From: a virus
Virus record (IMG/VR): IMGVR_UViG_3300042881_004109
Location: 1-41,080 of that record
DNA length: 41,080 bases
Direction: 5' to 3' (one strand)
Shown here: positions 1-41,080 of the stretch, piece by piece
How the letters are laid out: the number at the start of each line of letters is the position of its first letter
Position numbering within the stretch: the stretch's first letter is position 1
Program-made: the position numbers and the translations under genes
Notes under the pieces: generated by a model
The model's database searches: none
What the model saw: the letters and a program-made list of their open reading frames with translations, nothing else
What the model was told of the DNA's origin: nothing

Positions 1-173
1 CTAACAAGCACACCGACAGCGGCCTTTCGACTGCATCTGCCACCCTAAAAGCAAACGGGACGCTCGACTCCGTAGAGCTGGAAGTGACCGGCGTCGCTGG
101 GACCACGATCATCTGGCACGCATACGTCGAGGCGTCGCAAATCTCAAACGACTACACGGCAAGCTCTTTGTAA
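1..173 (+). CDS. Tail fibre protein, C-terminal end (continues from 40327-41080)
   Basis: The open frame enters at the window edge: codons start at base 3 and stop at TAA 171-173. The end includes the peptide ELEVTGVAGTTIIWHAYVEA, which resembles the C-terminal beta domain of many phage tail fibres, where a similar valine-threonine-glycine then tryptophan pattern precedes the stop (family knowledge, from memory). Base 41080 (G) plus bases 1-2 (CT) give an alanine codon, so this is the end of the gene starting at 40327. The joined product would be 308 aa. The gene is probably intact in the molecule and only cut by linearisation. Confidence 0.75.
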   Translation, partial: NKHTDSGLSTASATLKANGTLDSVELEVTGVAGTTIIWHAYVEASQISNDYTASSL

Positions 174-219
174 TGCCTGCCAAAAACAGGGAGGCGGCGA
201 CGCTCTGACCGCCCGAATC

Positions 220-237
220 CCGGGGTTTACACCCCGG
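220..237. other. GC-rich hairpin between fibre and glycan cassette
   Basis: CCGGGGT (220-226) and ACCCCGG (231-237) form a 7-bp stem with loop TTAC. There is no T-run behind it, so it could be a weak terminator, a processing site, or only a leader structure before the gene at 276. Confidence 0.35.
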
Positions 238-275
238 CCCGGATCGCTACGCTGCCGGTGAACGGGTGAACACCT

Positions 276-1316
276 ATGATCGAACACCTGCACCGACTCG
301 CGGCCCACGCCTACTACTGCGGCGAGCACGACGTGGGCCGCCGCGCGTGCGAGCGGCTCATGCGCATGGACCTCTCGCCGGAGAGGGACGAGACCGTCCG
401 CTCCAACCGGACGTGGTACACCCGGCCGCTCGGCGACCTGGTGGACGTGTGGCTCACTCCGCTGGAGCCCGCCGTCCGGGTCGGCTGGTCGCGGTTCAAC
501 CCGTCGGTCGTGATCCACGACGGCGTGCCGCTCTACAACGTCCGGACCAGCAACTACCGGATCGACGACAACGGCCAGTACGTCATGCCGCCGGAAGATG
601 CCGGCGTGATCCGCACCGACAACCTGCTCTACGAGCGGCCCGGTCTCGCGACCATGCTGCAATGCGACTACCCGCGGTCGCAGTTCCCGGTCGATGGGCT
701 GGAGGACGTGCGGCTCAACTCGATCGACGGCCGGCTCTACGCATCGGCCACGCTCCGCAATCTCAACGGGCAGGACGGCACTTGCCGGATGGCATACGGC
801 GAGGTCGTGGACGGCCGGATCGCGAGTCTCGTGTGCCACGACACGGTGGACGGCAAGCACGAGAAGAACTGGATGCCGCTCGTGGGCCAGAAGCGGTGGC
901 TCTACTCATGCTCGGCCAACGGCCACGTATGTCTGGTCGAGGATTCCGGTGACGACTGGACGGTCACGGCCTACGCCGAGTCGCCGCCGGTGGCCCGGGC
1001 GTTTCGCGGCGGCTCGCAGCTCGTGCCCATCGGCAGCGGCGAGTGGCTGGCGGTGATCCACGAGGTCGCGATGGTCAAGGGCCGCCGGGTCTACGAGCAC
1101 CGCTTCGTGCTGTTCGCCGAAGCCGACTGGTCGATCGCGGCCGTGTCGCCGCCGTTCGCGTTTCGCGAATCGCGAAAGATCGAGTTCTGTGCCGGGCTGG
1201 CCCTCCGCGGCGGCAAGCTGATCGCCACGTTCGGCGTGCGGGACGCGGAGGCATGGATGGCCGAGATGGCGGTCGAGCAGGTGCGATCCATCCTGGAGAG
1301 TCCGACATGGGAGTGA
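276..1316 (+). CDS. Propeller glycosidase-like protein (GH43/GH130-like fold)
   Basis: 346 aa. The pattern FNPSV...NYR (residues about 68-97), EDVRLNSIDGRLYASATL (near 145), KNWMPL, FRGGSQLVP, YEHRFVLF and IEFCAGLAL...FGVRD matches the blade repeats of five-bladed propeller proteins related to GH130/GH43, which are often found with glycosyltransferases. The first 50 residues look like the remnant of a TPR-type helical repeat (ACERLM...NRTWY). Role inferred: binding or trimming a glycan on host or virion; enzymatic activity cannot be judged here. It overlaps the downstream methyltransferase by 10 bp, so the two are co-translated. The reading frame is intact, with no signal peptide. Confidence 0.6.
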   Translation: MIEHLHRLAAHAYYCGEHDVGRRACERLMRMDLSPERDETVRSNRTWYTRPLGDLVDVWLTPLEPAVRVGWSRFNPSVVIHDGVPLYNVRTSNYRIDDNGQYVMPPEDAGVIRTDNLLYERPGLATMLQCDYPRSQFPVDGLEDVRLNSIDGRLYASATLRNLNGQDGTCRMAYGEVVDGRIASLVCHDTVDGKHEKNWMPLVGQKRWLYSCSANGHVCLVEDSGDDWTVTAYAESPPVARAFRGGSQLVPIGSGEWLAVIHEVAMVKGRRVYEHRFVLFAEADWSIAAVSPPFAFRESRKIEFCAGLALRGGKLIATFGVRDAEAWMAEMAVEQVRSILESPTWE

Positions 1317-1867
1317 GCGTGGACGTGCCGGCCGTGGACACCATCCGGGCACTGCTCGAAGCCAACTGGCGGGACGACGATTGGTTCGGCTGCGACAGCC
1401 GGGTGATCTTCCACTACGCCATGAAAGCGCAGGTCTGCCGGCGGTTCGCGCCCCGGCGGGTGATCGAGATCGGCACCCGCTGCGGCTACTCGCTGCTCAC
1501 GTTCGCGACCGTGGCCCCGCGGGCGTCGTTTCTGTGCATCGACGGGGCGATGGACGCGGACAGCTATGACTGTCTGGCCCACTGGCGGCGGCTGGTGGAC
1601 CGGCACGAGATCGACGCCGACCTGGTCGTAGTGGACTCGCACGCGATCAAGTCACTCCCGCCGGCCGACTTCGCCCATATCGACGGCGACCACTCCTACG
1701 AGGGTGCCCTGGCCGACCTGCGGCTCGTGGCCCACTGCCGGGCGATCCTGGCGGACGACTGCGACAACCGCGACGTGCGGCGGGCGGTCGAGACGTTCGC
1801 CCGCGAGCAGGCCCGGACGGTGGAGTATTTCGATGATGGGCTGCGGCAGGGGGCCATCCTGACATGA
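1307..1867 (+). CDS. Class I SAM-dependent methyltransferase
   Basis: 186 aa, ATG at 1307. RRVIEIGTRCGYSLLTFA (about 51-68) is the SAM-binding motif I with an acidic residue plus Gly-rich loop; FLCIDGAMD follows as the second acidic strand, and FAHIDGDHSYEGALADL is the hallmark segment of the Methyltransf_24 type. This type often modifies sugars or small molecules rather than DNA. It sits between the propeller protein and a glycosyltransferase, so a glycan methylation role is inferred. TGA overlaps the next ATG (ATGA at 1864). A dispersed 10-mer lies at 1825-1834, read here as EYFD. Confidence 0.75.
   Translation: MGVSVDVPAVDTIRALLEANWRDDDWFGCDSRVIFHYAMKAQVCRRFAPRRVIEIGTRCGYSLLTFATVAPRASFLCIDGAMDADSYDCLAHWRRLVDRHEIDADLVVVDSHAIKSLPPADFAHIDGDHSYEGALADLRLVAHCRAILADDCDNRDVRRAVETFAREQARTVEYFDDGLRQGAILT
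1825..1834 (+). repeat. Dispersed motif GTATTTCGAT, first copy
   Basis: Exact copy. The 13 other exact copies start at 7685, 14956, 18035, 26497, 28491, 28815 and 36936 (same orientation) and 21782, 21815, 21845, 27444, 30696 and 37054 (reverse). A 9/10 copy is at 16790. See findings for the interpretation. Confidence 0.9.
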
Positions 1868-2916
1868 AGGTCGCCATCTACGCCCTCGCCAAGAACGAAG
1901 CCGCCAACGTGGCCCGCTGGGAGGGGTCGTGCCGGGACGCGGACGTTCGCGTGGTCACCGACACCGGCTCCACCGACGACACCGTGCAGCTGCTGGAGGC
2001 CGCGGGGGTCACTGTGGCCCGCGGTACCCCGATCCCGTGGCGGTGGGACGACGCCCACAACCTCTCGCTGATGCACGTCCCCGCGGACGTGGACGTGGCG
2101 ATCCGGCTCGACCTGGACGAAGCCCTCGACCCCGGGTGGCGGGCGGCCCTGGAGGCCGCGTGGAAGCCGGAGACCACGAAGCTCCGCTACTGGTACTGGT
2201 GGTCAGACGCGCTCCGGTTTCGCTGCGACCGCATCCACTCCCGCACCGGCTACCGCTGGGCGGGGGCGACCCACGAGGGGCTCGTGCGGTGGGACGGGGC
2301 CGAGGTGCAGACGTTCAACGACGACGTGGTGATCCGCCACCACCGGCAGCCCGGCAAGATGCACAAGAGCGACCTGTCGCTGCTCCGCCAGGCGGTCCGC
2401 GAGAATCCGGCCGACGCGCGGATGCAGTGGTATTTCGCCCGGGAGCTCGACTACCTGGGCGACCCGGCCGCGGCCGACGAGCTCGGCAAGTATCTGCGGA
2501 TGCCGGGCGGGGCTCCCAACGAGCGGTCCTACGCCCGGCGGGTGCTCTCGCGGATCGACCAGCAGGGCAGCAGCGTCCACATGCTCGGGGCGATGCTTGA
2601 GTCGCCGCAGGAGCCGGAGCCCTACTCCCACGTCGCCGGCATGGCGTGGGCGAAGCGCGACCCGGTGGGCACGCTCTACTGGGCTCGCCAGGCTCTCAAC
2701 TGCCACGACGAGAGCCGCAGCCACGCGAGCGATCCCGCGGCGTACGGCGACCTGCCGGCCGATCTCGCGTATTCGGCGGCGTGGATGCTCGGGCTCCACG
2801 ACGAGGCCCTCCGGCACGCCCGAGAGGCGGCCCGCCGAAACCCCGCCGACCCGCGGCACGCCGCCAACGTGGCGGCACTTGAGAGAATGACTGTAGAGGA
2901 CGGACCCAAACCATGA
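1864..2916 (+). CDS. GT2-family glycosyltransferase with helical repeat tail
   Basis: 350 aa. The N-terminus MKVAIYALAKNEAANVARW with TDTGSTDDTV (32-41) is the GT-A nucleotide-sugar fold; RLDLDE (81-86) supplies the DxD metal site. Residues about 175-345 are alpha-helical TPR-like repeats (RENPADARMQWYFARELDYLGD, HAREAARRNPADPRHAANVA). This architecture is common in glycosyltransferases placed beside methyltransferases. It probably transfers a sugar to a virion protein, or to a glycan with the two genes upstream; the acceptor is unknown. The product is soluble, with no membrane segment. The start overlaps the previous stop, and the stop overlaps the next start (ATGA at 2913). Confidence 0.8.
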   Translation: MKVAIYALAKNEAANVARWEGSCRDADVRVVTDTGSTDDTVQLLEAAGVTVARGTPIPWRWDDAHNLSLMHVPADVDVAIRLDLDEALDPGWRAALEAAWKPETTKLRYWYWWSDALRFRCDRIHSRTGYRWAGATHEGLVRWDGAEVQTFNDDVVIRHHRQPGKMHKSDLSLLRQAVRENPADARMQWYFARELDYLGDPAAADELGKYLRMPGGAPNERSYARRVLSRIDQQGSSVHMLGAMLESPQEPEPYSHVAGMAWAKRDPVGTLYWARQALNCHDESRSHASDPAAYGDLPADLAYSAAWMLGLHDEALRHAREAARRNPADPRHAANVAALERMTVEDGPKP

Positions 2917-3380
2917 CCGCCATCGAAATACTCATCGCCGACTCGCTCGCCGCCAGTCTGTCGCTCGCCGCGTTCGACGGGGCGATCGGCGGCGTGGACG
3001 CGGTCCGCACCTACACCCCGGACTACACCACGGAGGAGCTGGCCGATCTCAAGGTCTCGGTGGTGCCCGGCCCTGTGGAGGTGACGAACCACACCCGGCA
3101 GGCCGACCTGTTCGAGTGCGAGATCCACGTCGTGATCGGCAAGAAGTTCGACGACGACGACGAGATCGACGACCTGCAGGAGCTGCGGACGAACATCGTG
3201 GACGCGATCCGCTCGCGGACGCTGCCGGTGAGCGCCCCGCCGATGCCGGAGGGCGTGGCGTGGATGGGCATCACCAACGCGGTCACGTTCGACCAGGACC
3301 AGGTGACGAAGTCGCGGGTGTTTCTGGCCGACATCGCGATCACCTACCGATACGCCAACGCGAAGGTGGGGTCTCCATGA
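2913..3380 (+). CDS. Putative tail terminator / tail completion protein
   Basis: 155 aa, ATGA-coupled at both ends. The N-terminus (IEILIADSLAASLS) and the central acidic stretch (FDDDDEIDDLQELRTNIVDAIRS) followed by a C-terminal beta region (DQVTKSRVFLADIAITYRY) fit tail terminator or minor tail proteins encoded just before gp10-like and tail-tube genes. Assignment rests on size and position, not on a clear motif. It would cap the tail tube at the head-proximal end. Confidence 0.5.
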   Translation: MTAIEILIADSLAASLSLAAFDGAIGGVDAVRTYTPDYTTEELADLKVSVVPGPVEVTNHTRQADLFECEIHVVIGKKFDDDDEIDDLQELRTNIVDAIRSRTLPVSAPPMPEGVAWMGITNAVTFDQDQVTKSRVFLADIAITYRYANAKVGSP

Positions 3381-4165
3381 TCCCGCGCAGCCCGGGATTC
3401 TTCCCGCGCATCCCCAACCTCGTCGCCAACACGCCGTCGATCCAGGTGAAGGCGAACGTGGAGATGTTCTTCGACCGTGCGGCGGTGCAGGCCGCCCTGG
3501 ACGAGATGGACCTGAAGGCGCTCTCGAAGGCGTCGATGCTCGTGAAGGACCGGGCGAAGCGGATCATCAAGAAGAAGGGGCTCGCCCGGCTCTCGACCAA
3601 GGTGCGAGCAGACTTCCCCGGGGCCGGCATCAGCACGCTCGTGCAGATGGGCGTGATCGGGCAGCGGGCGGGCAACACGATCATCCGCGAAGTGCAGCGG
3701 CCACCGGCGTCGCCGCCCGGCTCGCCGCCGTTCACGCACACGCCCTACGCCGGCCACTTCGCCAGCTACATCGGCTTCCGCCGCAACCTCTGGAACTTCT
3801 ACGAGCAATCGACCCACTCCGCGGTCGTGGGGCCGAGCAAGAAGGGCCGGCCGATCCCGTACCTGCACGAGTTTGGCGGGAACGCTCAGATGATGACGTG
3901 GGCGTTTGTGCCGCAGATCCGCACGAAGCGCGGCGGTATGCGGCAGCCGATCGTGATGAAACTCCCGGTCGGGACGCGGCCCCGCAACGCATCGCGGTGG
4001 CAGCCCATGTCGATCGTCGAGGGAGCCCACTACCCGGCCCGTCCGTTCATGCAGCCGGCCATGCGGTTTTGCGTGGCGAACGGCTCGATCGCCAAGGCTT
4101 TTCGGGCACAGTTCAAGAACATGCCCGGGGCTCGTGGCACCGGCCATTTCCTTCGGATCATGTAG
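3377..4165 (+). CDS. HK97 gp10-like tail completion protein
   Basis: 262 aa; ATG at 3377 overlaps the previous stop. A helical N-terminal half (LDEMDLKALSKASMLVKDRAKRI) leads to RPPASPPGSPPFTHT, then YLHEFGG, and ends with RPFMQPAMR. The order PPGSPP, (Y)xxEFG and RPFxxPA is the signature of HK97 gp10-type proteins, which help join the tail to the head. It is longer than the usual 130-180 aa because of an insert between the PPGSPP and RPF segments. It is followed by a 60-bp gap with a promoter-like element. Confidence 0.7.
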   Translation: MIPRSPGFFPRIPNLVANTPSIQVKANVEMFFDRAAVQAALDEMDLKALSKASMLVKDRAKRIIKKKGLARLSTKVRADFPGAGISTLVQMGVIGQRAGNTIIREVQRPPASPPGSPPFTHTPYAGHFASYIGFRRNLWNFYEQSTHSAVVGPSKKGRPIPYLHEFGGNAQMMTWAFVPQIRTKRGGMRQPIVMKLPVGTRPRNASRWQPMSIVEGAHYPARPFMQPAMRFCVANGSIAKAFRAQFKNMPGARGTGHFLRIM

Positions 4166-4171
4166 CCGTAC

Positions 4172-4180
4172 TGGTATACT
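4172..4180 (+). promoter_or_regulatory. Candidate extended -10 late promoter
   Basis: TGG-TATACT (TG at 4172-4173, TATACT 4175-4180) is an extended -10 without a clear -35, placed 46 bp before the tail-tube start at 4226. The 12-mer ACTGGTATACTG recurs as ACTGGTACACTG at 35280-35291 ahead of the portal block. Confidence 0.4.
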
Positions 4181-4225
4181 GACGTTCAGGTGGCCGTCGC
4201 CGCCGAAAACGCACAGGAGCACACC

Positions 4226-4591
4226 ATGCCCGTCGCCCACTCATACAAACTCGGCAAGGACCAGCTTTTCACGTTCGGCACGTTCATCGCCAACAAGGAC
4301 GTGAAGTCGGTCACGTACACCCGCGAGACGGCGGCCGAGGCCGAGGTGACGACGCGCGGCAGCGAGACGATCCAGGAGTTCGTGCCCGTGCGGTGGAACG
4401 CCGCGTTCGAGGTGGTCGTGCTCGACCACACCTGCGCGATCCACTCGACCGGCGTGCTGTCGGTCGGCGTGACCGGCTCGCTCGCGACGGGTCTCTACTA
4501 CGTGAACAACATCGGCGAGCCGCAGGAGATCGACGGGGCCATCGAGACGACGATCAGCCTCCGGCGGCACGCGGGAGCCCAGCCCGTCTAG
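4226..4591 (+). CDS. Tail tube protein candidate 1
   Basis: 121 aa. ATG 4226 is chosen over the upstream in-frame start at 4190 because AGGAG lies 6 bp before it. It is beta-rich: FTFGTFIANKDVKSVTYTRE then EAEVTTRGSETIQEFVPVRW, a pattern like the A/DVTTRG loop of siphovirus major tail proteins. Lies directly before a second protein of similar size and pattern and before the tail chaperones, which is where the major tail protein is normally found. One of the two should be the tube subunit. Confidence 0.5.
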   Translation: MPVAHSYKLGKDQLFTFGTFIANKDVKSVTYTRETAAEAEVTTRGSETIQEFVPVRWNAAFEVVVLDHTCAIHSTGVLSVGVTGSLATGLYYVNNIGEPQEIDGAIETTISLRRHAGAQPV

Positions 4592-4616
4592 GCCGGCGAG
4601 TTGACGGGAGCGGACC

Positions 4617-5024
4617 GTGGCGACCAAGGCGATCACCTACGCGCTCGGCAGGAACTGCATCCTGCGCGTCGATGACCGCGAGCTGACCGGCGTGGCGGAC
4701 GTGGTTCTGCGTCAGAGCTGCACGACCGTGGACGCGACTGGCTACGGCACTAACGCACCGGCTTCCGCCGTTGTGCTTCGATCGTACGACCTTGGATTCA
4801 CGGTGCCGGATTTAGACACGGCTCGGTGGCTGTTTGAGCGTCGATTCCACTCGGTCAACGGCTTTCTGCTGCCGCAGGTCCTGCGCGTCGAGTTTGAGGG
4901 CGGGCTGTTTGATTTTTGGACGTATTTCACCATCCACGAAGTCGATGCCGACGAGCCGATCGACGGGGCCGTGATCCCGCGGTTTCAGCTTCGCGAGTGG
5001 CGCACTGATGTCGAGAGGGTGTAA
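4617..5024 (+). CDS. Tail tube protein candidate 2
   Basis: 135 aa, GTG start at 4617. LRVDDRELTGVADVVLRQS...TTVDATGYG resembles the opening strands and TTRG-type loop of phage tail-tube proteins, and the C-terminus (FTIHEVDADEPIDGAVIPRFQLREW) matches their last strands with the DEP-x-D turn. Stop TAA shares its last A with the chaperone ATG (TAATG at 5022). Two adjacent tail-tube-like genes suggest a tube subunit plus a variant, or a duplication. Confidence 0.5.
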   Translation: MATKAITYALGRNCILRVDDRELTGVADVVLRQSCTTVDATGYGTNAPASAVVLRSYDLGFTVPDLDTARWLFERRFHSVNGFLLPQVLRVEFEGGLFDFWTYFTIHEVDADEPIDGAVIPRFQLREWRTDVERV

Positions 5025-5590
5025 TGCACACGTTCAAGGACCGCACCGGGCGATCGTGGAACATGGAGGCCACCTACGGCTCCTACGCCCGCGTCCGCGC
5101 CCACGCCGGCGTGTCCCTGTTCGACATCGCGACCGAGCAGCGAAAGAGTCTGGAGCAGCTGGCCGACCCGTTCACGCTCGGGCAGGTGATATGGGCGATG
5201 GTCGAGAAGGAGGCCGAGGGCCGCGGCGTGACGCCGGAGCAGTTCTTCGCCGAGTTCGACGGCGAGACTCTCGACCGGGCATACACCGCGCTCATCGACG
5301 AGATGGTTTTTTTTTGCCAACCCCGCACGAGGAAGATCCTGGCAGCGACGGTCGAGCGGGTGAGGGCGGCGGAGGTGGCGGCCGGGCAGGTGGTCGAGCA
5401 GCGGATGCCGGAGATCACGGCGGCGATCGACGAGGAGATCGCCCGCTGGACCTCTGGGAGCTCGGGTACGAGCTCGCCGGCATCATCGGCGTCCACCCCG
5501 GCCCCTGGTCCCTCCGCGAGCTGCTCGCCGCCGTCCGCGGCCGGCAGCGAGACGACTGGAACCACACCGCAGCCCAGCTCGCCCAACTAG
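5024..5590 (+). CDS. Tail assembly chaperone, G-like frame
   Basis: 188 aa in the primary frame. Residues 1 to about 140 look authentic (TFKDRTGRSWNMEATYGSYARVR; long helix RTRKILAATVERVRAAEVAAGQVVEQRMPEITAAIDEEIARW, split here by commas of sense: ends near 5449). The last 46 residues are a Ser/Thr/Pro-rich tail that looks like an out-of-frame reading of the next domain. Position between tail tube and tape measure is the G/GT position of lambda-like phages. A run of nine T lies at 5306-5314. Confidence 0.65.
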   Translation: MHTFKDRTGRSWNMEATYGSYARVRAHAGVSLFDIATEQRKSLEQLADPFTLGQVIWAMVEKEAEGRGVTPEQFFAEFDGETLDRAYTALIDEMVFFCQPRTRKILAATVERVRAAEVAAGQVVEQRMPEITAAIDEEIARWTSGSSGTSSPASSASTPAPGPSASCSPPSAAGSETTGTTPQPSSPN

Positions 5591-5715
5591 CAGAGATCCA
5601 CCGCGACCCGAAGAAACGCTCCCGCCCCTACGACGCAGCCGAGATCCACCCCATGCGTGAGCGTAAGCCCACCACCAAGACGTTCACCGGCGACGAGCTG
5701 CAGGGGATGATATGA
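5446..5715 (+). CDS. Tail assembly chaperone, T-like frame (expressed by frameshift?)
   Basis: About 89 codons in the -1 frame relative to the gene at 5024, without a usable start codon of its own. It reads LDLWELGYELAGIIGVHPGP, then LRELLAAVRGRQRDDWNHTA, then HRDPKKRSRPYDAAEIHPM. This is the conserved pattern of small phage proteins placed just before the tape measure. GC3 is high in this frame from about 5446 on. A GT-type fusion by -1 frameshifting is inferred; the T9 run at 5306-5314 is the best slippery candidate, though it lies 130 bp upstream of the switch in coding signal. An assembly indel is the alternative. Stop overlaps the tape-measure ATG. Confidence 0.55.
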   Translation: MDLWELGYELAGIIGVHPGPWSLRELLAAVRGRQRDDWNHTAAQLAQLAEIHRDPKKRSRPYDAAEIHPMRERKPTTKTFTGDELQGMI

Positions 5716-7682
5716 GCAGTGCATCCGCAGTCCGTGCCGGCCGGGCGTTCGTCGAGATCACGGCGAACGACACCCACTTCCAGCGGACGCTGAAGAAAAC
5801 CCAGCACTCGATCGTCCGGCTGTCGTCCACGCTCAAGCGGGCCGGCACCGGGCTGGCGATCGCCGGCGGTGCGATGGGTGTGCCGATGCTGCTGGCGGCT
5901 CAGAGCACGGCGACGTTCCAGGACGCGCTCCTTGAGTTGCAGGGTGCCGTGTCCGACATCACGCCGGAGCAGATGGCGGCTGTCCGCGAGGAGTCGCTTC
6001 GGCTGTCGAAGTCGATGGGGATCGCCCCCACGAAGATCGCCCAAGCGTTCACGCTGCTTATCAAGGCCGGCATGGGCGTGGAGGAAGCGTTGGCCGGGGC
6101 CGGCCGGGCCGCCGTGGAGTTCGCGCAGGTCTCGGGAGTGGACGCGGCCCAAGCGGCCGAGTTCATGAAGGTGGCCATGAACGTGTTCGGGCTCAGTGCC
6201 CAGCAGGCCGCCGATACGCTCTCGGCCGCGGCCGACTCCAGCGAAACCACTATCGCATCCATGATCGAGTCGTTCGCCCTGGTGGCCAGCGTGGCCAAGG
6301 GGACGAACCAGTCCCTGTTCGGGCTGTCGCAGGGGCTGGCCGTTCTCGCGCGGTACGGAATCAGAGGCGAAGAAGCCGGCACCGGCATCAAGACGCTGCT
6401 GGTCAAACTTCTGGCCCCGACCAACGACGCGAGGGAGGCGCTGGCTCAACTGGGGCTGTCGATGGAGTCGTTTGTCGATAACAAGGGCAAGCTCCTGCCG
6501 CTCGCTCAGATCGCGGAGATTTTCGCGCAGGCGATGAAGGGCATGGACCGATCGGCCCGCGAGGCCATACTCAGCAACAAAGCGCTCGTCGATGTGTTCG
6601 ACGTTCGCGGCATCCGCGTGATCCATGCGTTCGCCGAGCAGGGCGAAGCCGGATTCAATCGCGTGGCCGAGGCCATGGAAAGCAGCCGCACCGTCTCGCA
6701 GAAGTTCGAGATCGCCATGTCCGGGCTCACCGGCGTGGGCAACGCCCTCTTCGCTGTGGTCGAGCGGCTCGCGATCGCGTTCTCCGACCGCTACTTCACG
6801 GCGGCGGTCCGGGTCGCGGCTCAAGCCGTGATCCCGATCATCGACGCGATGTCCTGGCTGCTCACGTCCGTGCCGGTTCTCTCGCCGATCCTGGCGTCGG
6901 TCTCGGGGGCGATGGTCACGATCGGCGTGGCGGCTCTCGGGGCCGGAGCCATGTTGCAGTTCGTCAACTTCGGTCTCCGCGGCTACATCGGGTTCGCCGC
7001 CACGGCCACTCTCATGACCCGGGCTTTCAGCGTGGCGGTCGGCGGACTGACCGCCGCCCTCGTGGGCCTCCGGGCCGTGATGCAGGCGATCCCGGGGTGG
7101 GGTTGGGCGCTCGCCGCGATCACGGCCCTGGGCGGGCTGGCGTACTGGATGAGCACGGCGTCCACGCAGGCGGATGCCGCGTCCAAGTCGGGCATCATGC
7201 GCGACGCGAACCGCCCGCCGATGGCTGGCCCCGGTGCGGCCGGCATGGCCGGCGCGCAGCCCGGGCTCGGGACCGGCGACTCCGCGTCCACGTTCTCCGG
7301 GCAGATCGCCAGCCGGCTCGTGTTTGGCCCGTCGCTCACGGCGGCCCAAGAGACGGCCGACAACACCGGCCGCATGGCCGACGGGATCGACGAGCTCGTG
7401 CAGGCGACCATGCGTGGCGAGGCCGTTGGCGAGGACTCGCTGCAGGCGTTCGCAGCCGCGGGGGCCGCGGCCCTGGAGGCCCAGGTGTCCACCATCCCGC
7501 AGGTCTCGGCCATCCGCGGCGGCATCAAGGCCCTTACCCCCGTGATGGCCGGCGGCGTGGCGGCCCGCAGCGACCGCGACCTGCTCTCCGCCAGCGAGCG
7601 AACCGCGCTCGCCAGCGAGACCACGGCCGCCCTCATGCGGCAGATGATCCAGGCCAACGGACCGACCATCCAGTTCGCGTAG
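5712..7682 (+). CDS. Tail tape measure protein
   Basis: 656 aa. It has the TP901-type tape-measure core: ATFQDALLELQGAVSDIT (about 67-85), KIAQAFTLLIKAGM, AAEFMKVAMNVFGLSAQQAADTL, then ARYGIRGEEAGTGIKTLL (about 217-234). Hydrophobic stretches lie at about 385-425 and 460-480, and alanine-rich helices to the end. The product measures tail length and sits in the tube lumen. At about 1.5 angstrom per residue it predicts a tail near 100 nm (rule of thumb). ATGA-coupled to the chaperone frame. Stop at 7680-7682 is followed by a dispersed 10-mer at 7685 that contains the first base of the next ATG. Confidence 0.9.
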   Translation: MSSASAVRAGRAFVEITANDTHFQRTLKKTQHSIVRLSSTLKRAGTGLAIAGGAMGVPMLLAAQSTATFQDALLELQGAVSDITPEQMAAVREESLRLSKSMGIAPTKIAQAFTLLIKAGMGVEEALAGAGRAAVEFAQVSGVDAAQAAEFMKVAMNVFGLSAQQAADTLSAAADSSETTIASMIESFALVASVAKGTNQSLFGLSQGLAVLARYGIRGEEAGTGIKTLLVKLLAPTNDAREALAQLGLSMESFVDNKGKLLPLAQIAEIFAQAMKGMDRSAREAILSNKALVDVFDVRGIRVIHAFAEQGEAGFNRVAEAMESSRTVSQKFEIAMSGLTGVGNALFAVVERLAIAFSDRYFTAAVRVAAQAVIPIIDAMSWLLTSVPVLSPILASVSGAMVTIGVAALGAGAMLQFVNFGLRGYIGFAATATLMTRAFSVAVGGLTAALVGLRAVMQAIPGWGWALAAITALGGLAYWMSTASTQADAASKSGIMRDANRPPMAGPGAAGMAGAQPGLGTGDSASTFSGQIASRLVFGPSLTAAQETADNTGRMADGIDELVQATMRGEAVGEDSLQAFAAAGAAALEAQVSTIPQVSAIRGGIKALTPVMAGGVAARSDRDLLSASERTALASETTAALMRQMIQANGPTIQFA

Positions 7683-7692
7683 AGGTATTTCG

Positions 7693-8718
7693 ATGGTTCT
7701 CGTCCCGGCCAACAACATGGAGCGCGTCGATTCCGGCGCGTCGTCGGTCACAGCGAACACCGACGGCATGATCTCGCGGGAGGTCTCCCTGCGGTGGCTG
7801 ATCCACTCCGTCGAGACCTACACCGACGCCGAGCAGAAGGGCCGCGAGCTGGCCCCGCTCTACTACGACGGCCACCGCCGCGTGAGCCTTACGCCGCGGT
7901 CGGTCGGCAACGGCTGGTACGAGATCGAAGCGGTCTACGGCAACGCGGGCGTAAACGCTTACGAGGGGCGCGAGTTCATCAACGAGGACGGCGTGCCGAT
8001 GGTGCCGGCCGGGCTGTCGATGGACACCACCGGCGGCAAGGAAACCGTGACGATCGCGTACCAGGGCGAAGAAGACGTCAACCCGATCGCCACGGGGTAC
8101 GCGGAGAATCCGGCCATCGCCCCCAACTCCTACGGGGCGATCAACGTGTCGGGCGGCCGGGTCAACGGCGTCGAGATCACGGTGCCGTCGCTGTCGTGGA
8201 GCGAGACGTGGCTGGTCCCGGCGTGGTATCTGGTGACCGGCTCGAAGGAGCCGGCGATCAGAGAAAACGCGCAGGTCGAAGACGCGGACGACCCTTCGCA
8301 GCCCTACGCCCAGGTGCTGCACGAGATGGGCGGCATGGTGAACGAGGATCGGTTCCGGATCTTCGGCCCCGGTGAGGTGCTGTTTCTCGGGGCGAGGTTC
8401 GACGTGAACACGTCGTCCACGATGGTGCCGGTGACCTACTCGTTCGTGGCCCAGCGAAGCCGCAACGAGTTCAAGGTTGGCGACATCACGGTCACCAAGA
8501 AGGCCGGCATGGACTTTCTCTGGATCGTGTACGGGGACGAGGTGGACCAGAACTTCCCGGTCAAGAAGCCGCGATACGTCTACGTGGACCAGGTCTACCC
8601 GCGCAAGAAGTTTCTCGATCTCAAGCTCCCCGGCGGGCGGTGGTGGCCGCGGTTCTACCTGTCGGGCGGCAACACGTTCGAGCACCCGATCAGCGACGAG
8701 AAGAAGAACAAGGCATGA
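7693..8718 (+). CDS. Distal tail / baseplate protein, unrecognised family
   Basis: 341 aa. No family recognised. Mixed alpha/beta with aromatic strands (NGWYEIEAVYGN, SWSETWLVPAWYL, RPRYVYVDQVYP-like segment near 295-310) and a short Lys-rich end. It follows the tape measure, where distal tail and hub proteins are found, so a virion tip role is inferred. The ATG at 7693 is embedded in the motif GTATTTCGATG (7685-7695), and no conventional Shine-Dalgarno is seen before it. ATGA overlap with the next gene. Confidence 0.45.
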   Translation: MVLVPANNMERVDSGASSVTANTDGMISREVSLRWLIHSVETYTDAEQKGRELAPLYYDGHRRVSLTPRSVGNGWYEIEAVYGNAGVNAYEGREFINEDGVPMVPAGLSMDTTGGKETVTIAYQGEEDVNPIATGYAENPAIAPNSYGAINVSGGRVNGVEITVPSLSWSETWLVPAWYLVTGSKEPAIRENAQVEDADDPSQPYAQVLHEMGGMVNEDRFRIFGPGEVLFLGARFDVNTSSTMVPVTYSFVAQRSRNEFKVGDITVTKKAGMDFLWIVYGDEVDQNFPVKKPRYVYVDQVYPRKKFLDLKLPGGRWWPRFYLSGGNTFEHPISDEKKNKA

Positions 8719-9425
8719 GCAACGCATTTCGCCGGGTGCGGCCCGGCGAGCCGGTGAAGATCGCGGCGACGGCGTGGAACCAGGTCATCGACCAGGTCCG
8801 CGTTCGGCCGCAGTTCGACGCGGAGGCGAGCGATGTGCCGCAGGTCAACCACCGGGTCCGGGTGCGAAACTTCACGACCGGCCCGCTGGAGCGGTGGGGC
8901 GTGTTGCAGATCAACGCGATGCTGGAGACACCGACGGGCACGACGGGGCCGGCGGCCGACTCGTTCCAGTCGTGGCCGGGCGTGGTTGGGGTGGTGCCGG
9001 GCCAGAGCGACCCGGACGGGCCGGTGGGCTATGTCGTGGCCGTGGAGCCGATCGCGGCCGGCGAGATCGGCCAGGGGGCGATCGCCGGGGTGGTCCAGTC
9101 TCGCGTGGTTGTGCGCTGCGAAAGCCACCGATACGCCCGCCCGGTTAAGGACCAGGCCGGCTACATGGAGTCGGCGGACGCCGGCCCCTTTCGCCAACTG
9201 TGGCGCGGCACGGGGGTGTCCGGAGTGACCGGGGCGTGGTCGCTGTTGATGTTCAGCTCGGAGACCGACCCGACCACGATCGAAAACTACTCCACCGGCT
9301 CGGTCCAACTGCTCGGCCACGGCAAGCCGACCACCGGGGCCAGCGGCTGCGACGCCGGGCTCCAGTGGTACAGCGTCACCGAGTGCTCGGGCACCCCGTC
9401 CTATACGTCGAGCTACTTTTTCTGA
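8715..9425 (+). CDS. Tail tip / virion protein, unrecognised
   Basis: 236 aa, ATG overlapping the previous stop. The N-terminus (MSNAFRRVRPGEPVKIAATAWNQVIDQ) resembles openings of phage structural proteins that begin with a peptidoglycan- or fibre-associated helix, then a beta-rich body (VQSRVVVRCESHRYARPVKD). The Gly/Ser/Thr-rich C-terminus ends PSYTSSYFF. Function unknown; part of the tail module by position and translational coupling. Confidence 0.4.
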   Translation: MSNAFRRVRPGEPVKIAATAWNQVIDQVRVRPQFDAEASDVPQVNHRVRVRNFTTGPLERWGVLQINAMLETPTGTTGPAADSFQSWPGVVGVVPGQSDPDGPVGYVVAVEPIAAGEIGQGAIAGVVQSRVVVRCESHRYARPVKDQAGYMESADAGPFRQLWRGTGVSGVTGAWSLLMFSSETDPTTIENYSTGSVQLLGHGKPTTGASGCDAGLQWYSVTECSGTPSYTSSYFF

Positions 9426-9432
9426 GGTCACC

Positions 9433-9771
9433 ATGCCCGAAGCATTTCGCTCCTACGCATACAAGCTCTCCACCACCGGCACGACCTACGTGGCGACCGG
9501 GGTGACCGGCACGACGGGCGTGACCGGCGTGACCCTGGTCCGCTCGATCAACGTCGCCAACGTGGACACCAGCAACGCGGCGACCGTGACCGTCCGGATT
9601 CACCAGGGGGCGACGGGCTACGCCCTCGTCGCGAACGCGAACGTCTCAACGGGCGTGCGATACCAGGTGCTCGACGCCCCGCTGGCGGTCCGGCAGGGCG
9701 AGTCGATTTCGGCGACGGCGTCGGCGGCCGACCGGCTGGAGGTTGTGGTGTCGGCGCTGGAGATCACATGA
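9433..9771 (+). CDS. Small beta-sandwich virion protein
   Basis: 112 aa. TTGTTYVATGVTGTTGVTGV is Thr/Gly-rich, followed by strands NAATVTVRIHQGATGYALVANANV and APLAVRQGESISATASAADRLEVVVSALE. The 'default value plus intensity/limits' pattern VRQGESISATAS is typical of small beta-sandwich proteins encoded in tail-tip modules. Possible fibre or decoration component. The stop overlaps the next ATG. Confidence 0.4.
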   Translation: MPEAFRSYAYKLSTTGTTYVATGVTGTTGVTGVTLVRSINVANVDTSNAATVTVRIHQGATGYALVANANVSTGVRYQVLDAPLAVRQGESISATASAADRLEVVVSALEIT

Positions 9772-11096
9772 CGTCGATCACTTGGAAGGACGGCGGGCCG
9801 CTGATGGTTGGCGGAGCGATCGGTGGCAGCGAGTCGTGCTGCTGCGAGAATCCGCCGCCGCCAGTGTGCGTGTGCTCGGATGGCTGCACATTATTTGCCG
9901 AGCTCTCGTCTCCAGAAGACATCGCAGTCAAGACTGCGCCAAGAAACTGCGTGCCGCCATTCGGCGAAGTTTTAGTTTCACGTACGGTGCCAGGTCACCC
10001 TTTTACTGAGGATCTTGGGTATGGATTTGATATCTGGAACGACCCATTTCAGCCGCCGCGAAAGGAGTCTCGCGCGCTGCTAGCCGGAAGCTCGGTTGTT
10101 CGAGTTGAAAAACGGGGATCGTGGCAAAGGGAACCCGGTGGAGAGCTGGAGTATCTGCAGGCGCGCCTGACTTTGGTGGCGAGTGTCGCGATTGGGTGCG
10201 GCGGTGGAGACAATCCCTGGGAGATTGAGGTTAGGCAAATCGTAGACTTCGATATCTTTGATTTCATCGAAGGCACCAGCACAGAGCTGGCAAGCTATTT
10301 CCAATACAGCGAAAAGGTTTTTTCTGTTCCTAGCGACTGCTTTTATGGCGACCTTGCCGGCCGCGTCTGTCTCGATCGCAGGCCCACGCCGCAGGACGGC
10401 CTGAAGTTTCCGCAGACTCCCATCAGCGTGTCGATCTCGGGACGAACGGTCACTATCTTTGGACAGGAGCACGAACTGGCCGGCGGCAACTGGTTTGGCC
10501 CCGGCGAACGGCCGGCACTGGTTGAGTCTGAGATTGACAACTTTTCTGCCGAGTTCCAGATCACCTCCCGCCGCTCCTGCCTATCCGCACCGTGCAACTG
10601 CACCGCCGCGGCCGGCACGGAGTGGACGTTCAGCAACGGCACCCGCTCGAAGACATTCACGCACGGCACCGACGATGTGGAGTGGGGCGGAGCGCCGTAT
10701 TACTGGTCGTGGGATGGGGTCGGCTACTTGGTGCTGGAGATTTTCGACCCCGCGGACTACGTCCCCGGGCTCGGCGGGCTCGTGATCGAGCGGCACACCG
10801 TGCAGATCACTTGCGACACGGTAGACGATGTCTCGACATGGATGGCCAGCGTCTTCTCGCAGTGCATCCAATACGACAACGTCCCGCAGATCACGCACGA
10901 AACCTATGACGAGTGGGCCGGCGTCCTGGAGTGTGTGCCCGGCTGCGAAGACGAGCACCGTGCGGCTGGGGATCCCGTACTCGATGGAGATCTAGTCGAT
11001 GTCGAATATCTCGGACGAAGCACCGCAGTCGGCACCACCGAATGCACCCCGCCGCCCCGAATCTCAATCAGCGTCAAGCAGATCGCAACTTGTTGA
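9768..11096 (+). CDS. Large cysteine-rich mosaic virion protein
   Basis: 442 aa, family not recognised. It opens with a cysteine cluster (SCCCENPPPPVCVCSDGCTLF, residues about 24-43 region) and has further pairs near 273-279 (CLSAPCNC) and in the C-terminal third. About 9890-10560 is clearly poorer in G+C than the flanks and uses A/T-ending codons, while 10600-11096 returns to normal, so the middle looks exchanged or recently acquired. By position a tail-tip or receptor-contacting protein is plausible. The 3' end overlaps the next gene by 98 bp. Confidence 0.5.
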   Translation: MTSITWKDGGPLMVGGAIGGSESCCCENPPPPVCVCSDGCTLFAELSSPEDIAVKTAPRNCVPPFGEVLVSRTVPGHPFTEDLGYGFDIWNDPFQPPRKESRALLAGSSVVRVEKRGSWQREPGGELEYLQARLTLVASVAIGCGGGDNPWEIEVRQIVDFDIFDFIEGTSTELASYFQYSEKVFSVPSDCFYGDLAGRVCLDRRPTPQDGLKFPQTPISVSISGRTVTIFGQEHELAGGNWFGPGERPALVESEIDNFSAEFQITSRRSCLSAPCNCTAAAGTEWTFSNGTRSKTFTHGTDDVEWGGAPYYWSWDGVGYLVLEIFDPADYVPGLGGLVIERHTVQITCDTVDDVSTWMASVFSQCIQYDNVPQITHETYDEWAGVLECVPGCEDEHRAAGDPVLDGDLVDVEYLGRSTAVGTTECTPPPRISISVKQIATC

Positions 11097-11418
11097 GCGT
11101 TACCGGGCCGCCCGGGCCGCCCGGGCCGCAGCCGAGCCGGTGGTCATGCCCGGGCTCCTGGAGCGGGCCGGCAGTTTCGCACGCTCCGCCGTGCGGCACG
11201 TCGCCCAAGGTGCCCCCCGCTGCACCGACGAGCAGGTGGCCGAGCGGTTTGCCATCTGCCAGCAGTGCGAGCACTACACCGGATCGGCGTGCCGAAAGTG
11301 TGGGTGCGGCGTGAGCGGCCAACGCGGTCTCGTGTCGAAACTCTCGTGGGCCGGCGAGTCGTGCCCGGCCGGCAAATGGGGGCCGGTTACCGGGGTTGAC
11401 GCCCCTCCGCAGCCGTAG
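10999..11418 (+). CDS. Small cysteine (zinc-ribbon-like) protein
   Basis: 139 aa. ATG 10999 lies 8-9 bp after GGAG. The C-terminal half holds CQQCEHY, then CRKCGCGV, then SCPAGKWG. The spacing C-x2-C, C-x2-C-x-C, CPxxKW is found in small phage proteins thought to bind metal. The N-terminal half is Ala/Arg-rich and probably flexible. Overlaps the preceding gene by 98 bp in another frame, and GC3 supports both. Role unknown. Confidence 0.6.
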   Translation: MSNISDEAPQSAPPNAPRRPESQSASSRSQLVERYRAARAARAAAEPVVMPGLLERAGSFARSAVRHVAQGAPRCTDEQVAERFAICQQCEHYTGSACRKCGCGVSGQRGLVSKLSWAGESCPAGKWGPVTGVDAPPQP

Positions 11419-11459
11419 ACACTCGACCAGGTGGACGGCGGTACACCGTGGAGGTGCCG

Positions 11460-11711
11460 ATGGCTGATCGTCTCGTGGATCGGATCGCGGACAGGGTTTC
11501 GCGGCTGGGGCGGCGGCCCCGCAACTTCTTCGAGCGGCTCCCGCCGGAGGCGCAGGCCGAGCTGCTCGACGTTCGCCGGCGGTTTCAGACCGGCGAGTTG
11601 CAGACCTCCGCGTCGGCTCTCGCCGACCTCTTGATCGAGGAGTCGGCGGCCGACGGGATCGAGTTGTGCGGACCCCAGGGGCTGCGGGTATGGCTGTCCA
11701 GAAACGACTGA
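11460..11711 (+). CDS. Small basic/acidic helical protein before phosphoesterase
   Basis: 83 aa. ATG 11460 is preferred: GGAGG (11450-11454) is its ribosome site, and a GTG at 11448 falls inside that site. FFERLPPEAQAELLDVRRRF then SASALADLLIEES and GPQGLRVWL looks like a small helical, possibly DNA-binding, protein. It is paired with the metallophosphoesterase (22-bp overlap), so joint function is likely. No confident family. Confidence 0.5.
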   Translation: MADRLVDRIADRVSRLGRRPRNFFERLPPEAQAELLDVRRRFQTGELQTSASALADLLIEESAADGIELCGPQGLRVWLSRND

Positions 11712-12769
11712 CCGACCGGGTGGTCGAGCGTGCCGAGCAAGCCGACCGGCTCGCGGCCGACGCCGAGATCGCCCGGCTGCGGTCCGAGGTGGCGTCGTAC
11801 CGCAAGCGGTACAGCGACGCCCTCGCGGCCATCGACCGCGAGCGTGACCGGGCCGACGCGGCCCTCTCGCTCCGCGGGCTGGAGCCGGTGCGGAGCAAGC
11901 CGGTCGGCAAGCGGACCGCCAAGCGGCACGCGGCCACCATGGTTTTCATGCTCTCGGACATTCACTGCGAGGAGCGGGTGGACCCGGCGACCGTCAACGG
12001 CGAGAACGACTACTCGCTCGACGTGTGCCAGCGGCGGCTCGACGAGTTGCAGCGGCGGCTGTTCACGATGCTCGACCACGAGCGGGGGCTGGCCGACATC
12101 CGGCGGATGGTGGTTTGGCTGGGCGGCGACTTCATCACGGGGCACATTCACCCGGACTGCGTGGAGGTGACGCAGCTCACCCCGCCCAACGCGACCAGGT
12201 GGATCGGCGAGCGGCTCCGCGGGATGCTCGACGCGATCGCCGAGCGGGTCGAGTCGGTCATCGTCTGCACCAACGCGGGCAACCACGGGCGGAGCACCGA
12301 GAAGCTCCGGATCGCCACCGAGCTGGATCACTCGTGGGAGCAGCTCATGTACCACACGCTCGCCCGGGAGGAGCGAAACGCCAACGTCGAGTGGCGGATC
12401 GCGACCGGGCACCTGGGCTACGTGGACCTGGACGGGTTCATCTTGCGGACGACCCACGGCCACTCGATCCGCTACGCCGGCGGCGTCTACGGGTTGGCCC
12501 TGCCGGCGTCGAAAGCCATCGCGGCGTGGGACGTGAGCCGCCGGGCCGACCTGACGATATTCGGCCACTACCACAACTGGGGTTGGCTCCGCGGTGCCCG
12601 CTACGTCTCGAACGGCAGCGTCATCGGCTACTCCCCGTACGCGGTGTTCATCAAGGCGAGCAGCGCCGAGCGGCCCTGCCAGGGGCTCGTGGTGATCGAC
12701 CACGGCCGGCACGAGGTCACGAAGGCTTACCCGCTGTTTTGCGACGCGGACCTGCGGGGGACCGCATGA
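11690..12769 (+). CDS. Calcineurin-like metallophosphoesterase
   Basis: 359 aa from ATG 11690. A coiled N-terminus (about 1-80, RLAADAEIARLRSEVASYRKR) precedes the dimetal core: LSDIHCEE (D90, H92), WLGGDF (D147), NAGNHGR (N198, H199), THGHS (H256, H258), FGHYHN (H293, H295). All five calcineurin-type motifs are present, so it should be active on a phosphodiester or phosphomonoester. Phage homologues often sit among late or nucleotide-metabolism genes; the substrate is unknown. ATGA overlap with the kinase. Confidence 0.85.
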   Translation: MAVQKRLTDRVVERAEQADRLAADAEIARLRSEVASYRKRYSDALAAIDRERDRADAALSLRGLEPVRSKPVGKRTAKRHAATMVFMLSDIHCEERVDPATVNGENDYSLDVCQRRLDELQRRLFTMLDHERGLADIRRMVVWLGGDFITGHIHPDCVEVTQLTPPNATRWIGERLRGMLDAIAERVESVIVCTNAGNHGRSTEKLRIATELDHSWEQLMYHTLAREERNANVEWRIATGHLGYVDLDGFILRTTHGHSIRYAGGVYGLALPASKAIAAWDVSRRADLTIFGHYHNWGWLRGARYVSNGSVIGYSPYAVFIKASSAERPCQGLVVIDHGRHEVTKAYPLFCDADLRGTA

Positions 12770-13500
12770 CGCTTCTCTCCGACGACTACATCGCCAAGGC
12801 CACGGCCGACGCTCGCCGCTACCAGGGCCAGTGGTGCGGCACGGCGGGCAACCTTGCCGCACACACGATGCGGCTCATCCGCGAGCGCGAAAGGATTCTC
12901 TCGATGCTGCATCTACGCGACGGGGTTCGGATCATCGGCATCGCCGGCCACATCGGTGCGGGCAAGAGTCTGGTGGCGTCCATGATCCCGGATTCCACTC
13001 ACATTCAATGGGCCGACCCCATATACCGCGGGCTGTCGGCGATGTTCGACGTGCCCGAGGAGGTTTTGCGGGGCCGGGTCCAGAAAGAGGGGGCGATGCC
13101 GGGGGCCGAGACCACGGTGCGGCACTGTCTCCGCACGCTCGGCACGGAGTGGGGCCGCGACCTGATCCACCCGGACCTGTGGGTTCGGCTGACGATGCAG
13201 CGTATCGACATGCTCGCGGACCAGACCGGGGCCAACGTCTTCGCCATCTGCGGCACGCGGTTCCCCAACGAAGTCGCCGCGATCCGCGAGCGTGGCGGGG
13301 AGGTGTGGTGGGTGAGCCGGCCCGGCGATGAGCCGGCCGACTGCCCGCACGTCAGCGATCGGATGATCGGTCGCGACGACTGCGACGTGGAGATCCAGAA
13401 CGGCGGCACCATCGACCAGCTCCGGGCATCGGTTCAAGCGGCATGGGCGGATTTTCTGCGCGCCCGCGGCGTACCTGAACACCCGTACAATGGTGAATAG
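12766..13500 (+). CDS. Deoxynucleoside monophosphate kinase-like protein
   Basis: 244 aa. Walker A GHIGAGKS is at residues 61-68, and the later RDDCDVEIQNGGTIDQL segment matches the 'D-v-I-N-dGtid-L' end of phage dNMP kinases. HVSDR (near 200) and FAICGTRFPNEV are also typical of the T4 gp1-like group. It would phosphorylate dNMPs for phage DNA synthesis. The first 50 residues are an extra helical N-terminus. Start overlaps the previous stop (ATGA). Confidence 0.7.
   Translation: MTLLSDDYIAKATADARRYQGQWCGTAGNLAAHTMRLIRERERILSMLHLRDGVRIIGIAGHIGAGKSLVASMIPDSTHIQWADPIYRGLSAMFDVPEEVLRGRVQKEGAMPGAETTVRHCLRTLGTEWGRDLIHPDLWVRLTMQRIDMLADQTGANVFAICGTRFPNEVAAIRERGGEVWWVSRPGDEPADCPHVSDRMIGRDDCDVEIQNGGTIDQLRASVQAAWADFLRARGVPEHPYNGE
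13486..13491 (+). promoter_or_regulatory. Candidate -10 element before late small gene
   Basis: TACAAT (13486-13491) lies 15 bp before the ATG at 13506 inside the end of the kinase gene. It is AT-rich for this genome and resembles the TATACT/TACACT elements at 4175 and 35284, but no -35 is visible. Confidence 0.2.
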
Positions 13501-13505
13501 AGACC

Positions 13506-13736
13506 ATGGACTCCCTATTTCGCCAGACCGCCCGCGGCCGTGAGCCGCTCGCATCGTCGAGCGAAGCGGGGCACCACGTTCACTACCAGCCGTCGCGTCG
13601 GGTTGGGATCGGCTCGATCACCAGCCGCCGGCCCGGGCAACCCAAGCCGCTCACGTTCTACGAAATGCTCGCCCTTCAACTCGGCGTCACGCTCGCCGAG
13701 GCCAAACGACTCCACGCTCTAGGAGAGACTCGCTGA
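13506..13736 (+). CDS. Small protein with C-terminal helical motif
   Basis: 76 aa. The first 40 residues are Arg/Ser/Gly-rich and likely disordered; LTFYEMLALQLGVTLAEAKRLHALGE (split as one helix-turn-helix-like segment from residue 49) ends the protein. Unknown function. The stop shares bases with the next ATG (TGATG at 13734). Confidence 0.45.
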   Translation: MDSLFRQTARGREPLASSSEAGHHVHYQPSRRVGIGSITSRRPGQPKPLTFYEMLALQLGVTLAEAKRLHALGETR

Positions 13737-14230
13737 TGGCCAACTCCCTCTCGGTCGCGGGCAACACCCGGATCTCGTGGTCGCTGTCGGACGCGGACGC
13801 CCAGCCGCAGGTGTCGATGTCGGCGCAGCGCTCGTCGGCCCGTGCGATCACCAACGGCACCGGCCCCAACCAGGCCACCGTGGCGTTCACCACCGCGCTC
13901 ACGATCACGGGCGTCGGGTCGTCCACGATCAACGTGAACGCGGCCCCGGTGACGTCGTTCGGGTTCGCCGGCAAAGCCGTGTTCACCAACATCCGCGAGA
14001 TGCTGGTCTCGGTGCCCACCGGCCCGACGGGCGGCTGGGTGCTGTTCTCCGCACCGACCGGCACCACGGGGGCCACGGGCGTGGCGGTTCGCGTCGGCGG
14101 CCAGCTGCACCTGGTGGACTACCTCACCGGGATCTCGACGGCCACCGGGGCGTGGACGTTTCAGAACGGCCCGACCGGCACGTACGGCGTGGACTTCACC
14201 GCGATCGGTCTCGGCTCCTACGCGGACTGA
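13736..14230 (+). CDS. Virion-associated beta-rich protein, unrecognised
   Basis: 164 aa, Thr/Gly/Ala-rich with alternating strands (QATVAFTTALTITGVGSST, VLFSAPTGTTGATGVAVRV). Style resembles the protein at 9433 (GTTG/VTG repeats) and fibre or decoration proteins. Placed between nucleotide-metabolism genes and the putative lysis genes, so it may be the last structural gene. Function is not assigned. Confidence 0.4.
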   Translation: MANSLSVAGNTRISWSLSDADAQPQVSMSAQRSSARAITNGTGPNQATVAFTTALTITGVGSSTINVNAAPVTSFGFAGKAVFTNIREMLVSVPTGPTGGWVLFSAPTGTTGATGVAVRVGGQLHLVDYLTGISTATGAWTFQNGPTGTYGVDFTAIGLGSYAD

Positions 14231-14232
14231 CC

Positions 14233-14568
14233 ATGACCGCTGACTTCAGCCGCGTCGAGCTCTACCTGTCGGACGCCCGCAAAGCCGCGGCGGACGGGCT
14301 GACGTGGGCGGAGTTCGGCGAGCTGCTCGTGGCGTTCTTGAAGATCGCCATGGCCATGTACGACGAGGTCGCGAGCATGACCGGCGACCAGAAGAAAGCC
14401 GCCGTGCTCGCGGGGGTTGGCCGGCTGTTCGACGTGGCCGCCGACAACTGCATCCCGCTCGTGCTCTGGCCGGTGTGGGGGCTCGCCCGCGGCCCGGTCC
14501 GGCTCCTGGTGCTGGCCCTCGCGTCCGGGGCCATCGAACAACTTCTCCCGCTCGTGAGGGTCCGATGA
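14233..14568 (+). CDS. Putative holin-like or lysis-module protein
   Basis: 111 aa. Two hydrophobic stretches: LLVAFLKIAMAMY (about 33-45) and IPLVLWPVWGLARGPVRLLVLALASG (about 76-101). The segment QKKAAVLAGVGRLFDVAADN is a pattern seen in small phage membrane proteins of this size. It starts a run of membrane proteins around a peptidase, which supports a lysis role. The precise holin class cannot be named. ATGA overlap with the next gene. Confidence 0.45.
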   Translation: MTADFSRVELYLSDARKAAADGLTWAEFGELLVAFLKIAMAMYDEVASMTGDQKKAAVLAGVGRLFDVAADNCIPLVLWPVWGLARGPVRLLVLALASGAIEQLLPLVRVR

Positions 14569-15119
14569 TCGTTCTCGCTCTGATCGCCGCCGCGGCCGTG
14601 GCGTTTGGCTGGCCGCACCTTGCCCCGCTCGCCGAGCGGGCTCGAGCCGCGGCCCCCACGCTCACGCCCCGCCACTACGCCGGCATCGCCCTGGTGGCGG
14701 CGGCGATCGCGTACGGGTTTGCCCCCGCCCCCGGCCCGGCCCCCGGCCCGTCGCCGGCCCCCGACCCCGGCCCGCTGTCGCTGCGGGGTCTGTTCGCCGG
14801 GCCAACGGCGTCCGAGGACGCCGTCTTGGTGGGGGCCATGTGCGACGAGATCGCGGACGAGATCCAGTTTTCGTCGGGCCAGCCGGAGGGCTATCTGGCC
14901 ACCGGGGTGGCTGTCGATGAGCTGCGGCGGCGGGTCCGCGAGTTTCGCTGCCGGGGTATTTCGATCGGCGACCGGCAGCCGGCCGCCCGGGACGCGATCG
15001 CCAAGTTTCTCGAAGGGGCGGTCGGCACGGACGGCGGCCCGCTGAGTGCGGAGCAGCGGTCGGCGTGGGTGGCGGCGTACCGCGACGTGGGGAGGGCGGC
15101 GACCGATGCGGCGAAGTAG
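14565..15119 (+). CDS. Membrane-anchored protein with proline-rich linker
   Basis: 184 aa. TM helix 1 is MIVLALIAAAAVAFGW (1-16) and TM helix 2 YAGIALVAAAIAYGFA (about 38-53). These are followed by an Ala-Pro-Gly linker (54-70) and a soluble C-terminal domain with FSSGQPEGYLATGVAVDELRRRV. The layout (anchor, rigid linker, domain) resembles spanin or muralytic accessory proteins, but no catalytic motif is seen. A dispersed 10-mer at 14956-14965 encodes GISI. Confidence 0.45.
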   Translation: MIVLALIAAAAVAFGWPHLAPLAERARAAAPTLTPRHYAGIALVAAAIAYGFAPAPGPAPGPSPAPDPGPLSLRGLFAGPTASEDAVLVGAMCDEIADEIQFSSGQPEGYLATGVAVDELRRRVREFRCRGISIGDRQPAARDAIAKFLEGAVGTDGGPLSAEQRSAWVAAYRDVGRAATDAAK

Positions 15120-16251
15120 CGAATGGACGTGGTCGGCGATCGCGTTCGTCGTGTTCGCGGCGGTGCTGGGCACGCTCGTGTCCCGCTACGTGTCGCGGCT
15201 CGCGGACAGGGTCGAGACGAACTACGGTTACCTGCCGGACCCGGAGGGGACGCGGGAGTTTCTCCGCGAGCTCGACCAGCCGATGTTTCGCCAGGCCGGG
15301 GCCGAGGTGATCGCCGGGGCCAAGGGCCACGACGCATACCTCTATCGGTTCGCTGACCGCTGCCACCGGCAGAAGTACGGCAAGCCGTTCGGGCCGTGGA
15401 ACCAGGGGCCGCACGGGTCGTGCGTGTCGTTTGGCTGGGCGATGGGCTCCTACGTTGGCCAGTGTGTTGACCACGTCGCCGGCGGGCTGGCGGAGTGCCC
15501 GCTGCTGGTGGCGACCGAGCCGATCTACGGCGGCTCGCGGACCGCGGGGCGGATGCCGCCGGTGGTCACGGCCGGGTATTCGGACGGCTCCTACGGCGGG
15601 GCCGCGGCCCGCTGGGTGTCCGGCCGGTGCCGCGACACCACCGTGGGCGGGATCCTGTACCGGCAGAAGTACGGCGACGTCGATCTCTCGGCGTACTCGA
15701 TCGACCGCTCCCGGGCGTGGGGCAACTCGGGCGTGCCGAAGGCGCTCGCGGTGCTGGCCAACCAGCACACCGCCACGGCGGTCGCCCTCTGCGAAGACTG
15801 GGACTCCCTGGTCTCGGCTCTTGAGTCGGGCATGTGCGTCCCGGTGTGCTCGAACGTCGGGTTCGCCAGCGGCGACCGCGATGCCGATGGGTTCTGCCGG
15901 CGGGCGTCCACCTGGAATCACTGCCTGGTGGCGATCGCGGTGAAGTACGCCAAGAACAACGGCCCGGGCTCCGCCACCCCGATGAAGAATCCCCGTGACG
16001 GCGTCCTGCTGATGAACAGCTGGGGCTCCTACGTGGGCGGGGGCAAGCATCCGCTCGATCAACCGGACGGGAGCTTCTGGATCACGCGGGCCGACGCCGA
16101 AGCCATTCTCGCCCAGGGCGATTCGTTCGTGATCGGCAGCGTGAACGGGTTCAAGTATCGCGACCTCGACCACGCCGGCTGGCTGCAGCCGGCCCCGGCC
16201 CCGACCGACGCCGCCACGGTGCCGGCAGTCAATCACCACCTCGCCCTTTGA
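15106..16251 (+). CDS. Membrane-anchored papain-like (C1A-fold) cysteine peptidase
   Basis: 381 aa from ATG 15106 (GGGGAGGG upstream). One N-terminal TM helix (WSAIAFVVFAAVLGTLV, 9-25). Catalytic set: Q100 in WNQGPHGSC, C106, H272 in WNHCLVAI, N304 in MNSWGSYVG. The Q-x5-C spacing and the NSWG motif match papain-type peptidases. It lies in a membrane-rich block with holin-like genes, so a lysis enzyme is inferred, perhaps cutting peptide cross-links or a surface protein layer. Papain-fold enzymes are uncommon as phage endolysins. Alternatives: virion peptidase or host-factor degrader. The first 13 bp overlap the previous gene. Confidence 0.8.
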   Translation: MRRSSEWTWSAIAFVVFAAVLGTLVSRYVSRLADRVETNYGYLPDPEGTREFLRELDQPMFRQAGAEVIAGAKGHDAYLYRFADRCHRQKYGKPFGPWNQGPHGSCVSFGWAMGSYVGQCVDHVAGGLAECPLLVATEPIYGGSRTAGRMPPVVTAGYSDGSYGGAAARWVSGRCRDTTVGGILYRQKYGDVDLSAYSIDRSRAWGNSGVPKALAVLANQHTATAVALCEDWDSLVSALESGMCVPVCSNVGFASGDRDADGFCRRASTWNHCLVAIAVKYAKNNGPGSATPMKNPRDGVLLMNSWGSYVGGGKHPLDQPDGSFWITRADAEAILAQGDSFVIGSVNGFKYRDLDHAGWLQPAPAPTDAATVPAVNHHLAL

Positions 16252-16259
16252 GTGTTGTC

Positions 16260-16520
16260 ATGACCAAACGCGCCATCGTGCTCTCGTGTCTCGCGTGTCT
16301 CGTGGCCGGTTATTTGGCCGCTTCGGTCCCGGGCTTCGACCCCGTCAACCCGTTCAACCCCCGGCCCCAGCGGCCGTTTCTCAAGCTGGTTTCGCGGCTT
16401 GCGAAACTCGGGTTGTGGGTCACGGTTTTCGCCGAGCCGGCCCCGCGGCCGGTCGAGCAGCAATACGCCGCCGCACACTGTGACGACCGGACCATGATCT
16501 GCCACGCGGAGGGATGGTGA
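16260..16520 (+). CDS. Small signal-anchor protein
   Basis: 86 aa. ATG 16260 gives MTKRAIVLSCLACLVAGYLA, a classic basic-then-hydrophobic signal or anchor with a cysteine pair (SCLAC). An upstream in-frame TTG at 16248 is possible but less likely. The rest is basic with a late CDDRTMICH. Possible lipoprotein or secreted lysis helper. The stop shares bases with the next ATG (TGATG at 16518). Confidence 0.4.
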   Translation: MTKRAIVLSCLACLVAGYLAASVPGFDPVNPFNPRPQRPFLKLVSRLAKLGLWVTVFAEPAPRPVEQQYAAAHCDDRTMICHAEGW

Positions 16521-16771
16521 TGCTGCAACTTGTCGTTTGGGTCGTGTTCGGATGGATCGCCGGCTCGATCGCGGAGTGGTTGTGGCCACCTGCGAAGCCG
16601 CACGCCAAGTGGCAGACGATCGCCATCGGCGTGATCGGATCGGTGGCCGGTGGTTTGGCCGGTTCGCTCGTGAGCGGCGACCACTACCGGCCGGCCGGGA
16701 TCGTGCTCTCGGTGCTCGGGGCGGTCGCGTGCATGTTCGTCTGGCGCAAACTCGACGAGGTGAAGCCGTGA
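16520..16771 (+). CDS. Transgly_assoc (GlsB/YeaQ/YmgE)-family membrane protein
   Basis: 83 aa, start set at ATG 16520 because GGAGGG (16508-16513) lies 6 bp upstream; ATG 16514 would be too close. Three TM segments: LQLVVWVVFGWIAGSIA, TIAIGVIGSVAGGLAGSL, AGIVLSVLGAVACMFVW. The GWIAGSIAEWLWPP and GVIGSVAGGLAGSLVSG segments match the GlsB/YeaQ family fold. In a phage lysis block this may act as a holin-like or envelope-stress protein; the family role itself is not biochemically settled. Confidence 0.6.
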   Translation: MLQLVVWVVFGWIAGSIAEWLWPPAKPHAKWQTIAIGVIGSVAGGLAGSLVSGDHYRPAGIVLSVLGAVACMFVWRKLDEVKP

Positions 16772-17100
16772 GCATGGTGTGGCGGTGGGTTATTTCGATG
16801 CTGGTCTGGCTGTCGGCCGACCACGAGCGGATCGCCACCGAGCCGGCCCGGGCGGCTGCGGCCGTGGCGGTGGCCCGCGCGTCGATCCTCGAGCAGCTCG
16901 AGGCCCGGCCCCTGCCGCCGGCCCCGCCGGGGCCGACGGCGTGCAAGTGCTCGAGCACCTGCGTGCGTGGGTCGTGGCGGCCCGATGGCCGCATCGAGGC
17001 CCGGTGCGACTGCACCTGCCCGCGGTGCGTGGCGGAGCGGGCGAAGCCCGGCACGGTTCGATCGGGGACGTGCTCGTCGGGCACCTGCCCGCCCCGGTGA
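16768..17100 (+). CDS. Small cysteine-rich protein with N-terminal TM
   Basis: 110 aa. GTG 16768 overlaps the previous stop (GTGA) and is chosen; ATG 16774 is the alternative. The start has a hydrophobic segment (WRWVISMLVWL). The C-terminal half has nine or more Cys in C-x-C and C-x2-C patterns (CKCSSTC, CDCTCPRC, CSSGTC), suggesting disulfides or zinc. Contains the 9/10 copy of the dispersed motif (16791-16799) shortly after the start. Unknown role; last third of the putative lysis block. Confidence 0.4.
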   Translation: MSMVWRWVISMLVWLSADHERIATEPARAAAAVAVARASILEQLEARPLPPAPPGPTACKCSSTCVRGSWRPDGRIEARCDCTCPRCVAERAKPGTVRSGTCSSGTCPPR

Positions 17101-17110
17101 GGGTTGACCC

Positions 17111-17524
17111 GTGAACGACGCGATCGTCCAGCTGCAGGCACACGTACGCTACCGGCTGGGCACGCGGGTGACCTACGCCCATGCGTGGCGGGTCGATGCC
17201 CTGAGCCGGCTGGTGCTCCGGCATTGGCCGCACGCCCACCTGGAGGATGCCGTGGTGGCCGGGGGCCGCCACTCGATCGCGGTCACCCATGCCATGACGC
17301 TCATGCGGTCGCAGGTCCGCGAGCAGTGGGAAGCCCGGCACGGGTCGGGGCCGCTATGGGATCTCGTGCTGGGCGGCACGGTCACGGCCACCGGCATGAT
17401 CCTGCTCGATCTCTGGTGGCCGAGCCCGGGGTGGCGGTCGATCCTGGTGGCGATGTCGCGGTCACTGGCTGACGATCGCCAGCACGGCGTCGATGGCGTC
17501 GTGGATCGCCCGGGCCAGTTGTGA
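17111..17524 (+). CDS. Membrane-associated protein, end of rightward late block
   Basis: 137 aa, GTG start. A single hydrophobic segment (LWDLVLGGTVTATGMILLDLWW, about 95-116) near the C-terminus and a helical N-terminal half (AIVQLQAHVRYRL). Function unknown. The last 63 bp converge on the minus-strand gene at 17462-17599, so the two clusters end against each other. Confidence 0.45.
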   Translation: MNDAIVQLQAHVRYRLGTRVTYAHAWRVDALSRLVLRHWPHAHLEDAVVAGGRHSIAVTHAMTLMRSQVREQWEARHGSGPLWDLVLGGTVTATGMILLDLWWPSPGWRSILVAMSRSLADDRQHGVDGVVDRPGQL

Positions 17525-17599
17525 GTCTGTGCCAAGCTCTTGGCCGATCCGCACGAGCACGAGCGAGCGGACGATGGCGGACCATTTTGTAGCGCTCAT
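17462..17599 (-). CDS. Small helical protein, end of leftward cluster
   Basis: 45 aa: MSATKWSAIVRSLVLVRIGQ then ELGTDSQLARAIHDAIDAVL. ATG at 17599-17597 overlaps the stop of the preceding gene (ATGA), which selects this start over an upstream one at 17740. Unknown function; it is the distal gene of the leftward cluster. Confidence 0.4.
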   Translation of the reverse strand: MSATKWSAIVRSLVLVRIGQELGTDSQLARAIHDAIDAVLAIVSQ

Positions 17600-17895
17600 G
17601 TTTTCGTCGTCTCCGGCGGCGGAGTTCTCGGCGATCCGTAGCACGGGATTTCTCTGGCCGGGAATCCCTCTTGCGTCCGCAGTTGGTAATCGACGGCGTG
17701 TCCCCACGCCCACGCGGTCGATGGTTTCGGTGCAAGCCACGGGGGCGTCAGCATATTGCGGAGCCGGATGATTTCGGCCGCAGCACGCTGCGACACGCAG
17801 GGCTCGGATGTGCCGCAGTCACGGCAACCTTGCTCTCCGCTCGTCCAGTTGCGGTGTGTCGCCATCAGTTCATCGACTATGTCTACCTGCCCCAT
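17596..17895 (-). CDS. Small cysteine-containing protein
   Basis: 99 aa; ATG 17895, AGGAGG 8 bp upstream. GCRDCGTSEPC gives three closely spaced Cys, then the helix VSQRAAAEIIRLRNML. The C-terminus is Pro/Thr-rich. Overlaps the Prim-Pol gene end by 13 bp, so the two are probably co-translated. Unknown function. Confidence 0.5.
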   Translation of the reverse strand: MGQVDIVDELMATHRNWTSGEQGCRDCGTSEPCVSQRAAAEIIRLRNMLTPPWLAPKPSTAWAWGHAVDYQLRTQEGFPAREIPCYGSPRTPPPETTKT

Positions 17896-18383
17896 GCCAT
17901 AGCCTCCTGTGCCAAGAGTTGAGCCGGAAACGATGCTACGTCAACGTCCGCCGGGCTGGTTGTCCATTCGTAGGTGACGCCGTCCGGATGCCGGGACGGG
18001 GGCAGCACGGACTGAGCGGCCCGCCCACCGAGCCGTATTTCGATCGAGTCAAACTTCACGACCGCCGACTCCGGCATCCACGGCTCCCAGCGAAAAAGCC
18101 GGTGCTCTCCCCGGGCCGACCGCCAGGTCGGGGTGGGCAGGTCGAGCACGCCGAACGCGGCCAGCTGCTCCCGGCCGGCGGGGTCGTCGTACTCGACGTC
18201 CACCACACCGGACGACGGGCCGAGCAGGAGCCCCACGTTGTCCCCGGCGGCGAGCCACCGGGCCACGTCGTCCGGGCTGGTTGTGCCACGGTGCTGCCAG
18301 CCGGTGCCGAGCGGGCGTTTCGCCCGGCGGGCGACGCGGACGAACCGGCAGTTGGCGGCGGCGAGGGATTCGATGGGGGTCAT
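17883..18383 (-). CDS. Stand-alone Prim-Pol (bifunctional primase/polymerase domain)
   Basis: 166 aa. RRAKRPLGTGWQHRGTTSPDDVARW (19-43), LLLGPSSGVVDVEYDD (52-67) with D62/E64 as the DxD/E metal site, GEHRLFRW (92-99) with H94, and IEIRLGGRAAQSVLPPS then GVTYEW (115-140) follow the order of the N-terminal Prim-Pol family (PF09250). It would synthesise primers or fill gaps. It has no helicase or C-terminal module and is near the minimum length of the family. ATG follows AGGAG. A dispersed 10-mer lies at 18035-18044, read as SIEIR in frame. Confidence 0.85.
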   Translation of the reverse strand: MTPIESLAAANCRFVRVARRAKRPLGTGWQHRGTTSPDDVARWLAAGDNVGLLLGPSSGVVDVEYDDPAGREQLAAFGVLDLPTPTWRSARGEHRLFRWEPWMPESAVVKFDSIEIRLGGRAAQSVLPPSRHPDGVTYEWTTSPADVDVASFPAQLLAQEAMAWGR

Positions 18384-18402
18384 GCGGCGGGCTCCTGGTT
18401 TT

Positions 18403-18420
18403 CCATTTTCCGGAAAGTGG
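18403..18420. promoter_or_regulatory. 18-bp palindrome before Prim-Pol
   Basis: CCATTTTCC / GGAAAGTGG is an 18-bp near-perfect inverted repeat with one mismatched pair, 20-37 bp upstream of the Prim-Pol ATG (minus strand). Could be an operator or a leader structure. Confidence 0.35.
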
Positions 18421-18425
18421 AATAT

Positions 18426-18450
18426 CCCCGCCGGCGAAGTGCCGGCGGGG
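18426..18450 (-). terminator. Perfect 10-bp hairpin after the 18462 gene
   Basis: CCCCGCCGGC (18426-18435) and GCCGGCGGGG (18441-18450) pair perfectly with a 5-nt loop. On the minus strand an AT-rich stretch (ATATTCC) follows, not a full T-run. Intercistronic attenuator or RNA-processing hairpin is as likely as a terminator. Confidence 0.4.
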
Positions 18451-18461
18451 TGGGTTGTCGG

Positions 18462-18680
18462 TCAGGCGATCACGATGGTTGTCCGGCCGCCCCGCGGTCC
18501 GCCGGTCAGCCGGGCGTGCAGGTCGTGGGCTTCGGCGAGAATCTGGCTGATGCCCCGGCCATTCTTCTGAGTGGCGGCCCACCGGCCGATCTCGTCCACG
18601 CGGGCGATCAGCTCCGCGGCGGTGCTATGCCGGTTGTTGCGGATACCTTCGAGCTCGCGGGCGGCGTGGGTGATCGTCAT
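18462..18680 (-). CDS. Small helical protein under conserved leftward promoter
   Basis: 72 aa: MTITHAARELEGIRNNRHST then AELIARVDEIGRWAATQKNG, ending GRTTIVIA. No family recognised. AGGAG lies before the ATG in the shared leader CCACAACCAGGAG. It is the first gene after the promoter at 18731-18759, so it belongs to the operator-controlled set. Confidence 0.5.
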   Translation of the reverse strand: MTITHAARELEGIRNNRHSTAAELIARVDEIGRWAATQKNGRGISQILAEAHDLHARLTGGPRGGRTTIVIA

Positions 18681-18730
18681 GGTATGGGTTCTCCTGGTTG
18701 TGGCTGCGGGTTTCGTCCCGCGTTGGCCTA

Positions 18731-18759
18731 GTTATATTCGATCGGCAAATAGGTGTCAA
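18731..18759 (-). promoter_or_regulatory. Leftward sigma70 promoter with operator in spacer (P3)
   Basis: On the minus strand: TTGACA (18759-18754), 17-bp spacer, TATAAC (18736-18731). The spacer begins CCTATTTGCCGATCG, shared almost exactly with the promoters at 20871 and 21507. GCCGATCGGC-type symmetry marks a likely repressor site. Confidence 0.75.
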
Positions 18760-18789
18760 GTGGTGAGAAAAGTTTTTTTGGTTGTGGGG

Positions 18790-19023
18790 TCAGGCCCGGC
18801 CGTCGGCCTTGTGGATCCGGGGCCGGCCGCGGCCGACCGGGTCGCGGGTCCATTTCTCGCACGCGGTGCGAAGGGCGAAGTAATAACCGTCGATCTCGAT
18901 CCCGGCGATGCCCCCGGCCCCCGGCCCCTTCTTGACGAGCTCGCGGAGATAGTAGCGTGAGACCCCGGCGAGCCGGGCGCCGGTCTGAATCGAGACGTAC
19001 GCTTTGGGGTCGATCTTTGCCAT
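18790..19023 (-). CDS. Excisionase-type helix-turn-helix protein
   Basis: 77 aa: KAYVSIQTGARLAGVSRYYL then RELVKKGPGAGGIAGIEIDG is a MerR/excisionase-type HTH (the GARLAGVSRYYLRELVKKG helix pair, followed by a short wing and YYFALRTACEKW). Ends with a basic RGRPRIH tail, typical for DNA contact. Candidate repressor or recombination directionality factor. No clear ribosome site is seen. Promoter P3 lies directly downstream of it. Confidence 0.6.
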   Translation of the reverse strand: MAKIDPKAYVSIQTGARLAGVSRYYLRELVKKGPGAGGIAGIEIDGYYFALRTACEKWTRDPVGRGRPRIHKADGRA

Positions 19024-19092
19024 GGGAGCATTATTGCCGGGCGGCTGCGGCGGTCAAGCCGGGTTGTCTGCTGGTTGTGCATGGGTTGTCCG

Positions 19093-19398
19093 TCAGTCTT
19101 CCACCGTGGCGGCGGCGATCACGTCGCGGTCCGACAGCGACATCCATCGGGGGTGGTCGAAAAACGACTGGACGACCCCGGCTATAGCCGCCGCGGCGGC
19201 GGTGCTGCTGAATCCGCGGCCGTCCAGCCGCGGGGCGTCCAGGTCGGCGGGCGTCCAGTCTCCGACCGTGTCCCCCGTGTCGTCCCAGCCGAATCCGTCT
19301 TCGGATTCAATCTCCACCGGGCAGCCCGGGTTATCCCAGTCGGCCCGGATCCGAAACTCGATCCCGCGGACGGTGGCGGCGATGGTGCGGCGTGTCAT
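19093..19398 (-). CDS. Small acidic protein, unrecognised
   Basis: 101 aa. ATG 19398 follows CCACAACCAGGAG with 8 bp of spacing; longer upstream frames are not supported. Rich in Asp (ADWDNPGCPVEIESEDGFGW, DDTGDTVGDWTPADLD). An acidic small protein in an early block could be a DNA mimic, but there is no motif to show it. Confidence 0.45.
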   Translation of the reverse strand: MTRRTIAATVRGIEFRIRADWDNPGCPVEIESEDGFGWDDTGDTVGDWTPADLDAPRLDGRGFSSTAAAAAIAGVVQSFFDHPRWMSLSDRDVIAAATVED

Positions 19399-19461
19399 TG
19401 GTTGTGCTCCTGGTTGTGGGCTATGGGTTGTCGGGTGGCGATGTGCCAGCCGGCCCGGTTC

Positions 19462-19480
19462 CCGCCGTCCCCGGCGGGGC
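19462..19480 (-). other. Intercistronic GC hairpin
   Basis: CCCGCCG / CGGCGGG with a short C-rich loop lies between the genes ending at 19505 and starting at 19398. Comparable hairpins lie in the next two gaps of this cluster (about 19869-19904 and 20344-20368). Confidence 0.35.
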
Positions 19481-19504
19481 GGCGGTGGCCGGGGCGGCCG
19501 GGCG

Positions 19505-19822
19505 TCAGCCGTCCAGGTGCTCCGCGAGCGCCCACGCGGCCCGGGCCGCGGCGGCGGCGATGTCGTCCACGCTCGGCCGGGCACGCTTCCCGCCGCGGCG
19601 GCGGCGGGCCAGCTCCGCGGCACAATAGTTGATCTCGTCGGCGTAGTACCCGTGGTTGGGCTGGTCCGGCCATGCTTCGAGCGTGGCGCGGCAATCGGCG
19701 ATCACGTAAAGCAGTTCGGCGTCCGATCGGCTGCGGCACAGTTTGGGGTAAGCCGCGTGGTCGATGTGCTTCGTGGCGGCGGGGTGGTCCATCCAGCCGG
19801 TCGCGTTGGTTGTGGTGCTCAT
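19505..19822 (-). CDS. Small protein, unrecognised
   Basis: 105 aa. AYPKLCRSRSDAELLYVIAD then NYCAAELARRRRGGKRARPS, ending AARAAWALAEHLDG. Lys/Arg-rich middle, helical ends. Leader contains GGAGACC then GAGACCATG as in the neighbouring genes. The stop falls inside the repeat GGGGCGGCCGGGCGTCA, which recurs at 20375-20390. No function assigned. Confidence 0.45.
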   Translation of the reverse strand: MSTTTNATGWMDHPAATKHIDHAAYPKLCRSRSDAELLYVIADCRATLEAWPDQPNHGYYADEINYCAAELARRRRGGKRARPSVDDIAAAAARAAWALAEHLDG

Positions 19823-19868
19823 GGTCTCGGGTCTCCGTTGGGGTTGGTTGTGGGTTGTCGGGCGACGC

Positions 19869-19904
19869 GCCCGGCATCCCCCTGGCCGGCCGCGGCGGAT
19901 GCCG
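19869..19904 (-). other. Intercistronic hairpin
   Basis: CCGGCATCC and GGATGCCGG form a perfect 9-bp stem around an inner GC-rich loop, between the genes at 19929 and 19822. No T-run follows. Confidence 0.4.
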
Positions 19905-19928
19905 GGGCCGGCGTGGGGGCGGCCGGGA

Positions 19929-20279
19929 TCAGGCCGCAGGGGCGATCACGCGGCGATCGGCCGAGACCGCCGCGAGAATGTCGGCCGCGGCCTGGTTGTC
20001 GCGGGCGATCGTGTCGCGTGTTTCGGTCGTCGTGTAGACGTCGATATCGCCGATCGTCCATCGGCCGGCCGCGTCGCGGTAGACCGTCACGCGGGCGACG
20101 CGAGATATCACACTGTCAACGTGATCGGGCAGGTGACACCAATACTCGCGGGCATCATCGGCCCGCATGAAGCCGCCCGCGGCCGGGCGGCTCCACGATT
20201 CCAGGGCCGCGGCCCCGTCTTCAATCTGCTGGCAAATGGCGTCGCGGTCCGCGGCGGTTAGCTTCTGGTCGATGGTCAT
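19929..20279 (-). CDS. Small protein, unrecognised
   Basis: 116 aa. MTIDQKLTAADRDAICQQIE and ESWSRPAAGGFMRADDAREY in the first half; the C-terminus has VARVTVYRDAAGRWTIGDID then DILAAVSADRRV. Helical start then a beta hairpin. The leader has CCAGGAGCCGAGACCATG. No family recognised; likely an early protein by strand and spacing. Confidence 0.45.
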   Translation of the reverse strand: MTIDQKLTAADRDAICQQIEDGAAALESWSRPAAGGFMRADDAREYWCHLPDHVDSVISRVARVTVYRDAAGRWTIGDIDVYTTTETRDTIARDNQAAADILAAVSADRRVIAPAA

Positions 20280-20343
20280 GGTCTCGGCTCCTGGTTGTGG
20301 TTGTGGGTTGTCGATCCGGCGGGTTGCCGGGCCGGCCCGGTCT

Positions 20344-20368
20344 CCCCTGCCCCGCGGGCGGGCAGGGG
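20344..20368 (-). other. Intercistronic hairpin
   Basis: CCCCTGCCC and GGGCAGGGG form a 9-bp stem between the genes at 20388 and 20279. Same arrangement as the two preceding gaps. Confidence 0.4.
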
Positions 20369-20387
20369 GTAGCGGGGCGGCCGGGCG

Positions 20388-20807
20388 TCAGGCCATCCCC
20401 TGCGTCGAGACCTGCTCGCGGGTTGTGGCGCGCGCGGCCAGGCCGCGGGCCATGTAGGCGTCATGCGCGGCGGCGGCGGCCTTCACCTTGTCGGCCAGGC
20501 CGGCGAGCACGTCCGCCGGGCGGTCCAGCCGTCGCGAGTCTGCGCCTAGGATGGTCGCGGAGATGATGCCGGCCGACAGCCAGGCCAGGTCCCCCGCCCG
20601 CGGGTTGTGTTTGCGGCCGCGAGCAAACCCGGCCACGAGCAGGGCCTTTGCAAGGGTCGTGCTCTTGCGCTCGCGACGCTCGTGGCGGAGCGCGTCGCGG
20701 AGCGAATGCGGCTGGCTGCTTCCCATGTAGTCCACCACGTAAGACATCGCCGAAAAGGCCGCGTCGATCGTCCGTCGTTCGGCCGCAGTGTAGATCCAGG
20801 CATTCAT
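20388..20807 (-). CDS. Small protein under leftward promoter P2
   Basis: 139 aa from ATG 20807 (MNAWIYTAAERRTIDAAFSA). RHERRERKSTTLAKALLVAG then ARGRKHNPRAGDLAWLSAGI are basic-helical, and VLAGLADKVKAAAAAHDAYM ends it. An upstream in-frame start at 20915 would run through the promoter and is rejected. First gene after P2; unknown function. Confidence 0.5.
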   Translation of the reverse strand: MNAWIYTAAERRTIDAAFSAMSYVVDYMGSSQPHSLRDALRHERRERKSTTLAKALLVAGFARGRKHNPRAGDLAWLSAGIISATILGADSRRLDRPADVLAGLADKVKAAAAAHDAYMARGLAARATTREQVSTQGMA

Positions 20808-20870
20808 GGTCTCGGTCTCCGTTCCTAGGGTTGTGGGCCGGTTTTCCCGCCGGCCCGATCGGGTTGTGCA

Positions 20871-20899
20871 GTTATAGCCGTTCGGCAAATAGAAGTCAA
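20871..20899 (-). promoter_or_regulatory. Leftward sigma70 promoter with operator in spacer (P2)
   Basis: Minus strand: TTGACT (20899-20894), 17-bp spacer TCTATTTGCCGAACGGC, TATAAC (20876-20871). The -35 overlaps the end of the upstream gene (20896). The operator core differs from P1/P3 by one base (CGAACGG for CGATCGG). Confidence 0.7.
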
Positions 20900-21480
20900 A
20901 ATGGTGCGGGGGCAAGGTGCTCGCGAGTACGGGGCCGGCCGGCGGTCGGGTGACGGGCGAACCACTGGCAATCGGCCAGCGACACCCGCCAGTTGCGGCC
21001 GGCCTTGTGGCCGCGGACCTTCCCGGCCTTCACGAGTTGCCGCAGCCATTGTTCGGTCACGTCCGCGATCGCGGCCCCCTCGACCAATCCGATGAAGGTC
21101 TCCGCGGCCCCGTTGGCCGCGGCCACATCCGCGAGCCGGGCGATCGTCTCCGCCATCACCTGGTCGGCCGGTCGCATTGTCGGGGCCGACTCCGCGAGCA
21201 CCGCGAACAGCTCATCGGCGGACATTCCACGGTCCGTGGCGGACACGTCCAGGCCGCGAACGTAGGTGGCATCCCCACCGGCGAACGCGGCCCGGTTCCG
21301 GGCCTTCCAGTGTCCGCCGTGCTCGTCGCCACAACTGGCCGAGAAAGCCCCGCGGCGGAAGTCACCGATCCGCTCCACCTCTGCGGCCTCCAGCGACCGG
21401 GCCTCACGGTACGCTGCGAGCACGTCCGCCCAATCGAGTCCGGCGGCGGCGGCGGTGGCTTTGTGTTCGTTCGTGTTCAT
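20896..21480 (-). CDS. HTH protein at head of leftward cluster
   Basis: 194 aa. ATG 21480 with GAGGAGA 8 bp upstream; the longer frame to 21615 crosses the promoter. The C-terminal 60 residues carry an excisionase-type HTH: AIADVTEQWLRQLVKAGKVR then GHKAGRNWRVSLADCQWFAR. The N-terminal two thirds are helical (AAYREARSLEAAEVERIGDF) with no match. First gene from P1 and probably a regulator of this set, possibly the ligand of its operators. Confidence 0.6.
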   Translation of the reverse strand: MNTNEHKATAAAAGLDWADVLAAYREARSLEAAEVERIGDFRRGAFSASCGDEHGGHWKARNRAAFAGGDATYVRGLDVSATDRGMSADELFAVLAESAPTMRPADQVMAETIARLADVAAANGAAETFIGLVEGAAIADVTEQWLRQLVKAGKVRGHKAGRNWRVSLADCQWFARHPTAGRPRTREHLAPAPF

Positions 21481-21506
21481 CGTTGGTCTCTCCTCGTGAC
21501 GCCCAC

Positions 21507-21536
21507 AGTATATGCCGATCGGCAAATAGGTGTCAA
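21507..21536 (-). promoter_or_regulatory. Leftward sigma70 promoter with operator in spacer (P1)
   Basis: Minus strand: TTGACA (21536-21531), 18-bp spacer with CCTATTTGCCGATCGGCA, TATACT (21512-21507). This copy holds the most complete palindrome, GCCGATCGGC extended to TATTTGCC/GGCATATA. It drives the HTH gene at 20896. Confidence 0.75.
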
Positions 21537-21698
21537 GTACTCCACCAAAAAAAATCGAGAGGCCGCGAAACCGCGGGCAATCGGCGGGAGTTATTGCCGA
21601 GTGGACATTTGGCAAACGCGAAACCGGACCGGGGCCGGTGGTGCTCGTGACGGTCCGCGCGCGGGCGGAGACCTGGTGAGCGTCGCGGCCATGGTCGC

Positions 21699-21736
21699 GG
21701 TCGGTCGGTCGGTCGGTCGGGCGTCGTCGTCGTCGT
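21699..21736. repeat. Simple repeats GGTC x5 and CGT x5
   Basis: Five perfect GGTC units (21699-21718) followed by GG and then five CGT units (21722-21736). Adjacent microsatellites in a phage non-coding hub could be flexible DNA or slippage products. Confidence 0.8.
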
Positions 21737-21781
21737 CACCAGCTTTCCGGGCCGGACAGGATGGCCGGCCATCGGCCGGCC

Positions 21782-21854
21782 ATCGAAATACCAGCCGCGG
21801 CCGGCTGGGGGGCGATCGAAATACCCCACGCGAGGGGGTGCCCCATCGAAATAC
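21782..21854. repeat. Three phased copies of ATCGAAATAC
   Basis: Exact copies start at 21782, 21815 and 21845, all on the same strand, with 33 and 30 bp between starts, close to three helical turns. Same-face iteron-like arrays are typical of protein-binding sites. Confidence 0.85.
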
Positions 21855-21901
21855 CACCTAGGGGGGGTGTGTTGCGTTTTGCAACACCCCCACCTAGGTG
21901 G
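21854..21901. other. Large GC-rich hairpin next to the triplet
   Basis: CCACCTAGGGGGGG...GTTGC (21854-21875) pairs with GCAAC...CCTAGGTGG (21881-21901) through a GTTTT loop, about 20 bp of stem with one bulge. No T-run, so a cruciform or bidirectional structure fits better than an intrinsic terminator. Confidence 0.6.
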
Positions 21902-22052
21902 GTAGTAACGGGGGCGTTGCGCCCCCCACCGCGGGGGGGTCCTTGGCCCCGCGGCACGCGGGGTGCCCCGGCTGCGAACTACACCCAATCGATGACTGCC
22001 GCCCGAAAGGCCCCCAGGAGCCCCAGGACGCCCGCCGCTGATCGCGGCGTGC

Positions 22053-23009
22053 TCACGCCGCGGGATCCTCTTTCGCCCGGAACTGGAGCACGTCCGGGGC
22101 CGCCGGCGGCGGGTCGTCGAGGTTCAACGGCGGCATGGCGATCGCCCCGCCGATGTCCGTGGGGCAGATCGCGGGGTCCACGTAGACCCGCTGGAGATTC
22201 GGATCCGAGTGATCGAGCAGCAGCGTGGCCGCGGCGGTCCCGCCCTTGAGGGCCGCGTAGCTCGCCGCGGTGCGGCGAAGCCCGTGGAACCCCCGATACC
22301 GCACCCCGGCCGACTCACACAACACTTTCAGCGACGCCCACTGCGACCTGGTCCGCCGATCCCACGGCCACACCAGGTCGTCGGGGCCGCGGCGGTGCTC
22401 CGCGAGCATCGCCGCCAGCTGCGGCGTGATCGACCGCTCGATGTCGCGAGTCGAGCCCTTTCTGGTCGCCCCGAGCAGCACGATCCGGCACCGCTCCAGG
22501 TCCACCTGTCCCCAGCGGAGCGCGGTGAGTGCCGAGAATCGTTCGCCCGAGCACACCGCGGCGTAGATGAGAGTCGGCCACCACCATCGGGCCGGCAGCC
22601 CGCCGACCTTGCCGATCCGCCGCTTGCCGAACCGAATGAGCCTCTCCACGTCTTCGGCCGTGTAGGCCCGGCCGACAGGCAGCCGTGTCGGCACCTTGAT
22701 CTTCGGCAGCTCCGGAAACTCCGCGGCCCACCGCTTGCGGGCGGCGTAGGTCCAGACCGCGGCGATCATGACGCGATCCTTTCGCACGCTCGCGGGACTG
22801 GGCCGCCGCCCGGCCCACGCGATCGTCTCGGCCCGCCACCGCAGGTAGCGGGCGACGACCAGGTCGTCGAAGTCGTCGGTCGTCGCCGGCCGACCCAAGA
22901 ACCGCTCGAACCGATCCCACAGCATCCGGTACAGCCCGGCCGTGTGGGGCTTCAACTCCCGCAGCAGAGCGTACCGCTCCGCGACCTCCCGAACCGTCAT
23001 GGCACACAT
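22053..23009 (-). CDS. int: Tyrosine site-specific integrase
   Basis: 318 aa. A SAM-like N-terminal core-binding domain (about 1-105, PHTAGLYRMLWDRFERFLG) precedes the catalytic domain with R157 (SGERFSAL), H242-x2-R245 (FHGLRRTAAS), H267 (LLLDHSDP) and nucleophile Y276 (QRVYVDP), the full R-HxxR-H-Y set. It should insert the phage by recombination at attP/attB. Start ATG 23009 is chosen because GGAG lies 8 bp before it; ATG 23000 is in frame. It diverges from the xis-like gene at 23253 across the attP candidate. Confidence 0.92.
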   Translation of the reverse strand: MCAMTVREVAERYALLRELKPHTAGLYRMLWDRFERFLGRPATTDDFDDLVVARYLRWRAETIAWAGRRPSPASVRKDRVMIAAVWTYAARKRWAAEFPELPKIKVPTRLPVGRAYTAEDVERLIRFGKRRIGKVGGLPARWWWPTLIYAAVCSGERFSALTALRWGQVDLERCRIVLLGATRKGSTRDIERSITPQLAAMLAEHRRGPDDLVWPWDRRTRSQWASLKVLCESAGVRYRGFHGLRRTAASYAALKGGTAAATLLLDHSDPNLQRVYVDPAICPTDIGGAIAMPPLNLDDPPPAAPDVLQFRAKEDPAA

Positions 23010-23078
23010 CGTCGTCTCTCCTTCATGGTTGATCGGGGCAGACTACCACACCTGCACGCCCGTACATCCATGACGGTG

Positions 23079-23093
23079 GGGGGTACGACCCCC
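23079..23093. other. GGGGG/CCCCC hairpin near attP candidate
   Basis: GGGGG-TACGA-CCCCC, a perfect 5-bp stem with 5-nt loop, directly 5' of the tmRNA-like segment. Could be an integrase-arm or T-arm-like remnant. Confidence 0.3.
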
Positions 23094-23097
23094 AGAC

Positions 23098-23117
23098 TTC
23101 GACTCCCCTCGCCTCCA
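23098..23117 (+). other. Candidate attP core (resembles tmRNA/tRNA 3' end)
   Basis: TTCGACTCCCCTCGCCTCCA resembles the T-loop to CCA end of tmRNA or a serine-type tRNA (TTCGANTCCC...CTCCA). Many tyrosine integrases use that end of ssrA or tRNA as attB. It lies about 90 bp upstream of int and before xis. No full tRNA fold is present here. Position and similarity are the only evidence. Confidence 0.4.
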
Positions 23118-23218
23118 CTCGACATCTGCCCGGCACCCCGACTCTCTCACCGCGACGACTCGCAAGCAAGCAACGGGTTCGAGCGGGGGCAGTCGGGGGG
23201 CCGGGGCAGGTTGGACAG

Positions 23219-23245
23219 TTGATTCGGCTGACGCCAGCGTTAGTA
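23219..23245 (+). promoter_or_regulatory. Candidate promoter for the xis-like gene
   Basis: TTGATT (23219-23224) and TAGTAT (around 23241) with about 16 bp between them, then GGAG just before the gene at 23253. Weak to moderate. Confidence 0.35.
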
Positions 23246-23252
23246 TGGAGAC

Positions 23253-23477
23253 ATGATCGTGGCGCTACCTCCCAACCGCAAGCTGATCGGCACCCGCGAC
23301 GCCGCCAAGATCCTTGGCATAAGCATGGGGCGGCTTCGCCAGCTCGCCCTCGACGGGACGGTGTGGAGTGACCACGCCGCAGCAAACGCTCGTGTGTTCG
23401 ACGAGACAGAGATCCGCAAGCGGGCCAAGGTGCCCAGGACTACTGGGCGCAAGCCCGGCGGATTTCGTGCCGGCTGA
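23253..23477 (+). CDS. Excisionase-like MerR-type HTH protein
   Basis: 74 aa. LIGTRDAAKILGISMGRLRQ then LALDGTVWSD and FDETEIRKRAKV is the excisionase/HTH_17 pattern: helix, turn, recognition helix, wing, basic tail. ATG 23253 has GGAG only 2 bp away; GTG 23259, two codons later, has 8 bp spacing and may be the true start. It is divergent from int across the attP candidate, the normal place for a recombination directionality factor. Confidence 0.65.
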   Translation: MIVALPPNRKLIGTRDAAKILGISMGRLRQLALDGTVWSDHAAANARVFDETEIRKRAKVPRTTGRKPGGFRAG

Positions 23478-23520
23478 TTTCAGCGGCTTTTTCATGGGGA
23501 CTCCTTCTCGGAGAACCCTC

Positions 23521-23548
23521 TTGACACGTTCTGACGCTCGCGTATATT
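23521..23548 (+). promoter_or_regulatory. Rightward early promoter PR1
   Basis: A perfect TTGACA -35 and TATATT -10 with a 16-bp spacer, about 240 bp before the regulator at 23786. Confidence 0.6.
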
Positions 23549-23689
23549 TCCGCACCGTCGTTCATACGCTGTCGTCTGAACGACGCGGGCCGAGAAGTTT
23601 CGACTCCTCCACTCGACGTTTCTCGCGGGCCAGACCGCACAAAAAAACGAGTTGACCAACAACTGAACTTGCGTACACCTAGGACATGC

Positions 23690-23710
23690 CACTCATCACG
23701 GTGATGGGTG
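23690..23710 (+). promoter_or_regulatory. 21-bp operator-like palindrome
   Basis: CACTCATCAC (23690-23699), centre G, GTGATGGGTG (23701-23710): one mismatched pair in ten. It lies just after the second promoter candidate, where a repressor would block initiation or clearance. Confidence 0.5.
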
Positions 23711-23785
23711 GGCCACTCAGGCGAGGGACGCCGATGAAAACGCGAAAGAAAGCATCGGCGGCCCGACTCACGAAGGGAGCCGGTC

Positions 23786-24097
23786 ATGGACATGGACGTC
23801 GAAATCAGAAACCTGCGGACCAAGGGCCGCGAGATCGAGGAGATCGCGGAGCTGTACGGGCTGGACGTGGCCGACGTGGAGGAGAGGCTGGCGTCGGCGT
23901 GGCGGGATCCACGATTCGGCGGGAAGGCCGAGCCGAACGAGTATCTCATCATGCTGGAGGCGAGCGCGGTGCGGATGCACTGGTCGCCGGAGGAGGAGTC
24001 GCGGCGGCGGGGGCACCACAACGGGTGGACGCCCCCGGATGCGTCGGAGTCGATCTTCGCGAAGCCCGTCGCGAACTTGCGGTACAGGTCTGCGTGA
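23786..24097 (+). CDS. Putative helix-turn-helix regulator
   Basis: 103 aa, ATG 23786 after GGGAG (ATG 23792 is alternative). RTKGREIEEIAELYGLDVAD then VEERLASAWRD resembles a sigma-4-like or Trp-repressor-like HTH. The rest is acidic with YLIMLEASAVRMHW. Possibly the first early regulator; stop shares bases with the next GTG (GTGA). Confidence 0.5.
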   Translation: MDMDVEIRNLRTKGREIEEIAELYGLDVADVEERLASAWRDPRFGGKAEPNEYLIMLEASAVRMHWSPEEESRRRGHHNGWTPPDASESIFAKPVANLRYRSA

Positions 24098-24438
24098 CCG
24101 CCGGCACCCTGCGGGCCAGAGCCCGGGACGCCATGGACTGCTGCCACGGCCGGCTGCCGCTCAACGAGACGATCGACCTGTCGATCGACGAGCGGATCGA
24201 GCAGGGCGATGCCGAGGCACTGTTCGACGCTGTCGTCGAGGCCATGGAGACGCTCGCGGACCTGCAGGACCGGATCGCCGAATCGTACATGTGTGACGCC
24301 GACACCATGCGGCGGCTCGCGGCCGTGCGGCTCCGCAAGGAGCTGACGGGCCGGGACTGGCGTGGTGCGGCGTGGCCGGAGCAGGAGACCGCCGCGACGG
24401 ATCGCGGCGGGAGGGAGGCCGGCGGAGCCGGTCGCTGA
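24094..24438 (+). CDS. Helical protein, unrecognised
   Basis: 114 aa, GTG 24094 overlapping the previous stop; a longer reading to 23686 is low-complexity and rejected. Helices RARDAMDCCHGRLPLNETID and VEAMETLADLQDRIAESYMC, then RRLAAVRLRKELTGRDW. Unknown; co-translated with the regulator upstream. Confidence 0.45.
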   Translation: MTAGTLRARARDAMDCCHGRLPLNETIDLSIDERIEQGDAEALFDAVVEAMETLADLQDRIAESYMCDADTMRRLAAVRLRKELTGRDWRGAAWPEQETAATDRGGREAGGAGR

Positions 24439-24442
24439 CAGG

Positions 24443-24488
24443 ACGGACACCCGGCGAGCCACGGTAGGCAAGCCGGCCAATACACGGA
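24443..24488 (+). promoter_or_regulatory. csrA leader with two ACGGA sites
   Basis: ACGGA at 24443-24447 and again at 24484-24488 inside TACACGGAGG, the csrA ribosome site. CsrA binds ANGGA elements over ribosome sites (family knowledge), so autoregulation is possible. Confidence 0.45.
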
Positions 24489-24495
24489 GGGGCTC

Positions 24496-24813
24496 GTGCT
24501 GATTCTCAGCCGCTACCAGGGACAGGCAATCCGGATCGGTCCGGACGTGACGGTCGTGGTGACCGCGATCAAGCAGGCCAACGGCTGCCGCCCCATGGTG
24601 AAGCTGGGCATCGACGCGCCCCAGTCCATCACGGTGATCCGCGAGGAAATCGAGGAGCGATATGGCGCACCAAACGACAGCGACCAGCGATGCCGCGAGG
24701 CGTCGGGAGGCGAAGCAGGCACTGGGGCTCGCCCGTGCGTGCCGGCTTCTCCGAGCAGTGAATCTCATGCTCACGTCCGCGGCGGCTGTCCGCGGCCAGA
24801 GCAGGGTGTTTGA
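24496..24813 (+). CDS. csrA: CsrA/RsmA RNA-binding regulator
   Basis: GTG 24496 after GGAGGGG. MLILSRYQGQAIRIGPDVTV then VKLGIDAPQSITVIREEIEE matches CsrA start to end (MLILSR, G-I-x-AP, V-x-REE). CsrA controls translation by binding GGA motifs. The domain ends near residue 57; the rest of the 105-aa frame to 24813 is atypical and overlaps the gene at 24662 by 152 bp, so the tail may be a lost stop. CsrA is uncommon in phages and could control late or lysis switching. Confidence 0.85.
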   Translation: MLILSRYQGQAIRIGPDVTVVVTAIKQANGCRPMVKLGIDAPQSITVIREEIEERYGAPNDSDQRCREASGGEAGTGARPCVPASPSSESHAHVRGGCPRPEQGV

Positions 24814-24889
24814 TGGCGACCTGCGGATGGTCCGCGAGGCCGCAGAGCTGATGAACGATTGGGCCAAGGACGAGGGCACAAAAACATGA
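24662..24889 (+). CDS. Small helical protein overlapping csrA tail
   Basis: 75 aa. ATG 24662 after GAGGAG. RRREAKQALGLARACRLLRA then LRMVREAAELMNDWAKDE: one long helical hairpin. High GC3 in this frame makes it the better reading of the shared bases. ATGA-coupled to the Sak4 gene. Unknown function. Confidence 0.5.
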   Translation: MAHQTTATSDAARRREAKQALGLARACRLLRAVNLMLTSAAAVRGQSRVFDGDLRMVREAAELMNDWAKDEGTKT

Positions 24890-25779
24890 AGATCACAAGA
24901 GGTATCCGACAGACACCGAGCCGCGTGGTGATCCACGGGGTCGAGGGCATCGGCAAGAGCACGCTGGCGGCGCAGTTTCCGAACCCGATCGTGCTCGACA
25001 CCGAAGACGGCACCAACCACCTGGACGTGGCCCGGGTGACGTGCGGCGACTGGGCATCATTCAAGGCCGCACTGGTATCGCTGTCTGGCGACACGCAGGG
25101 CTTTCAGACCCTATGTGTGGACTCGATGGACTGGGCCGAGCGTCTTCTGATCGAGAAGCTCCTGAAGGATGCCAACAAGCGGAGCATCGAGGACTTCGGT
25201 TTCGGCAAGGGGTACACGATGGTCGCGGAGGCCGTGTCGCGGCTGCTCGACGACCTGGACATGATCGTCGGCAAGGGCATGAACGTCGTGCTCGTGGCCC
25301 ACACCAAGGTCGCCCGCACGAGCCCGCCGGACATGGACGAGGGCTACGATCGGTTCGAGCTGAAACTGACCAAGCAGAGCGGGCCGCTCGTGAAGGAGTG
25401 GGCCGACGCCATCCTGTTCGCCAACTACAAGACGCGGCTGGTCGAGGGACAGGACGGCCGGACGCGGGCCAAGGGCGGCAAGGAGCGGGTGCTGCACACC
25501 GAGCGGGCCGCGGCGTGGGACGCGAAAAACCGCTGCGGACTCCCGGCCGAGATCCCCATGGACATCGCGGCCCTTGCCCCGCTGTTCGCCCTGCCGAAGC
25601 CGCGGTCGTGGCGGGACCGGGTCCGCGAGGCCACGACGGTCGAAGCCCTTGGGGCGATCGGCGACGACGTTGACGCCGCGGAGTCGTTGGGCAAGTTGCA
25701 GCCGGACCAGGCCGACGCCCTGCGGCAGATGATCGCGGGCCGGCACGACGAGATCCAGCCGCAGGAGGCCACAGCATGA
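24886..25779 (+). CDS. Sak4/AAA-type RecA-like ATPase
   Basis: 297 aa. Walker A HGVEGIGKST (17-26, K24), the strand QTLCVDSMDW (74-83) as Walker B, and NVVLVAHTKVARTSP as the sensor-like strand. The layout matches phage RecA/RadA-like Sak4 proteins (often called AAA_24). Sak4 proteins promote strand annealing or exchange together with a phage SSB, which is encoded two genes downstream. ATGA-coupled on both sides. Confidence 0.8.
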   Translation: MKITRGIRQTPSRVVIHGVEGIGKSTLAAQFPNPIVLDTEDGTNHLDVARVTCGDWASFKAALVSLSGDTQGFQTLCVDSMDWAERLLIEKLLKDANKRSIEDFGFGKGYTMVAEAVSRLLDDLDMIVGKGMNVVLVAHTKVARTSPPDMDEGYDRFELKLTKQSGPLVKEWADAILFANYKTRLVEGQDGRTRAKGGKERVLHTERAAAWDAKNRCGLPAEIPMDIAALAPLFALPKPRSWRDRVREATTVEALGAIGDDVDAAESLGKLQPDQADALRQMIAGRHDEIQPQEATA

Positions 25780-25976
25780 CCGGCACCCAGGTCGAGCGGG
25801 ACGAGCAGACCGCCCACGAATCGGTGATGCAGGTGATCGAGGACGCCGTGACCGCGTTCAAGCGGGGCGGCATGAGCTACGACCGGGCCGCGACGCTGAT
25901 CGGCACGGCCCTGGCGAAAGAGTCGGCGCGGCCGGCTCGGATCGGTGAGACACACGCACCAGAGGTGACGACATGA
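25776..25976 (+). CDS. Small helical protein between recombinase and SSB
   Basis: 66 aa: RDEQTAHESVMQVIEDAVTA then GGMSYDRAATLIGTALAK. ATGA at both ends. Possibly a partner or spacer protein of the Sak4-SSB pair; unknown. Confidence 0.45.
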   Translation: MTGTQVERDEQTAHESVMQVIEDAVTAFKRGGMSYDRAATLIGTALAKESARPARIGETHAPEVTT

Positions 25977-26455
25977 ACTGGGACGATTTCGGGACGGTCG
26001 ATGAAAGCGAGTCGGGCGTTGTGGAGCAGCTCTGCCCGGAGGGTGTCCACACGGCCACGATCGGCTGGCTGAAGATGCAGCCGCAGGCGTGGGCGGAGTG
26101 CGACGCCAACCCCAAGGGCTGGTGCCTGACGGTGCGGCTCGACGTGAAGAAGGGCATTAAGGCCGTCTTCGACACGATCCCCTGCCACCGCCGGGCGACC
26201 ATCGAGGCGCTCTGCCGGTCGGCCCGGATCGACCCGCCGCGGGGCGATTGGGACGAGAGCGAGTTGAAGGGCTGCGTCGTGACGTTCGAGAGCGTGATTT
26301 CGCTGTCGAAGAAGGGCAACGACTACGTGCTCATCAAGGGCTACAAGCCCAACGCAGACCCGCTGCCCAAGGAGATCCGCGACCGCCCGGCCCGCACGCC
26401 GACGCAGAAGGCCGACGCGGCGGCCGCGATGCCCAACGACGACATCCCCTTCTGA
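25973..26455 (+). CDS. Single-stranded DNA-binding protein (DUF669-like)
   Basis: 160 aa. An OB-type beta pattern (HTATIGWLKMQ..., CLTVRLDVKKGIKAVFD, GCVVTFESVISLSKKGNDYV) and the acidic C-terminus PNDDIPF, which equals the SSB protein-interaction tip (DDDIPF). It should coat ssDNA and recruit partners by this tip. Start overlaps the previous stop. The N-terminus is short and acidic (MNWDDFGTVDESES). Confidence 0.75.
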   Translation: MNWDDFGTVDESESGVVEQLCPEGVHTATIGWLKMQPQAWAECDANPKGWCLTVRLDVKKGIKAVFDTIPCHRRATIEALCRSARIDPPRGDWDESELKGCVVTFESVISLSKKGNDYVLIKGYKPNADPLPKEIRDRPARTPTQKADAAAAMPNDDIPF

Positions 26456-26484
26456 CCACCACCACCACCATCAAGGACGAGACC

Positions 26485-26799
26485 ATGGCAACGCCAGTAT
26501 TTCGATCGCGGGTTCATGTGGACTACCACTTCAACGTCAGCATCACCCGCGAGCAGGGCGATGCGATCATCGTGGACGGCCAGCGATTCGTGCGCCTGCT
26601 CGGCGGCTCATTCATGTTGAGCATGACCGGCGAGTGGCACTACTCGCTACGCGAGGCCGACCTGTCGGTGCTCGCGACGCTGTCCAGTCTCCGCGGCCGG
26701 GTCGATGACCTGGTCGCCACGATCCAACGGCCGCTCCCGGCCGCAGACGCTGCACAGGTTCCGGCGTCGGGGAGAGCGCACGCGGGGGTCGCGACGTAA
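26485..26799 (+). CDS. Small protein, unrecognised
   Basis: 104 aa, AAGGA 8 bp before the ATG. A beta-rich first half (HVDYHFNVSITREQGDAIIV, FVRLLGGSFMLSMTGEW) and a helical end. Contains a dispersed 10-mer at 26497-26506, 12 bases after the ATG (read PVFRS). A repressor on that site would block its translation or transcription. Function unknown. Confidence 0.45.
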   Translation: MATPVFRSRVHVDYHFNVSITREQGDAIIVDGQRFVRLLGGSFMLSMTGEWHYSLREADLSVLATLSSLRGRVDDLVATIQRPLPAADAAQVPASGRAHAGVAT

Positions 26800-26891
26800 C
26801 TCCGCTGCCGGGGGCTGGCGACGTTCTCCAGCCGGTGCCCCGACCGTCCGCCGCACGACACGCGGCACCACACACAGGGAGGGTGATTGCG

Positions 26892-27146
26892 ATGGGACAC
26901 GACTGGCATAGGGACATGGAGCCGCTGCCGATCAAGGCCGCGGGGGTGGCATCGTTCCTGCGGAGCTGCGGGCGACCGCGGGCCGCGGCGTGGGCTGCGG
27001 AGCTCGGGACGGAGTTGGAGAAGGCGAGAGCCGAGATCTTCCACCTGCGCGTCGATAACAACCGGCTCGCGTCGAAGCTGGCCCGGCTGACGGGGGGCGA
27101 GAGTTTTTCGCAGATCCCGCACTCGAACAAAAGCGAGTGGGAGTAG
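26892..27146 (+). CDS. Small coiled-coil protein
   Basis: 84 aa, ATG 26892 after GGGAGGGTG. AAELGTELEKARAEIFHLRV then DNNRLASKLARL is a coiled coil. Unknown; 91 bp of non-coding sequence precedes it. Confidence 0.45.
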   Translation: MGHDWHRDMEPLPIKAAGVASFLRSCGRPRAAAWAAELGTELEKARAEIFHLRVDNNRLASKLARLTGGESFSQIPHSNKSEWE

Positions 27147-27148
27147 CC

Positions 27149-27469
27149 ATGGCGCTCAAAACCACCGACGAAGCGATCGCGGCCCTGCCGATCTTCGCCC
27201 AGCTGCGAGCCCGGCCCAGCGACCCGCCGACATCGCACGCGGCTGCGAAGCGGGCCGCGAAGACGGCCGGCGGCCACCGGGACGCGATCGTCGAGGCGCT
27301 CGCGGCCGGGCCGGCGGGGCAGACCGAGATCGCCCGGCGGGCCGGGCTGTCGGTGGCCCAGGTGAGCAAGCGGCTCAAGGAGCTGCGGGACGGCGGGCGG
27401 ATCGAGCGGACCGGGCGCGATGTGGCGGCGGGGGAGTGTGAGTATCGAAATACCGAGGCAAGGAGGTAG
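27149..27469 (+). CDS. Winged-helix DNA-binding protein
   Basis: 106 aa. AGPAGQTEIARRAGLSVAQV then SKRLKELRDGGRIERTGRD is a MarR/ArsR-like wHTH: helix, recognition helix, wing. The first part is TSHAAAKRAAKTAGG, as in phage proteins that precede such a wing. A dispersed motif at 27444-27453 near its 3' end is read EYRNT. Candidate transcription regulator or helicase-loader partner. Confidence 0.6.
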   Translation: MALKTTDEAIAALPIFAQLRARPSDPPTSHAAAKRAAKTAGGHRDAIVEALAAGPAGQTEIARRAGLSVAQVSKRLKELRDGGRIERTGRDVAAGECEYRNTEARR

Positions 27470-27471
27470 CG

Positions 27472-27837
27472 ATGGCGAAGATCATCACAAACTTGGCGGA
27501 CGTGCCGGACGGCTGGGTGCGGATCGCGGACATCACCGACAGCGTGACCGACCAGAAGATTCTCAGCGACGCCCACAACGCGGACGTGATCCCGGCCGTG
27601 AAGTTGGTGCGAACGACCAGCGAGTTTCGGATTGGGCCGGTGTGGGTGGACCCGGTGGCGGCAAAGGCGCTGCTGGGGCGATGCCAGGCCAAGCGGGACG
27701 GGCGGGTGGCGGCCGAAGGTGACCGCGACCAGCGGGCTGGGTCGGCCGTCCGTGTCGTGGTTCTCGACGACTGCGCCGAGCGGATTGCCGTCGCTTTGGA
27801 GAGGATCGCGGATGCGGCGTGGCGGACGGAAGCTTGA
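27472..27837 (+). CDS. Protein of unknown function in replication block
   Basis: 121 aa, ATG 27472. KIITNLADVPDGWVRIADIT then DPVAAKALLGRCQAKRDGRV; helical end DCAERIAVALERIADAAW. GGAGG precedes the start. No family recognised; the context is the replication genes. Confidence 0.45.
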   Translation: MAKIITNLADVPDGWVRIADITDSVTDQKILSDAHNADVIPAVKLVRTTSEFRIGPVWVDPVAAKALLGRCQAKRDGRVAAEGDRDQRAGSAVRVVVLDDCAERIAVALERIADAAWRTEA

Positions 27838-27852
27838 GCGGGAGCGTGGCCC

Positions 27853-28737
27853 ATGGCCGGTGAATGGATCGCGGTAGACATTGCCCTGCCGGACAAGCCG
27901 GAGTTCCAGGAGATCATGGACCTGACCGGCCGTGACGAGGCGTGGGTCGAGTTCCTGCTCATCCGGATGTGGGGCTGGGCCTCGATGCACTGTGCCGACG
28001 GCACGGCACGGATGACCATGCCACGGATGGTGAGAACGTGGGGGGCGGACGAAGCCTTCTGGCTGGCCGTGGCCAGCGTGGGCTGGCTGGAGATCGACGA
28101 GACGGCCGCTACCGTTGCTGTCCCCGGATGGGACCGCCGGTTCAGCCAGGCGGCCAAGTCGAGAGCCCAGCACCAGGACCGGGCAAAGGCCCAAAACGAC
28201 CGCGAACCCGAGCGTCGGCGACGCGCAGCGGTTGCCTGCGCTCAAGCGCAGGCACTGCCTGCGCCGACGCGCAGTAGAGGAGAGGAGAGGAGAATTCCTC
28301 CTCCTCCGCGTGAGGCTTCGCCGTCCGAGGCCGGCAGCAGCGGCTGGGAGGCACTCCGGGCCGCATGGGGCTCCGGCCCCGGAGCGGCATGGAAGCCCGC
28401 CGCCCCGCCCGAGCCGCTCGCGGACCGGCTCGCGGAGCCCGGGTGGCTCGCCGAAGCCCTGGAGGCCATCCCGCGGCTGCGGGCGTGCCGGTATTTCGAT
28501 ACCCCGGTGACGCTGGTGCAGTTCTGCGGCCACGGGTTCGTCCAGCGAGTGCTCGGCGGGCAGTACGACGCCCCGAAGACACCTAAGAAACCTGCCGGCG
28601 GCCCCGACGCCCCAGCCCCGCCCCGCATCGACCCGGCGTTCGAGGCCGCCAAGGCCGCGACGCTGGCCCGGGAGGCGGCCCGCCGGGCCGCGGAGCACGC
28701 CCGGCTCGACGCCCAAGCCGCAGGAGCCGCCCCATGA
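27853..28737 (+). CDS. Phage replication protein (helicase-loader / initiator-like)
   Basis: 294 aa. WIAVDIALPDKPEFQEIMDL then WVEFLLIRMWGWASMHCADG resembles the N-terminal wHTH of phage replisome organisers. A long low-complexity linker (about 115-150, Arg/Ala/Pro/Glu) separates it from a C-terminal helical part with AWGSGPGAAW and TLVQFCGHGFVQ. The linker DNA holds the inverted-repeat array (28212-28274). Lambda O has the same arrangement, with the origin inside the gene. A dispersed motif lies at 28491 (RYFD). It likely starts theta replication with host helicase. Stop is ATGA-coupled to the next gene. Confidence 0.65.
   Translation: MAGEWIAVDIALPDKPEFQEIMDLTGRDEAWVEFLLIRMWGWASMHCADGTARMTMPRMVRTWGADEAFWLAVASVGWLEIDETAATVAVPGWDRRFSQAAKSRAQHQDRAKAQNDREPERRRRAAVACAQAQALPAPTRSRGEERRIPPPPREASPSEAGSSGWEALRAAWGSGPGAAWKPAAPPEPLADRLAEPGWLAEALEAIPRLRACRYFDTPVTLVQFCGHGFVQRVLGGQYDAPKTPKKPAGGPDAPAPPRIDPAFEAAKAATLAREAARRAAEHARLDAQAAGAAP
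28212..28274. other. Origin-like inverted-repeat array inside replication gene
   Basis: Outer arms GCGTCGGCG (28212-28220) and CGCCGACGC (28262-28270) enclose an inner perfect palindrome with arms TGCCTGCGCT (28233-28242) and its complement (28245-28254). A direct third copy TGCCTGCGC is at 28256, and CGACGCGCAG occurs at 28219 and 28265. It is followed by a GA-rich/EcoRI-centred segment (about 28275-28308). Lambda-like origin is inferred. Confidence 0.5.
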
Positions 28738-29000
28738 CCCGCAAACTCTCTGCCGCGTCGATCCTCGCCGCCCGCTCGCAGGGCACGACCACCGCCCAGC
28801 GGCAGCTGCTCGAAGTATTTCGATCGCTCCGCGACTCGCAGGGGTACGCCCCGACGTTTCGCGAGCTGGCCGACGAGATCGGCGTCAACGTCGGCGACGT
28901 GTCGGCGAAAATGTGGCGGCTCCGGCGGGACGGGGTCGTCGATTGGCACGACGGCAAGGCCAGGACCATCCGGATCGTGGGGGACTCATGGGGCTCTTGA
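28734..29000 (+). CDS. LexA-type winged helix without protease domain
   Basis: 88 aa. TTAQRQLLEVFRSLRDSQGY then APTFRELADEIGVNVGDVSA and RDGVVDWHDGKARTIRIV match the LexA N-terminal domain (GYxPTxREIA..., wing with K/R-A-R). There is no S24 peptidase. It could be a compact phage repressor or SOS mimic and a candidate for binding the dispersed motif. A copy of the motif lies inside its own gene (28815-28824). Confidence 0.7.
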   Translation: MTRKLSAASILAARSQGTTTAQRQLLEVFRSLRDSQGYAPTFRELADEIGVNVGDVSAKMWRLRRDGVVDWHDGKARTIRIVGDSWGS

Positions 29001-29476
29001 TCGGGATAGACCCCGGCATCACCGGGGCGATCGCGGTGATCGGCGACGGACAGGTGGCGTGCCGGGAGATGCCGGCCGTGGAGATCAACGGCAAGCGGCG
29101 GGTGGACCCGGCGGGGCTCACCACCGCCCTCGCGGCCATCCTGCAGGCCGGCCACCAGGTCGAGATGGCGGTGCTGGAGCACGTCCAGGGCGTGCAGGGC
29201 ACCGGGGCCACGTCCGCGTTCTCCTTCGGCCGGTCGTTCGGGGTGGTCGAGGGGGTGCTGGCCGGGCTCGCGATCCCGCACACGCTCGTCCGGCCGCAGG
29301 TCTGGACCAAGGCGCTGGGCGTGAGCCGGGACAAGGGCAGCCACCGGGCCGCGGCGGCCCGGCTCTGGCCCAAGCACGCGGAGTTGTTCGCCCGCGTGAA
29401 GGACGACGGGCGTGCCGACGCGGTGCTGCTCTGCCACTGGTACGAGAGGTGTCATGGGACGTCCGCAGTCGGCTGA
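28988..29476 (+). CDS. RuvC-like Holliday junction resolvase
   Basis: 162 aa, ATG 28988. IGIDPGITGAIAVI (4-17) has the first Asp, AVLEHVQGV the Glu, and DDGRADAVLL the C-terminal Asp pair, so the RNase-H-like RuvC site is present. It would resolve junctions or branched DNA before packaging. Overlaps the previous gene by 13 bp and the terminase start by 23 bp. Confidence 0.8.
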   Translation: MGLLIGIDPGITGAIAVIGDGQVACREMPAVEINGKRRVDPAGLTTALAAILQAGHQVEMAVLEHVQGVQGTGATSAFSFGRSFGVVEGVLAGLAIPHTLVRPQVWTKALGVSRDKGSHRAAAARLWPKHAELFARVKDDGRADAVLLCHWYERCHGTSAVG

Positions 29477-31568
29477 CCCGGCCAAGGCCGCAGAGCGAAA
29501 GCGGCTGCTCGACCTGGAGCGGACCCGCGAGCGTACGCGCCGCGGTGCCGATATCGGTGAGATTCCCAAGGTGGTGGACGCCGCCCGGCGTGAGTCGTGC
29601 CGGCTCGACCTGGAGCGGTTCCTGGTGACGTACTTCCCGTACTCCACCGGGCTCTCGCCCTTCTCCGACGACCACAAGCGGGTGATCTCGCGGATCCAGG
29701 ACTGCGTGACGCGCGGCGGCCGGTTCGTGAACGCGGTCTACCGCGGCTTCGCCAAGTCAACGATCTCGGAGTTGGCCCTGCTATGGGCCATGCTCTACGG
29801 GCACAAGCGGTTCGGCGGGATCTTCGCGGCCGAGAGCGACCTGGCCGCCAAGGCCATCAACTCGATCCGCACCGAGCTCTCCGACAACGACCTGCTCTAC
29901 GACGACTTCCCCGAGGTGTGCCACGCGGTCCGGGCGCTTGAGGGCAAGGCCCAGCGGTGCAACTCGCAGACGCACAACGGCCGGCGTACCCACATCGGCT
30001 GGAAGAAAGACACGCTCGTGCTGCCGACGATCGAGGGGTCGGTGTCGAGCGGTGCGATCATCATGTCCCGCGGGCTCACCGGCTCGATCCTGGGGCTCCG
30101 GTGGAAAACGCCCGAGGGCCACCAGCTGCGGCCCGACTTCACGATAGTGGACGACCCGCAGACCCGCGAGTCGGCCCGGTCGCCGGTGCAGTGCCAGGCC
30201 CGGCTGGAGATCCTGACCAAGAGCGTGATGAAGCTCGCCGGCCACACGAAGTCGATGGCGTGCGTGGTCAACGCCACGGTGATCGAGCAGGACGACATGG
30301 TGGACCAGCTGCTCGACCAGGGCCGCTACCCCGCGTGGCAGGGCGAGCGGATCCCGATGGTCCGGCAGTTTGCCGACCGCCACGAAGATCTCTGGATGGA
30401 GCGGTATCGCGAACTGCGATGCACGTTTGCGAAGGACGTGGTGGGCGACCAGGCCCGCGCCCACCGCGAGGCCAACGAGTTCTACGCCGCCAACCGCGAC
30501 GAGATGGACCGCGGGTGTCTGGTGTCGTGGGCGTCATGCTTCGACCCGGACGTCGAGGTCTCCGCGATCCAGCACGCCTACAACGCCCTCATCGACGATG
30601 GCCCGGACGTGTTCGCGTCGGAGTTTCAACAAGCACCGCTCAAGAACGCGGCCGAGTCGCTGGGGATCTCGCCGGACGAGGTCCGGGGCCGGGCCATCGA
30701 AATACCCGTGGGCGTGGTGCCGCGCGGGTGCGACACGCTCACGGCGTTTGTCGATGTGCAGGAGAAGCTCCTGTACTGGGCGGTCGTGGCGTGGGGCTCG
30801 CAGCTCCGCGGGCACCTGGTGGCGTACGGGGCGTACCCCGAGCAGGGCCGGAGCTACTACACGCTCCGCGACTCGAAAAAGACGCTTGTGAAGGCCGCCG
30901 GCGGGGCTTCGCTCGAGGCCGCGATCCACGCGGGGCTCGAGACCGTGGCGGCGTCGCTCCTGGGCCGTGAGTTCACCCGCGAAGACGACGACGCGGTGCT
31001 GCGGGTGGGGCAGCTGTTCGTCGATGCCAACTGGGCACAGACGCAGGGCGTCGTCCGCGACTTCGCCCGCCGGTCGTCGTTCGGGCCGCGGGTGCTGCCG
31101 ACCCATGGCCGGTTCGTGGGCGCGAGCGGCCAGACGATCTCGGACAAGCGGCCGGACCGCGGCGAGCGGATCGGGCACAACTGGCGGACGAGCACGATCG
31201 GCAGGCAGCGGCACGTTCTCTACGACACCAACGCATGGAAGACGTTTGTGGCGTCCCGGCTCAAGCTCCCGGCCGCGGACCCGCAAGCGTTCACGGTCCA
31301 CGCGGGCTCGCACGAGATGCTCGTGGAGCACCTGTCGGCGGAGGCCCCGGTTCGCGTCGAGTCGAAGATGCGGACGGTGGACGAGTGGAAGCTGATACCG
31401 GGCCGCGACAACCACTGGTGGGACTGTCTCGTCGGTGCCGCGGTGGCCGCGAGCTACTCCGGCGTGACGGCCGTGGGGGCCGAGGTGGTCAAGCCCGTGC
31501 GAAAGGTCATCACCCGCGAGGAGATGGCGGCACGCCGTGCGGCGATCATGGGCAAGATGGGCAGATGA
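29454..31568 (+). CDS. terL: Terminase large subunit (GpA-like)
   Basis: 704 aa; ATG 29454 with GAGAGG upstream. An ATPase region has VYRGFAKSTISELAL (Walker A-like, about 102-116) and FTIVDDPQTRES as Walker B. RNase-H-like nuclease residues lie in the second half (TLTAFVDVQEKLLYWAVVAW, NHWWDCLVGAAVAAS). GpA-type enzymes cleave and pump DNA into the prohead. No small-subunit gene is recognised nearby. A dispersed motif is at 30696-30705 (AIEIP). The open frame is intact. Confidence 0.85.
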   Translation: MGRPQSADPAKAAERKRLLDLERTRERTRRGADIGEIPKVVDAARRESCRLDLERFLVTYFPYSTGLSPFSDDHKRVISRIQDCVTRGGRFVNAVYRGFAKSTISELALLWAMLYGHKRFGGIFAAESDLAAKAINSIRTELSDNDLLYDDFPEVCHAVRALEGKAQRCNSQTHNGRRTHIGWKKDTLVLPTIEGSVSSGAIIMSRGLTGSILGLRWKTPEGHQLRPDFTIVDDPQTRESARSPVQCQARLEILTKSVMKLAGHTKSMACVVNATVIEQDDMVDQLLDQGRYPAWQGERIPMVRQFADRHEDLWMERYRELRCTFAKDVVGDQARAHREANEFYAANRDEMDRGCLVSWASCFDPDVEVSAIQHAYNALIDDGPDVFASEFQQAPLKNAAESLGISPDEVRGRAIEIPVGVVPRGCDTLTAFVDVQEKLLYWAVVAWGSQLRGHLVAYGAYPEQGRSYYTLRDSKKTLVKAAGGASLEAAIHAGLETVAASLLGREFTREDDDAVLRVGQLFVDANWAQTQGVVRDFARRSSFGPRVLPTHGRFVGASGQTISDKRPDRGERIGHNWRTSTIGRQRHVLYDTNAWKTFVASRLKLPAADPQAFTVHAGSHEMLVEHLSAEAPVRVESKMRTVDEWKLIPGRDNHWWDCLVGAAVAASYSGVTAVGAEVVKPVRKVITREEMAARRAAIMGKMGR

Positions 31569-31575
31569 ACCGAGG

Positions 31576-31581
31576 TTGACA
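31576..31581 (+). promoter_or_regulatory. TTGACA -35-like site after terminase
   Basis: TTGACACCT at 31576; the best -10 at 16-bp spacing is CAGACT (weak). It would drive the secreted-protein gene at 31645. Confidence 0.25.
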
Positions 31582-31644
31582 CCTGTTCACCACCGGGCAG
31601 ACTGCGTGAGGTTCGATGGTCTCCCATTCCGAAAGGAGTCTCTG

Positions 31645-31953
31645 ATGCGTTTTCTTTCGTTGCTCGTGGTGCTGCTCGCGTCTTCGGCCGTGGCCCAGGA
31701 CACGGTGATCGTGAGCCGTCGCCCGGTGACGGTCGTGCAGTCGTCGGCCCAGGACGCGGCCGTGGTGTTGGCCCGCCGCGGGGCGCTCGTGCATACCGGA
31801 TGCGGCCAGACCGAGGGCATCGGCTTCTCGACCGTCTCGGCCGATCACGCCAAGCGGTCGTGTTGCTACTGGGGCCGGCGGACGCCGACGGACATCGGCA
31901 TCGCGTGGAGCCCGCTGCGTCGCGGCTGGTTCGCGGTCGTGAGGTATCGCTGA
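31645..31953 (+). CDS. Secreted small protein with Sec signal
   Basis: 102 aa. Start ATG 31645 after GAAAGGAG. MRFLSLLVVLLASSAVAQ is a signal peptide, with cleavage near AVA-Q. The mature part has VHTGCGQTEGIGFSTVSAD, KRSCCYWGRR and RRGWFAVVRYR, a compact Cys/aromatic domain. No enzyme motif. It is a moron-like insert between terminase and portal; it may change the host envelope or exclude other phages. Confidence 0.55.
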   Translation: MRFLSLLVVLLASSAVAQDTVIVSRRPVTVVQSSAQDAAVVLARRGALVHTGCGQTEGIGFSTVSADHAKRSCCYWGRRTPTDIGIAWSPLRRGWFAVVRYR

Positions 31954-32201
31954 TGCGCGACTTCTCGCCGGTCACCGCCGTTCTGGTGTTCGCCACGTAC
32001 GTCGTCATCGACGTGCTCTACGCGGCCTACATCATCGCGGTCGGTGACCGGCGGGCGGTCCGTGCCGCGGCCCTGTCCGCGGTGATCTACTCGCTGCTCG
32101 CGTACGGGGTCGTGACGTTCTCGAAGAACATCGCGTACCTGGTGCCGCTGGCGGCCGGGGCGTTCGTGGGCACGTACGTGACGGTGCGGTGGCGGCGATG
32201 A
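31953..32201 (+). CDS. Small membrane protein (three TM)
   Basis: 82 aa. TM segments PVTAVLVFATYVVIDVLYAAYIIAV, AALSAVIYSLLAYGVV and IAYLVPLAAGAFVGTYV. TGATG-coupled to the secreted-protein gene and followed by a cytosolic protein. Envelope protein of unknown role. Confidence 0.5.
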   Translation: MRDFSPVTAVLVFATYVVIDVLYAAYIIAVGDRRAVRAAALSAVIYSLLAYGVVTFSKNIAYLVPLAAGAFVGTYVTVRWRR

Positions 32202-32617
32202 GCGACGACATCGTGTGGAGGCTTCGCCGATGGGTGGACCGCGAGATCAGCGAAGATGATCCGGCCGGTGCCATTTCTGCGGCCATCGACGAGATAGTTG
32301 AGTTGCGTCACCGGCTCGCGGAGCTAGGGGCGATCGTGCGAACTTCGCGGACCAGAAAAGAGGCGACCGAGGCCGCCGACCGGCTCGCGCCGATGGACGT
32401 GCGTTCGCTGCTGCTGAATGGGTTTCATCAAGTCGATAAGGCGTGGAGGTCGCAGTCGCCGCGTCAGGTTTTGTCGCAAGAAAACTTGACGCTCTCCGAC
32501 GCGGAGCGGGAGGCGATCAAGGCTGGAATCGCAAACTGCGAAGACATCACCTATGGCGGCCCGAATGATGAAGAAGCGGCAGCAGTCCTTCGGCGGCTGC
32601 TGGAGCGGCTAGGCTGA
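32198..32617 (+). CDS. Small protein, LTxxER-LLERL module family
   Basis: 139 aa. The N-terminus is helical (RRWVDREISEDDPAGAISAA); the C-terminus has LTLSDAEREAIKAGIANCED and AAAVLRRLLERLG. The same ending pattern (LT-E-E-R... LLERL) occurs in the next two genes, so this is one unit of a tandem expansion. AT-richer codon use than the late genes. Unknown function. Confidence 0.5.
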   Translation: MSDDIVWRLRRWVDREISEDDPAGAISAAIDEIVELRHRLAELGAIVRTSRTRKEATEAADRLAPMDVRSLLLNGFHQVDKAWRSQSPRQVLSQENLTLSDAEREAIKAGIANCEDITYGGPNDEEAAAVLRRLLERLG

Positions 32618-32680
32618 GAACGCTTGCGATCAGCGGCTCGTCCGCTGCATCGCCTGGTTCTCGCAGGCATGGAGAATGAC

Positions 32681-32899
32681 ATGAGCGACATAGCGAACGA
32701 ACTGCGAGAGAGATCACTACGGGCAGAGCAGGAAGGCGAGCCGCTGTCTTTGCTGGACGATGCCGCCGACGAGATCGAACGGCTGCGGCTCACCGACGAG
32801 GAGCGGGAAGTGCTGGGGCGCGTCGCAGACGATGCGGGCTACCGGCAGCTGGATTTGACGGAGCGGGTGGTGAGGGGGCTGTTGGAGCGATTGAAGTGA
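32681..32899 (+). CDS. Small paralogous protein, module copy 2
   Basis: 72 aa. DDAADEIERLRLTDEEREVL then DLTERVVRGLLERLK. Shares the LTDEER...LLERL end with the flanking genes. ATG 32681 is chosen; an earlier ATG at 32669 is nearly equal. Preceded by the repeat unit at 32641. Confidence 0.5.
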   Translation: MSDIANELRERSLRAEQEGEPLSLLDDAADEIERLRLTDEEREVLGRVADDAGYRQLDLTERVVRGLLERLK

Positions 32900-32922
32900 A
32901 CACGCAGGATCAGGAGTATCGC

Positions 32923-33243
32923 ATGACAGACGAAACTACACCGCAGGACTCGGCAGCGATGTCTCCTGCATCCGCTGGTTCTCACGGCCAGCCGGTCGCG
33001 TGGCTTATCCACGCAGACGGATGGCAGATGGTGTCGCTGTTTCGCGAACACGCTGATGCGGCGGCTGACGAGAACGATGCGGAAGTGTCGCCGCTCTACC
33101 GCCGTCCCACGCTCACCGACGAGGAGCGGACGGCGTTGCGAAAGGTGCTGCGGCGAGTGCGAGAGGACTACTTCGCGGGGCGTTTTGCCGACAGCGTGGA
33201 GGTCGCGGCGGTCATTGACGGGCTGCTGGAACGAACACACTGA
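32923..33243 (+). CDS. Small paralogous protein, module copy 3
   Basis: 106 aa. ATG 32923 with CAGGAG 7 bp upstream; GTG 32896 is possible but less likely. QPVAWLIHADGWQM then RRPTLTDEERTALRKVLRRV and EVAAVIDGLLERTH. The same LTDEER...LLER end as its neighbours, plus an eaa-like QPVAWL segment of phage proteins. Confidence 0.5.
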   Translation: MTDETTPQDSAAMSPASAGSHGQPVAWLIHADGWQMVSLFREHADAAADENDAEVSPLYRRPTLTDEERTALRKVLRRVREDYFAGRFADSVEVAAVIDGLLERTH

Positions 33244-33282
33244 GAACACACAGGATCAGCGGCAGCGATGAAAGGACTCACC

Positions 33283-34950
33283 ATGCCTAAAGACGATGCA
33301 ACGCTGTCCGCTGCATCCGTTGGTTCTGCCATGCGGTACGCATCGGTCTGCGATGGCATCGGGGCCGCCCATGTTGCTTGGCAACCGCTGGGCTGGCAGT
33401 GCCAATGGACGAGCGAGATTGAACCGTTCCCGGCTGCGGTGGTTGAACACCACTACGGATTCCGCAACCTCGGGGACATGACGGCTATCACGGAGGAGAT
33501 GCTAGATGCGCCAGTTGAACTTCTTGTCGGAGGAACGCCATGCCAATCCTTCTCGGTCGCAGGACTCCGAGGTGGATTGGCTGACCCGCGTGGCAACTTG
33601 GCCCTCCGATTCGTCCAGCTTGCTGCTGTCATGCAGCCCAAATGGATCGTTTGGGAAAACGTGCCGGGCGTCCTCAGTAGCGGCAAAGGACGGGATTTTG
33701 GAACCTTCCTCGGGGCGCTGGGGGAACTCGGGTATGGGTTCGCCTACAGAATTCTTGACGCTCAATGGCATGGAGTCGCCCAGCGCCGTCGCCGTGTGTT
33801 CGTTGTCGGCTACCTTGGAGACTGGCGACGTGCCGCAGCGGTACTATTTGAGCGCGAAAGCGTGTTCGGGAATCCTCCGACGCGCGGAAAGGCGTGGGAA
33901 GGAGTTGCCCGCTCAACTGCGGCAAGCCTTACAAGCAGCGGCAGGGGCGTCGAGCGATGCGGCGAATCCCGAGGGCAGGACGACGTTGTCCTCGCGGCAC
34001 CCCAGGTAGCAAACCCGCTGACGGCACGCATGGGTAAGGGCATCAACACAACGTGCGATGAGGGGCAGACGCCTGTGATCGCCTTTGGCGGTCAGATGTC
34101 TACGCCGCAAGTCGATACTGAGTTAAGCCAGACGCTACAGCGGAAAAATCCTCAAGCGGTTGTTACGCCGATCGACCTTCGGCAGGCGTCTCGCGGTGAG
34201 AAGATAGCGAACAATCGCTCCTCTGGTTCTGGAGGCCCGCCTGGGCATGGCGTCGGAGACGGCGGCGACCCAGCGTTCACCGTTTCGGAGCGAGGGCAGG
34301 CAGTGGCAACGACGTTTGATTGGCAAGCTGGCGGCGGTGGCAGCGATCAGAGCTTTCGTGGGAAGTCTCGCTCGTACATCGTTGACAAGCCTGAGTGCTC
34401 GCGGGCGCTGACATCATGCAAGACGCTCGCGGTTGCCTTCACCGCCAAAGACTGCGGCGGCGATGCCTCGCAGGATGTCGCCCCGACGATGAGGGCAATG
34501 GGCCATAGCGGAAGCCATGCCAACGGTGGCGGTCAGTTGGCCGTGGCTGTTGACACATACAACCAATCGGTCGGAGACGTTTCTATTCCGCTTCGAGTTG
34601 GAAACGCCAAGGACTCGCTGCCAGCGGCTATGGTCCCGCAAGGCTTCACCTACAGCGGCTACAGCAACCAGCCAGCGTGGATGACCGGAGACAGGACCGA
34701 CTGCCTGCCTGCAAGCGGACACAGCGACGGGAGCCATCAAGGCGTCGGCGTGGCGACGGCAATGGCCGTGCGCCGCCTGACGCCCCGCGAGTGTGAGCGA
34801 CTCCAAGGCTTCCCAGACGATTACACGCTGGTGGAGTACCGGAAGAAGCCAGCCGCAGACGCACCACGCTACCGGGCGCTGGGCAACAGCATGGCGGTTC
34901 CGGTCATGCGGTGGATAGGCGAGCGGATTCAACAGGTCGATAGGCTGTAG
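33283..34950 (+). CDS. C5 cytosine DNA methyltransferase
   Basis: 555 aa. ATG 33283 follows AAAGGA by 8 bp; an ATG at 33268 is possible. Motif I DGIGAAHVAW (24-33), IV GGTPCQSFS with C87, VI WENVPG (124-129), VIII AQRRRRVFVVG (166-176), IX RRLTPRECERLQGFPDDY and X YRALGNSMAVPVM near the end. Between motifs VIII and IX a roughly 300-residue region is Ser/Gly-rich and likely contains the target-recognition domain plus inserts. It may protect phage DNA. Lower GC than the late genes implies recent transfer. Confidence 0.9.
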   Translation: MPKDDATLSAASVGSAMRYASVCDGIGAAHVAWQPLGWQCQWTSEIEPFPAAVVEHHYGFRNLGDMTAITEEMLDAPVELLVGGTPCQSFSVAGLRGGLADPRGNLALRFVQLAAVMQPKWIVWENVPGVLSSGKGRDFGTFLGALGELGYGFAYRILDAQWHGVAQRRRRVFVVGYLGDWRRAAAVLFERESVFGNPPTRGKAWEGVARSTAASLTSSGRGVERCGESRGQDDVVLAAPQVANPLTARMGKGINTTCDEGQTPVIAFGGQMSTPQVDTELSQTLQRKNPQAVVTPIDLRQASRGEKIANNRSSGSGGPPGHGVGDGGDPAFTVSERGQAVATTFDWQAGGGGSDQSFRGKSRSYIVDKPECSRALTSCKTLAVAFTAKDCGGDASQDVAPTMRAMGHSGSHANGGGQLAVAVDTYNQSVGDVSIPLRVGNAKDSLPAAMVPQGFTYSGYSNQPAWMTGDRTDCLPASGHSDGSHQGVGVATAMAVRRLTPRECERLQGFPDDYTLVEYRKKPAADAPRYRALGNSMAVPVMRWIGERIQQVDRL

Positions 34951-35168
34951 GCAGAACCAGTGAGTATGCGGTTCTCGATAGCCGCCCACCGTGCCGCATA
35001 ACACCCCGCCGATTCCGCGCCGCACGGCCGCGTGACGCTGACCGCCGCCGCTATCAGTGCTGCATAGCACACCCGTCGCCGAGGGCGACACGACGCGATT
35101 TCATGTCGCCGACCGGGCCGAAGGGCGACAGGTCGGCAGGGGTAAAATGGCGGTAAGGAGACCCCGCC
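34951..35168. other. Non-coding gap before portal block
   Basis: No supported gene in 218 bp. GGCGAC/GTCGCC inverted elements (GTCGCC-GAG-GGCGAC near 35069-35083) occur three times and a TAAAAT sits near 35145. May hold a promoter for the next genes, but no clear -35. Confidence 0.35.
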
Positions 35169-35276
35169 ATGCCAGCGTATCTCGACGAGCAGTTCTTCGA
35201 CGAGCTGGACGACGAGATCAACGCGGCGGATCAAGTCATCTGGATGGAGTGGCTCGACGGGCCGATCGGTACGTGA
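35169..35276 (+). CDS. Small acidic protein (35 aa)
   Basis: MPAYLDEQFFDELDDEINAA then DQVIWMEWLDGPIGT. ATG 35169, AAGGAG 8 bp upstream; frame closed by TGA 35274-35276. It is strongly acidic. Position before the gpW-like gene hints at a head-assembly or regulatory peptide, but it is unproven. Confidence 0.5.
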   Translation: MPAYLDEQFFDELDDEINAADQVIWMEWLDGPIGT

Positions 35277-35280
35277 ACAC

Positions 35281-35289
35281 TGGTACACT
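35281..35289 (+). promoter_or_regulatory. Candidate extended -10 promoter before portal block
   Basis: TGG-TACACT (35281-35289); shares ACTGGTAYACTG with the element at 4172. No -35 is visible. Confidence 0.35.
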
Positions 35290-35333
35290 GGTGGTAGGGA
35301 CGCGAATCCCGCGCCCCTCACCGGAGTGTGGCA

Positions 35334-35543
35334 GTGGCGACAACCGACGAAGTGCTCGACGCAGTTGCGGCGAATCTCGCCCAGCCGAAGCGCGCCCGCA
35401 CCGACGCCGGTGAGGTCGAGCAGCACGACCTCGACAAGCAGGTCGCCGCGGCCCGGTTCGTGATCGACGCCCAGGCCCGCACGGTCTCGCCGTTTCGCTC
35501 GCTGCGGTTCGCGCAGATCGAATCCCCGGGGGCCATCGGCTGA
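35334..35543 (+). CDS. gpW-like head-tail connector candidate
   Basis: 69 aa. GTG 35334 is chosen (GGAG 7 bp upstream; GTG 35328 is too close). TDAGEVEQHDLDKQVAAARF then SPFRSLRFAQIESPGAIG resembles the small protein family found just before portal genes (D-G-x-V-x-Q/H-S/D-L...), often linked to gpW. It would fit at the head-tail joint. The stop shares bases with the portal ATG. Confidence 0.5.
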   Translation: MATTDEVLDAVAANLAQPKRARTDAGEVEQHDLDKQVAAARFVIDAQARTVSPFRSLRFAQIESPGAIG

Positions 35544-37312
35544 TGGGGATTCTCTCCGGACTGCTCGGGCCATCCCGGGCCAAGATGCAGAGCGCGATCG
35601 CGACCCAGCAGGCCGCGATCGCGACGCTCGTGCGTGCGAAGTACGACGCCGCACAGACCACCGACCTGAACCGCCGGCACTGGGCGCTCGCCGACTACTA
35701 CTCCGCCGACGCCGCCCTCTCCCCGGCCGTCCGGCAGAAAATGCGGGCGCGAGCCCGGTACGAGCTGGCGAACAACTCCTACGCCGCGGGCATGGCGTCC
35801 ACCTGGTCGCACGACCTGGTCGGCACCGGCCCCCGGCTCCACCTAGATCTCGGGCCGGACGCCGACCCGGAGCTGGTCCGCCGGATCGAGCTGGCGGTCT
35901 ACGACTGGTCGGTGAACATCGACCTGGCGAAGAAGCTCCGCGTCGCCAAGCACGCGAAGATCGGCGACGGCGAGGTGTTCGGCGTGCAGGTGACCAACCG
36001 CTCGCTCCGGGGCGTGCAGGTGGACCTGCGGCTGATCGAGAGCGATCACTGCGTGTCGCCCACCGGCTTCCCCACCGAGACCGACGTGGACGGCGTCGAG
36101 TTCGACGACGACGGCAACCCGGCCCGGTATTGGTTCACCCGCAACCACCCCGGCTCGCTCACGCCCGGCTGGACGCTGGACGGCCGGTGGCACGCCGCCG
36201 ACAAGGTCCACCACTGGTTTCACGCGACCCGCCCGGGCCAGCACCGCGGTGTGCCGGAGATCGCCCCGGCTCTCGAACTGTTCGCCATGCTGCGGCGGTT
36301 CACGCTCGCGACCGTGACGGCCGCGGAGACCGCGGCCGACTTCGCGGCGATCCTCAAGACGACCATGCCGGCCGACGGCGGCGGGGCCGCGTCGCTGGAG
36401 ACGCTGGAGACCATGCCGATCACCCGAGGGATGGCGATCGCCGCCCCGGACGGCTGGGAGCCGGTGCAGATGAAGGCCGAGCACCCGACGAGCAACTACG
36501 ACTCGTTCGTGCGTCGGCTCCTCAACGAGATCAGTCGCTGCATCGATATGCCCTACATCGTGGCCGCGATGGACTCGTCCACCGCGAACTACTCGTCGAT
36601 GCGGGGCGACTACCTGGTGTACCGCAAGCGGATCTCGGTCGAGCGCAACGACATGGAGCGGGTGTTTCTCGACCCGCTGCTCGTGGCGTGGCTGGAGGAG
36701 GCCGCCCTGGTGCCGGGGCTTATCCCCGACGGGCTGCCGCCGGTGGCCGAGTGGAACTGGACTTGGACGTGGGACGGGTTCGAGCACGTCGATCCGCTCA
36801 AGGAGGCCGACGCCGAGGCGGCCATGCTCGCGGCCAACACGACGACCATCGCCGAGGTCTGCCAGAAGCGCAACAAGGACTGGCGGCAGGTGCTGCGGCA
36901 GCGGGCCGTGGAGAAGACGCTGGAGCGTGAGTTGGGTATTTCGATGGGCGAACCCGTCGCGGCCGACGCCGGCGACACCGACATCGAAGCCGCCGACGGC
37001 TACCGGCCGCCGCAGGCCGCAAGGTCCGCGGCCCGGCGCGGCCTGGAGCTGCGATCGAAATACGGCCGCGGCGGCACTGCGGTGGGCATCGCCCGGGCTC
37101 GCGACATCGCGGGCGGCCGGTCGCTCCCGCTCGACACGATCGCCCGGATGGTGTCGTTCTTCGCCCGGCACGCGGCCTACAAGGACAACCACGGCGAAGA
37201 TCCGCCCTCCAACGCCGAGATCTCGTGGCTCCTGTGGGGCGGCGACGCCGGTCGGGCGTGGGCCGAGCGGATTTGGACCCGCGAGAACGCCGACGAGGAG
37301 CAGACCGCATGA
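35543..37312 (+). CDS. Portal protein (lambda family)
   Basis: 589 aa. The N-terminus (MGILSGLLGPSRAKMQSAIA) leads to ARYELANNSYAAGMASTWSH and DLVGTGPRLHLDLG, as in lambda-type portals. Then DRVHHWFHATRPGQHRGVPE-like LHHWFHATRPGQHRGVPE (about 216-231), MDSSTANYSSMRGDYLVYRK and a C-terminal WNWTWTWDGFEHVDPLKEA. This is the dodecameric DNA gate of the head. Two dispersed motifs (36936, 37054) are in the C-terminal third, in opposite orientations. ATGA-coupled to the capsid gene. Confidence 0.85.
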   Translation: MGILSGLLGPSRAKMQSAIATQQAAIATLVRAKYDAAQTTDLNRRHWALADYYSADAALSPAVRQKMRARARYELANNSYAAGMASTWSHDLVGTGPRLHLDLGPDADPELVRRIELAVYDWSVNIDLAKKLRVAKHAKIGDGEVFGVQVTNRSLRGVQVDLRLIESDHCVSPTGFPTETDVDGVEFDDDGNPARYWFTRNHPGSLTPGWTLDGRWHAADKVHHWFHATRPGQHRGVPEIAPALELFAMLRRFTLATVTAAETAADFAAILKTTMPADGGGAASLETLETMPITRGMAIAAPDGWEPVQMKAEHPTSNYDSFVRRLLNEISRCIDMPYIVAAMDSSTANYSSMRGDYLVYRKRISVERNDMERVFLDPLLVAWLEEAALVPGLIPDGLPPVAEWNWTWTWDGFEHVDPLKEADAEAAMLAANTTTIAEVCQKRNKDWRQVLRQRAVEKTLERELGISMGEPVAADAGDTDIEAADGYRPPQAARSAARRGLELRSKYGRGGTAVGIARARDIAGGRSLPLDTIARMVSFFARHAAYKDNHGEDPPSNAEISWLLWGGDAGRAWAERIWTRENADEEQTA

Positions 37313-39138
37313 ACCGCATCACGCTGTCCACCGACCTGCGGATCGAGGCGGCCGAGGGCCGTGCCCCGACGTTCGAGCTCGTGGCCTACACCGGGGCCGC
37401 CATCCGGCAGACCTGGAGCCGGTCGCCGCTGGTCGTGGACCTGGCCGGCATGGACACCGCCAAGGCGTCGATCCCGATCCTGTGGTCGCACGAGCGGACG
37501 CTGGACGCCGTGATCGGCAGGAGCACCGAGATCGTCAACGACGGCCAGCAGCTCATCATCCGCGGCGAGCTGCTCACGCAGGGCGAAGTGCCCGAGAAGA
37601 TCGCCCAGCTGGCCCGGGCCGGCATCCCGCTGCAGGCGTCGATCGGTGCCGACGCCGCGAACATCGAAAACGTCAACGCCGGTGGGGCCGTGACCGTGAA
37701 CGGTCGCGACTTCACCGGCCCCGTGTCTGTCGTTCGTGCTTCCGATCTCCGGGAGACGAGCGTGGTTCTGTTTGGTGCGGACGCCAGAACGTCCGCGGCG
37801 ATCGCCGCCGAGGCGAATGAGGTGCTGACCATGAGCGACCAGCTCAACGAGAAGCCCGTCGAGGCCGCCGTGCCGCAGACGGAAGCCCCGGCGATCGTCG
37901 CCGCGGACCCGAAGCCGATCGTCGAGGCCAAGGGTGGCGACGGCGCGAGCCTGGTGACGGCCGAGTCGGTCGCGAACCTCGTCCTGGAGAAGCTCCGGGC
38001 CGAGCGGCTCGCGGACGTTCGGGCCTCGCGCCCGGCCGCCCCGGCGGTCCACGTCCAGGCCGAGCGGGCCGACAGCCCGCAGGTGATCGAGGCTTCTCTG
38101 TGCCTCGCCGGCGGTCTCGCCAACCCCGAGAAGGTCTTCGATCAGAAGACGCTCGAACTGGCGGACAAGCGGCGGAACCAGTCGAGTCTCGGGGAGGTGC
38201 TGATCGAAGCGGCTCGGGCCAACGGGTACACGGGTGGCAGCCGGATCAACGCCGGCAACCTCCGTGAGATCCTCGCGGCCGGGTTCGCCACGCACAGCAT
38301 CGCGAACGTGCTCGCGGCCACGTACGGCAAGTTTCTGCTCCAGGGCTACAACGCCGTCGAATCGACGTGGGACATGATCGCTTCGATCCGGTCGGTCTCC
38401 GACTACAAGGCGGTCACCGGCGTGCGGCTCAACGGCGGGTTCGACTTCGAGGACGTCGGTGCGACCGGCGAGCTCAAGAGTGCGGACGCCAGCGACGAGA
38501 CCCGGACGATCCGGGCGAAGCTGACCGGCCGGATGTCGTCGATCTCGATGGTGGACATCGTGAACGATGATCTCGGGGCTCTCACCCAGGTTCCCGCTCG
38601 GCTCGGTCGCGGTGCCGCGATCAAGCTCAACCGGGACTTCTGGACGGAGTTCCAGTCGAGCAACGCGTCGTTCTACCGTGCGGAGACGGCTGCCGCCGGC
38701 AACGCCCTCTCGATCTCCAGCCTGCGGACGGCCACGGCGTCGTACCGCAAGCTCACGGATCCGGACGGCAACCCGCTGGGCATCACTCCGGCGATGCTGC
38801 TCGTGCCGCCGGAGCTGGAGATCACCGCGGCCGAGCTGATGGGCGGCTCGCTGCTCATCACCGGCGAGTCCACGACCCGCACGAACGTCAACGTGCTGGC
38901 GGGTCGCTACCAGGTGGTCCCGTCGTCGTACCTGACGACCGGCACGACGTGGTGGCTGGTGGCCAACCCGGCCGAGCTGCCCTGCATGGAGGTCGCGTTC
39001 CTCAACGGCAACCGTCTCCCGACGGTGCAGCAGGCCGACGCGGACTTCAACCAGCTCGGCATCCAGGTCCGCGGCCACTTCTCCTACGGCGTGGCCAAGG
39101 CCGAAGCCCGCGGTGCCTACCGGATGGCCACGGCCTGA
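37309..39138 (+). CDS. Prohead protease-major capsid protein fusion
   Basis: 609 aa. The first about 160 residues carry an S78-type protease: SIPILWSHERTLDAVIG (H61) and GIPLQASIGA (S111). A Glu/Ala/Pro linker (about 180-250) follows, and from about 255 a HK97-fold capsid: AGFATHSIANVLAATYGKFL, GFDFEDVGATGELKSADASD, LLVPPELEITAAELMGGSLL. A single chain makes protease, scaffold-like linker and shell. Such fusions are known in some phages; the protease should cut itself away during maturation. Confidence 0.85.
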   Translation: MNRITLSTDLRIEAAEGRAPTFELVAYTGAAIRQTWSRSPLVVDLAGMDTAKASIPILWSHERTLDAVIGRSTEIVNDGQQLIIRGELLTQGEVPEKIAQLARAGIPLQASIGADAANIENVNAGGAVTVNGRDFTGPVSVVRASDLRETSVVLFGADARTSAAIAAEANEVLTMSDQLNEKPVEAAVPQTEAPAIVAADPKPIVEAKGGDGASLVTAESVANLVLEKLRAERLADVRASRPAAPAVHVQAERADSPQVIEASLCLAGGLANPEKVFDQKTLELADKRRNQSSLGEVLIEAARANGYTGGSRINAGNLREILAAGFATHSIANVLAATYGKFLLQGYNAVESTWDMIASIRSVSDYKAVTGVRLNGGFDFEDVGATGELKSADASDETRTIRAKLTGRMSSISMVDIVNDDLGALTQVPARLGRGAAIKLNRDFWTEFQSSNASFYRAETAAAGNALSISSLRTATASYRKLTDPDGNPLGITPAMLLVPPELEITAAELMGGSLLITGESTTRTNVNVLAGRYQVVPSSYLTTGTTWWLVANPAELPCMEVAFLNGNRLPTVQQADADFNQLGIQVRGHFSYGVAKAEARGAYRMATA

Positions 39139-39155
39139 CCAGTGACGTAATCGTT

Positions 39156-39190
39156 CCCGGCGGGCAGGAGCCCAAGCCTGCCCGCCGGGG
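39156..39190 (+). terminator. Strong hairpin after capsid gene
   Basis: CCCGGCGGGCAGG (39156-39168) pairs with CCTGCCCGCCGGG (39177-39189) through an AGCCCAAG loop. No T-run, so processing or partial attenuation is possible. It may set the capsid-to-decoration ratio. Confidence 0.5.
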
Positions 39191-39228
39191 TTCCATCCAC
39201 CATCATCAGTTCCGAAAGGGTTTCTCAG

Positions 39229-39555
39229 ATGGCTTCCTTCTACGCCGACGGCAACAAGCTGGACTACACGCCCACCACGGGCGTGGCGGCCGGCGAAATC
39301 GTCGTCCTCGGTTCTCTCGTGACCATGGCCGATCGTCCGATCGTCGCCAACGAGCTCGGTGCGGTTCACACAAACTGCGTCGTCACCGGCCCGGTGTTCG
39401 CCACCGGCGTGACCGGCGCTCAGGGGTCGGCGATCAAGTGGTACGCCACCAGTGGCGTGTTCGACGCTTCGACCGGCACCAACGCCGGCTACCTGGCCCG
39501 CCCCCGGCTGGCGACCGATCGCCAGGTGGCCGTGCTCCTCTGGCCGGGCTCGTGA
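39229..39555 (+). CDS. Head decoration protein (DUF2190-like)
   Basis: 108 aa. DGNKLDYTPTTGVAAGEIVV then LGSLVTMADRPIVANELGAV follows the DUF2190 pattern (DG...DYTP...AGxVVxLG...G). These proteins bind the shell surface to stabilise it. TTCCGAAAGGG upstream gives the ribosome site. It is flanked by strong hairpins on both sides. Confidence 0.75.
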   Translation: MASFYADGNKLDYTPTTGVAAGEIVVLGSLVTMADRPIVANELGAVHTNCVVTGPVFATGVTGAQGSAIKWYATSGVFDASTGTNAGYLARPRLATDRQVAVLLWPGS

Positions 39556-39570
39556 TCGACCCCACGCAAG

Positions 39571-39608
39571 GGGGCGGGTACGGCCACGCTACCGGCCGTG
39601 CCCGCCCC
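39571..39608 (+). terminator. Strong hairpin after decoration gene
   Basis: GGGGCGGGTACGGCC (39571-39585) and GGCCGTGCCCGCCCC (39594-39608), 14 of 15 pairs, with TCTT downstream. Best terminator-like structure in the late region. Confidence 0.55.
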
Positions 39609-39631
39609 TCTTGGCACTCTGCTGGTGACAC

Positions 39632-40327
39632 ATGCAGGACATGATCGCCATCGGCGAGGCGTGGTTCGAGCAGCAACGCCGGCAGCACCTGGCCGTGGAG
39701 GTCGAGTACCGGCCGCTGGCTGGGCTGCCGCGGACTTGCAAGGCCACGGTGGTCACCGGCCGGTGGGAGTCGTTGGACGCGGCCGGCACGGTACTCCGCA
39801 TGGAGACCCGCGACTTCTTCATCCACCGGGATGAGTTGCCGCAGGATCCGAAGAAGGGCGACGTGGTCGCGATCACGGAGTACGACGCCGAGACGACCTA
39901 CGAAGTCATGATCCCGCCCGGTGCCCAGCACCATTGGCGGTGGTCCGACCGCAACCAGGCGATCCGACGGATTCATACGATGGTCAAGCAGGGTGCCGCC
40001 GCCGTGATCGACGAGTCGCTCCTGGTGCGTGCGATCGGCGTGTCCACGGCCGCCGCGATCACCGACGAGCAGATCGCGGCACAGTTGACGCTCGACCTGG
40101 GCACCAACCGCGTGCTCGCGAAGCAGCTCACGCCGGCCGCGGCCTACGTGTACGTCGTGCTGCCGGAGTCGTTCGGCACACCGCTGGTCTCGGTCAACGG
40201 CTTCCGGACGACGGCTCTGGAGCTGACGAGCCGGTCGATCACGTTCTCCGGCCAGTCGTCGCGGCCCTACCGCGTCTACCGCTCGACCTACCCGGTCACC
40301 GGCTCAGTGCTCGTGGAGGTGGCGTGA
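39632..40327 (+). CDS. Neck protein fused to a fibre-type domain
   Basis: 231 aa. The first about 120 residues resemble head-closure proteins: EYRPLAGLPRTCKATVVTGR, ETRDFFIHRDELPQDPKKGD, WRWSDRNQAIRRIHTM, with the WRWSD...RIHT ending typical of such adaptors. From about 130 the sequence resembles a fibre-associated domain: YVYVVLPESFGTPLVSVNGF then RPYRVYRSTYPVTGSVLVEV. The two parts in one chain suggest a neck adaptor that also anchors a fibre. TGATG-coupled to the fibre gene. Confidence 0.65.
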   Translation: MQDMIAIGEAWFEQQRRQHLAVEVEYRPLAGLPRTCKATVVTGRWESLDAAGTVLRMETRDFFIHRDELPQDPKKGDVVAITEYDAETTYEVMIPPGAQHHWRWSDRNQAIRRIHTMVKQGAAAVIDESLLVRAIGVSTAAAITDEQIAAQLTLDLGTNRVLAKQLTPAAAYVYVVLPESFGTPLVSVNGFRTTALELTSRSITFSGQSSRPYRVYRSTYPVTGSVLVEVA

Positions 40328-41080
40328 TGGCCGAGATCAAGGGCACGAACGTCGTGGCCCCGGTGGTGCCGCTGGACACCGCCGACGTGCATCCCACGCA
40401 CGCCGCGGCCTACGGGCTGGGCGGATACCGCACGGTCGCGAGCGACGCCGAGCGCGACGCGATCCCGGCTCCGCGTCGCGAGCAGGGGATGCTGGTGTTC
40501 GTCACCGCGACCGGCAGGACGTGGCGGCTCGGGGCCGATCTCTCCACCTGGACCGAGCAGGTCGCCGGTGCGGGGTCGTGGGATGACATCACGGGCAAGC
40601 CGGCGACGTTCACGCCGTCCGATCACGCCCACGGCAGCATCACGAGCGACGGCCTGATCGGCGGGAACACGGTGTCCGGCTATTTCGTCACAACGTCTGA
40701 CGGTGGGGAGTTGGTTCTGACGGGCGCTTCGACGAGTCGGACTCTGCTCGGCCTCGGAGGCGCGGCGGTGCTGAACGTCGGCACCGCGGCCGGCACGGTG
40801 GCGGCGGGCGACGACGCGCGGCTCTCCGACGCGCGGACGCCGACGGCCCACACCCACACCAACCTCGGCACGGAGGATGCAAAGCAAGACTTCTACATCA
40901 ACCTCGCCAACGGCCTGCCAAACATCGAAAACGGCGTGCCGACTGAGGTAAACCATCGCGCCGTGGCGTGGATTCAGAATAGAAGCCACTTCGGCGCGGG
41001 TCGGTTCAATCATTACGGCGAGTTCCCGGCACACGCCGGGCAATATAGCGCGACTTTCGGATGGGCCTGTCACGTCATCG
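40327..41080 (+). CDS. Tail fibre protein, 5' part (continues at 1-173)
   Basis: 251 complete codons before the edge. MAEIKGTNVVAPVVPLDTAD, then DAERDAIPAPRREQGMLVFV and WDDITGKPATFTPSDHAHG are fibre hallmarks (WDDITGKP...HxHG). TVAAGDDARLSDARTPTAHT is the collagen-like neck of many fibres. Partial Thr/Ala-rich end with ATFGWACHVI. The joined gene would be 308 aa and recognise the host surface. It lies directly before the glycan cassette in the circular order. Confidence 0.85.
   Translation, partial: MAEIKGTNVVAPVVPLDTADVHPTHAAAYGLGGYRTVASDAERDAIPAPRREQGMLVFVTATGRTWRLGADLSTWTEQVAGAGSWDDITGKPATFTPSDHAHGSITSDGLIGGNTVSGYFVTTSDGGELVLTGASTSRTLLGLGGAAVLNVGTAAGTVAAGDDARLSDARTPTAHTHTNLGTEDAKQDFYINLANGLPNIENGVPTEVNHRAVAWIQNRSHFGAGRFNHYGEFPAHAGQYSATFGWACHVI

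Follow-up and report, generated by a model that had tools for sequence, protein, structure and literature searches.

The window analysed here, the whole 41,080-nt stretch of virus record IMGVR_UViG_3300042881_004109, comes from a temperate-looking phage, described so because it carries an integrase gene; its host is most likely a planctomycete-type bacterium. A single ten-letter word, GTATTTCGAT, recurs along the window in 15 exact copies and one copy matching at 9 of 10 positions, which raises the question of what the word is for and which protein reads it. With up to one mismatch allowed, the window has 16 matches, whereas dinucleotide shuffles give 0.71 ± 0.80 (at most 4, n = 100). Base composition predicts 0.009 exact copies and a second-order Markov model 0.017, and the word is the top over-represented 10-mer of the window under composition and Markov models alike. 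A preliminary description, made from the sequence alone, had put the expectation at about 0.01; this estimate holds, the count lying far above both models and above the shuffles. All 14 exact copies and the imperfect one at 16790 listed there are present, but a 15th exact copy (2922-2931, minus strand) had been missed. The word is non-palindromic and used in both orientations. Its ten core letters are strict, and the longer consensus proposed earlier, GGTATTTCGATSG, is reduced to a mere tendency: the base before the core is mostly A or G, while the bases 3' of it vary.

Three of the exact copies form an array upstream of gene g33; the remaining copies, all exact but one, are dispersed. The copy at 1825-1834 (plus) lies within g2, 33 bp short of the gene end, and the one at 2922-2931 (minus) is antisense within g4, 9 bp past the gene start; they are found at the same positions in 8 and 11 records, respectively. 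The copy at 7685-7694 (plus) overlaps the start codon of g10 in the context GAGGTATTTCGATGG, where a Shine-Dalgarno-like GAGG is followed by the word and then by ATG. Inside g20, the copy at 14956-14965 (plus), conserved in 8 records, is flanked by the inverted repeat GCTGCCGG/CCGGCAGC. The 9/10 copy, TTATTTCGAT (16790-16799, plus), is located inside g24 near its start and is shared by the related sequence G001. The copy at 18035-18044 (plus), antisense in g26, a primase-like fragment, keeps its position in 8 records. Further copies are found 12 bp upstream of g41 (26497-26506, plus); antisense in g43, 16 bp short of its end and shortly before g44 (27444-27453, minus); inside the replication-initiation-like g45 (28491-28500, plus), with 13 records having a site near here; inside g46, coding for a LexA-type winged helix-turn-helix (HTH) protein (28815-28824, plus); and antisense in g48, the gene of the terminase large subunit (TerL; 30696-30705, minus). 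Two copies, 118 bp apart, lie in g56, which we take to be the portal gene, one in sense (36936-36945, plus) and one in antisense orientation (37054-37063, minus).

The ten coding copies are translated as EYFD, IEIL, GISI, IEIR, YRNT, RYFD, VFRS, IEIP, GISM and RSKY; the different frames and both orientations noted previously are thus confirmed. Synonymous shuffling yields 0.35 coding copies in place of 10 (maximum 3, n = 1000), and therefore selection acts on DNA. A repeated peptide as protein-level cause is ruled out by the use of all frames, by rare codons and by the same null model. Ortholog alignments likewise bear out the earlier claim that DNA and not protein is selected: sites are kept in 346 of 1494 comparisons where 98 would be expected, and at 50-60% protein identity 98 are kept against 16, the comparisons not being independent in either case. 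Copies are thus not lost at synonymous positions in relatives, retention being 3.5 times that of other 10-bp windows in the same alignments. Between the window and G001 there is 1 change in 130 site bases against 6.2 expected. G001 (77 kb) had been considered a prophage contig with host flank and is actually two related phage genomes joined; therefore it provides no att site, but is usable as a control. In 17 related records, 117 exact copies are present against 0.2 expected, and single-base variants at word positions 2-8 are at or near chance. The word is absent from related phages G037, G001b and G036. GTATTTCGAT is a real feature, selected at the DNA level, phage-specific and conserved in position.

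An RNA element is unlikely because the orientation is mixed and an Rfam scan of the window returned no family; a tRNA scan of the window also found nothing. A GUAU-UUCG-AUAC hairpin occurs occasionally, only at copies with AC directly after the word. Promoter elements were judged unlikely as well, since sites are antisense, gene-interior or overlap start codons. Among 63 unique dispersed positions used for these counts, 42 are sense and 21 antisense (p = 0.01 versus equality), so orientation is weakly tied to transcription. Eighteen of the 63 lie at most 20 bp from a gene boundary, against 9.6% expected (p = 2e-5); most sites are gene-interior.

The array (21782-21854, minus) consists of three exact direct copies, starting at 21782, 21815 and 21845 (spacings 33 and 30 bp) and oriented as g33 transcription. 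It is situated 302-374 bp upstream of g33 (20896-21480, minus; 194 aa), the first gene of a leftward operon, and between that gene and the 3' end of the integrase gene g34 (22053-23009, minus; tyrosine recombinase family). Arrays of 2-3 direct copies in the direction of g33 transcription precede g33 orthologues in about 36 loci, with copies mostly about 20-47 bp apart; in some relatives they take the form of TATTTCG-N4-CGAAATA dyads. The array persists although adjoining integrases differ (25-30% identity), and integrase arm sites were rejected on that ground. The integrase gene itself has 0 sites against 3.3 expected, an avoidance that is not specific because other genes also avoid sites.

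Contrary to the preliminary description, in which no gene identified the reader, array position, co-occurrence and covariation together pick out g33. In genomes of at least 40 kb, the word is present together with full-length g33 (12 genomes); G037, also of this size, lacks both, with g28, integrase, g45, TerL and portal present, and G001b (36.5 kb) shows the same pattern. Across 13 genomes, the distance between word variants correlates with g33 distance (Spearman rho 0.76) far more than with that of TerL (0.30), integrase (0.20) or g28 (0.07). The partial correlation is 0.73 for g33 given TerL (0 of 2000 permutations as high) and 0.07 for TerL given g33. Covariation could partly reflect common ancestry of neighbouring genes, as g26 also reaches 0.67. 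A comparison with some 50 related phage sequences points to the word as the putative docking site of g33, which would bind it directly through its winged HTH.

The g33 protein is predicted to comprise an all-helical N-terminal domain (residues 1-122) and, with high confidence, a C-terminal winged HTH (129-176) of HTH_17/Xis/BldC type. Its family matches are only to HTH_17/Xis-type families (HTH_17, E 7.5e-4, under the curated cut-off; PHROG excisionase profiles, E about 2e-5). The nearest solved folds of the C-terminal domain, Pukovnik Xis, BldC and RdfS, are weak by E-value (4j2n, 6ama and 8dgl, E about 0.4-1), and the top 50 PDB fold matches listed include no L5-type repressor. BldC on direct repeats reads an AT-rich patch and then a C-G pair (PMC5859096), and the TATTT-CG of the word has the shape of such a target. 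In contrast to these small single-winged-HTH proteins with continuous loose repeats as sites, g33 carries about 120 aa of additional helical domain at its N terminus and has separate, exact words as sites. Neither tblastn of g33 nor megablast of 24 kb of the window matched any of 50,697 phage records. In 392 planctomycete-phylum genomes g33 was not found, an absence uninformative on its own, nor was an integrated prophage with g33, needed to define att sites.

We propose, with a probability of roughly 57%, that g33 is the protein that recognises the word, with the array serving as operators and the dispersed copies as stoperator-like transcription roadblocks. Through the three upstream copies g33 would control its own operon and perhaps also the integrase region. 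When abundant, it would occupy the 12-13 dispersed copies as well, and the occupied sites, at gene starts, at gene ends and inside early and late genes, would lower transcription genome-wide, much like stoperators of cluster A mycobacteriophages. By this analogy bound g33 would silence transcription, as in a prophage, and the dispersed sites most likely impede it. Enrichment near gene boundaries and the recurrent start-codon register of dispersed sites speak for this reading. Against it stand the weak tie of orientation to transcription, the many sites deep in genes and some phages, G049 for example (g33 homologues of 39-45% identity), in which the array is present with almost no dispersed copies. 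The operon led by g33 contains the primase-like g26 and, in relatives, what is presumably an anti-restriction-like protein. It looks early, not lysogenic, and g33 could therefore be an early-lytic regulator, not an immunity repressor. The place where an immunity repressor could be is occupied by a second HTH gene (23254-23478) beside the integrase, with an XRE gene there in relatives.

The alternative that survives best, though we consider it improbable, is that g33 acts as an architectural or recombination factor, bending the attachment region at the array in the manner of Xis, while dispersed copies organise or protect phage DNA and nothing is silenced. The match of its winged HTH to excisionase families and the position of the array between integrase gene and g33 agree with this, mixed orientation poses no problem, and array spacings are often near helical-turn multiples (22, 32-33 bp). 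The cooperative binding of Xis-type and BldC-type proteins to direct repeats (PMC5859096, PMC11963761) fits the array, too. However, the array stays with g33 while adjoining integrases are replaced by very different ones, and gene starts and ends have more than their share of dispersed sites. Moreover, no Xis known to us has strict sites throughout a genome.

Slightly less probable still is that g33 or another early protein activates or times lytic transcription or translation, start-codon copies being the functional ones. About seven gene families share the register GTATTTCGATG on the start codon (fixed start-8), often along with a Shine-Dalgarno-like sequence, and g33 heads an early-looking operon. 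This explanation is opposed by the third of sites that are antisense, the many that lie deep inside genes, the lack of promoter-like spacing to start codons and the lack of an Rfam family in the window.

We see little likelihood that the reader is the XRE/MerR-like protein next to the integrase or another phage protein co-inherited with g33, such as g26 or a leftward-operon gene that has escaped recognition. The g26 correlation and the immunity-repressor-like location of the integrase-proximal HTH gene speak for it; but G036 has g26 and neither full-length g33 nor the word, and the integrase-proximal HTH differs among phages with the same word, being XRE-like in G017, G020-G022 and G026 and of another kind in the window and G009. 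Two other HTH candidates listed previously fit worse than g33 at 20896: g28 (18790) is present in the word-less G037, G001b and G036 and shows no more than the 0.07 covariation, and the LexA-type g46 (28734) could not be found in G017, although that phage carries 10 copies.

A motif of the host (Chi-, KOPS- or uptake-like) that the phage has copied, close to the uptake or HIP1-like word suggested earlier, is very improbable. Like Chi sites, the word is strict and asymmetric and recurs throughout coding sequence, and the true host may differ from the planctomycetes sampled. But the word is unenriched in the genomes examined (about one 10-mer per Mb or fewer in eight; 36 matches of the 13-mer in 199), is missing from the related phages G037 and G001b, and as a host motif would explain neither the arrays in front of a single phage gene nor the covariation with it.

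Of the three uses guessed in the preliminary description, the stoperator-like one, here with g33 as proposed reader, is thus best supported. Cluster A stoperators, read by L5 gp71 or the TipsytheTRex repressor (PMC9283540, PMC6550527), share with the present sites a short, asymmetric word in a temperate phage, presence at the gene of the reader itself, frequent location near gene boundaries, variants that track repressor divergence (here rho 0.76 with g33) and a copy number of about 15-30 per genome. L5-type sites are 13 bp long and number 20-30 per genome; with a 10-bp core in 15 exact copies and one 9/10 copy, the present ones are shorter and a little less numerous. Reversal of the L5 site abolishes repression (PMC9283540), and cluster A sites follow transcription direction, unlike the 42 sense and 21 antisense positions here; they occupy mainly short intergenic spaces and gene junctions, whereas ours are boundary-enriched yet mostly gene-interior. 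The words are unrelated, the host lineages differ, and array dyads of some relatives are a further difference. L5 gp71 is monomeric, with an N-terminal HTH and a stoperator domain; g33 has its predicted Xis/BldC-type winged HTH at the C terminus. In cluster A lysogens the bound repressor stops transcription elongation; the same for g33 is proposed by analogy. We conclude that the system probably works like L5 stoperators but lies outside the L5 system, because its reader is an unrelated protein and one in three dispersed sites is antisense. Asymmetric dispersed repeats in phages outside Actinobacteria, the 22-bp repeats of T1/Stevie and those of Nostoc cyanophage A-1/N-1, have also been suggested to be stoperator-like (PMC4319613, PMC4916379). 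They are mainly intergenic and without an identified reader, whereas the present sites are largely coding and have a candidate in g33. Repeats at start codons are also known as start-associated sequences (SAS) of cluster K mycobacteriophages. These lie at starts throughout and almost all in one orientation, whereas start-codon sites are a minority here. Leader words of the leftward operon are closer to SAS than GTATTTCGAT sites are.

To our knowledge, prophage-wide dispersed repressor sites that stop transcription have been characterised essentially in cluster A mycobacteriophages. The wider proposal, to which we give somewhat less than even odds, is that genome-wide stoperator-like silencing evolved independently outside actinobacteriophages and acts in either orientation. 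Its regulator, an Xis/BldC-type winged-HTH protein with a hitherto undescribed helical domain, would read half-sites genome-wide; at its own operator it would, in some relatives, read complete dyads. The strict word, the ready-made specificity variants GTATTTCGAT, GTATTTCGCA and AGTATTTCG and a named candidate for the reader would make it possible to test the pairing with a single protein and a single oligonucleotide. If true, this would be a second, apparently unrelated system, meaning that whole-genome silencing evolved more than once, and it would provide an initial way into gene control in phages whose hosts are probably planctomycetes.

The 10-mer GTATTTCGAT, here called the word, is present in the window as 15 exact copies and one copy with a single mismatch; the 14 exact positions of the preliminary description are correct, whereas its list was incomplete by a fifteenth copy, at 2922-2931 on the minus strand. 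Base composition predicts 0.009 exact copies and a second-order Markov model 0.017, and with up to one mismatch there are 16 matches against 0.71 in dinucleotide shuffles. Seventeen related records, which are not phylogenetically independent, together hold 117 exact copies where 0.2 are expected. Single-base variants in these records are clearly above chance at positions 1, 9 and 10 only, so TATTTCG presents the strict core. Read backwards, the word occurs in none of the phage records examined.

Selection on the word acts at the level of DNA, as had been proposed from the sequence and is borne out by synonymous shuffling and ortholog retention. Ten window copies lie inside called genes, with all frames and both strands represented; shuffling of synonymous codons within genes left a mean of 0.35 and a maximum of 3 copies (1000 trials). 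The 10 site bases are kept in 346 of 1494 ortholog comparisons (50-90% protein identity), which are not mutually independent; with every 10-bp window of those alignments as the baseline, 98 would be expected. In the 50-60% identity range the figures, likewise from interdependent comparisons, are 98 retained and 16 expected. G001, the closest relative of the window (95% identity over aligned stretches), differs from it at one of 130 site bases, where 6.2 changes are expected. The copies employ codons rare in the genome: ATA, correctly singled out before (14 of 496 isoleucine codons), GTA (1.7% of valine codons) and AAT (7% of asparagine codons).

The phage family as a whole has 63 non-redundant dispersed positions, 42 sense and 21 antisense to the containing gene, and 18 of the 63 are no more than 20 bp from a gene boundary (9.6% expected, p = 2e-5). 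The word lies on the start codon in one fixed register (GTATTTCGATG) in about seven gene families; GGAG or GAGG often comes before it, so that it occupies the space from the ribosome-binding site to the ATG. The most stable positions belong to replication-initiation-like g45 (13 records), g4 (11), and g2, g20 and primase-like g26 (8 each). The g20 site of the window is enclosed by an inverted repeat, GCTGCCGG...CCGGCAGC (14942-14979), largely conserved in G001, G009, G010 and G012. In the region 1307-2916, gene g3 (1864-2916) matches a beta-1,4-glycosyltransferase PHROG moron family, and the adjoining g2 looks like a methyltransferase; both may modify host surface or virion.

A second phage-specific repeat family, resembling start-associated sequences, is found just upstream of start codons in leftward operons. 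It is represented in the window by CACAACCAGGAG-type repeats (18383-20807, upstream of g26-g32) and in relatives (G009, G021, G022, G026, G049, G050, G058, G059, G063, G065) by CCCGAACCCATG, ACCACAACCAGGAG and GAACGTGGAAAC, with several to 14 copies each.

Megablast of the window against the phage collection gave no matches. Terminase searches turned up 80 viral contigs related to it, together with 50 loci in genomes, mainly of Phycisphaerae, other Planctomycetota and Lentisphaerota (about 34-45% identity), which makes a host from this group probable. Eight planctomycete-type genomes (3.5-10 Mb) hold 0-10 copies of the word each, and the 13-mer AGTATTTCGATRG occurs 36 times among 199 genomes. 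The phage genomes are metagenomic, linear and partly incomplete, and genes were called by a simple script. Names of window genes g11-g25 and g49-g60 rest on context, family-library searches having covered the others; g56 we take to be the portal, from context and our own reading.

Three direct copies of the word (21782, 21815, 21845), oriented in the direction of g33 transcription, form an array between the integrase gene and g33, which heads a leftward operon and encodes a putative regulator of 194 aa. A search for the g33 family yielded 77 loci. In about 36 of these, direct copies (two or three) or dyads precede g33 by roughly 230-670 bp, with spacings mostly of 20-47 bp, commonly 29-34. Dyads have the form TATTTCG-ATTC-CGAAATA in G020-G022 and TATTTCG-N4-CGAAATA in G051 (N4 being CAAG, CATG or CGAG), similar ones occurring in G054 and G052. 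Their half-sites are offset by 11 bp, close to one turn of the helix; a comparable 7-4-7 layout is typical of mercury-type MerR operators. Consensus flanks are wider at array sites (GRGTATTTCGATRGCC) than at dispersed ones. Adjoining the array is a large GC-rich inverted repeat with CCTAGG arms around GGGTGTTGC-GTTTT-GCAACACCC (21858-21915); it may represent attP, a terminator or an origin. Beside the integrase, a small HTH gene (MIVALPPNRKLIGTRDAAKILGISMGRLRQ..., 23254-23478, plus strand) was missed by the gene caller; G009 has a homologue at the same place, and G017, G020-G022 and G026 an XRE-type repressor-like gene. The small HTH gene is a candidate immunity repressor or Cro.

PHROGs and Pfam profiles mainly recognise the C-terminal region of g33, with excisionase and DNA-binding matches in PHROGs (E about 2e-5) and HTH_17 in Pfam, below the curated cut-off. 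Its AlphaFold2 model (mean pLDDT 87.7, pTM 0.62) predicts that the N-terminal part is entirely helical and that residues 129-176 form a winged HTH; its closest matches among solved structures are Pukovnik Xis, BldC and RdfS, with E-values that are weak (0.4-1) and a probability of up to 0.97 for Xis.

Three lines from sequence comparison, position, co-occurrence and covariation, single out g33 as the putative reader of the word. The array stays upstream of g33 even beside integrases of a very different family. Among genomes of at least 40 kb, the word is present in all 12 with full-length g33 and absent from G037, the one without it; the 36.5-kb G001b agrees with this pattern, and G037 and G001b both have homologues of g28, g43, g45, integrase, TerL and portal. 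No copies were found in the related phages G037, G033, G036, G024 and G001b. The 77-kb G001 record (IMGVR_UViG_3300042453_002958), whose first part is G001b, joins two related, distinct phage genomes in the tail region (1-36500 / 36500-77375) and is probably a chimeric assembly. Bases flanking the core vary by phage: most have GTATTTCGAT, G051, G052 and G049 have GTATTTCGCA, and G020-G022 and G056 have AGTATTTCG with varied ends. Over 13 genomes this variation goes with the distance of g33 (rho 0.76), but not with that of the HTH gene g28 (0.07), integrase (0.20) or TerL (0.30); the partial correlation is 0.73 for g33 given TerL (0 of 2000 permutations as high) and 0.07 for TerL given g33. Distance of g26, neighbour of g33 in the same operon, also tracks the variants (rho 0.67), but G036 has g26 and lacks the word.

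The simplest reading of this wholly computational evidence is that g33 would regulate its own expression through the operator array and also use many further sites, on the same logic as L5 stoperators. T1-like phages and Nostoc cyanophages have likewise been reported to carry asymmetric repeats of this sort, with no known reader. A winged HTH of the g33 type can, as in BldC, read an AT-rich patch and then a C-G pair in direct repeats, which TATTT-CG resembles. The chief argument against an L5-type mechanism is site orientation: in L5, sites point along transcription and lose their function on reversal (PMC9283540), whereas a third of dispersed copies of the word are antisense. Mixed orientation would be tolerated by a steric block or by an architectural role. 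Because its operon includes a primase-like gene, g33 might alternatively act in early lytic regulation. What sequence comparison demonstrates is that the sites form a network and that this network is linked to g33; g33 would bind the word directly, and this binding would lower transcription in a prophage. The g33-word system appears to function like the cluster A stoperator system, of which it is not a member.

Follow-up and report, generated by a model that had tools for sequence, protein, structure and literature searches.

The most probable reading of the non-coding hub in this DNA, held with moderate confidence, is that it comprises a cos region together with a cosB-like phased array of short direct repeats, in a temperate tailed phage whose hosts are probably planctomycetes. 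The window, by which we mean the whole 41,080-bp virus record (68% G+C), carries the gene set of a temperate tailed phage, with a GpA-type terminase, a lambda-type portal, a protease/major head protein, and a tape measure, and it also encodes Prim-Pol, Sak4, a replication initiator, and a tyrosine integrase. The relatives of its terminase in annotated genomes lie mostly in planctomycetes and their neighbours, at up to 46% identity. To our knowledge, few tailed phages of planctomycetes have been characterised. A megablast search of 13 kb of the sequence against phages gave no match, and the Rfam and tRNA scans of the window were also empty; thus, the window contains no known RNA or tRNA att site.

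The core of the hub is formed by three copies of the 10-mer ATCGAAATAC on the plus strand, at 21782–21791, 21815–21824 (33 bp from copy 1), and 21845–21854 (30 bp from copy 2). Copy 1 is identical in the relatives L122 and L083, and copy 3 differs by one base in G004 and L122 (CACCGAAATAC). If the 15 exact copies in the window were placed at random, the chance of finding three on the same strand within 63 bp would be ~8e-4. Copy 1 is abutted by the palindromic GATGGCCGGCCATC with a doubled GGCCGGCCATC (21763–21784; GGCCGGCCATC at 21763 and 21774), and a large inverted repeat (21854–21901) lies between the array and the terminus, where many relatives have one of a different sequence. The low-complexity tracts at 21699–21736, GGTC×5 (from 21699) and CGT×5 (from 21722), are replaced by other short repeats in relatives. 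The folding of the 21699–21985 strand is far above that of shuffled sequences (z = −5.0), with hairpins ahead of copy 1, between copies 1 and 2, and at 21854–21901. All of the hub elements listed in the preliminary description are present where it placed them; the hub itself, however, does not end at 21953, as the putative cos at 21967–21979 is located just past that edge. This putative cos is a conserved 13-bp element, and on the left of the hub are a conserved promoter and a helix-turn-helix (HTH) gene.

The triplet is a specific conserved element. The preliminary description would have been refuted had related phages not kept the spacing, but two to three copies at a ~33-bp pitch recur in dozens of diverged metagenomic relatives. 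The first 12 relatives examined have their copies upstream of the HTH gene, most often two or three on one strand, and 34 of 43 loci that were found through the HTH gene, and that have it in full length with at least 330 bp of upstream sequence, carry one or more copies there. The spacer DNA is diverged or unrelated among these phages, yet a pitch of 32–34 bp dominates, and pitches of 21–22, 29–30, 36, 41, 44, 47, 55, 57, and 60 bp are also seen. Sixteen of the 25 distinct spacers differ from a multiple of 11 by at most 1 bp. Helical phasing over all distinct spacers has p ≤ 0.001 at periods of 10.5–11, but without the 33-bp class it is not significant (p ~0.14). The earlier suggestion that the triplet presents its sites on one face of the helix is thus plausible from the full set, whereas the spacings other than 33 bp do not carry it by themselves, and we regard the evidence for phasing near multiples of 11 bp as suggestive. 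In some clades, the array unit is a fuller dyad, GTATTTCG-N4-CGAAATAC, so that the binder may act as a dimer there and on half-sites in the window. In the hub of G007 and L037, the array units are inverted pairs, GTATTTCGGAATCGAAATAC, rather than tandem single sites.

The array is also linked to the contig termini. It persists in phages whose integrase is only 27–30% identical, and most relatives of both integrase types have neither the array nor the motif. In a divergent clade (L225–L236), the array is ~1.5–4 kb from the HTH gene, but it begins 46–47 bp into contigs L234 and L236, which open with the same GTCTGC. Since the array stays beside the terminus when the integrase is replaced or the HTH gene lies farther off, the conserved unit is the terminus plus the array. 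In this same clade, the dispersed copies of the motif are almost absent, which indicates that the spread over the genome probably arose later, in the window's clade, and agrees with the earlier suggestion of the array as the primary, nucleating site. On the other hand, the role first assigned to the hub (immunity, partition, or attachment) is not upheld, as the array does not follow the integrase type and the contig ends show likely packaging termini, which the preliminary description had not taken into account.

The position of these ends, which were deduced from assembled contigs, is evidence for cos. In most relatives, the stretch from the array to the integrase gene contains large inverted repeats and, in leftward order from the integrase gene, GTTCGCAGCCGGG, a short hairpin (e.g., GCACCCCGCGTGCCGCGGGGC), and GGAAGGACC. 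In the window, the integrase gene (22053–23009, minus strand) lies on the other side of the terminus from the array, the 13-mer GTTCGCAGCCGGG is at 21967–21979 (minus strand; CCCGGCTGCGAAC on the plus strand), and the adjoining conserved segment, a GCACCCCGCGTGCCGCGGGG hairpin followed by AAGGACC, is at 21939–21966 (minus strand). Thirteen contigs stop within 1.5 kb downstream of the integrase gene, and 12 of them end, within one base, at the homologous position just before GTTCG; the exception, L098, runs 19 nt further. Contig L289, which has an integrase of another family, ends at the same base. On the HTH side, six contigs (L201, L204, L205, L209, L210, and L214) begin at the outer edge of the conserved segment, 21–22 nt before GGAAGGACC, the start of L205 being directly preceded by the Illumina adapter TCTTCCGATCT, and other contigs start elsewhere in the repetitive stretch. 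Altogether, 19 contig ends in assemblies of different phages, not counting the exception L098, stand at two homologous bases that flank the 13-mer, which is missing from both sets of ends and present between the two sides in intact junctions.

A physical DNA end is the preferred explanation, as a break of the assembly in shared sequence would not leave out precisely 13 bases from each side. Because the contig ends flank it on both sides, the 13-mer is probably the cos cut site, and the simplest cause of the missing 13 nt would be the loss of a single-stranded end during library preparation. The absence of these nucleotides from both sides implies 3′ overhangs, since both sides would retain the 13-mer if a 5′ end had been filled in. 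This weighs against the cos reading, as lambda has a TerL from the same GpA family but 5′ overhangs, the lambda-type cos having 5′ cohesive ends of 12 nt. In five relatives (L084, L085, L091, L092, and L095), the gap between the integrase gene and the terminus holds an additional gene that looks, by eye, like an HNH homing endonuclease.

Which protein might bind the array? The gene at 20896–21477 (minus strand) encodes a 193-aa protein with a ~120-aa N-terminal helical domain and a C-terminal excisionase/BldC-like winged HTH (wHTH) domain that resembles Pukovnik Xis, BldC, and RdfS (E 0.15–0.6, probability 0.85–1.0). Where the contigs of the motif-bearing phages tested extend over this region, they carry the gene. 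Directly next to the gene of the terminase large subunit (terL; GpA family, 29412–31568, plus strand), which is ~7.4 kb from the putative cos, no terS could be recognised; the genes directly upstream of terL encode a RuvC-like resolvase (28985–29476, plus strand, recognised by a GIDPGITGAIAVI motif) and an 88-aa protein with a DNA-binding domain of the LexA type but no protease domain (28734–29000, plus strand). As the 193-aa protein adjoins the array, has a Xis/BldC-like fold, and occurs in motif-bearing phages, and as no terS lies beside terL, we consider it the best candidate for the array binder. It may nevertheless be a regulator that shares the site instead of a packaging protein, because excisionase models fit it better (PHROG, E about 2e-5) than terminase small subunit models (E 0.015, weak). 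Its gene sits in an apparent early leftward operon with a primase, an unusual place for a small terminase. The protein has no match at E ≤ 1e-5 in a collection of 50,697 phage records (INPHARED), and the HTH alignment, when searched against 392 planctomycete genomes, yielded only weak matches, mostly to the wHTH alone, and identified no host.

Upstream of the HTH gene, a strong sigma70-like promoter (TTGACA..TATACT, 21507–21536, minus strand) contains the palindrome TGCCGATCGGCA, and a conserved box, CGCGTTTGCCAAATGTCCACTCGGCAATAAC (21590–21620, minus strand), lies between the promoter and the array. Promoter-like sequence ahead of the HTH gene is kept in relatives, where the palindrome differs in sequence and in many cases is still palindromic; this suggests that it may be the operator of a dimeric repressor. 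Elsewhere in the window, the phage encodes a CsrA homologue (24496–24813, plus strand; Pfam PF02599, E 8e-16).

The motif extends well beyond the hub. ATCGAAATAC is the most over-represented 10-mer of the window, with 15 exact copies (7 plus, 8 minus) compared with 0.01–0.3 expected under Markov orders 1–4. The dispersed copies are under selection, even inside genes: 31 confident genes hold eight copies, compared with 0.026 when synonymous codons are shuffled (500 shuffles, maximum 1 copy). ATA is rare in the window (8 of 318 Ile codons), and three of these eight codons fall inside motif copies (2928, 18036, and 30702). Copies on the minus strand lie at 1825–1834 (matching context in G004, G008, and G009), 7685–7694 (overlapping the start codon of gene 7693), 14956–14965 (kept in G004, G005, G008, and G009), 18035–18044 (in the Prim-Pol gene, kept in G004), 26497–26506 (kept in G004 and L083), 28491–28500 (within the gene of the replication initiator; many relatives with 68–77% DNA identity retain it), 28815–28824 (in the LexA-like wHTH gene), and 36936–36945 (in the portal gene). 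Those on the plus strand lie at 2922–2931 (codons ATC GAA ATA, also in G008 and G009), 27444–27453 (near the start of gene 27472), 30696–30705 (in terL, ATC GAA ATA CCC, with the rare ATA codon), and 37054–37063 (in the portal gene). A 9-mer form, ATCGAAATA followed by A, is found at 16791–16799 (minus strand, kept in G004). The site in terL is kept in most relatives at 77–94% DNA identity, with ATCGAAGTGCC or a similar sequence in others. The 77-kb record G004 (IMGVR_UViG_3300042453_002958) seemingly joins two related phages (1–35600 and 35600–77375) and has the motif only in its right half; it seems to be either tandem prophages or a chimeric assembly.

Among relatives with a terminase identity of at least 70%, the core CGAAATAC was observed 185 times compared with 9.6 expected, whereas phages with related integrases but without the HTH gene had 7 compared with 8.4 expected in 550 kb; the loci counted include some overlapping or near-identical contigs, and not all counts are independent. 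Other motifs recur in these phages as well. In the clade with the divergent HTH gene, AACGTGGAAAC was considered as a switch of motif that would reflect co-evolution of the binder; this explanation was rejected, as AACGTGGAAAC is mostly co-directional, with copies ~17 bp before start codons, and as these genomes still have the CGAAATAC array. In the divergent sister clade (L229, L231, L236, and L225; e.g., L236:3901–3918), as many as 18 copies of CCCCCGAACGTGGAAAC are found per 14 kb, nearly all co-directional, with one copy ~17 bp before the HTH start codon; this sequence may be an operator or a leader element. Another leader motif that recurs, CCACAACC(ACAACC)n, occurs 13–28 times per ~11 kb in L191 and L200–L206; it is co-directional in the examples read, several copies precede AGGAG and ATG, and its form in the window is mostly GGTTGTGG (11 copies).

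We propose that the terminase would cut concatemeric DNA at the conserved 13-bp site (21967–21979), and that the two to three tandem (AT)CGAAATAC copies, about 45–200 bp from the cut, would form a cosB-like anchoring array bound by a wHTH protein, either the small terminase or an accessory architectural protein. The ~33-bp pitch, equal to three helical turns, would set these proteins on one face of the DNA, and the bound proteins would wrap or bend the GC-rich inverted repeats so that the terminase nuclease is placed on the 13-bp site. The conserved array does stand at a cosB-like distance from the putative cosN, making it a candidate for terminase binding. The dispersed copies across the genome, however, are not predicted by a cosB-like array; in the window's clade, these copies probably draw the same protein to a further task, silencing or condensation. 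The wider idea that a packaging-site sequence spread genome-wide, with one wHTH protein linking cos packaging to genome silencing or organisation, is in our judgement unlikely.

Could the array be the nucleation site of a silencing system? Here a repressor, perhaps the 193-aa wHTH protein, would nucleate on the array, sit on the single sites, and block prophage transcription, in the manner of the L5-group stoperators or the P1 C1 operators. Much of the dispersed pattern is consistent with this: the sites are asymmetric, ~10 bp long, spaced one per ~3 kb, and selected against synonymous codons; the preferred consensus is clade-specific (ATCGAAATAC[CT]C for the group of the window and nCGAAATACTC for G007); promoter-like sequence before the HTH gene is conserved; and the site density follows that gene, with 97 sites compared with 6.9 expected at loci with HTH identity of at least 50%, the array excluded. 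The dispersed copies may have a silencing function. Silencing as the explanation of the hub is nevertheless somewhat unlikely, given that the array is also found in the clade without dispersed sites and tracks the contig termini, and that no Cro/CI-like repressor domain was identified. In addition, the sites are mostly genic (95 of 165 in coding sequence, 40 co-directional and 55 opposed, by approximate gene calls), with no strong orientation bias and only a slight enrichment within 30 bp of starts (17% compared with 8.6%), whereas L5 stoperators are intergenic, oriented with transcription, and inactive if reversed (PMC9283540, PMC6550527).

The neighbouring integrase and the Xis-like wHTH fold of the 193-aa protein (a candidate excisionase, with weak E-values and high probability) raise another explanation, in which the triplet would consist of arm-type sites of the integrase or of excisionase (RDF) sites, with the hairpins lying within attP, and the contigs would end at the att core because prophage sequence parts from host sequence there. 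Xis sites in the form of direct repeats are frequent for this class of fold, and the array does lie on the arm away from the integrase gene. We consider an attP arm quite improbable, however, because the array is kept with an integrase only 27–30% identical, phages with closely related integrases have no array (the 7 compared with 8.4 sites above), and the contig ends do not share the 13-mer but lack it, one of them starting with a sequencing adapter; nor would att sites explain the dispersed copies. Array sites do not co-vary with the tyrosine integrase, and integrase arm sites were rejected since neither the motif nor the array follows it. Very improbable is a partition or host-factor site, in which case the array would be a cluster of the parS/centromere type or a site for a host nucleoid protein (or a Chi-like site) with copies throughout the phage DNA. 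A cluster with dispersed single sites does resemble centromere or anchoring systems, and RacA-like wHTH folds are among the weak structure matches of the HTH protein; against this, no ParA/ParB was found among the genes scanned, the sites lack a Chi- or KOPS-like strand bias, and the array is fixed beside the contig termini. The motif was rejected as a host-wide signal, as Zavarzinella has nine copies of ATCGAAATAC in 10.1 Mb, about as composition predicts, and two other planctomycete genomes have 0 and 2.

If the cos reading is correct, it defines the packaging terminus of a large group of environmental phages, with a cosB-like array made of spaced direct repeats without a recognised IHF site, and provides a rare case of one recognition site present at cos and genome-wide under selection. 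In lambda, cosB spans ~120 bp and has three TerS sites (R3, R2, and R1) read by a wHTH domain (PMC4669245). The hub resembles a lambda-type cos in having a putative cut site where the genome ends, a group of no more than three short sites within ~50–200 bp on one side, bending or hairpin elements between them, and a wHTH domain as the candidate reader (PMC4669245). It differs in that all array sites share one orientation at a ~33-bp pitch, whereas lambda R2 is inverted, and in having GC-rich inverted repeats in place of a recognised IHF site. The putative cos lies between the integrase and HTH genes, far from terL, and the 13 nt absent from both contig sides point to 3′ overhangs instead of the 5′ cohesive ends of lambda. 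The wHTH of lambda Nu1 is N-terminal and that of the 193-aa protein C-terminal, and the wHTH gene of a lambda-type TerS is beside terL, whereas the candidate here is beside the putative cos. Unlike in lambda, the same site is dispersed over the genome in one clade.

With the stoperators of L5 and Bxb1 (cluster A mycobacteriophages), the dispersed sites share their number (more than 10), their short asymmetric form, a subgroup-specific consensus, and a temperate phage genome. Stoperators, however, are found between genes, point in the direction of transcription, and do not work in the reverse orientation (PMC9283540, PMC6550527), whereas the sites here are mostly intragenic and unoriented, and their only conserved cluster is at the probable packaging terminus. 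As they are mostly genic, on both strands, and only slightly enriched at starts, we do not regard this system as a member of the L5 stoperator type. The third comparison is with the BldC/Xis/RdfS family of wHTH proteins, which matches the C-terminal domain of the 193-aa protein in fold and the array in its direct-repeat sites of single orientation; BldC itself binds asymmetric direct repeats head to tail (PMC5859096). The BldC/Xis sites are contiguous repeats of ~9–10 bp, whereas the array sites are ~33 bp apart, and, unlike these proteins, the 193-aa candidate bears its large helical domain ahead of the wHTH.
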